Assembly: GCA_003024785.1 (NCBI GenBank)
Contig: PUQB01000061.1
Span: 709,714 to 773,713, forward strand
DNA from: Selaginella tamariscina
Taxonomy: Eukaryota; Streptophyta; Lycopodiopsida; Selaginellales; Selaginellaceae
DNA: 64,000 bases
Direction: 5' to 3'
The translations under genes and the position numbers were made by a program. Positions 1 through 64,000 of the stretch are shown in pieces; the stretch's first letter is position 1; the number at the start of each line of letters is the position of its first letter. The notes beneath the pieces were generated by a model. That model saw only the letters and a program-made list of their open reading frames with translations. It did no database searches and was not told the DNA's origin.

Positions 1-2259
1 AGGGAGATTTTCTCGGATTAGATCCAAAAACGAAGTGTCAACTGGAGCAGAAGAACGGGAAAGCGCGTTTACCAACAACTGGTCGGAGCTCAGGATGACT
101 TGTTCTTGTTGATCAAATCGGATTTCACCTGGTACTGGAGCTAGGTAACTGCGACGAGATAAGGCATCTGCTTTGCCATTTAGACGACCGGGACGATGAA
201 TAATCTCGTATCGGAACCGGGACAAAGACTGTGCCCATCGCGCCTGACGTCGATTGAGAACTCGTGCTGTTGCCCAGTACTGGAGGTTCTTGTGATCACA
301 ATACACCTTAACCACATGCGGGGAACCTTCAAGGAATCTGCCACTCCTCAAAGGCATCGACGATCGCCAGCAGCTCCTTGTTGTAGACATCGTAGTTGAT
401 CTTAGGTGTAGTGAACTTGCGGGAATGGAAAGCAATTGGATGGAGAAGATGATCTAGACCTTCCTGGGACAAACACTCCACCAATGGCAAAAGTCAGAGC
501 ATCAGCTTCCACGAAATATGGCTTCGCAGGGTCAGGATGGATAAGAACAGGTGCCGAGGTGAACGCCTTCTTTAGGAACTCGAACGCCTCCTCAGCCTCA
601 GAGGACCAGACAAATGGAACATCCTTGCCAGTCAACTTCGTCAATGGCAATGCAATCTTGGAGAAATCCCGAACGAAACGTCGATAGAAGTTCGCAAACC
701 CGAGGAAACATCGAACATCACGAACATTTGATGGTCTCTCCCACTCCAATACAGTCCGGACTTTTGCAGGATCCATGTGAACACCTTCAGCTGAAATGAT
801 GTACCCCAGGAACTCGACAGACTGCTGACTGAAAGAGCACTTCTCCAACTTGGCAAACAAGTGGTGCTTCCGGAGCCTCTCCAAGACTAACCGTACATGC
901 CGTTCGTGTTCTTCTCGAGTCTTGGAAAATATCAGGATGTCGTCTAGGTACATGATGACAAACAAATCCAAGAAGTCCCGAAAATATCGTTAGCCATGTG
1001 CTGGAACACAGCAGGTGCATTTGTCAGGCCGAACGGCATTACTACGTACTCGAAATGTCCGTAGCGTGTACGGAAAGCTGTTTTCCACTCGTCCCCTTCT
1101 CGAATTCGGATGAGATTGTACGCTCCTCTTAAATCGATCTTTGTGAAGTACCGGGCACCAGAAAGACGTTCGAGCATGTCGGAGACGAGCGGGAGAGGAT
1201 ACTTGTTTGGAATGGTGACCTTATTCAGATCTCGGTAGTCCACCACGAGCCGAGACTTCCATCCTTCTTGGAAACAAAGAATACTGGAGCACCAGCCGGT
1301 GATCGCGAATGACGGATAAATCCGGTGACAAGATTCTCCTCAATGTATTTCCTCAATGTCTCCAACTCTGTTGGTGAGAGACCGTAAATGGGACCGGAGG
1401 ACGGCTGCTTACCCTCAACGAGATCGATAGGACAGTCGTACTCACGGTGCGGTGGCAAGGCAGAAGCTTTCTTTTTGTCGAAGACGTCTGCGAAATCGGC
1501 ATACTGCTTTGGTAAGGCAGGAGGAACAGAAACATCCTTAGCAGAGCAGGGATAGACTTTGATCGCGAACACGGATGCTGGGTCATGTCGGCTATCTTTC
1601 TTGAACTGCTTCAAGGTGATATGCGAGACTCGAAGTGGAGGAGGAACTGGAACAGGATCGGAATCAAAGAGTGTGGCTGGAGTTGAAACAGCTGGGAAAC
1701 TGTTCATGAAACGTTCTCTCCAACCAGGATCCACCAACTCGATCCACGGCAAACCAAGGATAATCGTAGAGTCTGGAATAGAAACAACACTGAAGGAGAT
1801 GTTGCACACAGCACCGCAAGCAACGACCTCAACGAACTCCGTGTCATTTATTACCGCTCCAGATTTGATATCTCGTCCATCAACGACCCGTACAGAACCA
1901 GGAGTCTTCAAAGGATGTAGACGGATCCCGTGCTGACAGCAAAATTCTTGTCGATGAAATTTGCGTTCGCTCCGCTATCCACCAAAGCTTTACCAGAGAA
2001 CTCCACCTCTGGTGTCTTCAGCTGCACCGGAACATGGAACGGCTTGCACACCTTCGTGGATGGAATGGATCCAAGATGAGGAAGGGAAGATGTTATGAGT
2101 GAAGAGCCTTGAGGAACATGAGTTGTTCCACGGCAATCCAGCCGGACGGCTCCTATTCGGGCTGGATCTTCTCGTTTCCCGGCAGCACAGCAAGGGCCAC
2201 TTCACGAGCTTGTTTTGGACGTCGATGACAATTCTCCAACTTGTGGTACGGGTCCCCAC
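1..2259 (-). pseudogene. pol: pol fragment of family A copy 1: protease, reverse transcriptase, RNase H start
   Basis: The protease segment (about 2000-1800) contains a DSGANANFID-like Asp-Ser-Gly active site as in copy 2. The RT lies at about 1350-600, with [16 protein letters not shown], the [15 protein letters not shown] box and the catalytic [11 protein letters not shown]. The tether and RNase H start (FVEADA) follow toward 402, and an RNase H remnant continues to position 1. The frame breaks near 1230, 970 and 470, so no single open frame covers the polyprotein and this copy is unlikely to be autonomous. The breaks sit at different places from those in copy 2, so they post-date the common ancestor or are sequencing errors. 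Confidence 0.85.
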
Positions 2260-3057
2260 AGTACAAACAAAGCTTGTACTGAATCCGCTTCTGACGTTCG
2301 GTTGGCAAAAGCTTGCCTCGGCGTGATCGCCCTAATTCCATCGGGGATGGTTCTACTGAGGAAGATGATGAATCAGCAGATGAGGGAACAGGGACTGCAG
2401 AAATGGAAGAAGACGGCACCAAGAAGAAAGAAGGATGCCGACGTTCTTGTTTCCGCTCGATCAACCGGTTGTCACAACGAATTGCCAACTCGATCATGCT
2501 GGTGAGGGTTTCCGGAACCGCAAAATTCAGCAACATGTCTTTGACCTCGTCCTGCAACCCCGACCGAAAACCTCCTTGAGAGCACGATCTCCCCATGTGA
2601 CATCACAAGCAAGAAGTTGAAACTTCGATGCGTACTCTGCTACCGACATACCCCCTTGGTGAAGCTGACGGAGTTTGGTGATGGCAGCACTCTCACGATC
2701 CACGTCACTGAACATCGCCGTGAACCGTTCCACAAACTCGTCAAAATTCCCAAGGATCGGATCATTGTTCTCCAGCAAGGCTGAGAACCATGAAAGAGCA
2801 GAACCAGAAAGCAGCGACCCGATCAATCCAACCTTAATGGGTTCTGTGCTGTAGCGCCTCGGCTGCATCACGATCCGCAGACGAACTTGATTGAGAAAAC
2901 CTCGGAACTTCGATCGGGTACCATCGAACTTTTCGGGCATGCTGATCTTCGGCTCTGGAGAATTCGCACGCTGTCGGAGCTGATCATTCTCCAGGTGTAG
3001 TTGTTTGAGCTGCTGCTGGAGGGCAGCAACTTGCTCATGAAGAGCATGCTCGGACAT
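2153..3057 (-). pseudogene. gag: Gag of family A copy 1 (one frameshift)
   Basis: The ATG at 3057 opens a Gag that starts with a leucine/glutamine-rich coiled coil (EQVAALQQQLKQLHLENDQL). A capsid region of the gypsy/Sushi type follows (FRGFLNQVRL, SALSWFSALLE, FDEFVERF, LRQLHQGGMSVAEYASKF). It ends in a single CCHC zinc knuckle, CLYCGDPYHKLENC, after PMELGRSRRGKL. A one-base shift near 2560-2590 separates the capsid part from the knuckle part; copy 2 reads through the same point in one frame. Gag would assemble the cytoplasmic retro-particle. An in-frame ATG at 3081 also exists. I prefer 3057 because it directly precedes the conserved SEHALHE segment. Confidence 0.8.
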
Positions 3058-3145
3058 GATGAGTCGAAGAAGAAAAATCAAAAAGAAAAAGAGAAAAAAT
3101 CAGAAAAGAAAATTGAAAAGAAGAAAAGAAAGAAAATGGGATCGA
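3058..3145 (-). other. polypyrimidine 5' leader upstream of gag (family A copy 1)
   Basis: On the sense (minus) strand the untranslated stretch between the primer site and gag is almost pure T/C (AAAAAG-type purine runs on the plus strand). The same tract occurs in copy 2 at 30116-30222 with a different length, so it is a length-unstable but conserved leader feature. Function is unknown. Confidence 0.6.
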
Positions 3146-3175
3146 TGACAAGCGGAAACAGAAGCTTGTCACTAC

Positions 3176-3190
3176 CTCAGAATCATTCAA
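3176..3190 (-). promoter_or_regulatory. self-priming primer-binding site of family A copy 1
   Basis: In place of a tRNA-complementary sequence, the 15 nt beside the 5' LTR read TTGAATGATTCTGAG on the sense strand. This is the exact reverse complement of CTCAGAATCATTCAA in the same LTR (plus-strand 3310-3324), which lies about 28 nt downstream of a TATATAAA box (3345-3352). That is the arrangement known from Tf1-type elements, where the mRNA 5' end folds back as primer. No TGG-type tRNA site is visible here. Confidence 0.7.
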
Positions 3191-3192
3191 AC

Positions 3193-3571
3193 TGTCACGA
3201 CCTTGTGCAAAGGGCGAAACCTTTAGAACAAGGGTGGAACCTTGAAAGGAGGAGATTGTATTCAAGAAAGAAATGAATACAAAATGAAACACAAGGCCGA
3301 AGACTGGTGTTGAATGATTCTGAGAAACCTGGAACTGGAACCTGTTTATATATCTGAGGTCCTGAGGATTGTATGGTCCACAACTGGTCTGGAATGTGTG
3401 ATCCACAACTGGTCTGGAATGTGTGGTCCACAACTGGTCTGGAACATGTATGAATATACGCCTTGCTGTTGATTGTGTAGTTCAGCATTCAGGATCATAC
3501 GGACCAGTTGGTTAACACATGTGTGTGTTAGCCAAAAGGTTTTAGGTTTTAGGTTTTAGGCAAAAATGATC
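3193..3571 (-). repeat. 5' LTR of family A copy 1
   Basis: This matches both LTRs of copy 2 across most of its length, starting TGTCACGACC on the plus strand. The outer end is rearranged: the expected ...GATCCTTACA terminus is replaced by three TTTTAGG-like units and then the 239-bp tandem duplication. It contains the TATATAAA box (3345-3352) and the inferred transcription start near 3324. Confidence 0.85.
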
Positions 3572-4048
3572 CATGACTCTTATAATTATTATATTCAACT
3601 CTTGATAATCCACACACATCCACAATATAATATCATTTTCATTATAAATAATAGGATTGGTGCATCATATGATAATCAATTAGGCTGAATATGTCCTTAA
3701 CTAATTAATTATGTCAATTGTTTTTTCAATTCCATCAACTCTTGAATATTTAATAATAAGACTTTTTAAAATGGAATTGGGAACATATTTATGACCATCT
3801 TGTATCTTCACATGACTCTTATAATTATTATATTCAACTCTTGATAATCCACACACATCCACATATAATATCATTTTTCATTATAAATAATAGGATTGGT
3901 GCATCATATGATAATCAATTAGGCTGAATATGTCCTTAACTAATTAATTATGTCAATTGTTTTTTCAATTTCATCAACTCTTGAATATTTAATAATAAGA
4001 CTTTTAAAATGGAATTGGGAACATATTTATGACCATCTTGTATCTTCA
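3572..4048. repeat. tandem duplication, two ~239-bp units
   Basis: Unit 1 is 3572-3810 and unit 2 is 3811-4048. They are almost identical, differing by a few single-base changes and homopolymer lengths. The unit is AT-rich and non-coding, and abuts the outer end of the family A LTR. From 4049 to about 4400 I see only AT-rich sequence with no supportable gene. Confidence 0.9.
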
Positions 4049-4419
4049 CTTCACTGGTATTTAAAACCATTGCAAAAAATATATATTCTCGATGTTTAAC
4101 TATTATTATGAATTTATGTCAAAGTGTAAAAATGCTCTTTTAAGTAATTTGAACATGTTTATAGGAAATTACTTGTCCAGAAATACCAATATGAAAGAGA
4201 GAAAAAGAGAGATTCCTTATGTATTACAAGAAAAAATTACAAATATAAATATATCTGTAAGGTTACAAAAGTAAAAGTCACGTGTAAACTTAATATGTTA
4301 ATAATAACAGAAATAAAATTGAAGACACCACGTTCTGTGCGTGAGTGCCCGCGTGTGTGAGAGAGAGAAGTAATACAGAACAATAATAGTGTGCGTACAA
4401 ACCTTAACTGGTCAAGGTC

Positions 4420-4933
4420 TTAGTCTATACACAGTATCATTTCAAGAGCCTCGGTTAACTTGACTATATATGGTAAGAATTCCTCTCTATCTGAACACAC
4501 AAGATTAGCGAACAGGATTTCTGCATCTTCCTGGTTCTCAGACACAATCCAAATCCAGCTTATCACAAATTCATGCTTTGTACGATCCTTCACGTTCTTG
4601 TATGCAGTCGAATACTTCTCATATGTCCCTGTCATGATAGGTCATACGTACCTACACGTAGGAACAGTAGATTGGAGCTTTAGTTCCGTCTCTCTTTTCT
4701 CTTTCACACACACGCACGCAAATTTACAAATGTGGCAATCCATGATCATAGGGTCCCCAGTAACAGTGTTGAGCTCGGAAATAGCTTGTTAATGGGGTCC
4801 CGTCCGTCTGATCAACAGACCTTACATTGTGATAGTCTAGTGCAAGAACCATTGTTGAACGATCTCCATGCTTCTTCACAAATTCAAGAATCCGTCCGTC
4901 TGGGACCTTGTAGATAATCATCGAATTGCACAA
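4420..4933 (-). pseudogene. exon-like coding fragments of an unrecognised gene
   Basis: Two minus-strand open segments, 4724-4933 (MIIYKVPDGRILEFV..., LALDYHNVRSVD) and 4420-4635 (HEFVISWIWIVSENQEDAEI), have protein-like composition. They are separated by ~90 bp that could be an intron. I do not recognise the family. They could be two exons of a plant gene, or a gene fragment moved by a transposon. Start and end of the full gene are not visible. Confidence 0.3.
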
Positions 4934-5010
4934 ATACTTATGCGTGCGTTTGTGCGTGGGGTGTGTCTCACCTCCAGAGCATCAAGAATGTAGCTTGAGA
5001 GCGCGCTGAA

Positions 5011-5227
5011 GATGGAATATTCACCCGATATTCACAATCAAGCTGTTGAAATGATAGTCCGGATTGGGAATTCGCATCCGCAGGTGAGTCTCGTACATGC
5101 AAATACCATCTTTTTATACAAATTTGTAGGGGTTTAAGGGTGGTATATTACAAAAAGCAGCTCACATGAGTGCTGGTTGAAGCTCTGAATCCCTTACTTA
5201 GCCAGGTCCGTGGAGTGTGTATGTGTG

Positions 5228-5260
<33 letters not shown>

Positions 5261-5650
5261 AATTGGGCTTTTCTCAAATCAGCGGAGAGTCATTGCTTTG
5301 GAAGTTGGACAGACTGTTTACAGAATCCCAACCAAAGAAGATTCTGAGACAGTTGCTCGACTGAATTATTTGGACAGACTTTCCGGTTTATCATATCTGT
5401 TGAGCTACTATTATGATTCAAGGAGCTCAATCAATTGGTTTATTGTTACTTGATACATACAACACATACCTTCAAAGGGTTAACTGGGAACAGACTCCAG
5501 GCTGGTGACGTAGACTTGGCCTCGTTACAAGATGTTGTCTTAGAGTTTGTAAGAGAAGGTTCACGTGTGTTTGTGTGCGTGTGCGTGTGTGTGCATTTCT
5601 CTGTGGCTTGGGTACAGGCAACTCGAAACATGTCATTAAACTCCAGTTGT
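5011..5650 (+). pseudogene. series of short exon-like segments of an unrecognised gene
   Basis: A segment at 5011-5083 begins ATG, encodes MEYSPDIHNQAVEMIVRIGN and ends at CAG/GTGAGT, a strong 5' splice site. Further open pieces each follow a splice-acceptor-like AG: LVEALNPLLSQ (about 5174-5206), RRVIALEVGQTVYRIPTKED (about 5281-5345) and AGDVDLASLQDVVLEFVREG (about 5500-5560). A (GT)n run sits in the intron-like gap at 5230-5258. The pieces look like small exons of one plus-strand gene or its relic. I cannot name it. Confidence 0.3.
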
Positions 5651-6073
5651 CAATGAAGCATTATGAGCAGTTTTGTCACACGAGCACTGGCATGGGGGAA
5701 CTTGCATCTATTCTATTTTGTTTCGCATAACGCTGTCTGTTACAAGACAAGATCAAATGTGTTAGAGTGTTGTTCGGCTTTTACCTCTGTTCCATGTGGG
5801 GTGTTCGGTAAGTAGATGCCCAATGCGTGTGTCTGTGTGTGTGTGTTCGTTCTCTGTAATTAACTTTATCCTTCTCTGTGCGAGGTTATTCGAGGATGTA
5901 CAACAGGAGGTATACATATGGCGAATGGTTACGTTGGCAAAGAAGGTTTAATATATTTATTTAAGTTCAGCTAAATGTTCTTAATGTTAGTGTGCATACC
6001 TTTAACAATCCTTTAAAAGGTTAAAGCTCCTTTATGGGAATTTCATGGCATTCTCTAGGGTTTGTAAGACAAC

Positions 6074-6960
6074 ATGTTGTGGAGGATCTTCACTCTTTTG
6101 AAGATGAATCCAGATGCAGCGACATTCGGATACACAGATGCGCCACTTGTAAGCGATCCATCCTGGAGTGAGATTATTATACGTGATGAAGATCTTAAGG
6201 TACCGTCGTCGCTGGAGCCCCAGGATTGTATTGAGCAAGAAATCACAGCGACACATAAGATTGAGCAAGAAATCACAGAGACACATGAGATTGAGCAAGA
6301 AATCATAGCACTCATAAGATTGAGCAAAACATTATGGAGTTCCCTGCGATTGAACAAAAGTGTTTACAATTGAGCAAAGCATCATTGGATCACATATGAT
6401 TGAACATGAAAGTTTGGAGTTGACTCGTGATGAAGAAGATCTTAATCTACCTTTCTGGTTCGAACCTCAAGATTGTACTGAATTTCCTACTATTGAACAG
6501 GAGGTGGCTACAATTGAGCAGACAATCAATTGAATCACATATGATGGAGTTGACTCATGATGAAGAAGATCCTAATCTACCTTCCTGGCTTGAGCCTCAG
6601 GATTGTATCGAGAAAGAGATCATAGAGACACATAAGATTGAGCAAGAAATCATGGAGTTCCCTGCGATTGAAGGTGCCTACAATTGAGCAAATATGATTG
6701 GGTTACATATGATTGAACATGAAATCATGGAGTTGACTTGTGATGAAGAAGATTTTTAATCTGCTCAAGCCTCATGAGTGTATTGAGTTCCCTACTATTG
6801 AACGGGGTGCCTACAATTGAGCAGATAATCATTGAATCACATACGATCGAACATGGAATCATGGAGTTGACTTGCCATGAAGAGAGTTTAAGCTATCTTC
6901 TTGGCTCGAGCCTCATGATTGTACTGAGCAAGAAATCAAATCGTGGAGTTACACCCTAAA
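6074..6960 (+). pseudogene. decayed tandem-repeat protein-coding sequence
   Basis: A degenerate coding repeat of irregular ~130-240-bp period encodes variants of HDEEDLNLPSWLEPQDCIEQ, EIMETHKIEQEIMEF and PAIEQ. Open pieces at 6074-6373, 6427-6687 and 6774-6959 are broken by stops and shifts. The acidic, isoleucine/glutamate-rich repeats suggest a low-complexity or coiled-coil repeat protein. No family is recognised. Confidence 0.5.
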
Positions 6961-7990
6961 CCGAGTTACAAAAATAGGCTACTTTGAATTTCTAATAATA
7001 AAATCGAAAATGGATTCCAAAATCTTACACTTTTTAAGTACTTTAAATTGAAATAAAGTTTTAAATTTAAAAACTACATTAATTTAAATTTAATAATAAT
7101 CTTTATATAAGATTAACATAATGAGCAATAATTTTGTCAATCCTTGTATTACTTGTTTTTAAAATCCTTCGGTCAAGTTTATTGTTTTTTTTTGTTAATA
7201 TTTCATAATATATGCTTAGGCTCTAAGATCTTAAGCATGCAGCAAACGGCCGCAAGAAAAAATGTCGTAGAAACACGGTGGCGTCACCGTACGGTCAACT
7301 ACGTTATGCACATGTATATAATAACTAATAAATAAGAAAATTAAATTCCTAAAGAGATGGAGGTGGGAAGTCGCTTCGTTAGTCTGGGGAGTTCTCCAAG
7401 CATTCGGCCATATCATCCAACCAGCATATTCCCTCTTTCACTCAGTTGTATTTATTTCTCTAATAATTAAATATTCTACAGACTATGCTAGTAGAAAGTT
7501 TTAGCGAGGAAAAACAAATCTCATATTTATTAATAAAATATTAAATAATACTCATTAAATACTAATACAAATACAAACATATTCTAGACAGTTACATTAA
7601 TTTATACATTCTTATATAATTAAAAATAAATTAAAATTACATATTATTAATTAAAAAACATAAATATTAGAATTTATATAAAGTCTCCAATAAGAATTAT
7701 AGGTAAATTATATTAATTTAATAAAAATTGTATATCTTAAGGAGATTCGTGCATTTGTTAAACCTCATTAAGCTACAAATTCCTTATCCTCCTCAAGCCC
7801 TATGTAATACCTACTTGAGCTTGCCACTTCAAGTATTACTCATTCAAAACCACATACAAGATAATAAACAATGAGATGTTGAATTTAAAAAGAAATATCT
7901 TGTTTACCTTTATTGTTCCCATGTTGTCTGATACATATCCAAAGTTACATACATGTAACTACTCATTTTAGTTACACTACTCCATTATAA
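6961..7990. other. AT-rich intergenic stretch without a visible gene
   Basis: Strongly AT-rich sequence with homopolymer runs. Short open frames have no protein-like composition, and no RNA gene was recognised. Confidence 0.6.
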
Positions 7991-7995
7991 TCTTT

Positions 7996-8219
7996 AGTTT
8001 GTCCCATGTTTCAAGTCCTGGTATAACTGTTATGACCCCCCACCTAGTTTGTCCCATTTTTTGAGTCTATGTTTCAAGTTTTGGTAGACCCCCATCTAGT
8101 TTGTCCCATGTTTCCAGTCTTGGTAAAGATGTTATGACCCCCTAGGCCACCCCACCTAGTTTGTCCCATGTTTTGAGTCATGCTATAAGTTGTTACAAAC
8201 CCCTCTAGGCCACCTCACT
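7996..8219. repeat. degenerate tandem repeat, four ~50-60-bp units
   Basis: Four successive units begin TAGTTTGTCCCATGTTT and usually end with TTATGACCCCC(C/T)A plus GGCCACC. Lengths and internal sequence vary. From 8220 to about 8815 no further feature is seen apart from AT-rich spacer and a short open frame (8258-8473) that I do not support as a gene. Confidence 0.75.
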
Positions 8220-8814
8220 CAAGCGCTATTCCCAAAGTCCTAAACCTTATTAGTTATATGACTTTCTTGAATCAACTTAGTAAAGGGCATTACTTATTCG
8301 AACCTCATTTCATTGTGGCTATATTATATCTAACATATGAACCCAATCAGTCGAAAGGGGGAAAACAATCAATTGTTTTTCTAATCCTTCAGAAGTTCAA
8401 CCCTTTTCCTCATGGGGTTCCTTCATGCTTCCTCTTTCTCCCCACCTTGGAGGCTTGCTTACTATTGGAATAATGATACCCCCTATCCCAAAGCTACATG
8501 TACAACATGTTTCTTTTTAATGACGACAAAACTTATTTGTAGTGATGATCTCTTCTTACTCTTATACTCCTCACTTCAATAAAGTAGCAAAATATGATAA
8601 AATGGCAAAAATGAGATTTTTTAAAGAATAAATTAGAAATTAAATAATATTGAGAATATCTTTAGACATTCTTGAATATGCTTTGTTTCAAATCTCTTTA
8701 TTCACTTTTTCTTTCTTTCCTTTTCAATAATGTTAATACTTCTAATGTTTTGATTTTAATTGTAGTTTTAAATAATAAAAATCAACTTTACAATTTTGTG
8801 TTTCAAAGTTTTAA

Positions 8815-9277
8815 TCGAAAGGGCTAACACATGATAATACATGGGTGCAAAGTGGTCATTCAATGTTAACACCCAATGTGAGCAACACTAAGTCTTTTAA
8901 GATAACCCTAAGAGTCTGACTTAAATGTCGAAATAGGCATGAGACTTAGGGTCCTACTCTAAGTCCCATAAATGACTAACCTTCGAACCCCAAAGGATAA
9001 CCCGAGTAAACTTTAAGATCCTGCCCCATGAGCCTTAGATAAGCTCATGCCCTAACCTCACCAAGGAGCTATGTCCCACACATACCCTTGTGACAAAGTT
9101 AAGTTGTCACTTATCCTTAAGGAATCATGACTTTGGGGTTTGACTGTTGTTACTACCGAGTTGGATGATGTAGTGAGAAACAACCTTGCTTAATGCACTT
9201 AGGTGTTTAAGGGTAGTCCAACCGGCTGTCACTAGATACCTCAAGAAATCTCTAGGCAAAGACGCTTTTTGCAAAAG
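8815..9277 (-). repeat. degenerate fragments of the TGTCA...TGACA LTR family
   Basis: The stretch around 8820-9110 (AAAGGGCTAACACATG, GTGAGCAACACTAAGT, CTCATGCCCTAACCTCACC) matches one end of the LTR-like unit at 62185. The stretch 9127-9277 matches the other end (TTGTTACTACC, CTTAATGCACTTAGGTG, GTCACTAGATACCTC). The middle is deleted. Transposon copy L is inserted in this old sequence, at AAAG (9274-9277). Confidence 0.6.
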
Positions 9278-9304
9278 ATGCAAGTTGTAACTAAAATGGG
9301 CATG
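9278..9304. repeat. left terminal inverted repeat, copy L
   Basis: It begins ATGCAAGTTGTAACTAAAAT and pairs with 24147-24173 at 25 of 27 positions, differing at positions 6 and 19. It is directly preceded by target duplication AAAG. Confidence 0.9.
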
Positions 9305-9775
9305 GCTATAGTCCCATTTCCTAATAATTAGCAATTTTAGCTATTTAATTAGCATTTTAATATTAAAGGAATATTCTTTAGAATATATGTTTGAAAAGAG
9401 AAATTCTTTAGAATATTCTATTTTGTATTCTACCCTTTAATAAATTTATAGCATTCATTGAACAAAATTAATACATTATAAAAGTAGAATGTATTAATTA
9501 TATAATATATTGCCTAATATAACAATTAAGGAAGAGCATAAGAGGTACATTATATAATATTGATGTTGTTATTAAAATATTAATATTTAATATAACATTA
9601 TTAATTAAAATTTGTAGTAGTAATAATATATATATAAAATCCTATAATAATATAGTCAATCTTCCATATCATTTTTAAATTTATATAGTTAAGTATACAA
9701 TTTGGTACTATTATTAAAGAGTTTATAATAATTATGAATATTAAATATATGATATTTTATAATTTTGTAATTGCT

Positions 9776-12700
9776 TTAAGCTTCAGAAAACATACATTCC
9801 TTGCAGTTTTGTAATCGTGACTTTATCAAACGCTTCTTGACATCCACCCATATCGAATGGATTTAACATTTAAAAAACATGCTGGGTCTTTTTGATTGGG
9901 AGCCATGTTTTTCTAGGCATCCATTATATCTTTCGCTCTCCTTCTGTGTCGCCTTTTTGTGGTTTGAACCATGCAACCTTAACAATACTATTTTTTGTGA
10001 TTACTTCAGGTGTGTCGATAATTTGACCCATCCAAATAGGCTGATTATATGACGCATCTGGAGTAATGAGAACCATCATTAGTTTTTGAAGATCTTGCAG
10101 CAATCAAGTATGCTTTAGGTTTTTGGTTCCTTTGTCCAACAAAGTGTGGGGTTTGCACTTCCACATCACTACTGGCTTCTTATGTCGTCTATGCTCAGTG
10201 ATGTCATTTCAATCTCCTCGCCACCTTGTTTTAGGCCAGAAAGGGTGTTGCAATTCTGTACTTGTGATAGTAGGCCCTTCCAACTCTCGAACAACAGTCT
10301 CCCAAATAGTTGACCACATGCTTATATAGTTCTGAGTAACCAGTTGCCTTATCAAAATTCTTTGGCATCGATTTTTGAACCCATGCCACATATTTTTTGA
10401 TGCCATCAATAATAACCTCTTGTTCCTTGAGCTGGGCACTCAATGGAATAGGGTCTGGTTGTCCTTCTGGGAGAAGTGGCTTTCCATCCTCTCCACTTTT
10501 GAAGAGCATTAAGCCCTCTTTCGGTAACCACTCCTGCTCTGATGGCCGTAACTTGTACTGCATAATAGGTATACCATCTCGTATGGAGAAAAAGAATTGT
10601 AGCGGCACAAGGTGACCAACTAAAGAATCACTCCCTTCTTTTATATACTCCTTGAGAAATTTTTTGAAGTCTGGCACCTCAGTCACAAGCAAAGCACAAC
10701 TTTTTTTGGAGATGCAATTTTCAAAAAGATTCATCATATGCGGTAAGGTAAGTGCACTTGTCCTTTTTGTAGAGTTGGAGACCTTGCTGAAGAACGCATC
10801 AATATCTTCATGAGTGTGACCAACCATAAGGAAACTGAGCGTGATTGTTTCAAACACACCTTTGGCAACAAGCATTGACAAGTATGCTAGCACATATCTA
10901 GAAAATAAAAGTAAGTATGAGCTTGAGAAACCCTTAAGTAAAATGATTTACCTATTTTTGTTCTCGCCTGCACAATTATCCATCTGTAAAAGCAAATGAC
11001 GAGGAAGCTTATTTGATGTTGAGGACACATGTACACTATTTGAGCTAGATCCCTCCACTGAACCTGAACTCTCAACAGGGCCATCTGTTTTTTGTGCAGG
11101 TTGCTGACAATGCCTCTCATATTCCCAAGTAGCCTCAAGTGCAGACGTGTTCATGAGAGCATTATGTAAAGGTTGAAGGTGTTGTTTCTTCACTTTGAGA
11201 TCACTGATAGGACTTGTCTGTGAGTGGGCTTCAAGGTTTCTGAAACACATGGCTAACGACCCAATAGTGAAATTGGAGTCGCTAGACCAATGTGGAAGTG
11301 AAAAGTGTCCATATGACTCACAACCGTGTCCATGTGTTAGCACACCTGTTAAAGAAATCGGAAGTTTCATGACATTTCCAAGGCACTTTGGTGTTGCAAA
11401 GAGCTTTGGAATGCTGGTCTTTGAATGATCCATCTTGTCATGGATCAAGCACAGGTACTCTGATGGGCGTGACACAGAAAGCATGCGGTGTGCATAGTAC
11501 TGAGACCGACAAGTTTGTTGTGCAATCATGTGGGCCTCCATCTTCCTTTGAATGGTAGTGATCTCCACCAAGGTTTTTGCACAAGCCTCTGCAGCCTTCA
11601 ATGATGTACAAGTGTCACACTTAGAAAAGCTAGAGTGTTTTGCAATCTCCACATCCTTAAAATGAGTATTCCATATGTTGTTGAAGGTACCAGTGCAGAT
11701 TGCTTGGAGCCCCATCAAACTGAGGCACTTGTTCACATGTTCACACAGTTTCAATTGAGTGTAGATTGAAGGTAAAACCTTGAGATTTTCCCTGACCCCT
11801 GCATTTGTGGTTCGGCATTTGTGAGGCATCCTGTCTGCATTTGCTTCCACAAAAGCCTTGAGTATCTCTATGGCTGCCATGATGTGAGAGCGGGTTTTGA
11901 CCAAGCCAGTGTTCCCATGAACTGAGGTTCGCGCTCCATCTAGCCACTCATCCCTCCGACGGTAGAACGTGGTCTTTGGGATCCCGTATATACTGTACCA
12001 AGCTTTGAAGCAGATGGCCACCTTATTAAATACCATGGATGTACTCTGATAACCTGTGTCCGAGGCCATTCCATCAATACACCCAGTTAGTGCAGCATAT
12101 ACAAACTCATGCCTTTGCTTTTGGGTGAGCATACGAAAGACATGTCTACATTGGGTAATTTCATTCCGGTCTGCCATCTGACAACACTTCTTCTTGCAAC
12201 AGTCAATCGTGGAAATGCTCGTAACACTTTCGGAAGATGTAGGATCCATCTTTACCCTCTTGCTGAAACTTGCAGGGGAAGATCTACAACCCATGAATCG
12301 CCTTTTTCTTACAATAGGACCAATGCAAGGAACCTCTTCAAATATGAGTTGTTCTTCCGGGTTGTTATTATTGAAATCCAACCCAGAATATGTTGAACCA
12401 TCTTGCCGTCTTAATTCAGATGTTCGCCACCTCACGAGGGATCCAGGATACAATGTGCCATTAGGTGAAACCTCTGTCACAACTACACCCACGAAGTCGG
12501 ACCCTAGTTTCTCTTCTGACACTGCTTCCATTGGATTTATAGCTGTGATGATGCCTCTTCCGACTTCAATCTCACGAAGAAAGAGAATCACCTCATCCAT
12601 CACAGCAGGCAAGCCATCATCTGGTAAACTCGTGCTACTATTTGTTTGTGACTCTGCATATTTGTGTCAGCCTTGACTTCATCCAAATTCCACAATACAG

Positions 12701-12887
12701 GAGAACCCTCCTCAAATTCCATTCCCAGAACCTCAACATGCTTGTAAATGGTGTTCACCCATACGTACACACAAGATCCTTGGGAAATATTGTGACATGA
12801 TGCATTATTATCTCGAACTTCCACAGTTCCAGTGCCAACTATCTCGTTGTTCCGAAGAAGACATACTTTATCTCCAGTATTAAACAT
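9776..12887 (-). pseudogene. DUF7869-like transposase gene, copy L (two coding exons, frameshifted)
   Basis: Inferred role: nuclear transposase of the element. The ATG at 12887 opens a small N-terminal domain (GDKVCLLRN...GTGTVEV..., then VLWNLDEVK) resembling plant DUF8039. The catalytic-looking part carries IHDKMDHSKTSIPK, then GVLTHGHGCESYGHF, then LLQMDNCAGENKNRYVL, then FLMVGHTHEDIDAFFSKVS. These match the DUF7869 pattern as I remember it, with candidate RNase-H-type acidic residues in the first and third blocks. A C-terminal module (PIWMGQII...VKVAWFKPQ) ends at TAA 9776-9778. A 54-bp GT-AG intron (10898-10951) splits NKNR from YVLAY. Exon 1 is open from 12612 to 10952; a lost A near 12660 separates it from the N-terminal part, and further shifts lie downstream of 10231. 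Transposase function is inferred. Confidence 0.75.
10898..10951 (-). other. 54-bp GT-AG intron in the transposase gene, copy L
   Basis: On the minus strand it reads AATAG/GTAAATC...TTTTCTAG/ATATGTG. Removing it joins ENKNR to YVLAYLSM in frame within the conserved block. The identical 54-bp intron occurs in copy R at 48288-48341. Confidence 0.85.
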
Positions 12888-12893
12888 ATTGTC

Positions 12894-14272
12894 CTGCACA
12901 TAAATAATTGTATTATTGATATCTGTTTATGCAATATTTTAAGAAATCTGAATTACGGTTACTTAATAATATGCATATGCAATAATACATAATTATGTTT
13001 AGAGATAATATCTCATGTTTGATTAATACAACTGATGGGCGGGATTAATCCCGCCCACGAATCCCTCCGACGAGGAACGGTCGGCGGGATTAATCCCGCC
13101 GCCGACTCAACCCCTTCGGAGAGAGTCGGCGGGATTAATCCCGCCTTGGACTCCCTCCGACAAGGAAGAGCCGGCGGGATTAATCCCGCCGCCTCTTCCT
13201 CCGACGGGGGAGTCCGGCGGGATTAATCCCGCCGCTCGATCAACCTTCGAGAGGTCGGCGGGATTAATCCCGCCTTGGACTCCCTCCGACAAGGAAGAGC
13301 CGGCGGGATTAATCCCGCCACTCTTCCTCCTCGGGGGGAGTCCGGCGGGATTAATCCCGCCGACTCTCTCCGACGAAGGTCGGCGGGATTAATCCGCCGA
13401 CTCTCTCCGACGAAGGTCGGCGGGATTAATCCCGCCGCCGACTCAACCCCTTCGGAGAGAGTCGGCGGGATTAATCCCGCCTTGGACTCCCTCCGACAAG
13501 GAAGAGCCGGCGGGATTAATCCCGCCGCCTCTTCTCCTCGGGGGGTCCGGCGGGATTAATCCCGCCGACTCTCTCCGACGAGGAAGGAGTCCGGCGGGAT
13601 TAATCCCGCCGACTCCCTTCCTCGTCGGAGAGAGTCGGCGGATTAATCCCGCCGGACTCCCTTCCCCGAGGAAGAGGCGGCGGGATTAATCCCGCCGGCT
13701 CTTCCTTGTCGGAGGGAGTCCAAGGCGGGATTAATCCCGCCCACAATTCTTACGACGGGGAATGGGTGGCGGGATTAAACCCGCACATAACTCTCTCCAA
13801 AACTATGATTTCAAAGAGATCTCGGGATAAATCCTGTCCCCAAATCTTTAAAACAGGAAGTGGTGGCGAGATTAATCCCGCCACCCCTTCCCTGCCTCCT
13901 AAAATGGTTGGCGGGATTAATCCCGCCGACAACTCTTTCTAATAAATTCTGGTAACTCTTCATCAGTTGAGAAGGTTATCGACGGGATTAATCCCGCCAC
14001 TCTTTTTCAGTGGCGGAGAAGCATTGCCCGGGAGATGGTGGCGGGATTAATCCCGCCACTTCTTCAAAGAGGCGAAAAAGAAATGGCCGGATTAATCCCG
14101 CCGCCCCGGTTAACCTAGAATATTAAGTTAAAAGGATATTTAAACGTGATAAATCCCTAACGGAATATATTATAATCCTAATGCATTTCTAAACCCCTAA
14201 ATTGTAATTTTAAGAGAGAATGTAAGAGAGTGAATCTTAATAAGTATTTTTAAATTTGTTTATAATACTTAC
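12894..14272 (-). other. possible 5' leader intron of the transposase gene, containing palindrome array A
   Basis: A strong 5' splice signal (TTTACAA/GTAAGTATT, minus strand) at 14272 and a 3' signal (TATGTGCAG/GACAATATG) at 12894 flank array A. The same pair exists in copy R (45249-46345). In the frame that would join the ATG exon there is an upstream stop and no ATG, so the upstream exon would be 5' untranslated. No transcript evidence is available. Confidence 0.4.
13038..14102. repeat. palindrome array A, copy L (GGCGGGATTAATCCCGCC, about 23 units)
   Basis: The 18-bp perfect palindrome GGCGGGATTAATCCCGCC recurs about every 35-50 bp. Some units carry single changes (e.g. GGCGAGATTAATCCCGCC). 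The spacers are themselves partly inverted repeats (CTCCGACGAGG / CCTCGTCGGAG types), so the whole block can fold into many hairpins. It lies just upstream of the transposase ATG, probably within a leader intron. Open frames crossing it (GGINPA repeats) are by-products of the repeat. Confidence 0.95.
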
Positions 14273-16580
14273 TTGTAAACAGCACTGAAGGCGCCGTGCT
14301 TTCCTATAAAGAATAGCACCCAATTTAATCTCGCTCCTGAGATGATCACTATGAAGAAAAAAGAAGATCTAAAGAGTGAAAAATACAGAAATGAAGAAAC
14401 CCTTGCCGGAGAAAGAACCAGATCTGAATTTGAGTGGGAAATTAAATGCATTTTCAAATTTACATGTCAGACCGACAATACATATGTCAGAAATTCAAAT
14501 TTTTTAAAAAGAACAGAAAATAAAATTTAAGATGAGTTGACACAAATATCCGACACTCTGACATATATACTCTCCAGTTCCAATGAGTATTTTAAAATTG
14601 CATTTAATGTTATTCAAGTGATTCAAGCTGTTTAATATTACGAAATTTTAGACTATATTCTACATTCTTAGTATTCAAGTATATTTTATTATATATATAT
14701 ATAAATATATACTTATACAATAAATAAATTGATATATTATTATGTATCATTTAAAATATATTCATAGTCTGTTTATTATTATTATTTTCTTAATTACTCG
14801 AGTATTTAGTTTTCATTTCCTAGTATCAATGGGATATTCTTTAATATTTTATTAATATTTGAAGAATATTCTAATATTAAACCTGATTATCATAATTAAA
14901 TTAGTCTTGTTCTTAATTATTGCAGTAATTATTCTACATTTGTATATATTAATGGGATTTTTCAATTAATTTGTTATTATTTCAAGAATATTCATGTGTT
15001 AAACCTTATTATCAATATTAAATTAATACACACTATGAACATATTTTAAATTATACATAATACATCATTTTATCTAATATATAGTCATATATAGTTTTAA
15101 TATATATATATTAATATCATTTCCTTAATTACTTGAGTAATTAATCTTCTTTATATTAATGGGATATTCTTTATTATTTTCTTATTATTCCAAGAATATT
15201 CCAATATTAAACATGATTATGATAATTAATTTAGTTAATTATTTGAGTACTTAATTTACATTTGTATATATTAATGGGATTTTCTCAATTAATTTCTTAT
15301 TATTTCAAGAATATTTCAATGTTAACCTTTTTATCAATATTAAATTAATATATATTTATTAAAACTATATATGGCTATATATTAGATAAAATCATATATT
15401 ATTATGTATAATTTAAAATATGTTCCTAGTGTGTTTATTAATTTTATTTTCTTAATTATTCGATGTTTGTTTTGCACACATATATAAACACAATCATAAA
15501 TTTACACACGCATTACAAGAACTTACAAAAACACATATGCACACACATGCACAACCCTAAACCAAACTGAAGAAATAGGTTGCTTCTTTATTGAAAACAT
15601 CATGTTCAACGCATGTATGATATATGTACTCAATCTGTGTGACTGTAACACATTGAATTTACATGTGTAATATTTATATTAAGCTTGTTGGGAGCAAACC
15701 CTAAACCCTAAACCCTAAACCCTAAACCCTAAACCCTAATATGTAACACAATGAATTTACTCATGTAATATGTATGTATGTCTGTGTGTATACACGTGTG
15801 CATGTATATATGTGTACTCTGTATGTATATATGTGTACTTTCTGTCTTCTCTCATACATACACACCATGCATGATCCATGTTAATATGTACTGTCTCTCT
15901 TCTCTCAAACATACACACCATGCATGATCTATAATATGTACTCGGTCTCTCTAATATTATGTACTAATATGTATGTATGTCTGTGTGTATAATACACACC
16001 ATGCATGATCCATAATATGTACTGTCTCTCTTCTCTCATATACTATGTATGTATATCTGTGTATAATATGTGTAAGTATATATGTGTACTAATATATGCA
16101 ATGTGTACAAAAATAATTTTTCAACACTCTCTCTTCTCTCATACATACACACCATGCATGATCCATCCTAAATCCAAAACCCTAAACCCTAAACCCTAAA
16201 CCCATGTAATATGTGTGTATGTCTGTGTGTATACACGTGTGTATGTATATATTATGTGTATTAATAATGCAATGTGTATGTATGTATTGATACACATGAA
16301 ACTTTAACACTCTCATGGACACACACATGTTAAATCCCTGCATGATTTATTTTTTGAGGTGTATGTGATACACCCACGCACACGCACGCGCTAATAATAT
16401 AATGAAAGAATATTCGTTTAGGGCGAATCTATATTTTATTCTTTTTAGGGTTTAAGTATATTCTCAGAAGGAATATTCTATTAGGGTTGATATATATATT
16501 TAATTCCTTTAGGGTTTAGGTATATTCTTAGGGTTTCAAGAGGCGGCGGCTGTGAAATCGGCGGCGGCGGCTGTGCACAC
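14103..16580. other. AT-rich non-coding core of copy L
   Basis: AT-rich sequence with repeated TTAATGGGATTTTC and TTATTCCAAGAATATTC motifs. Families of ATGTACT, CATGCATGATC and TCTCTTCTCTCAT words follow near 15840-16160. No gene is supported. Two telomere-like blocks lie within it. Confidence 0.7.
15697..15739. repeat. interstitial telomere-like repeat, (CCCTAAA)n, copy L
   Basis: About six consecutive CCCTAAA units, the Arabidopsis-type plant telomere repeat. A second short block of about three units sits at 16178-16202. Copy R has the corresponding blocks at 43788-43817 (about four units) and 43303-43326. Confidence 0.95.
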
Positions 16581-16584
16581 AGGT

Positions 16585-16590
16585 GAGATC

Positions 16591-16621
<31 letters not shown>

Positions 16622-16859
16622 ATATGTATAGGAGTGTGCGTATAATTTTATTTATTAGTTTTATCTCTCGCACACACACGCACACTCCTGTGTATGTATA
16701 TGTGTGTGGGTGTGTGTTTGTTTATCTGTATGATTTTATTTGTTTCGCTCACACACGCATACACACGATATACATATACACATATATATATATATACCTA
16801 TATACATACATACATATATTATGTGTACCAGTTCTGTAAATTTTTTTTATTGATCTTGC

Positions 16860-16943
<84 letters not shown>

Positions 16944-17005
16944 GTGTACCAGTATCTGTAAATTTTTTTTTATTGATCTATCTCTCCCACACACACGCGC
17001 ACTGC

Positions 17006-17042
<37 letters not shown>

Positions 17043-17712
17043 TATATATATATACAACACTAGTTTATATATATGCTTATATATTCATATGGGTTATATA
17101 TCTATATACACACATATATATATGTGTGTGTTTTTCTGTATAATTTTATTTATTTATTAGTTTTATCTCTCGCACACACACGCACACTCCTGTGTATGTA
17201 TATGTGTGTGTGTGTGTGTTTGTTTATCTGTATGATTTTATTTGTTTCGCTCACACACGCATACACACAATATACATATACACATATATATATACCTATA
17301 TACATATATACATACATACAACACTAGTATATATATGCTTATATATTCACAGACTCTCTCTCTTTCTCTATAGATTATATATCTATATACACACATATAT
17401 ATGTGTGTGTTTATCTGTATAATTTTATTTATTTATTAGTTTTATCTTTCGCACACACACGCACACTCCTGTGTATATATATATGTGTGTGTGTGTGTTT
17501 GTTTATCTGTATGATTTTATTTGTTTCGCTCACACGCATACACACGATATACATATACACACATATATATACCTATGTACACACATATATTAGGTGTACC
17601 AGTACTGTATAATTTTATTTATTTATCTATCTCTTGCACACACACGTACACTCCTATACATACATACATACATATATATACACACACACACATATATATG
17701 TGTGTGTTTTTA
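16585..17712. repeat. compound CA/TG/TA microsatellite region, copy L
   Basis: Long (CA)n, (TG)n and (TA)n runs, e.g. (AC)n near 16863-16912 and (TA)n after it. They are embedded in ~300-bp larger repeats sharing ATTTTATTTGTTTCGCTCAC and GTACCAGT words. The region can form Z-DNA, cruciform and hairpin structures. It is non-coding, and apparent frames are repeat artefacts. Confidence 0.9.
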
Positions 17713-17732
17713 TCTCGCTAAGCCCCTCGAGC

Positions 17733-19002
17733 GGCGGGATTAATCCCGCCGCTATATAGTTGGGGCCATGGCGGCGGGATTAATCCCGCCGCCGAGGCCC
17801 TTGCAGGCATGGCGGCGGGATTAATCCCGCCGCTCTACGACAAACCGAGGCGGCGGGATTAATCCCGCCGCCATGGCCTGCGTGAGGGGCCTCGGCGGCG
17901 GATTAATCCCGCCGCTCATCCATGCCCTGCGCGGAATGCGGCGGGATTTATCTCGCCGGCAATGGCCTGTGTGAAGGTTCTAATGGGCGGGATTAATCCC
18001 GCCGGATTCCGCGCAGGGCATTTAGGGAATGGGCGGCGGGATTAATCCCGCCGCTCCGAGGTCACGCAGGCCATGGGCGGCGGGATTAATCCCGCCGCCC
18101 AGGGAATTCACGCAGGATATGAACGCCGGGATTAATCCGGCCCCACGCTCATGCCCTTCGCGAGGGCGGCGGGATTAATCCCGCCGTTCATGTCCTGCGT
18201 GAATTCCCTGGGCGGCGGGATTAATCCCGCCCCCACCCATCCCTGTTCAAAAATGCCGCAGCCAATATATATGTGTGAGCGCATGATTTACGAGAGCGCA
18301 TGAGCCCTTACATGGTGGGCGGGATTAATCCCGCCGTGTACGCATGCCCTGCGCGGAATCGGGCGGGATTTATCCCGCCGCCATTGGCCTGCCTGAAGGG
18401 CCTAGGCGGCGGGATTAATCCCGCAAGATTTCGCACAGGGCCTGGGAGGCGGGATTAATCCCGCCGAACGCCAATGCCCTGTGCGAATCGGGCGGGATTT
18501 ATCCCGCCGCCATTGGCCTGCCTGAAGTGCCTAGGCGGCGGATTAATCCCGCCCGATTCCGCGCAGGGAATTGGCGTCCGGCGGGATTAATCCCGCCGCA
18601 TAGGGATCGAGTGAAGGCCCTGGGCGGCGGGATTAATCCCGCCGAGTCTTCAATGCCTGTTGGAGAATGAATCCGCCACCCTTCCTTTTTCTCCATTGGT
18701 GAGTGGACCAATCCCAAACGTTTCTGTCTGAGACGTAGAAGGTTTACAACATACCAATGGAGGACTGGGAAGGGTGGCGAATTCATTTAACCATCCCTTA
18801 CATGGTGGGCGAGATTAATCCCGCCTCCTTTCTGGAGTCACTGAAGGGGTGTGAGAAATAAATCCTGCCCAGTTCTCTCTGAGACCGAGAAGGGTGGCAA
18901 GATTAATTCCGCACTCCCGTTCAAGGCCTCCAGAAAGGTGGCGAGATTAATCCCGCCCACTCTTTCAGGAGGCATTGAAGGGGTGGCGAGATTAATCCCG
19001 CC
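17733..19002. repeat. palindrome array B, copy L (about 25 units)
   Basis: This has the same 18-bp palindrome as array A with different spacers (CCCTGCGCGGAAT, AGGCCATGG, CCTGCGTGAAGGGCC types). A region at 18665-18790 lacks the palindrome and instead holds a long inverted repeat around CACCCTTCC...CTCCATTGGT / ACCAATGGAG...GGAAGGGTGG. The array lies upstream of gene 2. Confidence 0.95.
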
Positions 19003-19116
19003 GCACCTTCCATGTGAATATATATGTGTATTAGTATATATAAGTTGCATATCTCATTTTATTTACTTTTATCATCTTATCATAATATTTCGAGTAAAAG
19101 CTAGGAATCTATGTAA

Positions 19117-19203
19117 AACTGTCCAGAGCTCACATTTGTGGTGGTTCTAAAACGAAATGTTATCTTTCTTTTGCACTAACACAAATGTGAGCTTCGGACA
19201 GTT
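19117..19203. repeat. conserved hairpin upstream of gene 2, copy L
   Basis: Inverted repeat with 24-nt arms (19117-19140 and 19180-19203; 22 of 24 paired) and a 39-nt loop; the core arm is GAGCTCACATTTGTG. It is preserved in copy R at 40030-40116. It lies about 140 bp before the first recognised coding ATG of gene 2. It could be a promoter cruciform, a structured leader or a small-RNA precursor. Confidence 0.75.
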
Positions 19204-19367
19204 AATTACGTCTACTTCTCTCTGTGTATTATTTTTGTATATTCGGGTTTATACAAGTGTGTGTGCGTTTTTATATAATTTATATTATAGTGTATTATTT
19301 TGCAGAAGGACGATTTGATCAAACAAGGAGATCGAGTCATTAGTATGGAGTCGTCGTCAAATTCTGG

Positions 19368-19428
19368 GTAAGAATTAAAATAAAATCTGTTATACTCGGA
19401 TACTTGAACTAATCATTTTTGTATTCAG
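19368..19428 (+). other. 61-bp GT-AG intron 1 of gene 2, copy L
   Basis: TTCTGG/GTAAGAATT...GTATTCAG/ATGTGG joins NSG to CGIE in frame. The same 61-bp intron occurs at 39804-39864 in copy R. An acceptor-like TTTTGCAG before 19306 suggests another exon upstream. Confidence 0.75.
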
Positions 19429-20743
19429 ATGTGGAATTGAGTGACATTAAAGACAAGAGCAGGAGAAGAGATGGGCAGGGGGATTCTGGAATCAACTTGG
19501 CCATATTTTAAGATAAATGGGAAGCGCATTGGAGCAACCATGGTTGCTGTCAAATTAACCTCTGTCACATCTCATGGACAAGCAAAACAATGGAAAGTGA
19601 TTCGCTAGTCAAGCACCCGAAAGCAGGCTGCGAACCCAGATTGGACGATGCTCGACAGATATGCCTTGTTCCATCCAATGTCACGTTCTCGGATCCAGAG
19701 GTCGTCAGTTACAACATTAATCTCGGGTGGTTTTGTCGACTTGTGGATAATGACGTTCACGTGTTCACTAATGATGTTGACCTTGGAGTTCTTCTTCAAC
19801 TCAACGAAAGCCCATCTATGGAGGGGATCCATCTGGATGTCTACTTCGAAGATCTTCAGACTCATCGAGTAGGTGTATTGTCAGGAGATATTGCTTCACA
19901 ATACAGAAAATCAGCAAGTGGAGCAATCTTCCCTCTTGACATTGAAGAAGAACACAGCGACATCATAAGGGAGATTGAGAAGGTGGCTCGGTCTCAGGTT
20001 CTCTACAGATCACGTTCAATTTGCTTAGGAAGCTTCGGGAGCTGGAGAGTGTGCCGAGAACACTAGAACAGCTGCAGTCGGGGATCACACATGTTGATTC
20101 GGATCGCAAAAGAAAATCATCAATCGTTTTGTCAGCTGCACCTGTGGCATCTCATGCTGCAATAAGTCACAAGGAAATGATGTTGGATGATAAGATTTAT
20201 CCTTGTAGGGTTAAATATTGCAGCGTCAACCCAAACTTCAATTACAGGCCACTCAACCAGGAACGTGTAGCTGAGCTCATGGAGAAGATGAAGGACGACA
20301 ATTCTTATACCGTTCCACATAATGCTGTTTTGTGTCCATACTATGAAAGAAGGAAGGGTGCTGACAAAGTCTGGATCACAACACCAGAACAACTCATGAA
20401 GATTCAGACGGAGAATAAAAGATCTATCAAGTACTACATCATTAGTGGCCAGCACACAATAACGGCAGCCCAACGACTTCTCGATGAACACAACAAAGGA
20501 ACGATGGCAACAAAACTTTCCGAGCATACCCGTGAGAAGCTGACAAAAAGATCGGCGTTTTTAGCTAAGCCGAATCTCACAATCGAGCAGTACCATAAGT
20601 TATCGGCGGAATGGGACGCTGCCGACACCAACCACTACAACAGCAAAATATGGGAGAAGTTTAAACACACGCGAGCCGTGTGGGAATCTCTTCAGCGACC
20701 ACAAAGAGCTACCGCAGGGAATACACAATCTGCGGAATACCGG

Positions 20744-20804
20744 GTAAGCAAATTGTTTGGGCGGGATTTATCTCGCCGGTATATTAATCTGTCTTTTTCC
20801 TCAG
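20744..20804 (+). other. 61-bp intron 2 of gene 2 containing one palindrome, copy L
   Basis: TACCGG/GTAAGCAAATTG...TTTTTCCTCAG/AGAGTTGAAG joins AEYR to RVEEIAAVDF in frame. A variant palindrome GGCGGGATTTATCTCGCC occupies 20760-20777 inside it. Copy R has the identical arrangement (intron 38429-38489, palindrome 38456-38473). Confidence 0.8.
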
Positions 20805-21647
20805 AGAGTTGAAGAAATTGCAGCAGTTGATTTTGCCCAGGTGGGCGGGAAGGAAACATCATTTCTGATGATGTTGATTTCTTGCCCCGAAGATAGGATC
20901 TTTGCCAAATGGTTGGGGATTATGGAATCCTTTTCAAAAGGAACACTGAAGAAGAAGCAGACAAGTGAAGGGGAGCCCTCAGAAAAGTCTGCAAAGAAAC
21001 CCAGTAAGACGCCGAAGGCTAAGTCTGTTCAATCTACAAAGGATGTAGACAACGATTTCAAGCTCACATGGTTGAAGCCTTTAAATGGAACAACGATGGA
21101 GGAGATGGAAGTCTTGGCTGATTTGGTGATCGATGGCAAACTACAAATTAATAACAGCAGCCCAACCTCTCCTTTTCATCTCAAGGCAATGGAGTTGAAG
21201 ACGGTCAGGCATTTCAAGGAGTGGTTGGGAATACACTGCCACAAACTGGGTTGGACCTCGACTTCAACATATGAAGAGGTAGCAAATATTTGCATGTGAC
21301 GAACGATGATATGCTTGTCGAATGGGTGAACCAATCGGAAGATCTAGGCAAGAATCTATTGCACGCCAACGCCAAAAAGGAGAACATTGGGATGACGCCT
21401 TCTCTTATGGCAGTCCTTCAGCAGCGGAGAACCGAATTGAACCTTATAAAGGAGGATGCTACGAATCACGACAAGCCCTACAGATGTTTGTTGTTAGATT
21501 CGGAGACTTTATGGGGTAACATCACTGCTTGTAGGAAACCGTTTCAATTGTTCGTGATGGATCGGCGGGTGTCAAAAAATCTTTCGACAGATAGGGCACT
21601 AGAGGATCTGGTGGAGAAACTTAGCCGTGCAAGCATATACATAGAAG

Positions 21648-21700
21648 GTATTTATTATTGAATTCATGCTTGCGCTCTTCACTGATACCTACTTTTTCAG
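21648..21700 (+). other. 53-bp intron 3 of gene 2, copy L
   Basis: ATAGAAG/GTATTTATTATTG...CTTTTTCAG/GTATTTATTTC joins YIEG to IYFLILAHV in frame; identical in copy R (37532-37584). Confidence 0.8.
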
Positions 21701-22716
21701 GTATTTATTTCTTGATTCTTGCTCATGTCACCGATACTTTTGCCTTCGCCTTCGCCAAGAAGAATAGACATCGTTGGACAGGATTTTATATGAACGATGC
21801 TAATCCCAAGTGCATTGATACTGTTGTTCACTTGGTTGTTAGGAATGCGCCAAACAATTTCAAGCTTCCAAATGACTGGCCAGGCATCTGTTTGCACTCC
21901 AACGGCCCTGAACCTCATCCGATACACCGATAGGTATGAGTGACGTATTCGGCAATGTACGTTATCCAAACATTACAAGTCAAGCGGCACGGAGCATCGT
22001 CAACTTGATCAGGGGTCCTCACAGTGATGCGTGGGTTTTTGACTACTGCACTAGGGGGTCCGTCTTGAAGGAGTGTTACCTTCGGCATACATGTGTGTTT
22101 GCCGTTGAGAAGGATAAGACCATGGTTGAGGACCTGAACAAGTGGATAGATTGGGTCTCAACTGAGTACCCCAACGAATCCATAAAGGCGTATTTGAGAA
22201 AGTTCCCTCCAGATAAGTGCGATAGCTCTGAAGGTGAATCTGGTTCAATCTCGGAGTCTGAGAACGAACATCAATCAGATATTAGACCGGAAGTTATCTC
22301 GAGGAGTACAGAACATTCGCACACTCCAGGACCCATGGAAACATCAATAGAAGATGCAGAAGATCTTGAACCATCTCACAAGCGGCTTAGACCTTCTTCG
22401 CCTCATCAGAAGGTAATAGCGAAGAAGAATTGATAATGAATTGATAGAGTGATGAATAGTTGTAAATGAGTGTAACATAAGGCATTTTTGTATATTTCTT
22501 TTATATTTGTACAGAAAATAAATTCTCAAGGATTAATGAAGCTTTTAGTTCAAACATGGGTCACACATTAACAAGGTAAATAATATACCTTGATAATTTT
22601 AAGGTCAGCTAATTATCATTTTGCAGATGTAATGAAATAATTGAGAACATGGATTTTCAGCATTGCCATGAGGTAAGAGAGGGGTTTGGCGACAATTTCT
22701 TGTGCCACATGTCAGA

Positions 22717-23886
22717 ATGACAGAGTTCATGCAGGAAATGGATAATAATGCAGCTCAAAACATCGTTACCATGGGGGCCACTTTTTTGCATCATCATTTT
22801 TATTGGCTTCAGTTCCGAAATCAATTTCTTCAGCGCATGCAATATCTGAATCTTGTAAGGATGATGTACAATTAAATGATGAAGGGATAGGCAACGAAAT
22901 AGTGGCAACGGATAAATGTGAAAGGGAGCAAACAAGTGATTTGCAAAGTATTCAAGAGGCAACGCTATCTCATGTTACTCATGGCCATATTGTGTTGTTG
23001 GATGTCAATGGTGTTCTGCTTCATCGACAAAGGCCCGAGGATAGAAAAACAGAAATCAAACAAGGAGATTTCATTCCTTGTCATGGTAAATTTCGATATG
23101 ATATATTTTTTCGTCCAGGGTTGGATCGTCTCTTTCAAAAGCTTAAGGAGATGGGTGCGCTTGTGGGATTTGGTCATGCATGCAGATTCATAACTTAACA
23201 CCGCTGTTGAGTTTACTTAAGAAACATTGTAGTGTTGCAGAAGAGGTGATTCGTAAAGATTGGATTTTTGACCAGCGAATGTGTTATAAACCTCTCGAAT
23301 TTCACAATATAAGAAAGGAAAGCAAGCCATACTTCTTCAAGAATGAAAGAATAATTGGGACTCATGGGAGATCAGTCGCTTAAGGATAACGAAGAATGCA
23401 CATATCTTAGTAGTAGACGACTCTCCTCAGAAGGCTATGCTCAACCAAAACATTGCTTGTATTCATCCAATCACTTTCGATCCATATTCTGATATCGATA
23501 TCATGGATGAGCTAGTGAACTACTTGGATACGTGCCTCAGAAAGAAGAATCTCGAAAATTTTTGTGAGCAGTATCCACCGTATCATACATTTCCTGAAGC
23601 TTTTCTTTCTCGTGATATTGAATTTTATAAAATGAAGGATAGCAACCGGGCGCTTTATAATATTATTCTTAAGGAACGTCAGTTTTTAGATGAGCCTTTA
23701 TGCAGACCTTCTCTTATCACATCTTATGTATTAACAAGGATGGCAACTCCCAATTGCATTCGTGAGAGTGTTAAGTGGTGGCAACAACATCAAGATATTG
23801 ACCAAAATGATTTGATTAATCCGGAGAGTGATGATTTAGACAAAATGAAAAGATTTCTTTGTATGATAGAAAGAAAGTATTTATAA
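22717..23886 (+). pseudogene. FCP1/NIF-type HAD phosphatase-like gene, copy L
   Basis: Encodes a protein related to the FCP1/CTD-small-phosphatase (NIF) branch of HAD enzymes, which dephosphorylate phosphoserine, e.g. on RNA polymerase II. The first block, HIVLLDVNGVLLHRQRP, has D-x-N in place of the usual D-x-D, a form I recall from plant FCP1-like homologues. Then come FRPGLDRLFQKLKEMGALVG plus IWS (read cleanly in copy R) and KNAHILVVDDSPQKAMLNQN, the K...DDS motif. A C-terminal helical extension ends at TAA 23884. Frameshifts near 22790, 23165 and 23360 break this copy. The start is uncertain: I chose ATG 22717, and an upstream exon after the TTTTGCAG at 22626 is possible. Whether it still acts as a phosphatase is unknown. 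Confidence 0.65.
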
Positions 23887-24146
23887 AAAAATTAACATGT
23901 TGATAAGAAAATGATTTCATTTGTAATTATGTTTGATAGTATTTCTTCATTATTGTAAACTATTTTTAGAATAATATGAATATTCTAAGATATTTTAGGA
24001 ATATTCCTTACTAAGTAAGGTTATTGAAGGATTAATTAATTAATTAATAATATTTAAGGCTTAATTACATATTAATTAAATGATTAATTAATAATTAAAA
24101 CTTAAGTATTAATTAGTATTTTATTTATATTCCCATTTTCACGTAT

Positions 24147-24173
24147 CATGCCCACTTTAGTTACAACGTGCAT
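24147..24173. repeat. right terminal inverted repeat, copy L
   Basis: Reverse complement begins ATGCACGTTGTAACTAAAGT. Followed by target duplication AAAG (24174-24177). The ~270 bp inside it are AT-rich and non-coding. Confidence 0.9.
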
Positions 24174-24177
24174 AAAG

Positions 24178-25224
24178 GTAAAGCTTATCAAAAAGGGTTA
24201 TGGACACCCTTAGGGTTGACTTAACCTAGGGTTGCCCTAACCCCATGCCCTAATACCCCTCTAAGGGTTAGGGTTTATGCATCTTATTTCATTAAGGCTG
24301 GCATTTCCGTGCCAGCCCACTTATTCATTTAAGAAAACAGGGGGGAGGCTCCGTCACATAAATAAGGTGAGTATGTGTAATGAGGCTTCTTGGATTCAAA
24401 AGAGAACTCGTTAATCTCCTATCGGTGCAAGCTAAGCTTGTGTCATCAAGGCGCAACCCTTTATTGTGTCGCCTTAATTTCCACACAACAGGAGTATGTC
24501 TCACCTGGGTTAAACTTCCTTATCATTGGTAAGATCTTGTCTTTGTGATCGGGTACATCACTTCCAAGGAGTAGTCAAATTCCTCGGTCTGAAAACTTGC
24601 AAAGGCATTGCTCGAGTTCACGTTCCGCATAACTAGTGGTTGAGGCCTTGCTCCAACCACCTCAACCACGCCAAGCTAGGAACAACACCTATAGCTCAGC
24701 TAGTCTGTGTATCCTGATTCACAAGGTGAGCCTCGTTTACGGACTTTGGTCAGTTGTGGTTTAAGCTCTTAAGGGTTGGGTTTCTAATATGGGTTACTTT
24801 ATCAGATTTCATGGTGTTTCAGAGAGGGGATTTTATGGTTGGCATCTAGCAAGTTGCCTTTGTGGCATCAGGTAGGTTTGAGTGGTCACTCATACCTTAG
24901 TCCTAGGGCTAGTACTTATTGAGGACATGAGTGTGCATCGTGGGGACATGAGTGTGGCATCATATTCGAACACAAGTGTTTTTGCTAAGTAAACTCCCCA
25001 AGGCTAGGTTTGGATAACCCTAAATACACGACCTTGCAAGTGTCTCATGAATGGGCTTTTACTAATAAGCTTAGGTTGTTTACCCCTTGGATCCCAAGGA
25101 GAGACCCCCCTTTAGTTGAGTGTGCCAATAACACATCCAATTAGGAGACATAACTCTCTTGAATGAATGCCCAATGCTTAGCATCTTAATGTGAGTACAA
25201 GCATTGCATGCTTGCTAGAGTATC
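24178..25224 (-). repeat. old fragment of the TGTCA...TGACA LTR family
   Basis: In reverse complement this matches 33640-34350 and the LTR units at 56616 and 62185. Shared landmarks are the CCCTAACCCTAGGG-rich block, a G-run before CTCCGTCACATAAATAAGG, GTGCAAGCT..., and the cassette around CCACGCCAAGCTAGG. It is truncated at both ends and non-coding. Confidence 0.7.
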
Positions 25225-25608
25225 TATCACGACCTTGTGCAAAGGGCGAAACCTTTAAAACAAGGGTGGAACCTTGAAAGGAGGAGATTGTATTCAAGAA
25301 AGAAATGAATACAAAATGAAACACAAGCCGAAGACTAGTGTGAATAATTCTGAGAAACCCTGGAACTGGAACTCTGTTATATATCTGAGGTCCTGAGAAT
25401 TGTATGGTCCACACTGGTCTGGAATGTGTGATCCACAACTAGTATGGAATGTGTGGTCTGGAACATGCGTATGAATATACGCCTTGCTGTTGATGGTGTA
25501 GTTCAGCATCTAGGATCATACGGACCAATTGGTTAACACATGTGTTTTAGCCAAAAGGTCTCGAGTTCAAGTCCTGTGAAAGGCAAAAAATAACCTATGA
25601 TCCTTACA
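25225..25608 (-). repeat. 3' LTR of family A copy 2
   Basis: 384 bp, about 90% similar to the 5' LTR by eye. The terminal TG is mutated to TA (plus-strand start TATCACGACC); the other end is ...GATCCTTACA. Confidence 0.88.
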
Positions 25609-25622
25609 CTATCTCCTCTTTC
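25609..25622 (-). promoter_or_regulatory. polypurine tract of family A copy 2
   Basis: On the sense strand AAAGAGGAGATAG directly precedes the 3' LTR, as expected for the plus-strand DNA primer. Confidence 0.75.
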
Positions 25623-25624
25623 AC

Positions 25625-27071
25625 GAAATAGTGAAGCTCGAGACGAAACGTCACCTCAGAGAGTTTTTCAATGATGCGAAATGGCCCCAAGCGTTGATAG
25701 TCCAGCTTGTCACAGGGACGTGTGGTTGGCCAATGACGCTGGAGGAGCCACACTTGGTCACCAATTGTGAATGCTGGAGGAGAGGAACGGAACGATCAGT
25801 AGCTTGTTGTTGCAAATCCCGAGCGCGTTGAAGATGATACTGCACTTCTTCATGGACCTGTCAGAGATGCTCAACACGATCATCGGCAGCAGTGGTGAGG
25901 CCAGGAACCACGGGCAAGCTGTAGGACCAGCGAGGATGAACACCAGAGAACGCGAAAAATGGCGACACACTTATGGATGAGTGTGCCGTGTTGTTGTACG
26001 CGAACTCGGCAGCAGGAAGGAGATCGACCCAATCATCTTGCATATGAGAAATGAAACACCGGAGATATTGTTCCAGAGTCTGAATCGTGCGCTCCGATTG
26101 TCCATCTATTTCAGGATGATGTGCAGTAGACAGCTTCCCGGTGATACGTAGCCGTTCTAGGAATCTCCGCCAGAATGCCGAAGTGAACTGGGGACCTCGA
26201 TCCATGACAAGTTCATCAGGAAGACCATGAAGATGGAACACCTCCCGGTACACCAGATCTGTAGCATCAGGACCCGAACATGTCTTATTGCAGGGAACAA
26301 AGTGCGCCATCTTAGAGAATCGATCAACAATGACTAGGACAGCATCAAACCCTCTATAGTGGTTGTCATGAGCTACTTTGGGCATCTGCTGCGATTGGTT
26401 TGGCCTCGTTTGTTTGTGTTTGTTTTTTCTTTGGTGTGTGCTTGTGAGTTGTGGTTTGGAGATTAAAGCTCGAGACAGTATCCGGGCGAGAGACTAGACC
26501 CGTAAAGGTCTGAATCGATTTACTTTCTTCTTCGAACACTCAGCGATGCTTGGGTTTAGAGGGATGGGAATAAGAGTAGGTTTATATAAAATCCGTTGGG
26601 ATGTTTTTATGTACACTTGTATTTAGCCCCATGAATAACTTTAAACATTCCTTCAAACCTCTAGAAGGCGGTAAATCCGTGAGGAAATCATGGTGATGGA
26701 TGACCATGGCCGCTGAGCAATAGGAAGAGGCTGTAGAAGTCCAACCGGTCAATGACGAGGAAGCTTTGTACGCTGGCACGTGTCACAAGATCGCACAAAT
26801 CTCTCAACATACACGCAAAGCCGAGGCCACTAGAACACCCATTGTACTAGCTCGATCGTCTTCCGAATGCCAAAATGTCCTGCAGCTGTGTTGTCATGGC
26901 AGTGTTGGACAGCTCGCAACCTCAGTTCTCTGTCCGGAACATAGATTTGGATGTGGTGGTACAGCAACCCATTATGAAAATGGAAAGCAGCATAATCTCG
27001 TAGTTGTGACCCTGAAGACAATGGCTGAACTCGTCAAACATGTGCAAGGACATCACGAGCAAACTCGTCTT
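25625..27071 (-). pseudogene. pol: integrase region of family A copy 2
   Basis: The zinc-finger part (HCHDNTAAGHFGIRKT, near 26830-26930) and a CxxC part near 26790 precede the catalytic core. Core landmarks are DFLTDLPPSRG, then after an insertion FDAVLVIVDRFSKMAHFVP, VMDRGPQFTSAFW and HHPEIDGQSERT (25861-26385). A GPF-type C-terminal patch (LGPFRII..LSEVTFRLEL) lies at about 25640. The frame then runs straight into the polypurine tract. No chromodomain-like segment is visible, so the C-terminal end has probably been deleted. Confidence 0.8.
26360..26652. mobile_element. ~293-bp insertion inside the integrase gene
   Basis: The integrase core is interrupted between DLPPSRG and FDAVLV. The inserted segment is flanked by near-identical direct repeats, TCAAACCCTCTATAG (26345-26359) and TCAAACCTCTAG (26653-26664), as after a target-site-duplicating insertion. 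It contains TTTATATAAAAT and no open frame, and I see no clear terminal inverted repeats or tRNA-like promoter boxes. The element type is unknown. Confidence 0.55.
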
Positions 27072-29317
27072 GAGGGAGATTTTCTCAGATTAGATCCAAA
27101 AACGAAGTGTCAACCGGAGCAGAAGAACGGGAAAGCGCGTTTACCAACAACTGGTTGGAGCTCAGGATGACTTATTTTTGTTGATTAAATCGGATTTCAC
27201 ATGGTACTGGAGCTAGGTAACTGCGACGAGATAAGGCATCTGCTTTGCCATTTAGATGACCGGGACGATGAATAATCTCGTATCAGAACCGGGACAAGAC
27301 TGTGCCATCGCGCCTGACGTCGATTGAGAACTCGTGCTGTTGCCTAGTACTGAAGGTTCTTGTGATCACAATACACCTTAACCACATGCAGGGAACCTTC
27401 AAGGAATCTGTGCCACTCCTCAAAGGCATCGACGATCGCCAGCAGCTCCTTGTTGTAGACATCGTAGTTGATCTCAGGTGCAGTGAACTTGCGGGAATGG
27501 AAAGCAATGGGATGGAGAAGATGATCTGGACCTTCCTTCCACCATGGTAAAGTCAGAGGCATCAGCTTCCACGAAATATGGCTTCGCAGGGTCAGGATGG
27601 ATAAGAACAGGTGCCGAGGTGAATGCCTTCTTTAGGAACTCGCGCCTCCTCAGCCTCAGAGGACCAGACAAATGGAACATCCTTGCCAGTCAACTTCGTC
27701 AATGGCAATGCAATCTTGGAGAAATCCCAAACAAAACGTCGATAGAAGTTCGCAAACCTGAGGAAACATCGAACATCACGAACATTTGATGGTCTTTCCC
27801 ACTCCAATACAGTCCAGACTTTTGCAAGATCCATGTGAACACCTTCAACTGAAATGATGTACCCCAGGAACTCGACAGATTGCTGACTGAAAGAGCACTT
27901 CTCCAACTTGGCAAACAAGTGGTGCTTCCGGAGCCTCTCCAAGACTAATTGTACATGCCGTTTGTGTTCTTCTCGAGTCTTGGAAAATATCAGGATGTCG
28001 TCTAGGTACATGATGATAAACAAATCCAAGAAGTCCTGGAAAATATCGTTAGCCATGTGCTGGAACACAGCAGGTGCATTTGTCAGGCCGAACGGCATTA
28101 CTACGTACTCGAAATGTCCGTAGCATGTACGGAAAGCTGTTTTCCACTCATCCCCTTCTCGAATTCGGATGAGATTATATGCTCCTCTTAAGTCAATCTT
28201 TGTGAAGTACTGGGCACTCGAAAGACGTCGAGCATGTCGGAGACGAGCGGGAGAGGATACTTGTTTGGAATGGTGACCTTATTTAGATCTCGGTAGTCCA
28301 CCACGAGCCGGAGACTTCCATCCTTCTTGAAAACAAGAATACTGGAGCACCAGTCGGTGATCGCGAATGACGGATAAATCCGGTGATAAGATTCTCCTCA
28401 ATGTATTTCCTCAATGTCTCCAACTCTGTTGGTGAGAGACCATAAATGGGACCGGAGGACGGCTGCTTACCCTCAACAAGATCGATAGGACAGTCGTACT
28501 CACAGTGCGGTGGCAAGGCAGAAGCTTTCTTTTTGTCGAAGACGTCTGCGAAATTGGCATACTGCTTTGGTAAGGCAAGAGGAACAGAAACATCCTTAGC
28601 AGAGCAGGGATAGACTTTGATCGCGAACAGGGATGTTGGGTCATGTCGGCTATCTTTCTTGAACTGCTTCAAGGTGATATGCGAGACTCGAAGTGGAGGA
28701 GGAACTGGAACAGGATCGGAATCAAAGAGTGTGGCTGGAGTTGAAACAGCTGGGAAACTGTTCATGAAATGTTCTCTCCAACCAGGATCCACCAACTCGA
28801 TCCATGGCAAACCAAGGATAATCATAGAGTCTGGAATAAAAACAACACTGAAGGAGATGTTGCACACAGCACTGCAAGCAACGACCTCAATGAACTCTGT
28901 GTCATTTGTTACCGCTCCAGATTTGATATCTCGTCCATCAACGACCCGTACAGAACTAGGAGTCTTCAAAGGATGTAGACGGATCCTGTGCTTGACAACA
29001 AAATTCTTGTCGATGAAATTTGCGTTCGCTCCGCTATCCACCAAAGCTTTACCAGAGAACTCCACCTCTGGTGTCTTCAGCTGCACCGGAAATGAAACGG
29101 CTTGCACACCTTCGTGGATGGAATGGATCCAAGATGAGGAAGGGAAGATGTTATGAGTGAAGAGCCTTGAGGAACATGAGTTGTTCCACGGCAATCCAGC
29201 CGAACAGCTCCTATTCGGGCTGGATCTTCTCGTTTCCCGGTAGCACAGCAAGGGCCACTTCACGAGTTTGTTTTGGACGTCGATGACAATTCTCCAACTT
29301 GTGGTACGGGTCCCCAC
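27072..29317 (-). pseudogene. pol: protease-RT-RNase H region of family A copy 2
   Basis: Protease LVDSGANANFIDKNFVVKH lies near 29030. RT lies at about 28350-27600, with [18 protein letters not shown] and the catalytic [13 protein letters not shown]. RNase H blocks are FVEADASDF (about 27580) and [20 protein letters not shown] (about 27430). Shifts near 28300, 28230, 27640 and 27540 divide the frame. The 344-residue open frame 28283-29317 spans the protease and RT start. Confidence 0.85.
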
Positions 29318-30115
29318 AATACAAACAAAGCTTGTACTGAATCCGCTTCTGACGTTCGGTTGACAAAAGCTTGCCTCGGCGTGATCGCCCTAATTCCATC
29401 GGAGATGGTTCTACTGAGGAAGATGATGAATCAGCAGATGAGGGAACAGGGACTGCAGAAATAGAAGAAGACGGCACCAAGAAGAAAGAAGGATGCCGAC
29501 GTTCTTGTTTCCGCTCGATCAACTGGTTGTCACAACAAATTGCCAACTCGATCATGCTAGTGAGGTTTTTCGGAACCGCAAAATTCAGCAACATGTCTTT
29601 GACCTCGTCTTGCAACCCCGACCGGAAAACCTCCTTGAGAGCACGATCTCCCCATGTGACATCACAAGCAAGAAGTTGAAACTTCGATGCGTACTTTGCT
29701 ACCGACATACCTCCTTGGTGAAGCTGACGGAGTTTGGTGATGGCAGCACTCTCACGATCCACGTCACTTAACATCTCCGTGAACCGTTCCACAAACTCGT
29801 CAAAATTCCCAAGGATCGGATCATTGTTCTCCAGCAAGGCTGAGAACCATGAAAGAGCAGAACCAGAAAGCAGCGATCCGATCAATCCAACCTTAATGGG
29901 TTCTGTGCTATAGCGCCTCGGTTGCATCACGATCCACAAACGAACTTGATTGAGAAAACCTCGGAACTTTGATCGTGTACCATCAAACTTTTCGAGCATG
30001 CTGATCTTCGGCTCTGGAGAACTTGCAGCTGTCGAAGCTGATCATTCTCCAGGTGTAGTTGTTTGAGCTGCTACTGGAGGGCAGCAACTTACTCATGAAG
30101 AGCATGCTTGGACAT
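29211..30115 (-). pseudogene. gag: Gag of family A copy 2 (N-terminal stops)
   Basis: The ATG at 30115 is followed after a few codons by in-frame stops in the coiled-coil segment that is intact in copy 1. From 29999 the capsid region and the CCHC knuckle (CLYCGDPYHKLENC) are in one open frame to 29211. The two copies thus have complementary lesions. Confidence 0.8.
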
Positions 30116-30260
30116 GATGAGTCGAAGAAGAAAGAAAAAAGAAAAAGAGAAGAAAATCAGAAAAGAAAAAGAAAAAAAAAAAATCGAAAAGAAAATTGAA
30201 AAGAAGAAGAAAGAAGAAAATGGGATTGATGACAAGCGGAAACAGAAGCTTGTCACTACC

Positions 30261-30275
30261 GCAGAATCATTCAAA
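30261..30275 (-). promoter_or_regulatory. self-priming primer-binding site of family A copy 2
   Basis: The sense strand reads TTTGAATGATTCTGC beside the 5' LTR. Thirteen nt (TTGAATGATTCTG) are complementary to the predicted mRNA start in the LTR (plus-strand 30393-30407). One position differs from the perfect 15-nt match of copy 1. Confidence 0.65.
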
Positions 30276-30663
30276 TGTCATGACCTTGTGCAAAGAGCGA
30301 AACCTTTAAAACAAGGGTGGAACCTTGAAAGGAGGAAATTGTATTTAAGAAAGAAATGAATACAAAATGAAACACAAGGCCGAAGACTGGTGTTGAATGA
30401 TTCTGAGAAACCTGGAACTGGAACCCTGTTTATATATCTGAGGTCCTGAGAATTGTATGGTCCACACTGGTCTGGAATGTGTGATCCACAATTGGTATGG
30501 AATGTGTGGTTTGGAACATGCGTATGAATATACGCCTTGCTGTTGATGGTGTAGTTCAGCATTCAGGATCATACGGACCAGTTGGTTAACACATGTGTGT
30601 GTTAGCCAAAAGGTCTCGGGTTTAAGTCCTGTGAAAAGCAAAAAATAACGCATGATCCTTACA
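30276..30663 (-). repeat. 5' LTR of family A copy 2, with TATA box
   Basis: 388 bp, TG...CA termini on the plus strand (TGTCATGACC...CCTTACA). Sense-strand TATATAAA at 30436-30429 lies 29 nt before CTCAGAATCATTCAA (30407-30393), the inferred transcription start. This implies U3 of about 256 bp and R-U5 of about 132 bp. Confidence 0.88.
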
Positions 30664-32260
30664 CTAAAAACATCTTAGTTAAGATCCCACGCCCATAATT
30701 AAATAAGGACATGGATGTGTCTTTGTCAGAGTTTTAACTCAGGAAATAAGGACATGGATGTGTCTTTGTCAGAGTTTTAACTCAGGAACCCTAGAGGGAT
30801 ATCCTGAGTAGGACATGGATGTGTCTTTGTCAGAGTTTTAACTCAAGAACCCTAGAGGATATCCTGAGTAGACTTTAGGATCCTATCCCAGTAGACCTAG
30901 ACATGCTCATGCCCTAACCCCACAAAGGATATGTGTCTCACACATGCCCCCGTGACATAGCTAAGGCATCGTCACTTACCCCTTGAGGAATCACCCTCAT
31001 CCGGGAGAACAACCCCTTTAGGGCGACAAGGGGTACCTTGAGGAATCACCCCATCCGGGGAACAACCCCTTTAGGGCGACAAGGGGTACCTTGAGGAATC
31101 ACCCTCATCCGGGAACAACCCCTTTAGGGCGACAAATGGGTACCTTGAACCACGACTAACCCTTAAGGGTTTGAGTGGCCAAGTCATACCCTAGACCTAG
31201 GGCTAGTACTTAGTGAGGACATGAGTGTGTGCCGTAGGCAGACACGAATGTTTTGCTAAGCAAACTCCTTAAGGCTAGGTTTGGATAACTCTAAGTATAT
31301 GATCTTGTGAGTGCCTCACAAAAAGGGCTTATGTTAATAAGCTTAAGTTGTTTAACCCATGGATTCCAAGTACCCCTTAGCACCCTAGTGTGAGCACAAA
31401 CATGCTTGTTTGCTAGAGTATCCAACCCCTTGGCAACAAACCCATGACACAACCCCAAAGGGCGTGCCTCGAGCGTTGTATCGTGTGACGTCTAGCTTAG
31501 TGTCACATCTCCATGTGACACTGCTCTTAGATTTAAGAGTTGCACCAAGTGCCACAAACATGACTCCTAAATGCCAACTCTAGAACCCCTTAGTGAACTC
31601 TTAGGAACTGGGTAGTGTGAATCTGTCAAACAAGATTCCACGCCCACGGTTGGACAAGGACACGAATGTGCCTTGCTTGCTACACCTAGCTTGACATGGA
31701 GGAGGAGGCTGGAGACATGCCTCAATCTATGCCTCTTGAAACGTGCATTCCGACAAAAACCTTCCAAACATGGATTCACCAACATTAAGGGTGAGCTACC
31801 CCAAAGGTGGGAAGTACCCCTGTCATTTGGAAGTTAGGGCAGCACAACAGAGGGTTGTACCTTAATGACACAAGCTGAAGCTTGCATTGGCAGAAGAGCA
31901 CCTGTTTTCTTGTTTACATAAGTGGTTGGCATAGAATCTCATTCCAGAAGGAATATACTTAGTGAGTTATCCATCGACCCCTAAACCCTAACCTATCAAA
32001 CCTAGGGGTATTTCTAAACATATACGACATGCCGAACTCACCAGAACTAAGGTAAGAGTTTTCTAGATGAAAGTGCTAGCTTCACTTAGAGTTTCCTACA
32101 AATACCTAATGACACCCAGTCGGACCATCATTAGATACCCAATTGCACTAAGCAGGCTTGTTTCCTCTACACCTAAGACTTATCAACATAGTACAATAGG
32201 TAACAATAGTCAATGTCTAAAGTTGGGGAGTCATAATAAAAACTATGACAATCTTGCTTA
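30664..32260 (+). repeat. rearranged copy of the TGTCA...TGACA LTR family
   Basis: A junction segment GGACATGGATGTGTCTTTGT plus CAGAGTTTTAACTC is repeated three times (30704-30866). Then comes a nearly collinear LTR unit with an internal triplication of the GAGGAATCACCCTCATCCGG / GGGCGACAAGGGGTA segment (about 30985-31143). It ends at the family terminus GTCATAATAAAAACTATGACA near 32250. Non-coding. Confidence 0.7.
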
Positions 32261-32269
32261 GTTATGCAT

Positions 32270-32965
32270 GCTACTCCTAATTTGACGTGAAGGAGAAGGC
32301 TAAAGACATGCCCAACCTGATCCTTGGAATGTGATTTTCGACAAAACCTCCCAAGCATGGACTCGCCATTAAAGGCAAACTACCCTGAAGGTGGGACGTT
32401 ATTGTCTAGAAGTTGAGGCGGCACAATAGAGGGCTATGCCTTAACGACACAAGCTAAAGCTTGCACCGGTAAAAAATAACTAACTCAGTCATGAACCCAT
32501 GAGCTATCATTGCATTACTTACTAGTTAATATATGTGACAAAGCCCCCCCCCTGTTTTCCTATTTTATAAAGTGGGCTAGCATTGAATCTCATTCCCAAT
32601 GAGAATATACTTGGTGAATTTAACTTAATGGCCCCATCAACCCCTAAACCCTAACCCATGGGGTTTGAGGTGTGGGGTTTGGGCAACCCTAGGGTTAAGT
32701 CAACCCTTCTACCCACATTCAACATGCTAAATTCACTAAAACTAATCAATAACCCAATCGAAACACAGAAAATAAAGGTAAGAGTTAGTACTAACTTCAC
32801 CTAGAGTTTTCTTGCAAATATTTGATGACACCCGACCGGACCATCATTAAATACCCAAGTGCACTAAGAACATATTTTTTACAACACCTAAAGCTTATCA
32901 ACATAATTCAGTAAGTAACAACAGTCAACGTCCAAAGTAAAGAACACTCATAATAAAAATTATGA
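32270..32965 (+). repeat. second, 5'-truncated LTR-family fragment
   Basis: It restarts at TTGACGTGAAGGAGAAGGCT and continues to a degenerate terminus TCATAATAAAAATTATGACA near 32965. It lies in tandem with the preceding copy. From about 32970 to 33620 no feature is supported. Confidence 0.65.
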
Positions 32966-33629
32966 CAGTTTGAGTAAAATTGATTTAAAAGGTTTGACTT
33001 TGTGATATGTGTGGACATTTAATGAAGTTGTGCACTAGTAGGCCCAAGACACGACCTCGGTCATGCCTTGCATGTTGCACTTCTATGAGACCCATCCTAC
33101 TTAACTATAGATGTTGAGAGTATTATATTGTTTATATTGAGATGTCACAAGAAAGAGTTATGGTTAAAACATACATCAAAAGTTGTAATATGATGGTTAA
33201 GGGGTAATAAAAAATTCCTATTAATTAATATTAATATTTTTTAAATAATAAATTATTGACTAATTGATGTTTTGGCCCCTCTAAAACCTAGCCATTAGCC
33301 CAACCATTAGACTTTTAAAAAGGTCTTCACTTTTGAAACAAAATTTAGAGTTATTGAAATTTTTAAAATCTTTTGAAGGTTAAACATTCTAAATCAATGT
33401 GTTAGTTGTGAGTTAATTTCCTAATGTTGTACCTCTTTTTTCATTAGTGTAAACCATTATTTATTAATATTTTTTTATTGGCTTTAACTTTCTTTAGGAC
33501 TACACAATTAAATCAAATAAGGTAAGTCAAGCAAGGTGGGAACTCTACACTAAAATGAAAAAAGGTAAGAAAGATGTTGGGAGTGGATGTTTGAACATGG
33601 CCAATTGTCAAGTTTTTACCTGGTGCCAC

Positions 33630-34592
33630 AAAGGCGGCTTCCTAGGTGCCAACCCTGGAATCCCCTCTTTGGAAACCCCACGGAATCTGGTAAAATAACC
33701 CATATTAGGAACCCAAGCCTTAGGAACTCAAACCCCTAACTGATTAAGCCCACGAATGAGACTCACCTTGTGAATTAGGGTACATGGACTAACCGAGCTT
33801 TAGGTGTCGTTCCTAGCTTGGCGTGGTTGAGGCGGCCGGAGCAAGGCCTCAACCACTAGTTTGGTGGAACGGGAACTCGGGCAATGCCTTTGAGCTTGCG
33901 AGCAGGTTTTCGGACCAAGGAATCTGACTAACTCCTTGGAAGTGACGTGCCCCTATCTCAAAGGCAAGATCCTGCTAACGATAAGGATAGTTTAACCCTA
34001 GGGTGGGTTGTACCCCTGTCATGTGGAAGTTTGGGCGGCACAACGGAGGGTTGCACCTTGACGACACAAGCTTAGCTTGCACCGGTAGGAGGTTAACGAG
34101 CTCTCTTTTGAACCCAGGAAGCCTCACTACATATACTCTACCTTATTTATGTGACGGACCCCCCCCCCCCCCCCCCCCCTTGTTTACCTAAATGAGTAAG
34201 TGGGCTGGCACGGAAATGCCAGCCCTTAGAGAAAATGGTTGTCCTAACCTAACCCTAAACCTAACCCCTTAGGGGGGGGTATTAGGGCGTGGGGTTAGGG
34301 CAACCCTAGGGTTAGGTCAACCCTAGGGTGTCCCTAACCCTTTTTGACAAGTTATATTCAATGAAAAACCTATCTTTTGTAACATCAAACTGGGGAGAGT
34401 TTCTAGAGGGTAAGTACTACCTTCGCCTAGAGTTTCTCAAGGTACCTAGTGACAGCTGGACGGACTACCCCTAAACACCTAAGTGCACTAAGCGGGGCTG
34501 TTTCTCACTACAACCAAGATTCGCCACACAACTCGGTAGGTAACAACAGTCAAACCCCAAAGTAAAGGGTCGAGTCATAGTAAAAACTATGA
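33630..34592 (+). repeat. third LTR-family fragment with a 21-nt C run
   Basis: Collinear with the distal half of the unit at 62185. It contains TTATTTATGTGACGGA followed by an uninterrupted C tract (34159-34179) and ends CGAGTCATAGTAAAAACTAT plus GACA near 34592. From 34593 to 35046 I see no gene or repeat. Confidence 0.7.
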
Positions 34593-35050
34593 CACCAAGT
34601 GTGAAGCTCTTTCCCTTCCACTTCTAAAATGGTTTCCAAAGCATATATTTAAAAATGGCATTAGCTAAACGTCATGCTTGTGTGGGATGGCCATACCACA
34701 TGGGATTTAACTGTTTGTCAACCTTTCCCTTTCCCCTTAAGCCAACAAGGTAAAGGGCCAATTGTTATAAGGCCCCTGATCATAATTCGCTTGGGTCTTT
34801 TTTTTTCACATATCCCACAATCTTTACATAAGTAGTCAACCCACTAAGTTAAAACTATGAGAATGCTTGTTAAGATTCAACAAGCTATCTAGCATGACAA
34901 GCATTAGGATGAGACATAAGGTGCCTTCTTAGCAATGCCCTTGCAGAAACTACATATTTAAGACATGAAGTTTCTAAAAAGTGATTGTAACTTAAACTCT
35001 AGCTCCATATTTAGAATAACTCATGTGCAATAAGCCATTTAGTTACTCTT

Positions 35051-35077
35051 ATGCACGTTGTAACTAAAGTGGGCATG
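35051..35077. repeat. terminal inverted repeat, phosphatase-side end, copy R
   Basis: Begins ATGCACGTTGTAACTAAAGT; preceded by TCTT. Matches the 24147-24173 end of copy L. Confidence 0.9.
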
Positions 35078-35337
35078 ATACGTGAAAATGGGAATATAAA
35101 ATAAATTACTAATTAATACTTAAGTTTTAATTATTAATTAATCATTTAATTAATATGTAATTAAGCCTTAAATATTAATTAATTAATTAATTAATCCTTC
35201 AATAACCTTACTTAGTAAGGAATATTCCTAAAATATCTTAGAATATTCATATTATTCTAAAAATAGTTTACAATAATGAAGAAATACTATCAACATAATT
35301 ACAAATGAAATCATTTTCTTATCAACATGTTAATTTT

Positions 35338-36514
35338 TTATAAATACTTTCTTTCTATCATACAAAGAAATCTTTTCATTTTGTCTAAATCATCACTCTC
35401 CGGATTAATCAAATCATTTTGGTCAATATCTTGATGTTGTTGCCACCACTTAACACTCTCACGAATGCAATTGGGAGTTGCCATCCTTGTTAATACATAA
35501 GATGTGATAAGAGAAGGTCTGCATAAAGGCTCATCTAAAAACTGACGTTCCTTAAGAATATATATTAATAAAGCGCCCGGTTGCTATCCTTCATTTTATA
35601 AAATTCAATATCACGAGAAAGAAAAGCTTCAGGAAATTATGATACGGTGGATACTGCTCACAAAAATTTTCGAGATTTCTTCTTTCTGAGGCACGTATCC
35701 AAGTAGTTCACTAGCTCATCCATGATATCAATATCAAGAATATGGATCGAAAGTGATTGGATGAATACAAGCAATGTTTTGGTTGAGCATAGCCTTCTGA
35801 GGAGAGTCGTCTACTACTAAGATATGTGCATTCTTCGTTATCCTTAAGCGACTGATCTCCCCAGAGTCCCAATTATTCTTTCATTCTTGAAGAAGTATGG
35901 CTTGCTTTCCTTTCTTATATTGTGAAATTCGAGAGGTTTATAACACATTCGCTGGTCAAAAATCCAATCTTTACGAATCACCTCTTCTGCAACACTACAA
36001 TGTTTCTTAAGTAAATCAACAGCGGTGTTAAGTTATGAATCTGCATGCATGACCAAATCCCCACAAGCGCACCCATCTCCTTAAGCTTTTGAAAGAGACG
36101 ATCCAACCCTGGACGAAAAATAATATCATATCGAAATTTACCATGACAAGGAATGAAATCTCCTTGTTTGATTTCTGTTTTTCTATCCTCGGGCCTTTGT
36201 CGATGAAGCAGAACACCATTGACATCCAACAACACAATATGGCCATGAGTAACATGAGATAGCGTTGCCTCTTGAATACTTTGCAAATCACTTGTTTGCT
36301 CCCTTTCACATTTATCCGTTGCCACTATTTCGTTGCCTATCCCTTCATCATTTAATTGTACATCATCCTTACAAGATTCAGATATTGCATGCGCTGAAGA
36401 AATTGATTTCGGAACTGAAGCCAATAAAAATGATGATGCAAAAACTGAAGTGGCCCCCATGGTAACGATGTTTTGAGCTGCATTATTATCCATTTCCTGC
36501 ATGAACTCTGTCAT
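35338..36514 (-). pseudogene. FCP1/NIF-type phosphatase-like gene, copy R
   Basis: This copy reads cleanly from ATG 36514 through HIVLLDVNGVLLHRQRP and FRPGLDRLFQKLKEMGALVG to IWSCMQIHNLTPLL. It therefore supplies the motif-II region that is shifted in copy L. It then goes out of frame near 36000. The downstream K...DDS block and the C-terminal extension are present as sequence, with further small lesions near 35560 and 35630. Stop codon at 35338-35340. The D-x-N motif I is the same in both copies, so it is ancestral rather than a copy-specific mutation. Confidence 0.65.
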
Positions 36515-36786
36515 TCTGACATGTGGCACAAGAAATTGTCGCCAAACCCCTCTCTTACCTCATGGCAATGCTGAAAATCCATGTTCTCAATTATTTCATT
36601 ACATCTGCAAAATGATAATTAGCTGACCTTAAAATTATCAAGGTATATTATTTACCTTGTTAATGTGTGACCCATGTTTGAACTAAAAGCTTCATTAATC
36701 CTTGAGAATTTATTTTCTGTACAAATATAAAAGAAATATACAAAAATGCCTTATGTTACACTCATTTACAACTATTCATCACTCTA

Positions 36787-39700
36787 TCAATTCATTATCA
36801 ATTCTTCTTCGCTATTACCTTCTGAATGAGGCGAAGAAGGTCTAAGCCGCTTGTGAGATGGTTCAAGATCTTCTGCATCTTCTATTGATGTTTCCATGGG
36901 TCCTGGAGTGTGCGAATGTTCTGTACTCCTCGAGATAACTTCCGGTCTAATATCTGATTGATGTTCGTTCTCAGACTCCGAGATTGAACCAGATTCACCT
37001 TCAGAGCTATCGCACTTATCTGGAGGGAACTTTCTCAAATACGCCTTTATGGATCGTTGGGGTACTCAGTTGAGACCCAATCTATCCACTTGTTCAGGTC
37101 CTCAACCATGGTCTTATCCTTCTCAACGGCAAACACACATGTATGCCGAAGGTAACACTCCTTCAAGACGGACCCCCTAGTGCAGTAGTCAAAAACCCAC
37201 GCATCACTGTGAGGACCCCTGATCAAGTTGACGATGCTCCGTGCCGCTTGACTTGTAATGTTTGGATAACGTACATTGCCGAATACGTCACTCATACCTA
37301 TCGGTGTATCGGATGGAGGTTCAGGGCCGTTGGAGTGCAAACAGATGCCTGGCCAGTCATTTGGAAGCTTGAAATTGTTTGGCGCATTCCTAACAACCAA
37401 GTGAACAACAGTATCAATGCACTTGGGATTAGCATCGTTCATATAAAATCCTGTCCAACGATGTCTATTCTTCTTGGCGAAGGCGAAGGCAAAAGTATCG
37501 GTGACATGAGCAAGAATCAAGAAATAAATACCTGAAAAAGTAGGTATCAGTGAAGAGCGCAAGCATGAATTCAATAATAAATACCTTCTATGTATATGCT
37601 TGCACGGCTAAGTTTCTCCACCAGATCCTCTAGTGCCCTATCTGTCGAAAGATTTTTTGACACCCGCCGATCCATCACGAACAATTGAAACGGTTTCCTA
37701 CAAGCAGTGATGTTACCCCATAAAGTCTCCGAATCTAACAACAAACATCTGTAGGGCTTGTCGTGATTCGTAGCATCCTCCTTTATAAGGTTCAATTCGG
37801 TTCTCCGCTGCTGAAGGACTGCCATAAGAGAAGGCGTCATCCCAATGTTCTCCTTTTTGGCGTTGGCGTGCAATAGATTCTTGCCTAGATCTTCCGATTG
37901 GTTCACCCATTCGACAAGCATATCATCGTTCGTCACATGCAAATATTTGCTGACCTCTTCATATGTTGAAGTCGAGGTCCAACCCAGTTTGTGGCAGTGT
38001 ATTCCCAACCACTCCTTGAAATGCCTGACCGTCTTCAACTCCATTGCCTTGAGATGAAAAGGAGAGGTTGGGCTGCTGTTATTAATTTGTAGTTTGCCAT
38101 CGATCACCAAATCAGCCAAGACTTCCATCTCCTCCATCGTTGTTCCATTTAAAGGCTTCAACCATGTGAGCTTGAAATCGTTGTCTACATCCTTTGTAGA
38201 TTGAACAGACTTAGCCTTCGGCGTCTTACTGGGTTTCTTTGCAGACTTTTCTGAGGGCTCCCCTTCACTTGTCTGCTTCTTCTTCAGTGTTCCTTTTGAA
38301 AAGGATTCCATAATCCCCAACCATTTGGCAAAGATCCTATCTTCGGGGCAAGAAATCAACATCATCAGAAATGATGTTTCCTTCCCGCCCACCTGGGCAA
38401 AATCAACTGCTGCAATTTCTTCAACTCTCTGAGGAAAAAGACAGATTAATATACCGGCGAGATAAATCCCGCCCAAACAATTTGCTTACCCGGTATTCCG
38501 CAGATTGTGTATTCCCTGCGGTAGCTCTTTGTGGTCGCTGAAGAGATTCCCACACGGCTCGCGTGTGTTTAAACTTCTCCCATATTTTGCTGTTGTAGTG
38601 GTTGGTGTCGGCAGCGTCCCATTCCGCCGATAACTTATGGTACTGCTCGATTGTGAGATTCGGCTTAGCTAAAAACGCCGATCTTTTTGTCAGCTTCTCA
38701 CGGGTATGCTCGGAAAGTTTTGTTGCCATCGTTCCTTTGTTGTGTTCATCGAGAAGTCGTTGGGCTGCCGTTATTGTGTGCTGGCCACTAATGATGTAGT
38801 ACTTGATAGATCTTTTATTCTCCGTCTGAATCTTCATGAGTTGTTCTGGTGTTGTGATCCAGACTTTGTCAGCACCCTTCCTTCTTTCATAGTATGGACA
38901 CAAAACAGCATTATGTGGAACGGTATAAGAATTGTCGTCCTTCATCTTCTCCATGAGCTCAGCTACACGTTCCTGGTTGAGTGGCCTGTAATTGAAGTTT
39001 GGGTTGACGCTGCAATATTTAACCCTACAAGGATAAATCTTATCATCCAACATCATTTCCTTGTGACTTATTGCAGCATGAGATGCCACAGGTGCAGCTG
39101 ACAAAACGATTGATGATTTTCTTTTGCGATCCGAATCAACATGTGTGATCCCCGACTGCAGCTGTTCTAGTGTTCTCGGCACACTCCCAGCTCCCGAAGC
39201 TTCCTAAGCAAATTGAACGTGATCTGTAGAGAACCTGAGACCGAGCCACCTCTCAATCTCCCTTATGATGTCGCTGTGTTCTTCTTCAATGTGAAGAGGG
39301 AAGATTGCTCCACTTGCTGATTTTCTGTATTGTGAAGCAATATCTCCTGACAATACACCTACTCGATGAGTCTGAAGATCTTCGAAGTAGACATCCAGAT
39401 GGATCCCCTCCATAGATGGGCTTTCGTTGAGTTGAAGAAGAACTCCAAGGTCAACATCATTAGTGAACACGTGAACGTCATTATCCACAAGTCGACAAAA
39501 CCACCCGAGATTAATGTTGTAACTGACGACCTCTGGATCCGAGAACGTGACATTGGATGGAACAAGGCATATCTGTCGAGCATCGTCCAATCTGGGTTCG
39601 CAGCCTGCTTTCGGGTGCTTGACTAGCGAATCACTTTCCATTGTTTTGCTTGTCCATGAGATGTGACAGAGGTTAATTTGACAGCAACCATGGTTGCTCC

Positions 39701-39887
39701 AATGCGCTTCCCATTTATCTTAAAATATGGCCAAGTTGATTCCAGAATCCCCCTGCCCATCTCTTCTCCTGCTCTTGTCTTTAATGTCACCTCAATTCCA
39801 CATCTGAATACAAAAATGATTAGTTCAAGTATCCGAGTATAACAGATTTTATTTTAATTCTTACCCAGAATTTGACGACGACTCCAT
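36787..39887 (-). pseudogene. ParB/methyltransferase-like gene, copy R
   Basis: Same exon plan as copy L: ATG 39887; introns 39804-39864, 38429-38489 and 37532-37584. Here the third coding exon is intact, giving one open frame from about 38428 to 37585 that includes the lysine-rich linker and the VMDRR position. The next exon runs openly through WTGFYMNDANPKCID and WVFDYCTRGSVLKECYL to 37047, where a one-base loss precedes the acidic tail (stop at 36787). The first frame change, between the GRGILES and MESDSLV segments, is shared by both copies. It is therefore ancestral: an unrecognised intron, two proteins, or an old lesion. Confidence 0.6.
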
Positions 39888-40029
39888 ACTAATGACTCGA
39901 TCTCCTTGTTTGATCAAATCGTCCTTCTGCAAAATAATACACTATAAATATAAATTATATAAAAACGCACACACACTTGTATAAACCCGAATATACAAAA
40001 ATAATACACAGAGAGAAGTAGACGTAATT

Positions 40030-40116
40030 AACTGTCCGAAGCTCACATTTGTGTTAGTGCAAAAGAAAGATAACATTTCGTTTTAGAACCACCACAAATG
40101 TGAGCTCTGGACAGTT
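40030..40116. repeat. conserved hairpin upstream of gene 2, copy R
   Basis: Counterpart of 19117-19203; both arms are preserved. Confidence 0.75.
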
Positions 40117-40229
40117 TTACATAGATTCCTAGCTTTTACTCGAAATATTATGAAAGATGATAAAAGTAAATAAAATGAGATATGCAACTTATATATACTA
40201 ATACACATATATATTCACATGGAAGGTGC

Positions 40230-41766
40230 GGCGGGATTAATCTCGCCACCCCTTCAATGCCTCCTGAAAGAGTGGGCGGGATTAATCTCGCCACCTTTCT
40301 GGAGGCCTTGAACGGGAGTGCGGAATTAATCTTGCCACCCTTCTCGGTCTCAGAGAGAACTGGGCAGGATTTATTTCTCACACCCCTTCAGTGACTCCAG
40401 AAAGGAGGCGGGATTAATCTCGCCCACCATGTAAGGGATGGTTAAATGAATTCCCACCCTTCCCAGTCCCTCCATTGGTATGTTGTAAACCTTCTACGTC
40501 TCAGACAGAAACGTTTGGGATTGGTCCACTCACCAATGGAGAAAAAGGAAGGGTGGCGGATTCATTCTCCAACAGGCATTGAAGACTCGGCGGGATTAAT
40601 CCCGCCGCCCAGGGCCTTCACTCGGTCCCTATGCGGCGGGATTAATCCCGCCGGACGCCAATTCCCTGCGCGGAATCGGGCGGGATTAATCCCGCCGCCT
40701 AGGCACTTCAGGCAGGCCAATGGCGGCGGGATAATCCCGCCCGATTTCGCACAGGGCAATTGGCGTCGGCGGGATTAATCCCGCCTCCCAGGCCCTTCAC
40801 TCGGGCCTTAGTCGGCGGGATTAATCCCGCCGAACGCCAATGCCCTGTGCGAAATCTTGCGGGATTAATCCCGCCGCCTAGGCCCTTCAGGCAGGCCAAT
40901 GGCGGCGGGATAAATCCCGCCCGATTCCGCGCAGGGCATGCGTACGCGGCGGGATTAATCCCGCCCACCATGTAAGGGATGGTGAAATTAATCCCACCAC
41001 CCTTCTCGGTTCCCTCCATTGGTATTTTGTAAACCTTCTCCGTCTCAGACAGAGTTAGTCGGGATTGATTCAACATACCAATGGGGTAATGAAGGTTCGG
41101 AGATTAATCTCGCCACCGGGTAATGAAGGTTCGGAGGCTAATCCCGCCGCCCTCTCGTAAATCATGCGCTCACACATATATATTGGCTGCGGCATTTTTG
41201 AACAGGGATGGGTGGGGCGGGATTAATCCCGCCGCCCAGGGAATTCACGCAGGACATGAACGGCGGGATTAATCCCGCCGCCCTCCGCGAAGGGCATGAG
41301 CGTGGGGCCGGATAAATCCCGCCGTTCATGTCCTGCGTGAATTCCCTGGGGCGGGATTAATCCCGCCGCTCTACGACAAACCGAAGAGCGGCGGGATTAA
41401 TCCTGCCGCCCATTCCCTGTAAATGCCCTGCGCGGAATCCGGCGGGATTAATCCCGCCCATTAGAACCTTCACACAGGCCATTGCCGGCGAGATAAATCC
41501 CGCCGCATTCCGCGCAGGGCATGGATGAGCGGCGGGATTAATCCCGCCGCCGAGGCCCCTCACGCAGGCTATGGGCGGCGGGATTAATCCCGCCGCTCTT
41601 CGGTTTGTCGTAGAGCGGCGGGATTAATCCCGCCGCCCATAGCCTGCGTGAAGGGCCTCGGCGGCGGGATTAATCCCGCCGCTCACCCATGCCTGAAGGG
41701 CCTCGGCGGCGGGATTAATCCCGCCGCCATGGCCCCAACTATATAGCGGCGGGATTAATCCCGCCG
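40230..41766. repeat. palindrome array B, copy R
   Basis: About 30 units of GGCGGGATTAATCCCGCC and variants, ~270 bp longer than array B of copy L. The inverted-repeat cassette built on CTCCATTGG / CCAATGGAG appears twice (about 40440-40562 and 40976-41085) against once in copy L. Confidence 0.95.
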
Positions 41767-41789
41767 CTCGAGGGGCTTAGCGAGATAAA

Positions 41790-42458
41790 AACACACACAT
41801 ATATATGTGTGTGTGTGTATATATATGTATGTATGTATGTATGTATAGGAGTGTACGTGTGTGTGCAAGAGATAGATAAATAAATAAACTTATACAGTAC
41901 TGGTACACCTAATATATGTGTGTACATAGGTATATATATGTGTGTATATGTATATCGTGTGTATGCGTGTGAGCGAAACAAATAAAATCATACAGATAAA
42001 CAAACACACACACACACATATATATATACACAGGAGTGTGCGTGTGTGTGCAAAGATAAAACTAATAAATAAATAAAATTATACAGATAAACACACACAT
42101 ATATATGTGTGTATATAGATATATAATCTATAGAGAAAGAGAGAGAGTCTGTGAATATATAAGCATATATATAAACTAGTGTTGTATGTATGTATATATG
42201 TATATAGGTATATATATATGTGTATATGTATATTGTGTGTATGCGTGTGTGAGCGAAACAAATAAAATCATACAGATAAACAAACACACACACACACACA
42301 TATACATACACAGGAGTGTGCGTGTGTGTGCGAGAGATAAAACTAATAAATAAATAAAATTATACAGATAAACACACACATATATATATGTGTGTATATT
42401 ATGAATATATAAGCATATATATAAACTAGTGTTGTATACTATTTGTTAATATGCATTG

Positions 42459-42525
<67 letters not shown>

Positions 42526-42611
42526 GTGTGTGTGTGTGTGTGTGTGTAAAGCAGTGCGCGTGTGTGTGGGAGAGATAGATCAATAAAAAAAATTTACAGA
42601 TACTGGTACAC

Positions 42612-42666
<55 letters not shown>

Positions 42667-42891
42667 AAAGCAAGATCAATAAAAAAAATTTACAGATACT
42701 GGTACACATAATATATGTATGTATATATGTATATAGGTATATATATATATATGTGTATATGTATATCGTGTGTATGCGTGTGTGAGCGAAACAAATAAAT
42801 CATACAGACACATATACATACACAGGAGTGTGCGTGTGTGTGCGAGAGATAAAACTAAGAAAAAAAATTATACGCACACTCCTATACATAT

Positions 42892-42924
<33 letters not shown>

Positions 42925-42926
42925 GA
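41790..42926. repeat. compound CA/TG/TA microsatellite region, copy R
   Basis: Mirror of 16585-17712. It includes a very long (TA)n run at about 42462-42522 that is not present at the same length in copy L. Confidence 0.9.
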
Positions 42927-45418
42927 TCTCACCTGTGTGCACAGCCGCCGCCGCCGATTTCACAGCCGCCGCCTCTTGAAACCCTAAGAATATACCTAAA
43001 CCCTAAAGGAATTAAATATATATATCAACCCTAATAGAATATTCCTTCTGAGAATATACTTAAACCCTAAAAAGAATAAAATATAGATTCGCCCTAAACG
43101 AATATTCTTTCATTATATTATTAGCGCGTGCGTGTGTGTGGGTGTATCACATACACCTCAAAAATATAAATCATGCAGGGATTTAACATGTGTGTGTCCA
43201 TGAGAGTGTTAAAGTTTCATGTGTACACATTGCATATATTAATACACATAATATATACATACACACGTGTATACACACAGACATACACACATATTACATG
43301 GGTTTAGGGTTTAGGGTTTAGGGTTTTGGATTTAGGATGGATCATGCATGGTGTGTATGTATGAGAGAAGAGAGAGTGTTGAAAAATTATTTTTGTACAC
43401 ATTGCATATATTAGTACACATATATACTTACACATATTATACACAGATATACATACATAGTATATGAGAGAAGAGAGACAGTACATATTAATATGGATCA
43501 TGCATGGTGTGTATTATACACACAGACATACATACATATTAGTACATAATATTAGAGAGACCGAGTACATATTATAGATCATGCATGGTGTGTATGTTTG
43601 AGAGAAGAGAGACAGTACATATTAACATGGATCATGCATGGTGTGTATGTATGAGAGAAGACAGAAAGTACACATATATACATACAGAGTACACATATAT
43701 ACATACAGAGTACACATATATACATGCACACGTGTATACACACAGACATACATACATATTACATGAGTAAATTCATTGTGTTACATATTAGGGTTTAGGG
43801 TTTAGGGTTTAGGGTTTGCTCCCAACAAGCTTAATATAAATATTACACATGTAAATTCAATGTGTTACATATACACAGATTGAGTACATATATCATACAT
43901 GCGTTGAACATGATGTTTTCAATAAAGAAGCAACATATTTCTTCAGTTTGGTTTAGGGTTGTGCATGTGTGTGCATATGTGTTTTTGTAAGTTCTTGTAA
44001 TGCGTGTGTAAATTTATGATTGTGTTTATATATGTGTGCAAAACAAACATCGAATAATTAAGAAAATAAAATTAATAAACACACTAGGAACATATTTTAA
44101 ATTATACATAATAATATATGATTTTATCTAATATATAGCCATATATAGTTTTAATAATATATATTAATTTAATATTGATAAAAAGGTTTAACATTGAAAT
44201 ATTCTTGAAATAATAAGAAATTAATTGAGAAAATCCCATTAATATATACAAATGTAAATTAAGTACTCAAATAATTAACTAAATTAATTATCATAATCAT
44301 GTTTAATATTGGAATATTCTTGGAATAATAAGAAAATAATAAAGAATATCCCATTAATATAAAGAAGATTAATTACTCAAGTAATTAAGGAAATGATATT
44401 AATATATATATTATTAAAACTATATATGACTATATATTAGATAAAATGATGTATTATTATGTATAATTTAAAATATGTTCATAGTGTGTATTAATTTAAT
44501 ATTGATAATAAGGTTTAACACATGAATATTCTTGAAATAATAACAAATTAATTGAGAAAATCCCATTAATATATACAAATGTAGAATAATTACTGCAATA
44601 ATTAAGAACAAGACTAATTTAATTATGATAATCAGGTTTAATATTAGAATATTCTTCAAATATTAATAAAATATTAAAGAATATCCCATTGATACTAGGA
44701 AATGAAAACTAAATACTCGAGTAATTAAGAAAATAATAATAATAAACAGACTATGAATATATTTTAAATGATACATAATAATATATCAATTTATTTATTG
44801 TATAAGTATATATTTATATATATATATATAATATAAATATACTTGAATACTAAGAATGTAGAATATAGTCTAAAATTTCGTAATATTAAACAGCTTGAAT
44901 CACTTGAATAACATTAAATGCAATTTTAAAATACTCATTGGAACTGGAGAGTATATATGTCAGAGTGTCGGATATTTGTGTCAACTCATCTTAAATTTTA
45001 TTTTCTGTTCTTTTTAAAAAATTTGAATTTCTGACATATGTATTGTCGGTCTGACATATAAATTTGAAAATGCATTTAATTTCCCACTCAAATTCAGATC
45101 TGGTTCTTTCTCCGGCAAGGGTTTCTTCATTTCTGTATTTTTCACTCTTTAGATCTTCTTTTTTCTTCATAGTGATCATCTCAGGAGCGAGATTAAATTG
45201 GGTGCTATTCTTTATAGGAAAGCACGGCGCCTTCAGTGCTGTTTACAAGTAAGTATTATAAACAAATTTAAAAATACTTATTAAGATTCACTCTCTTACA
45301 TTCTCTCTTAAAATTACAATTTAGGGGTTTAGAAATGCATTAGGATTATAATATATTCCGTTAGGGATTTATCACGTTTAAATATCCTTTTAACTTAATA
45401 TTCTAGGTTAACCGGGGC
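42927..45418. other. AT-rich non-coding core of copy R with telomere-like blocks
   Basis: Counterpart of 14103-16580. Telomere-like (TTTAGGG)n blocks lie at 43303-43326 and 43788-43817, followed by AT-rich sequence. The candidate leader exon of the transposase ends at 45248 (GTTTACAA/GTAAGT). Confidence 0.7.
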
Positions 45419-46198
45419 GGCGGGATTAATCCGGCCATTTCTTTTTCGCCTCTTTGAAGAAGTGGCGGGATTAATCCCGCCACCATCTCCCGGGCAATGC
45501 TTCTCCGCCACTGAAAAAGAGTGGCGGGATTAATCCCGTCGATAACCTTCTCAACTGATGAAGAGTTACCAGAATTTATTAGAAAGAGTTGTCGGCGGGA
45601 TTAATCCCGCCAACCATTTTAGGAGGCAGGGAAGGGGTGGCGGGATTAATCTCGCCACCACTTCACTGTTTTAAAGATTTGGGGACAGGATTTATCCCGA
45701 GATCTCTTTGAAATCATAGTTTTGGAGAGAGTTATGTGCGGATTTAATCCCGCCACCCATTCCCCGTCGTAAGAATTGTGGCGGGATTAATCCCGCCTTG
45801 GACTCCCTCCGACAAGGAAGAGCCGGCGGGATTAATCCCGCCGCCTCTTCCTCCGACGAGGAAGGGAGTCCGGCGGGATTAATCCCGCCGACTCTCTCCG
45901 GCGAGGATGAGTCGGCGGGATTAATCCCGCCGGACTCCCTTCCTCGTCGGAGAGAGTCGGCGGGATTAATCCCGCCGGACTCCCCCGAGGAGGAAGAGGC
46001 GGCGGGATTAATCCCGCCGGCTCTTCCTTGTCGGAGGGAGTCCAAGGCGGGATTAATCCCGCCGACTCTCTCCGAAGGGGTTGAGTCGGCGGCGGGATTA
46101 ATCCCGCCGACTCTCTCCGAAGGGGTTGAGTCGGCGGCGGGATTAATCCCGCCGACCGTTCCTCGTCGGAGGGATTCGTTGGCGGGATTAATCCGCCC
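45419..46198. repeat. palindrome array A, copy R
   Basis: About 17 units of the 18-bp palindrome, ~285 bp shorter than array A in copy L. Internal units have been lost or gained while the flanks are conserved. It lies inside the candidate leader intron 45249-46345. Confidence 0.95.
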
Positions 46199-46351
46199 AT
46201 CAGTTGTATTAATCAAACATGAGATATTATCTCTAAACATAATTATGTATTATTGCATATGCATATTATTAAGTAACCGTAATTCAGATTTCTTAAAAAT
46301 ATTGCATAAACAGATATCATAAATAATACAATTATTTATGTGCAGGACAAT

Positions 46352-49300
46352 ATGTTTAATACTGGAGATAAAGTATGTCTTCTTCGGAACAACGAGATAG
46401 TTGGCATTGGAACTGTGGAAGTTCGAGATAATAATGCATCATGTCACAATATTTCCCAAGGATCTTGTGTGTACGTATGGGTGAACACCATTTTCAAGCA
46501 TGTTGAGGTTCTGGGAATGGAATTTGAGGAGGGTTCTCCTGTATTGTGGAATTTGGATGAAGTCAAGGCTGACACAAAATATGCAGAGTCACAAACAAAT
46601 AGTAGCACGAGTTTACCAGATGATGGCTTGCCTGCTGTGATGGATGAGGTGATTCTCTTTCTTCGTGAGATTGAAGTCGGAAGAGGCATCATCACAGCTA
46701 TAAATCCAATGGAAGCAGTGTCAGAAGAGAAACTAGGGTCCGACTTCGTGGGTGTAGTTGTGACAGAGGTTTCACCTAATGGCACATTGTATCCTGGATC
46801 CCTCGTTGAGGTGGCGAACATCTGAATTAAGACGGCAAGATGGTTCAACATATTCTGGGTTGGATTTCAATAATAACAACCCGGAAGAAGAACAACTCAT
46901 ATTTGAAGAGGTTCCTTGCATTGGTCCTATTGTAAGAAAAAGGCGATTCATGGGTTGTAGATCTTCCCCTGCAAGTTCAGCAAGAGGGTAAAGATGGATC
47001 CTACATCTTCCGAAAGTGTTACGAGCATTTCCACGATTGACTTTGCAAGAAGAAGTGTTGTCAGATGGCAGACCGGAATGAAATTACCCAATGTAGACAT
47101 GTCTTTCGTATGCTCACCCAAAAGCAAAGGCATGAGTTTGTATATGCTGCACTAACTGGGTGTATTGATGGAATGGCCTCGGACACAGGTTATCAGAGTA
47201 CATCCATGGTATTTAATAAGGTGGCCATCTGCTTCAAAGCTTGGTACAGTATATACGGGATCCCAAAGACCACGTTCTACCTCGTCGGATGAGTGGCTAG
47301 ATGGAGCGCGAACCTCAGTTCATGGGAACACTGGCTTGGTCAAAACCCGCTCTCACATCATGGCAGCCATAGAGATACTCAAGGCTTTTGTGGAAGCAAA
47401 TGCAGACAGGATGCCTCACAAATGCCGAACCACAAATGCAGGGGTCAGGGAAAATCTCAAGGTTTTACCTTCAATCTACACTCAATTGAAACTGTGTGAA
47501 CATGTGAACAAGTGCCTCAGTTTGATGGGGCTCCAAGCAATCTGCACTGGTACCTTCAACAACATATGGAATACTCATTTTAAGGATGTGGAGATTGCAA
47601 AACACTCTAGCTTTTCTAAGTGTGACACTTGTACATCATTGAAGGCTGCAGAGGCTTGTGCAAAAACCTTGGTGGAGATCACTACCATTCAAAGGAAGAT
47701 GGAGGCCCACATGATTGCACAACAAACTTGTCGGTCTCAGTACTATGCACACCGCATGCTTTCTGTGTCACGCCCATCAGAGTATCTGTGCTTGATCCAT
47801 GACAAGATGGATCATTCAAAGACCAGCATTCCAAAGCTCTTTGCAACACCAAAGTGCCTTGGAAATGTCATGAAACTTCCGATTTCTTTAACAGGTGTGC
47901 TAACACATGGACACGGTTGTGAGTCATATGGACACTTTTCACTTCCACATTGGTCTAGCGACTCCAATTTCACTATTGGGTCGTTAGCCATGTGTTTCAG
48001 AAACCTTGAAGCCCACTCACAGACAATCCTATCAGTGATCTCAAAGTGAAGAAACAACACCTTCAACCTTTACATAATGCTCTCATGAACACGTCTGCAC
48101 TTGAGGCTACTTGGGAATATGAGAGGCATTGTCAGCAACCTGCACAAAAAACAGATGGCCCTGTTGAGAGTTCAGGTTCAGTGGAGGGATCTAGCTCAAA
48201 TAGTGTACATGTGTCCTCAACATCAAATAAGCTTCCTCGTCATTTGCTTTTACAGATGGATAATTGTGCAGGCGAGAACAAAAATAGGTAAATCATTTTA
48301 CTTAAGGGTTTCTCAAGCTCATACTTACTTTTATTTTCTAGATATGTGCTAGCATACTTGTCAATGCTTGTTGCCAAAGGTGTGTTTGAAACAATCACGC
48401 TCAGTTTCCTTATGGTTGGTCACACTCATGAAGATATTGATGCGTTCTTCAGCAAGGTCTCCAACTCTACAAAAAGGACAAGTGCACTTACCTTACCGCA
48501 TATGATGAATCTTTTTGAAAATTGCATCTCCAAAAAAAGTTGTGCTTTGCTTGTGACTGAGGTGCCAGACTTCAAAAAATTTCTCAAGGAGTAATAAAAG
48601 AAGGTGATTCTTTAGTTGGTCACCTTGTGCCGCTACAATTCTTTTCTCCATACGAGATGGTATACCTATTATGCAGTACAAGTTACGGCATCAGAGCAGG
48701 AGTGGTTACCGAAAGAGGGCTTAATGCTCTTCAAAAGTGGAGAGGATGGAAAGCCACTTCTCCCAGAAGGACAACCAGACCCTATTCCATTGAGTGCCCA
48801 GCTCAAGGAACAAGAGGTTTATTGATGGCATCAAAAATATGTGGCATGGGTTCAAAATCGATGCCAAAGAATTCTGATAACAACTGGTTACTCAGAACTA
48901 TATAAGCATGTGGTCAATATTGGGAGACTGTTGTTCGAGAGTTGGAAGGCCTACTTGTCACAAGTACAGAATTGCAACACCTTTCTGGCCAAAACAAGGT
49001 GGCGAGGAGATTGAAATGACTCACGAGCACAGACGACATAGAAGCCAGTTAGTGATGTGGAAGTGCAAACCCCACACTTTGTTGGACAAAGGAACCAAAA
49101 ACCTAAAGCATACTTTGATTGCTGCAAGGATCTTCAAAAACTAATGATGGTTCTCATTACTCCAGATGCGTCATATAATCAGCCTATTTGGATGGGTCAA
49201 ATTATCGACACACCTGAAGTAATCACAAAAAATAGTATTGTTAAGGTTGCATGGTTCAAACCACAAAAAAGGCGACACGAGAAGGAGAGCGAAAGATATA

Positions 49301-49452
49301 ATGGATGCCTAGAGAAAACATGGTCTCCCAATCAAAAAGACCCAGCATGTTTTATAAATGTTAAATCCATTCGATATGGGTGGATGTCAAGAAGCGTTGA
49401 TAAAGTCACGATTAACAAAACTGCAAGGGAATGTATGTTTTCTGAAGCTTAA
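46352..49452 (+). pseudogene. DUF7869-like transposase gene, copy R (several frameshifts)
   Basis: Same protein as copy L. The N-terminal domain is intact here from ATG 46352 to about 46810, where an extra T shifts the frame; this region is shifted in copy L. Other breaks are near 46985, 47045, 47285, 48010, 48590 and 48660. The 54-bp intron is 48288-48341. FLMVGHTHEDIDAFFSKV lies just after it. The C-terminal module with PIWMGQIIDT and SRSVDKVTINKTARECM is open to the TAA at 49450-49452. More lesions than copy L suggest this copy is the more decayed one. Confidence 0.75.
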
Positions 49453-49931
49453 AGCAATTACAAAATTATAAAATATCATATATTTAATATTCATAATTAT
49501 TATAAACTCTTTAATAATAGTACCAAATTGTATACTTAACTATATAAATTTAAAAAATGATATGGAAGATTGACTATATTATTATAGGATTTTATATATA
49601 TATTATTACTACTACAAATTTTTAATTAATAATGTTATATTTAAATATTAATATTTTAATAACAACATCAATATTTATATAATGTACCTCTTATGCTCTT
49701 CCTTAATTGTTATATTAGGCAATATATATATAATTTAATACATTCTACTTTTTTAATGTTATTAATTTTTGTTCAATGAATGCTATAATTTATTAAAGGG
49801 TAGAATACAAAATAGAATATTCTAAAGAATATTCTCTTTTCAAACATATATTCTAAAGAATATTCCTTTAATATTAGAAAATGCTAATTAAATAGCTAAA
49901 ATTGCTAATTATTAGGAAATGGGACTATAGC

Positions 49932-49958
49932 CATGCCCATTTTAGTTACAACTTGCAT
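49932..49958. repeat. terminal inverted repeat, transposase-side end, copy R
   Basis: Reverse complement begins ATGCAAGTTGTAACTAAAAT, identical to the left end of copy L. Followed by TCTT. Confidence 0.9.
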
Positions 49959-49962
49959 TCTT

Positions 49963-50579
49963 ATTATTAAATTTTTAACCCCAAAGGCCATGCATCATCA
50001 ATTTATGTGAGTAACATTAAATCTTCTAGAGTAACCATAACAATCCATAGGGTTAAGTTGCCCAAGCAAGTAAGAAACTTAAGGACCTACCTTAAGTCCC
50101 CTAAAGTGACTACATTGAAAAGTTCAAAGGATAATCCTAAGAAACTTCATGGCCTAAGCTCATCATAGAGACATATACTTCCGTGATAAGAGACTAAGAC
50201 ATCATCCTTTACATTTGGAGGAATCATTGTAACTAAAGTGTAAAACACCTTACAGAACCATGAGGGGTAACTTGATCCACAGTCAAAACCCCTAAAAGTT
50301 TATGTGCCCAAGCTATACTCGAACACAACTATAAACCCTAAAGCTAATGTTGGACAACCTTAAGCACATGACCATGCAAGTGCTTCATGAAAGGGCCTTT
50401 ATTAATAAGCTTAGGTTATTCAACTCTTGGACATGTCCACACACCCCCAATATCAACATTACTAAGAGACCTAACTTTTCTTGAGTATATACTTTAGGCT
50501 TAAATTAACACCCTTATTCGAGCATAAACATATGTTTGTAAAAATCACTAACCCCTTAGCATTAAATCATGCTATGAGG
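49963..50579 (+). repeat. old LTR-family fragment, interrupted by element C
   Basis: Degenerate similarity to the unit at 62185 (e.g. CAAGTGCTTCATGAAAGGGC then TTTATTAATAAGCTTAGGTT). It resumes after element C at 55388-55860. Copy R is inserted at its left edge. Confidence 0.5.
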
Positions 50580-50789
50580 TGTTATGACCCATATAACGAA
50601 TCAAAGATATTCTCCAGAAAGGTATAAGCTAGAATATTCCTAGGGAGCTATACCTAGATCTAAGGAAGAATTAAGGGCACACTATAATTGGAAGCCTTTC
50701 TTGGAGAGCAGCGTGTGAGACTAGAGACAGCTCGGGGGAGGTCGGTGGTATTGTGAGGGTCTCTAGATTGTACGTAGAGGTGCCTAACA
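50580..50789 (+). repeat. 5' LTR of element C
   Basis: TGTTATGACCCATATAACGA ... GTGCCTAACA, 210 bp. Confidence 0.95.
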
Positions 50790-50806
50790 ATTTGGTATCG
50801 GAGGAG
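50790..50806 (+). promoter_or_regulatory. primer-binding site of element C (initiator Met tRNA type)
   Basis: TTTGGTATCGGAGGAGG starts right after the LTR. It matches the plant TGGTATCAGAGC primer site at about 10 of 12 positions. Confidence 0.75.
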
Positions 50807-50813
50807 GTTCGAG

Positions 50814-51780
50814 ATGAGTGACCGGTGGGAAGGAGAAGACAACACCAATGAGGAGTGGACGAACCAGGAAATCGTGCTCGAATTATACGCTATGGCGAAG
50901 GATTCCAAGCAATTTCAAGAGTACGTGACTGGTTCCTTGGAGGTGATTCGTGAGCGGTTGGATACTATTGAAGATCAACTTGCTCAAGGAACCATGACTG
51001 GTAAGAGCAGGGTGCTAGATCGTCTTCGCGTTCCACCTTTTACCGGTAAAGAATCTGCGGATGAGGCTATGAGTTGGCTTGAGATAGCAGCGAACTTGCT
51101 CACTGCACAGGGAGTAACTACCGAGCAGGCTATGATAGCTGTATCAGTAGCCTTGAAGGATAAAGCTGCGAGGTGGTGGACACGCATTCGAAATCAGCGC
51201 CAGTTAGCTCACCAGGAGATGATTGCAACTTGGGAGGAGTTCTCTGAGCTATTTAAGAAGGAGTATGCTCCTCGGTTCGATGTGTTCATGCAAGGCGTGA
51301 ATTGCGACATTTAGAGCAAGGAAAGATGACCTTGGACGATTACATTGAGAAATTGAGTCAATTACTTTGCCTTGTACCTGACGTGTCTGTCAACCAGCAG
51401 AAGGATTTTTGTAGATGGGCTGCGAAGTGCTAACTTGCGTAGACATCTTAACTCGGTAATTCAGTCCAAGACTTTAGAGGAGCTGTTCGAATATGCTCGC
51501 TTGCTAAATGAGGAGGATAAGGTGTTAAGGAGAATGAACGACATGGCAAGAAGCGTGGTAGGAGCACCTCTCCAAGTCCTCGTGAGCACTAGGAGTATAG
51601 AGGGAATAGCCATCGTGCTAGGCCGAAGTCCAAGCTGGTAGCTTCTAGTTCTTATCGCACCGACAACCGGCCTAAGAAGATTGTCAAGGTGTTTGATAGT
51701 GAACGTTGCCACCTGTGTGGAGAGGTGGACACTGGAAGGCCAATTGTCCCAGGAGGAACAAGCCCAAGGGCAAGGGGTTC
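50814..51780 (+). pseudogene. gag: Gag of element C
   Basis: The ATG at 50814 opens an acidic N-terminus, followed by a retrotransposon-gag region (DEAMSWLEIAANLL, KAARWWTRIRNQRQLAHQEM, WEEFSELFKKEYAPRF). A shift near 51300 moves the rest to another frame (FVDGLRSANLRRHLN at 51372-51641). The CCHC knuckle CHLCGERGHWKANC is readable across 51700-51760 with one more shift. Forms the retro-particle core. Confidence 0.85.
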
Positions 51781-51959
51781 AATGGTGACAAGGACAAGGA
51801 GACACCTAAGAACTTCAGGAGATGGAGCGTGGAGAGGAACACAAGGGAGATAGTTCTAAACCACGAGGTAAATTTTTGTCTGTTCTTGCTCGACAGGTAA
51901 ATTGCATAGCACGGGAGGAGCCACACACACGTGCTATTGTGGTGGAGGACGACTTGGTG

Positions 51960-54900
51960 ACGTCCAGTGCGAATCCTCTTGGATAGCGGAAGTAGCGATA
52001 ACTTTGTATCAGCAAAGTTAGTGTAGGAGTGCAGCTTGCCCATGAAGACTGTGCCTCAATACAAGATTGAGGGCTCAGCTACTGTCACACAGAGCTGGAA
52101 TTGCTTTGTGTGGAGGAGTTACAGCTGACGGTTTCAAAACTCAGCTGGTGGAGACGTTCTTTCTTGCGGAGCTAGCGCGTGTGGACCTCATCCTTGGGAT
52201 GAGCTGGCTGGAGCGTGTGGATCCTGAGATCAAGTGGAGCATCAAGCGAGTGAAGCTTGAGTACAGTGGAGTGAAAGATACTTGGTTTGGAATAAGGCTT
52301 GAGTCTCCAAACAAGTATCTTTTTGCTATGTCTTTGAAGAAATATCTCCGTAATAAAGAAGATCAAGTCTTTCTGATGTATATACGTGAGTTAGATTCTT
52401 CTAATGTCACATTGGGCGAGGCTGCTGTGCAAGTTGTCCTTGAGGAATTTGCTGATGTCTTCCCTCCTGAGCTACCTCATGGCTTACCACCTGCAAGAGG
52501 TGTGGAGCATGAGATTGTGTTGGAACAGGGTACGAAAGCTATTTACCGTAAGCCGTTCCGACTGAGCCATGCTGAGGAGTAAGAGGTTAAGAGACAAGTG
52601 ATGGAGCTATTGGAATATGGCTTCATACAACCGAGCAAGTCTCCATTTGGTGCACCAGTATTGCTTGTCAGGAAGAAGGATGGCACCATGAGGATGTGCA
52701 TAGACTACAGAGCTCTCAACAAGCAAACAGTGAAGGACAGGATGCCCATGCCACGTGTGGATACTATCATGGATCATCTCGGTGGAGCCAAAGTGTTCAC
52801 CAAGATAGACTTGCGTAGCGGGTATCATCAGATTGCTGTGAAGGAGGCAGATATCTACAAGACTGCTTTCAACACTAGCTTCGGGCATTTTGAGTTCACT
52901 GTTATGCCATTTGGCTTAACAAATGCCCCAGCCACATTCACTCGGTTGATGACTGAGGTGTTTGGTGACTACTTGCATGACTTTGTGGAGATCTTCCTCG
53001 ACGATATTCTTATTTACAGTAAGAATATGAAGGAGCATGTGGAGCATTTGCGGAGAGTTCTTCAATTGCTGAGGAAGAACAAGCTCTATGCAAGAAGAGC
53101 AAATGTGCATTTGCTCAGTGCGAAGTGGAGTATTTGGGTCACATTGTGACGCCAAGTGGAGTGAAGACTGATCCACAGAAGGTGGCAATGGTGGAGCAAT
53201 GGCCAGTTCCTAGCAATGCACAAGAGTTACGGAGTTTCTTGGGCATGGCTGGTTATTACCGGCGGTATGTCAAGGATTATGCCAAGAAAGCTTCTCCGTT
53301 AACTAGGTTGCTAAGGAAGGACGTTCCCTTTGCATGGAGTGCTTCAGAGGAGAGCAGTTTCCAAGCTTTGAAACAAGCTTTGGTACGTGCACCAGTTTTA
53401 TGTATTGCAGATCCCTCTAAGCCTTATGAGGTATCGTGTGATGCAAGTGGAGTGGCCATTGGAGCTGTACTTATGCAAGCCTATTGCTTATGAGAGTCGT
53501 ACTTTGAATCCTGCAGAGCAACGGTACTCAACGTATGAGCAAGAACTACTGGCTATTGTTAATGCATTACGAGTTTGGAGGCACTATCTTTATGGTGCAA
53601 GTTTCAAGGTGTTTACAGATCACAAGCCTTTGGTGTATCTGTTCACACAGAAAGAGTTAAACTCTCGGCAAGCTCGCTGGATGGTTAAGCTCATGGAGTT
53701 TGGCGAATTTCCTATTGAGCATCGCATAGGAAAGACTAACGTGGTGGCAGATGCTTTGTCACGCGTTAGGAGAGCCACAGTAGTGGGAGAATTCCAAACA
53801 CGCTTATGTAATGCATTAACAAGGACGGTCAGTGAGTTTAGCCAAGTAGTTCAACATGCTCAAGCACAAGACGCCGAGGTGCAGGAGCTCAAAGGACAGC
53901 TAGAGCCACCATTCTCATTTCAGGATGGGGTTTTATACTACAATGGCCGTGTGTACCTTCCTCGTGTGGACCATTTGATCAACCAGGTACTATATTTTCA
54001 TCATGATCGCCCGGAGGCTGGTCATTTTGGGGGAGGAAAACGTATGAGTTGATCAAGAGGAGGTTCTACTGGAGGAATATGAAAGCTGATATCATAGAGT
54101 ACTGCAGGACTTGTGACAAGTGTCAGCAAGTAAAGGTGCCCAGGGAGAAACCAGGTGGGCTATTAGTACCATTGCCTATTCCAGACAGGCGATGGGGCAG
54201 TATCTCTATGGACTTTGTCACCCATTTGCCAAGGACACAGAGGCAGAATGAACAGGTGTGGGTCATTGTGGACAGGTTGACAAAGTTTGTCAAGTTAGTT
54301 CCCTTGGGGAAGAATGTGAATGCATCCGAGCTAGCTACGATGTATTTACAACATGTATTTCCTATCCACGGATTTCCAGATGATATTGTAAGTGATAGGG
54401 ACTCCAAGTTCACTTCTAGCTTTTGGAGAGGCTTTTCTAAGTGCATAGAAGTGAAGCTTAAGCTGTGTAGCGGAGATCATCCCGAAACAGATGGGCAAAC
54501 AGAGAGGGTGAACCAAGTTCTGGAAGATATGCTAAGGTGCACTATTAACCAGAAGGAAGGTCAGTGGGATAAGTATATTCCATTACTCGAGTTTGCTTAT
54601 AATAACAGCCAGCATAGTGGCATTGGAATGAGTCCATACTATGCTATGTTTGGACGACATCCCAAGACAGCTTTTGAGCTCGGTTTAGCAAGTAAGAAGG
54701 CTCAAGGCAACATGGATGAGGAAGCTAAAGATCTGAGTGTTGAACTTGAAAACATTCAGAGTTTGTGCAAGAAGAACTTACAAGCAGCTCAGAGCCGAGC
54801 TATCAGTTTGCTAATGAGCACAGAAGCTTCCGAGAGTTCCAGGTGGGGGATTATGTATATCTCCAAGTGGTATTTGCCACACATGTAAGGCGGAACACAG

Positions 54901-54960
54901 TTGTGGCCTTACGGAAGGGACGCAATGATAAGTTGTCTCCCAGGTAGTCAGGTCCTTATG
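51960..54960 (+). pseudogene. pol: pol of element C (protease, RT, RNase H, integrase)
   Basis: Protease active-site LLDSGSSDNFVSAKLV lies near 51972-52020. RT is at 52598-53149 with [27 protein letters not shown] and the [10 protein letters not shown] box. RNase H follows with DASGVAIGAVL, YEQELLAIVNALRVWRHYL and FTDHKPLVYL (53440-53640). Integrase zinc finger RPEAGHFGGGK...CDKCQQVK spans about 54010-54130. The core has SMDFVTHLP, IVSDRDSKFTSSFW and HPETDGQTERVNQ (54049-54888), and a [18 protein letters not shown] tail starts near 54955. The frame shifts near 52060, 52580, 53100, 53480 and 54045. There is no chromodomain of obvious length. Confidence 0.9.
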
Positions 54961-55159
54961 AGATTCTGGAGCGTATCGGTAAGGTGGCATATCGACTACG
55001 GCTGTCAGAAGGAGTGAGGGTGCACCCAGTGTTTCACGTTAGCCAGTTAAAGAGAGTACTCACAAGGAACGAGTCCCGGTAGATTCTTTGTGGATGTACG
55101 AGGCTAATGATACAGGACCAATTGAGTAAGTTATACTGCCCTTGAGGACAAGGACTTGC

Positions 55160-55174
55160 TAATGGGGGGAGGAT
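55160..55174 (+). promoter_or_regulatory. polypurine tract of element C
   Basis: AATGGGGGGAGGAT directly precedes the 3' LTR. Confidence 0.8.
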
Positions 55175-55387
55175 TGTTATGACCCATATAACGAATCAAA
55201 GAATATTCTCCAGAAAGGTACAAGCTAGAATATTCCTAGGGAGCTATACCTAGATCTAAGGAAGAATTAAGGGCACACTATAATTGGAAGCCTTTCTTGG
55301 AGAGCAGCGTGTGAAGACTAGAGACAGCTCGGGGGAGGTCGGGTGGTATTGTGAGGGTCTCTAGATTGTACGTAGAGGTGCCTAACA
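55175..55387 (+). repeat. 3' LTR of element C
   Basis: 213 bp, TGTTATGACCCATATAACGA ... GTGCCTAACA; followed by TGAGG. Confidence 0.95.
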
Positions 55388-55392
55388 TGAGG

Positions 55393-56615
55393 GTCATGCC
55401 TAAGTATTTACTATCAAAGTGAGTGTCACTTACACAATGTCAACCATGAAATCCTTTATTATGAAGCCCATGGAATTAATAAAGAGAACTTGCTGTCTAC
55501 TAAGAACCCACGTTCATAGTTAAACAAGAGTATAACAATGTTCATATAGTGAGTTAGGATATATGTCTTACTTAGTTACGAGTGCCATTCCTAACTTAAT
55601 GTGGAGGAGGAGGCCATAACAAGGCTTTAAATTTAAACTTATGAAATATGTACTTAAATAAAAACTTTCTAGATATGTGAATGAGTTATCAAATGAAAGG
55701 AGTTATTAACTTTTTAAATGCGATGTACACAAACACACAACAATGCAAATTCAATAATAATAAGAGTAAGCTAACCTTAAGGTGTGCCATACCCTGGCAC
55801 AAAAAGTGTGCCTTAACAGCATAAGTTGAATTTATATCGGTGGGAAAAGAAAGATTGTAAACCATGATTAATTTACTCTTACTCTAAATAATATTATGTA
55901 AGTGGTTATCTTTTTGAATGTTCATAATGATAATTACTCTTATTCAAGATGATATCATGCAAGTGAGCATTTCTTTAAACAATTATAAAAATTGAGTTAA
56001 TAAAATAGTTAATTATTTTTATTGAAAATATTGTCATTTAAGTGACTAAGTTTAATGTTGAATTTATGACGAGTTTTCATTTATAATGATGAATTTATGG
56101 TTAATTAGACTATCAAATTAACAATGGTACATAAGAATCAATTGTTTATTTGAACCCTTATTAAAAGTATAGTAACATATAGTGTGTATCAATTGTTTCT
56201 TAACATTAAAATTGAGAATTCAATGGGTTTGCCCTTCAGGGCTTGATGAGTAATGCAATTATATTTCCTTAAAAATCTTCTTTATTTATATGAGCATTTA
56301 GGATATTTAATTCAATAAAGAGAGTTGGATAATTAAGTCTTTCTTTAATGATTATGGGAAGTTAAACACTTTTTCTTTTTAGAAAACACAATGTCAATAG
56401 AAGAAAATTAACGAACAAAAAATGTGAATTAAAAGTTCAATATAGGATATGTTTATTATTATTTAAAGGTTAAAAATTTTAGAGTGTAACAATAATCAAG
56501 TTAATCCAAATGGAAAAGTTGTCTTTGATAAAGTTTAAAATCTAAATAACATTTAAATTCTCTTGTAATAATAATTAATAATGATGAAGTACAGCACAAA
56601 TTGAATCAAAAGAAG
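55393..56615. other. remainder of the interrupted LTR fragment, then AT-rich spacer
   Basis: Up to about 55860 the sequence shows weak LTR-family similarity (GGAGGAGGCCATAACAAGGC, CCTTAACAGCATAAG). From there to 56615 it is AT-rich with no supportable gene. Confidence 0.5.
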
Positions 56616-58453
56616 TGTCATAGTTTTTACTATGACTCGACCCTTTACTTTGGACGTTGATTGTTGTTACCTACTGTACTATGTTGATGGACCCTAGATG
56701 TAGTAGGAAACAGGCCCGCTTAGTGCACTTGGGTATCTGGTGATGGTCCGGTCGTGTGTCATTAGGTATTTGCAGGAAACTCTAAGCGAAGCTAGAACTT
56801 ACCTTCTAGAAACCCACCCCCGATTTTGACGTCCCGAGTAGGTTGATTGGTCATTACAGATGAGTTCGGCATGTTAAATAGGGTTAGGAACACCCCTAGG
56901 GTTGACCTAACCCTAGCGTTGCCCTAACCCACGCCCTAAAACCCCACCCCCTTGGGTAGGGTTTAGGGGTAGGAGTAAGGGTGAGTTATAGGCTCATATT
57001 GCTAATTTATCTAAGGGGCTAGAATTCAGTGCCAGCCCACTAATACAAACAGGAAAAGAGGGGGGGGGGACTCCGTCACATAAATAAGGTAGAGTATATG
57101 TAGGAGAGCTCCTGGGTTCATGAATGAGTTCGTTGCTCTTCTGCCGGTGCAAGCTTCAGCTTGTGTCGTTAAGGTACAACCCTCTGTTGTGCCGCCTTAA
57201 CTTCCAGATGCCAGGGGTACGTCCCACCTTCGGGGTAGCTTACCCTTAACGTTGGCGAATTCATGCCTGGGAGGTCTTGTCAGGATGCACGTTCCAAGAG
57301 GCAGAGGTTGAGGCTTGTCTCCAGCCTCCTCCTCCACGTCAAGCTAGGTGTAGCACTCACGGCCAAGCAAGGCACATCCGTGTCCTTGTCCAACTGTGGG
57401 CGTGGGATCTTGTTTGACAAGTTCATGTTACCTGGTTCCTGAGGGTTCATTGAGGGGTTCTAGAGTTGGCATTTAGGACCACGTTTGTGGTACTTGGTGC
57501 AACTCTTGAATCTAAGGGCTATGGCATGATAGCCCACATCTTGGAAGGCAGTGTTACATGGGGATGTGACACTGGGCTAAACGTCACATGGTACAACACC
57601 CGAGGCACGCCCTTTGGGGTTATGTCATGGGCTTGTCGCTAAGGGGTTGGATACTTTAGCAAACATGCATGCTTGTGCTTGCACTAGGGTGCTAAGCCTT
57701 GGGCATCCGCTCGAGGGAGGTTAGGTCTCGTAACTAGGTGTGCTTTGGTACACTTGGCTAGGGGAGTGTTCTCCTTGGAATCCAGGGGTTGAACAACCTA
57801 AGCTCATTAGCAGAAGCCCTTTCGTAAGGCACTCGCAAGGTCATGTGCTTAGGGTTATCCCAAACCTAGCCTTAGGGAGTTTGCTTAACAGAACACTCGT
57901 GTTCGCCTACGGCGCACACTCGTGTCCTCACTAAGTACTAGCCCTAGGTCTAGGGTGTAACTTGGCCACTCAAACCCTTAGGGGTTAGTCGTGGTTCAGG
58001 GTACCCCTTGTCGCCCTAAAGGGTTGTACTCCCGGATGAGGGTGATTCCTCAAGGGGTAAGTGATAATGCCTTAGCTCTGTCACGGGGGTATGTGTGGAA
58101 CACATGTCTCCTTGATGGGGGTTAGGGCATGAGCCTATCTAGGTCTTCTAGGGCAAGACCCTAAGTCAACTAGGGTTATCCCTCAAGGGTTTTGGGGTAG
58201 ACACTCTAGGGAGACTTAGGCTAAACCCTAAGTCAACTAGGGTTATCCCTCAAGGGTTCTGGGGGCAGACATTCTAGGGAGACTTAGGCTAAACCCTAAG
58301 TCTCTTGTCCACTTGGGCATTAGAGTCTAACCCTAAAGGTCGTTGGGGTTGTTCTGGGGAACTTAGCGTTGCTCACACAGGGTGATGACGCCGAATGGTC
58401 ACCTGGCAGCCACGTGTTGCCACGTGTTGGCCCTTTGGGTTAAAACTCTGACA
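56616..58453 (+). repeat. left LTR-like unit
   Basis: It starts TGTCATAGTTTTTACTATGA, where a 20-bp imperfect palindrome forms the terminus, and ends GGGTTAAAACTCTGACA. It contains CACATAAATAAGG, a TATA-like box, after a G run (57060), and a direct repeat CTAAGTCAACTAGGGTTATC (twice, about 58150-58250). Confidence 0.85.
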
Positions 58454-61400
58454 ATTGCACTCCCCCGCCTTTGAAAATGTCAACGTCCTCGTTGACGTCC
58501 AACTCCAAGACTAGATAATGTTAGAGAAAACTAACCAAAACTAACATATCACTCTATGCGGAGTTAGCCAAAAGTTCACATAATTTCATTACCCCCCTTG
58601 CATTACGCGAAGCCAAGTACTTCAGAACCGTCGTTCACTGAGTCGTAAACCCAGCTGCCGGAGGCACCACCTGCGACATGAAGTCACTTGGAGACCTTTT
58701 GCACGTCTGCAAAGTCTGTCACCCGACGCACACAACACTGGTTAATTTCTTTACTTAACTAGAATTTATATTGGAGGCCTCTAGTTAGTGTTGTTGCCGG
58801 CCCCTTGGTTAATAAGAAATAAAGACTTGCTTTATTCCTTAATATTAAACGCTGTTGACACCTATGTCATCTAACGCACAACAAGCACTTCATCTCAAAT
58901 GCTTACCAACACCTTCGCATTTCTTTGATTTTCCAATGGTCCCACATGTTACGATATTATAGCTTACATCTCTGCATCCCTCGGTGTTTCTCATTACCCC
59001 TTTTCATAAGGGTCTGCTACTATACCTATCTCTCGTTAGTATATAGTTACGCCAGACTAAGTATGAGACTTTTATCGGAATCAAGCTCTTTTCCGATACA
59101 AGAGTACAATTCGTAAAACCCTGTTCTTTGTAAACATATCAATCTGGCCAGAGGCGATCACAGAGGCGCATGGCTGTACACATGTATACAACAAGGTCTT
59201 GCCAACTTGCCATCCACTTGGTGTGTTATTAACATAAATTTATTCCCGATAGGAATCAAATTCAGTCAAATTTGCAACCAAGTGTGATAGCACTACATTC
59301 ATCTTTCACAATCAACTTTGTACTCTTTCATAACACCGACCAGTTCAGGGACCAATAAGCTAACATACCTTTCTTATAAATCAATGTGGAAACCAGGAAA
59401 TTCAACCCATCTCTAATGCCTCAATCAACAATCTTTGTCTTAATTAGTACCCTCATTGTACTCATTCTCCAAAGAGCACAACATACTAGTGCCATTCAAT
59501 AATTCCTAACTCCTTATCGTACTAAGTTCAAAATACGGAATTTTAAACTTAGTTTTCACGATAAGAGTCTCCCTGAACTCGTAATACTGTATGCCTCCGT
59601 AACATTATATTTATTTCCAACTCTTAAACTTATTTCGTAAATGTTTTCAACACTATACCGAAGTATAGCATTTCACTAATTGAAACAACTAGTGTTTTTG
59701 ATAAACATCTTTTAAAACTAATCCTTATTTATAAATAGTCACATTTCGATATTGATACTCTCGAATGGATAATGATCGTTTTAACGTTCAAATCCTAAGC
59801 TTATCAACTAGTTGTTATACTAGTGGATATAAACTTACAATCATATCAATTTATCGAAATGCTACAACTACATTATAGATATGGTCTTAGTTTACATGAA
59901 CCGAACTTCAATTTTGAGACGGAAATATAATGTTACGACAGTATTTCGAGGAACTTTGTTCAGAGACTAAGAGGAATCATGAACTAGTGTCTGGTTCATC
60001 TAATTGATTTAGTAAGATATAAACCTCCACATAAATGCTATCATAACACTGAAGTGTTAGATCAACTTCATGTTTTAGTCATACCTTATATTTCAATAGA
60101 TCTCCCCAAACATGAATAAAATATCTAGTTCAGTACATTGAACTAAGATACATTATTCACTCTAGACACCTAGCAATCCAGAAAGTGTACATTGCCCCTC
60201 AAGCAATGTATTGAGAAATGTCTCATTTCTCAACTAACTTGAAAACACGTTTCAAGTTATAACACTAAGGTAGTGCCTTACCAAAGTGTCAACTCAAATC
60301 CACTTGAGTCTTTATTATATGATTACGGCCACCTCATGTGATCATAACCAAGTTTTATATTGAGCGCTCCAAACTCAATATTAAGAGATACATACTATAC
60401 TTTGACAAGTCATTTATAATCAATCTTAAAAGATGTCATAAATTCTTTCAAAGTTTAAATATAATATCTCAATGATGAGGTGATAGGAAACCTCATATTT
60501 TCGAATCGGATATTGGACGAACCTTGAACTACAATCATCAAGAAGGGACACCATCTTCTTGAGCTAATCCCGCTACACAATATCATACTTACAAGAATAT
60601 TGAACCAACTCAAGGAACACCATCAAACCTTGAGATAGAACTAACAACTAACCCAAGGAATACAATCAAACCTTGAGTCAAGAATAGTTCTATTTTTCAA
60701 TATTCCGAAAGATTGAAGATACATACTTTATTTGTTCTTTAAGTGCCCACATTTGCGACCATGATGCAAAGTCAAGAAACCGTCTTTTGAATAATCGTAT
60801 TCGACTCTAAAATGAAAATTATTGAAAATCAATATCAACTTCAATTCTCATCGAACACCGACTCTCTGAGGAGGTACATGCACTTAAACCTCCAATGGAA
60901 ATCCGACTATTACTATCATTGATAATTCTCAACATAAGTTATCAAACTTAGCAAGTTTCCTTACTTAGTCAATAAACAAAGTGAAGAATCCCAAATCATG
61001 CTCTTCTTAACCAAGGAATCACCCTTGTTCAAGAATTTCCCCACATTGCAAACAACGTTACAATTTCAAGATTAAAGAGTTAACAATGAAAATGCACAAG
61101 TGTGCGCCGAACGCCTTCACTATGCAAGTCCTTCATTACTCAGTAAACTGAAAATGTAAACGTATGTTTCCAACATTACTCTTTCTGATAGATCATGCCA
61201 TCTATCCCAAAAGTTGCATTGATAGGGATGCAACATTAAATCCGTCTACTGCCAATATATTATTTATCCCATTCTTAAGATCCCATATGAGATAACTTCA
61301 TAATCAAGTTAGTCGAGCTAGCTAACTTGAATACAAAGTGCGCGCTTACAACTAACTAAGGTTTCAAGTTGTACTTTGTTCAAATTAAGACTTGAACTTA

Positions 61401-62184
61401 GTAAACTATTTCACCTAATGTTACTTGCAGCTAGCGTCATCAAAATATTGCGAACATCGGACAATACTTTGATTACATTGGATCTTCAAACTGCTTAACA
61501 TATTCATCATATGTTAATATTCGACATTCCGTTGTATTATAAGTTCATCACCATAGTCTGCTTCTAGAGTTACACTCTCGGAAACATGCACTATAATAAG
61601 AGCTTATTTTACACTTTATGTCAAAATGTAGTGTTCATCTTATGTTTGAATATGCCCCTTCTTCCAAGTCAAAGATGCACTTCTGAACATAAGTCTTTCC
61701 CCGTTTGAACACTACATTGGATCCGATATTGAATCTTGACATAAGCCAAAACTCAAGGACATGTTTTCAAATCATGTGTTATCCCAAATTCAAACACCTT
61801 AAAGAAAAAGAAAAATTTTCAATAATGGTAAATAGGATATCACATGATCCACTTCACAAGACTTAGTTTGTAAGCCAGAACAAACTAACATGCCTGTCTT
61901 GTGGAAAAATGGTAAAGTAACCTGGACAACCATAAGGTAAAATAACCTGGCATACAACTTGGAAGCTGACTTCCAAGTGCTACCTTCTAAGTCCATAACC
62001 CACACCCACTTATGAAGTAGGTGTACTCTGAAGAGTTATAGATCTCAGGACCAACTCTCCACGCAGAATTCAGACATTAGCCGAAAGTGATAAGTACTTC
62101 AAAAATTTAGAACTAACTAAACCCTAAAATACACTACACTTTAGGTAGTCCTACTGACCGTAGAGAATAGGCTCCGATACCAAT
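58454..62184 (-). other. non-coding interior of the retroelement
   Basis: No open frame longer than about 70 codons on either strand and no recognised protein motif. Edges carry primer-site and polypurine-like signals. The middle is AT-rich and of unknown origin. Confidence 0.7.
62170..62184 (-). promoter_or_regulatory. initiator-Met-type primer-binding site
   Basis: The sense strand reads ATTGGTATCGGAGCC immediately after the CTCTGACA end of the right unit. It matches TGGTATCAGAGCC at all but one position. Confidence 0.75.
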
Positions 62185-64000
62185 TGTCAGAGTTTTAACC
62201 CAAAGGGCCAACACGTGGCAACACGTGGCTGCCAGGTGGCCATTCGGCGTCATCACCCTGTGTGAGCAACGCTAAGTTTCCCAGAACAACCCCAACGACC
62301 CCTAGGGTTAGACTCTAATGCCCAAGTGGACAAGAGACTTAGGGTTTAGCCTAAGTCTCCCTAGAATGTCTGCCCCCAGAACCCTTGAGGGATAACCCTA
62401 GTTGACTTAGGGTTTAGCCTAAGTCTCCCTAGAGTGTCTACCCCAAAACCCTTGAGGGATAACCCTAGTTGACTTAGGGTCTTGCCCTAGAAGACCTAGA
62501 CAGGCTCATGCCCTAACCCCCATCAAGGAGACGTGTGTTCCACACATACCCCTGACAGAGCTAAGGCATTTCACTTACCCCTTGAGGAATCACCCTCATC
62601 CGGGAGTACAACCCCTTTAGGGCGACAAGGGGTACCCTGAACCACGACTAACCCCTAAGGGTTTGAGTGGCCAAGTTATACCCTAGACCTAGGGCTAGTA
62701 CTTAGTGAGGACACGAGTGTGCGCCGTAGGCGACACGAGTGTTCTGCTAAGCAAACTCCCTAAGGCTAGGTTTGGGATAACCCTAAGCACATGACCTTGC
62801 GAGTGCCTTACGAAAGGGCTTCTGCTAATGAGCTTAGGTTGTTCAACCCTGGATTCCAAGGAGAACACTCCCCTAGCCAAGTGTGCCAAAGCACACCTAG
62901 TTACGAGACCTAACCTCCCTTGAGCGGATGCCCAAGGCTTAGCACCCTAGTGCAAGCACAAGCATGCCTGTTTGCTAAGTATCCAACCCCTTAGCGACAA
63001 GCCCATGACATAACCCCAAAGGGCGTGCCTCGGCGTTGTACCATGTGACGTTTAGCCCAGTGTCACATCCCATGTGACACTGCCTTCCATGTGGGCTATC
63101 ATGCCATAGCCCTTAGATTCAAGAGTTGCACCAAGTACCACAAACGTGGTTCCTAAATGCCAACTCTAGAACCCCTCAATGAACCCTCAGGAACCAGGTA
63201 ACGTGAACCTGTCAAACAAGATCCCACGCCCACAGTTGGACAAGGACACGGATGTGCCTTGCTTGGCCGTGAGTGCTACACCTAGCTTGACGTGGAGGAG
63301 GAGGCTGGAGACAAGCCTCAACCTCTGCCTCTTGGAACGTGCATCCCGACAAGACCTCCCAGGCATGGATTCGCCAACGTTAAGGGTAAGCTACCCCGAA
63401 GGTGGGACGTACCCCTGGCATCTGGAAGTTAGGGCGGCACAACAGAGGGTTGTACCTTAACGACACAAGCTGAAGCTTGCACCGGCAGAAGAGCAACGAA
63501 CTCATTCATGAACCCAGGAGCTCTCCTACATATACTCTACCTTATTTATGTGACGGAGCCCCCCCCCCCTCTTTTCCTGTTTGTGTTAGTGGGCTGGCAC
63601 TGAATTCTAGCCCCTTAGATAAATTAGCAATATGAGCCTATAACTCACCCTTACTCCTACCCCTAAACCCTACCCAAGGGGGTGGGGGTTTTAGGGCGTG
63701 GGTTAGGGCAACCTAGGGTTAGGTCAACCCTAGGGGTGTTCCTAACCCTACTTAACACGCCGAACTCATCTGCAAAGACCAATCAGCCTATTCGGGACGT
63801 CAAAATTGGGGGTGGGTTTCTAGAAGGTAAGTTCTAGCTTCGCTTAGAGTTTCCTGCAAATACCTAATGACACCCGGCCGGACCATCACCAGATACCCAA
63901 GTGCACTAAGCGGGCCTGTTTCCTACTACATCTAGGGTCCATCAACATAGTACAGTAGGTAACAACAATCAACGTCCAAAGTAAAGGGTCGAGTCATAGT
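62185..64000 (-). repeat. right LTR-like unit (cut by window end)
   Basis: Reverse complement of the left unit with only scattered differences. It begins TGTCAGAGTTTTAACCC on the plus strand. The last visible bases, GAGTCATAGT, are about 13 bp short of the expected terminus. Confidence 0.85.

Follow-up and report, generated by a model that had tools for sequence, protein, structure and literature searches.

A 15-kb putative cut-and-paste DNA transposon with two accessory genes and palindrome arrays in Selaginella tamariscina

Two element copies and their genes

The analyzed stretch of 64,000 nucleotides of Selaginella tamariscina DNA (the window) contains two near-identical copies of one element, A and B, in opposite orientations. 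The coordinates given in a preliminary description of the locus were correct to the exact base, and the 27-bp inverted ends and perfect 4-bp target duplications that it reported were seen as well:

9278..24173, + strand: element copy A, 14,896 bp
35051..49958, − strand: element copy B, 14,908 bp
9274..9277 (left) and 24174..24177 (right): target duplication AAAG of copy A
35047..35050 (left) and 49959..49962 (right): target duplication TCTT of copy B
9278..9304, + strand: terminal inverted repeat of copy A, A-type end (ATGCAAG...), 25 of 27 positions matching
24147..24173, − strand: terminal inverted repeat of copy A, C-type end (ATGCACG...)
33925..34563, − strand: related empty target site for copy A, with a single AAAG

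The ends match at 25 of the 27 positions in both copies, and the similarity ends at 27 bp. Blocks >500 bp of the two copies align at 94–99% identity (indels counted), and the substitution distance in two gene segments is 0.0033. Comparison of the window with itself revealed no long terminal direct repeats. The different flanks and different perfect duplications agree with the earlier view of a DNA transposon with independent insertions. The empty-site check was successful in part: a related site with a single AAAG lies in the same window and 476 of the 641 columns at its junction are identical, but the alignment is gappy close to the junction. A segmental duplication or assembly artefact, which might be suspected because both copies lie on one contig amid other duplicated repeats and many single-base indels occur in the assembly copies, has practically no probability left, given the differing flanks and perfect duplications, the opposite orientation and about 1900 places genome-wide, and is refuted by the common exact borders at unrelated sites.

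Each copy carries three genes, i.e. a putative transposase gene and, on the opposite strand, genes 1 and 2:

10952..12887, − strand: transposase exon 1, copy A; begins MFNTGDKV; frame break near 12668
10898-10951: transposase intron, copy A; predicted from its GT-AG borders and conserved ENKNR/YVLAY junction
9780..10897, − strand: transposase exon 2, copy A; DUF7869 motif GHTHEDID; low end approximate; frame breaks
46352..49452, + strand: transposase gene, copy B; frame breaks
19471..20743, + strand: gene 1 exon 1, copy A; frame breaks near 19590 and 20045
20805..21647, + strand: gene 1 exon 2, copy A; frame break near 21280, open in copy B
21701..22441, + strand: gene 1 exon 3, copy A; end approximate; frame break
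36791..39760, − strand: gene 1, copy B; exon 2 open (38428-37585), breaks elsewhere; low end approximate
22718..23886, + strand: gene 2, FCP1/NIF-type, copy A; start approximate; frame breaks
35338..36510, − strand: gene 2 (NIF), copy B; ends approximate; frame break

The transposase C-terminus in copy A was placed from copy B. The 1014-aa protein matches DUF7869 in Pfam (E 8.8e-47), as the preliminary description had proposed. Two homologues share 34% and 31% identity with it, and the acidic motifs IHDKMD, Q.DN and GHTHEDID are invariant in the three proteins. These motifs could provide the catalytic residues of an RNase-H-type DDE/D enzyme, and we infer that the DUF7869 protein is a candidate transposase, which would cut at the ATGCA...TGCAT ends and insert the element with a 4-bp stagger. 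No rve domain was found in the 1014-aa protein at E ≤10. A sequence search of the PDB for solved-structure relatives returned unrelated matches only (E 0.4 and worse), and the AlphaFold model of the homologue P0001, built from four rows in all, has a mean pLDDT of 40, too low for the model to be usable. Pattern scans of viral contigs for relatives matched 44 stretches with the transposase and two with the ParB-like piece of gene 1, none of which was confirmed; tblastn against phages yielded one match each, with E values of 2 and 8.

Gene 1 had been described as ParB-methyltransferase-like. This identification was rejected, as none of the searches described here supports it. Of 5.8 billion proteins, 7358 shared words with the first 500 residues of gene 1, and none of these candidates was a match at E ≤0.001. 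Pfam (searched with pieces of the protein), PHROGs and NCBIfam gave weak unrelated matches only and no ParB or methyltransferase family. Among PDB sequences, the ParB-like piece had no match, and the methyltransferase-like piece matched nothing but dTor, a designed repeat protein (E 1.9e-6), with no individual stretch passing. In hhalign comparisons with a methyltransferase profile of 114 rows, all 12 controls (shuffled or reversed) outscored gene 1. With a ParB profile of only three rows, two of the 12 controls outscored it and ten scored lower. The AlphaFold model of the ParB-like piece (single sequence input) has a mean pLDDT of 37 and is likewise of too low quality to use. No DNA-binding or methyltransferase domain was detected in gene 1, and its pieces have no Pfam match to DUF1985, the type of the VANC accessory protein. 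A 26-bp intron near 19985 was dropped from the gene model, as copies C46 and C65 read through. Judged by these searches, the gene 1 product is an orphan.

It is quite unlikely that gene 1 encodes a very diverged ParB fold together with a dead N6/N4-type methyltransferase, the palindromes described below being parS-like sites. By motif reading, YYIISGQHTITAAQRLL looks like the ParB box II region and WVFDYCTRGSVLKECYLRHTCVFAVEKD like methyltransferase motif I, the alignment to the three-row ParB profile falls at the expected helix (probability 0.3%), and ParB proteins bind palindromes. Against this stand the negative profile and homology tests, of which the ParB profile test is weak, and the motifs themselves. 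DPPY/W is the catalytic motif of N6/N4 DNA methyltransferases, and neither DPPY nor DPPW is present in the 954-aa gene 1 model. The conserved P-motif arginine of ParB box II, the role of which is described in one account (PMC12704722), is also absent, the look-alike reading GQHT. That account includes phage fusions of ParB with an N6_N4 methyltransferase, to which gene 1 bears a short motif resemblance alone, with no profile match.

The FCP1-like assignment of gene 2 held. In copy C65, PF03031 (NIF) matched over the whole domain (E 1.5e-12), above the gathering score (47.9 bits vs a cutoff of 21.8), and the gene 2 piece of copy B reached 22.4 bits. A PDB sequence search with the NIF protein returned unrelated matches only (E 0.4 and worse). 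The protein contains a DDS motif. In FCP1/NIF-type HAD phosphatases, DxD is the catalytic motif; the nucleophile motif of gene 2 reads DVNGV, with Asn in place of the second Asp, so that phosphatase activity is uncertain.

Copies in the host genome

We searched the host assembly (300.7 Mb) for matches with ≤2 mismatches, using one 30-mer per gene and reversed sequences as controls. The end pattern was found at 3905 places and the transposase, gene 1 and gene 2 30-mers at 1905, 1849 and 1922 places, respectively, with 0 places for each control. The accessory genes are thus about as numerous as the transposase gene, and since all three counts are about half of the number of ends, it seems that the element multiplied in its complete 15-kb form. 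Were every copy full length, the family would amount to an estimated ~27.7 Mb, or 9% of the assembly. In a sample of nine contigs (exact matches only), gene 1 lies on the same strand at a distance of 7.9–10.1 kb at 32 of 48 transposase places, and on the wrong side at three.

The preliminary description had defined the element by its borders and 4-bp duplications, and copies elsewhere agree with it in part. We analyzed 19 pairs of inward-facing, unlike ends 10–18 kb apart, comprising the two window copies and all 17 pairs elsewhere that were recognized by eye among the 100 end places listed. A perfect 4-bp duplication of variable sequence abuts the terminal base in 12 of the 19 (AAAG, TCTT, AAGA, TAGA, CGTT, CTAT, TGGT, ATAA, ATTG, AAGG, TATC and ATGT), with about 0.1 of 19 expected by chance. 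The first pairing of C42 failed and it was re-paired with a second end; counting the first pairing gives 11 of 19. C80 has two candidate left ends. The remaining seven pairs (C3, C7, C29, C69, C87, C91 and C108) have no duplication; because ends were located by pattern, these carry no independent information on the border, and they could have arisen by recombination between copies or as chimeras of the assembly. Mobility is well supported, and the element is very probably a very large cut-and-paste DNA transposon.

The mean substitution distance is 0.0067 (~0.7%) among 11 of the 12 copies examined, and 0.033 for C69. An open frame of 301 residues, comprising gene 1 exon 2 and a little intron, is found at 131 places at 100% with no stop. 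These values suggest a recent copy burst. Of 147 singleton substitutions (C69 left out), 94 are C>T or G>A, and the per-site rates of these transitions are 20/402 for CG, 33/508 for CHG and 41/2359 for CHH (chi2 41, p 1e-9), suggesting a footprint of CG/CHG methylation in the copies. Judged from frame lengths, all 12 copies have at least one broken gene, and the transposase is open in C84 only. Some copies have more single-base indels than substitutions, and assembly error may account for part of the breakage.

As a rule, DNA transposon families spread by way of short, deleted derivatives, and complete elements are rare. A complete ~15-kb element at close to two thousand places is an unusually large DNA-transposon burst, and it raises the question of how a large, methylation-footprinted element escaped silencing for long enough to become so numerous.

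Palindrome arrays and the role of the accessory genes

Copy number, equal gene counts and the following arrays are new relative to the preliminary description. The arrayed unit is an 18-bp perfect palindrome, GGCGGGATTAATCCCGCC; sites are given at ≤2 mismatches:

13038..14102: palindrome array 1, copy A, 21 sites, 5′ of the transposase gene
17733..19002: palindrome array 2, copy A, 21 sites, 5′ of gene 1
20760..20777: single palindrome, copy A, inside inferred intron 1 of gene 1
45419..46198: palindrome array 1, copy B, 15 sites
40230..41765: palindrome array 2, copy B, 24 sites
38456..38473: single palindrome, copy B, inferred intron 1 of gene 1

Each of 12 copies contains 29–44 sites, and 0 sites lie elsewhere in the window. 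The exact palindrome occurs at 27,128 places genome-wide (control 0). All but one of the first 100 places listed, from one contig, lie within a copy by eye, the exception being C1:2071485, which is seemingly outside. The CpG observed/expected ratio is 1.18 and 1.05 in the arrays; outside them, it is 0.41 on the transposase side, 0.75 on the other gene side and 0.52–0.75 in the flanks. Base composition or recent expansion alone may account for the high values.

Genes 1 and 2 appear to be structural parts of the element and not captured passengers. Plant transposons commonly capture genes and the NIF domain is a widespread eukaryotic family, so that both genes might be passive cargo (Pack-type gene capture) with no role in transposition. 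We regard this as unlikely, because the two genes are as numerous as the transposase and the exon 2 frame of gene 1 is identical and open at 131 places; equal counts would also be expected from cargo in a single burst and are not decisive.

There is a considerable, though less than even, chance that a host factor uses the arrays as promoter-type sites, or that they are simply selfish minisatellites. They are positioned 5′ of both genes, GGCGGGA of the palindrome resembles an E2F half-site, tandem arrays expand easily, and the number of sites varies among the 12 copies. Conversely, the sites seem confined to the element, and the strict plant E2F consensus (TTTCCCGC or TTTSGCGS) is nearly absent from copy A, with 0 and 1 instances on both strands, respectively; we therefore rejected the E2F-site reading of the palindrome. 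Neither the E2F test nor the confinement of the sites decides against a host factor or minisatellites.

The arrays lie 5′ of both divergent units, and a further site lies in an intron, as do the targets of VANC, which led to the guess of an element-encoded binder. Such a DNA-binding protein, for which gene 1 is the candidate, would bind the palindromes to regulate transcription or relieve silencing. The layout is compatible with a regulatory or anti-silencing module, and what links gene 1 to the arrays is position alone; we put this proposal forward tentatively, as possible. That the NIF-type protein helps by acting on a phosphoprotein, e.g. the polymerase tail, is improbable.

It is doubtful, though somewhat less so, that the element represents a new giant-transposon lineage with its own sequence-specific anti-silencing (or replication/segregation-like) system, in which an orphan protein unrelated to VANC would act on the ~27,000 palindromes that the element has disseminated. 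If true, such a system would have let the complete 15-kb element, not deleted derivatives, occupy ~9% of a 300-Mb genome in a recent burst. Obvious candidates for the escape from silencing are the orphan gene and the palindrome arrays, which would then form a second, unrelated VANC-like case.

Relation to known transposons

Several superfamilies differ from the element. Ginger is recognized by an integrase-like (rve) core, which was not detected in the transposase at E ≤10. CACTA (En/Spm) ends start with CACTA, and those of the element with ATGCA. VANDALs are Mutator-like, and no DUF1985 protein was found in the element. None of its 12 duplications is TTAA, the target duplication of Kolobok and piggyBac in the available part of a published account (PMC9587614). 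KolobokP, a composite-like transposon in the same part, is likewise a eukaryotic DNA transposon with an accessory gene, and differs by long terminal direct repeats, which were not seen here.

The superfamily is probably Sola or a close relative. Sola elements, in the accessible portions of two accounts, have DDD transposases, 4-bp duplications and terminal inverted repeats of 11–1124 bp, are mostly 2–9 kb and in some cases >15 kb in size, and are present in moss (PMC10741241, PMC9033089). The present element agrees in its 4-bp duplications (12 of 19 pairs, none in seven), its 27-bp repeat with 25 matching positions and its size; the invariant acidic motifs hint at a DDD-type transposase, and the two are likened by description and not by transposase sequence.

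It might even be an ordinary Sola element, perhaps in repeat libraries, made long by minisatellite growth and two host genes, to which we give a somewhat less than even chance. The 4-bp duplications, terminal repeats and size agree, and Sola2 elements with an extra Fanzor1 gene are a precedent (PMC3627910, in part). In contrast, the accessible portions of the three accounts (PMC10741241, PMC9033089, PMC3627910) describe no counterpart of the orphan gene, the NIF gene or the palindrome arrays. Unlike a recently captured common gene, gene 1 had no match in the protein search, in a database of uncertain plant content. DUF7869 was mentioned in none of the open PubMed Central papers searched, and no such element was among the matches listed there; none of the six terms queried was present in a review of gene capture by plant transposons.

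A parallel in layout is offered by the Arabidopsis VANDALs (available part of PMC5735166). Copies of the VANC21 motif (YAGTATTAY) all point the same way in the VANDAL arrays, whereas the motif of the element is a perfect palindrome, and its intron contains one palindrome site only. Both nevertheless have an accessory gene next to the transposase gene, with arrays of a short motif, varying in number, upstream of the transposase and the motif again in an intron of the accessory gene (PMC5735166).

Borders of the window copies

The preliminary description had reported the same element twice in opposite orientation, with 27-bp inverted ends and distinct perfect 4-bp duplications, and this was borne out with identical coordinates:

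9278-24173, plus strand: copy A of the element, with perfect 4-bp direct repeats AAAG at both sides
35051-49958, reverse orientation: copy B of the element, with perfect 4-bp direct repeats TCTT at both sides
33925-34563, minus strand: uninterrupted relative of the copy A flanks, with one AAAG at the junction

The inverted ends of both copies comprise 27 bp, with 25 of 27 positions identical, and the similarity ends there. In the gene segments, copies A and B differ by 0.33% substitutions, and their length differences are located mostly within minisatellite regions. The relative of the copy A flanks supplies a related empty site, with a single AAAG, as far as the gappy alignment near the junction allows.

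The AT-rich centre of copy A contains short interstitial telomere-like arrays, (AAACCCT)n, at 15696-15739 and 16167-16203, and a big block of CA/TA microsatellite (16640-17700) that includes a tandem unit of 279 bp. The window also contains two LTR-retrotransposon-like fragments (1-3540 and 27073-30614; 95% identical, same orientation), which appear from their frames to be of the Gypsy type, another LTR-retrotransposon-like coding region (50814-54888) and, at its right end, an inverted pair of about 1.8 kb with 97.6% identity (56629-58457 / 62181-64000).

Amplification, target duplications and decay

The proposed search with ends and transposase was carried out in the host assembly of 300.7 Mb (1391 contigs). 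The end pattern, with up to two mismatches, was found at 1998 + 1907 places (reversed control 0). Genes were counted with 30-base patterns, each present exactly once per copy in the 12 copies read; with up to two mismatches, there were 980 + 925 places for the transposase, 927 + 922 for gene 1 and 968 + 954 for gene 2 (controls 0). The gene counts are about half of the end count, suggesting that complete elements were amplified. For the 48 exact transposase matches listed, on nine contigs drawn from the first hundred places, gene 1 was found on the same strand at a distance of 7.9-10.1 kb in at least 32 cases, a lower bound because only exact matches were entered, versus three on the wrong side. 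Ten copies fetched whole have a mean length of 14.5 kb; assuming that all are full length, 1905 copies would account for about 27.7 Mb, i.e. 9% of the assembly.

The search for 4-bp duplications in further copies comprised inward-facing unlike ends 10-18 kb apart, chosen by eye among the hundred end places listed; all 17 such pairs were fetched. Including the window copies, perfect duplications were present at 12 of 19 pairs, all 12 different as written (11 of 19 without the second pairing on contig C42, made because its nearest end had failed), and absent from seven. Recombination between near-identical copies, or their chimeric assembly, may account for these seven. The element has inserted repeatedly with common ends, with 4-bp duplications in most pairs, and has been amplified recently.

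The pair on contig C80 has two candidate ends separated by 249 bp, both of the C-type (ATGCACG...) and pointing the same way (G000:C80:563731 and 563980, locus L059); a duplication that matches is present at the inner end alone. At G000:C1:2394829-2395104 (locus L072), two C-type ends of the element face one another at a distance of about 220 bp, which would fit two copies inserted next to each other.

The mean substitution distance among 11 copies is 0.0067. The copy C69 (L053-L054, G000:C69:365814-379738), with a distance of 0.033 (about 3.3% diverged), is an older relative; its exact palindromes are fewer (12), and it lacks a matching duplication. A 301-residue open frame, comprising gene 1 exon 2 and a little intron on each side, was found with 100% identity and uninterrupted by stops at each of the 131 places scored.

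With C69 excluded, 94 of 147 singleton substitutions are C>T or G>A, at per-site frequencies of 20/402 for CG, 33/508 for CHG and 41/2359 for CHH (chi2 41, p 1e-9). CG and CHG methylation of the kind known in plants would leave such a footprint, and silencing has therefore probably targeted the copies. Together with the AAACCCT-type repeats, the footprint marks the host as plant-like. By frame length, at least one gene is broken in each of 12 copies. Single-base indels exceed substitutions in several of the copies, which hints that the frame breaks are partly assembly error.

Genes and palindrome arrays

The element is real and striking in scale, and its gene content was partly misread in the preliminary description. 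The DUF7869 identity of the putative transposase was confirmed by a domain match at 8.8e-47, and the FCP1-like identity of gene 2 by a NIF domain match (47.9 bits), with DVNGV where DxD is expected. In copy C84, the transposase has about 1014 aa and two exons. Two homologues (34% and 31% identity) were found among 5.8 billion proteins, and a profile search returned the same two. IHDKMD, Q.DN followed by NKNR, and VGHTHEDID are invariant in the transposase and both homologues, and these acidic motifs plausibly hold DDE/D residues. The structure model of the homologue P0001 (pLDDT 40) is too poor to prove the fold.

Gene 1 (about 954 aa, three inferred exons) had been read as ParB-methyltransferase-like, for which library and homology searches gave no support: there is no homologue at E<=0.001 among 7358 word-sharing candidates from 5.8 billion proteins, and no family in Pfam, PHROGs or NCBIfam. 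The ParB-METHYLTRANSFERASE reading is understandable, because YYIISGQHTITAAQRLL resembles ParB box II and WVFDYCTRGSVLKECYLRHTCVFAVEKD resembles methyltransferase motif I. In hhalign comparisons, all 12 controls outscored the methyltransferase profile; the ParB profile, which has three rows only, ranked above 10 and below two of 12 controls, aligning at the expected helix with a probability of 0.3%. Gene 1 has neither a DPPY motif nor the P-motif arginine, the replacement of which is described as abolishing nucleotide binding (PMC12704722). On these grounds the ParB-methyltransferase identity was rejected. Given the three-row profile, gene 1 might have a very diverged ParB fold; its combination with a dead methyltransferase and parS-like palindromes seems improbable.

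Arrays of the palindrome GGCGGGATTAATCCCGCC are a feature absent from the preliminary description. Each of 12 copies contains 29-44 sites (up to two mismatches). In the window copies, the sites are mostly spaced by about 45 bp and form two clusters, one directly 5' of the transposase gene and the other 5' of gene 1, with a further single site in the first intron of gene 1; the window outside the copies contains none. Genome-wide, the exact palindrome occurs at 27,128 places (reversed control 0), with one apparent case outside a copy among the first 100 places listed, all on one contig. In copy A, the CpG observed/expected values are 1.18 and 1.05 (high) for the arrays, 0.41 (depleted) for the transposase side and 0.75 (intermediate) for the other gene side.

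Relation to described transposons

Ginger, Kolobok/piggyBac and CACTA were rejected, as the element lacks the features tested. Sola is the best superfamily candidate by described features, because 4-bp duplications, a DDD transposase, variable TIRs, some elements >15 kb and presence in moss are reported for it (PMC10741241, PMC9033089); that the element belongs to Sola or a close relative is reasonably probable. A Sola2 element with an accessory Fanzor1 gene has been described (PMC3627910).

The DUF7869 protein would act by DDE/D cut-and-paste, and a protein of the element might, with considerable uncertainty, bind the palindrome arrays. Anti-silencing would be a concrete hypothesis for the element. 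Among described systems, the VANC/VANDAL system of Arabidopsis comes closest: the VANC target motifs are arrayed in tandem within accessory-gene introns and on the upstream side of the transposase gene (PMC5735166). The likeness is in layout, not in sequence; the element does not belong to the VANDALs, and nothing in gene 1 points to VANC.
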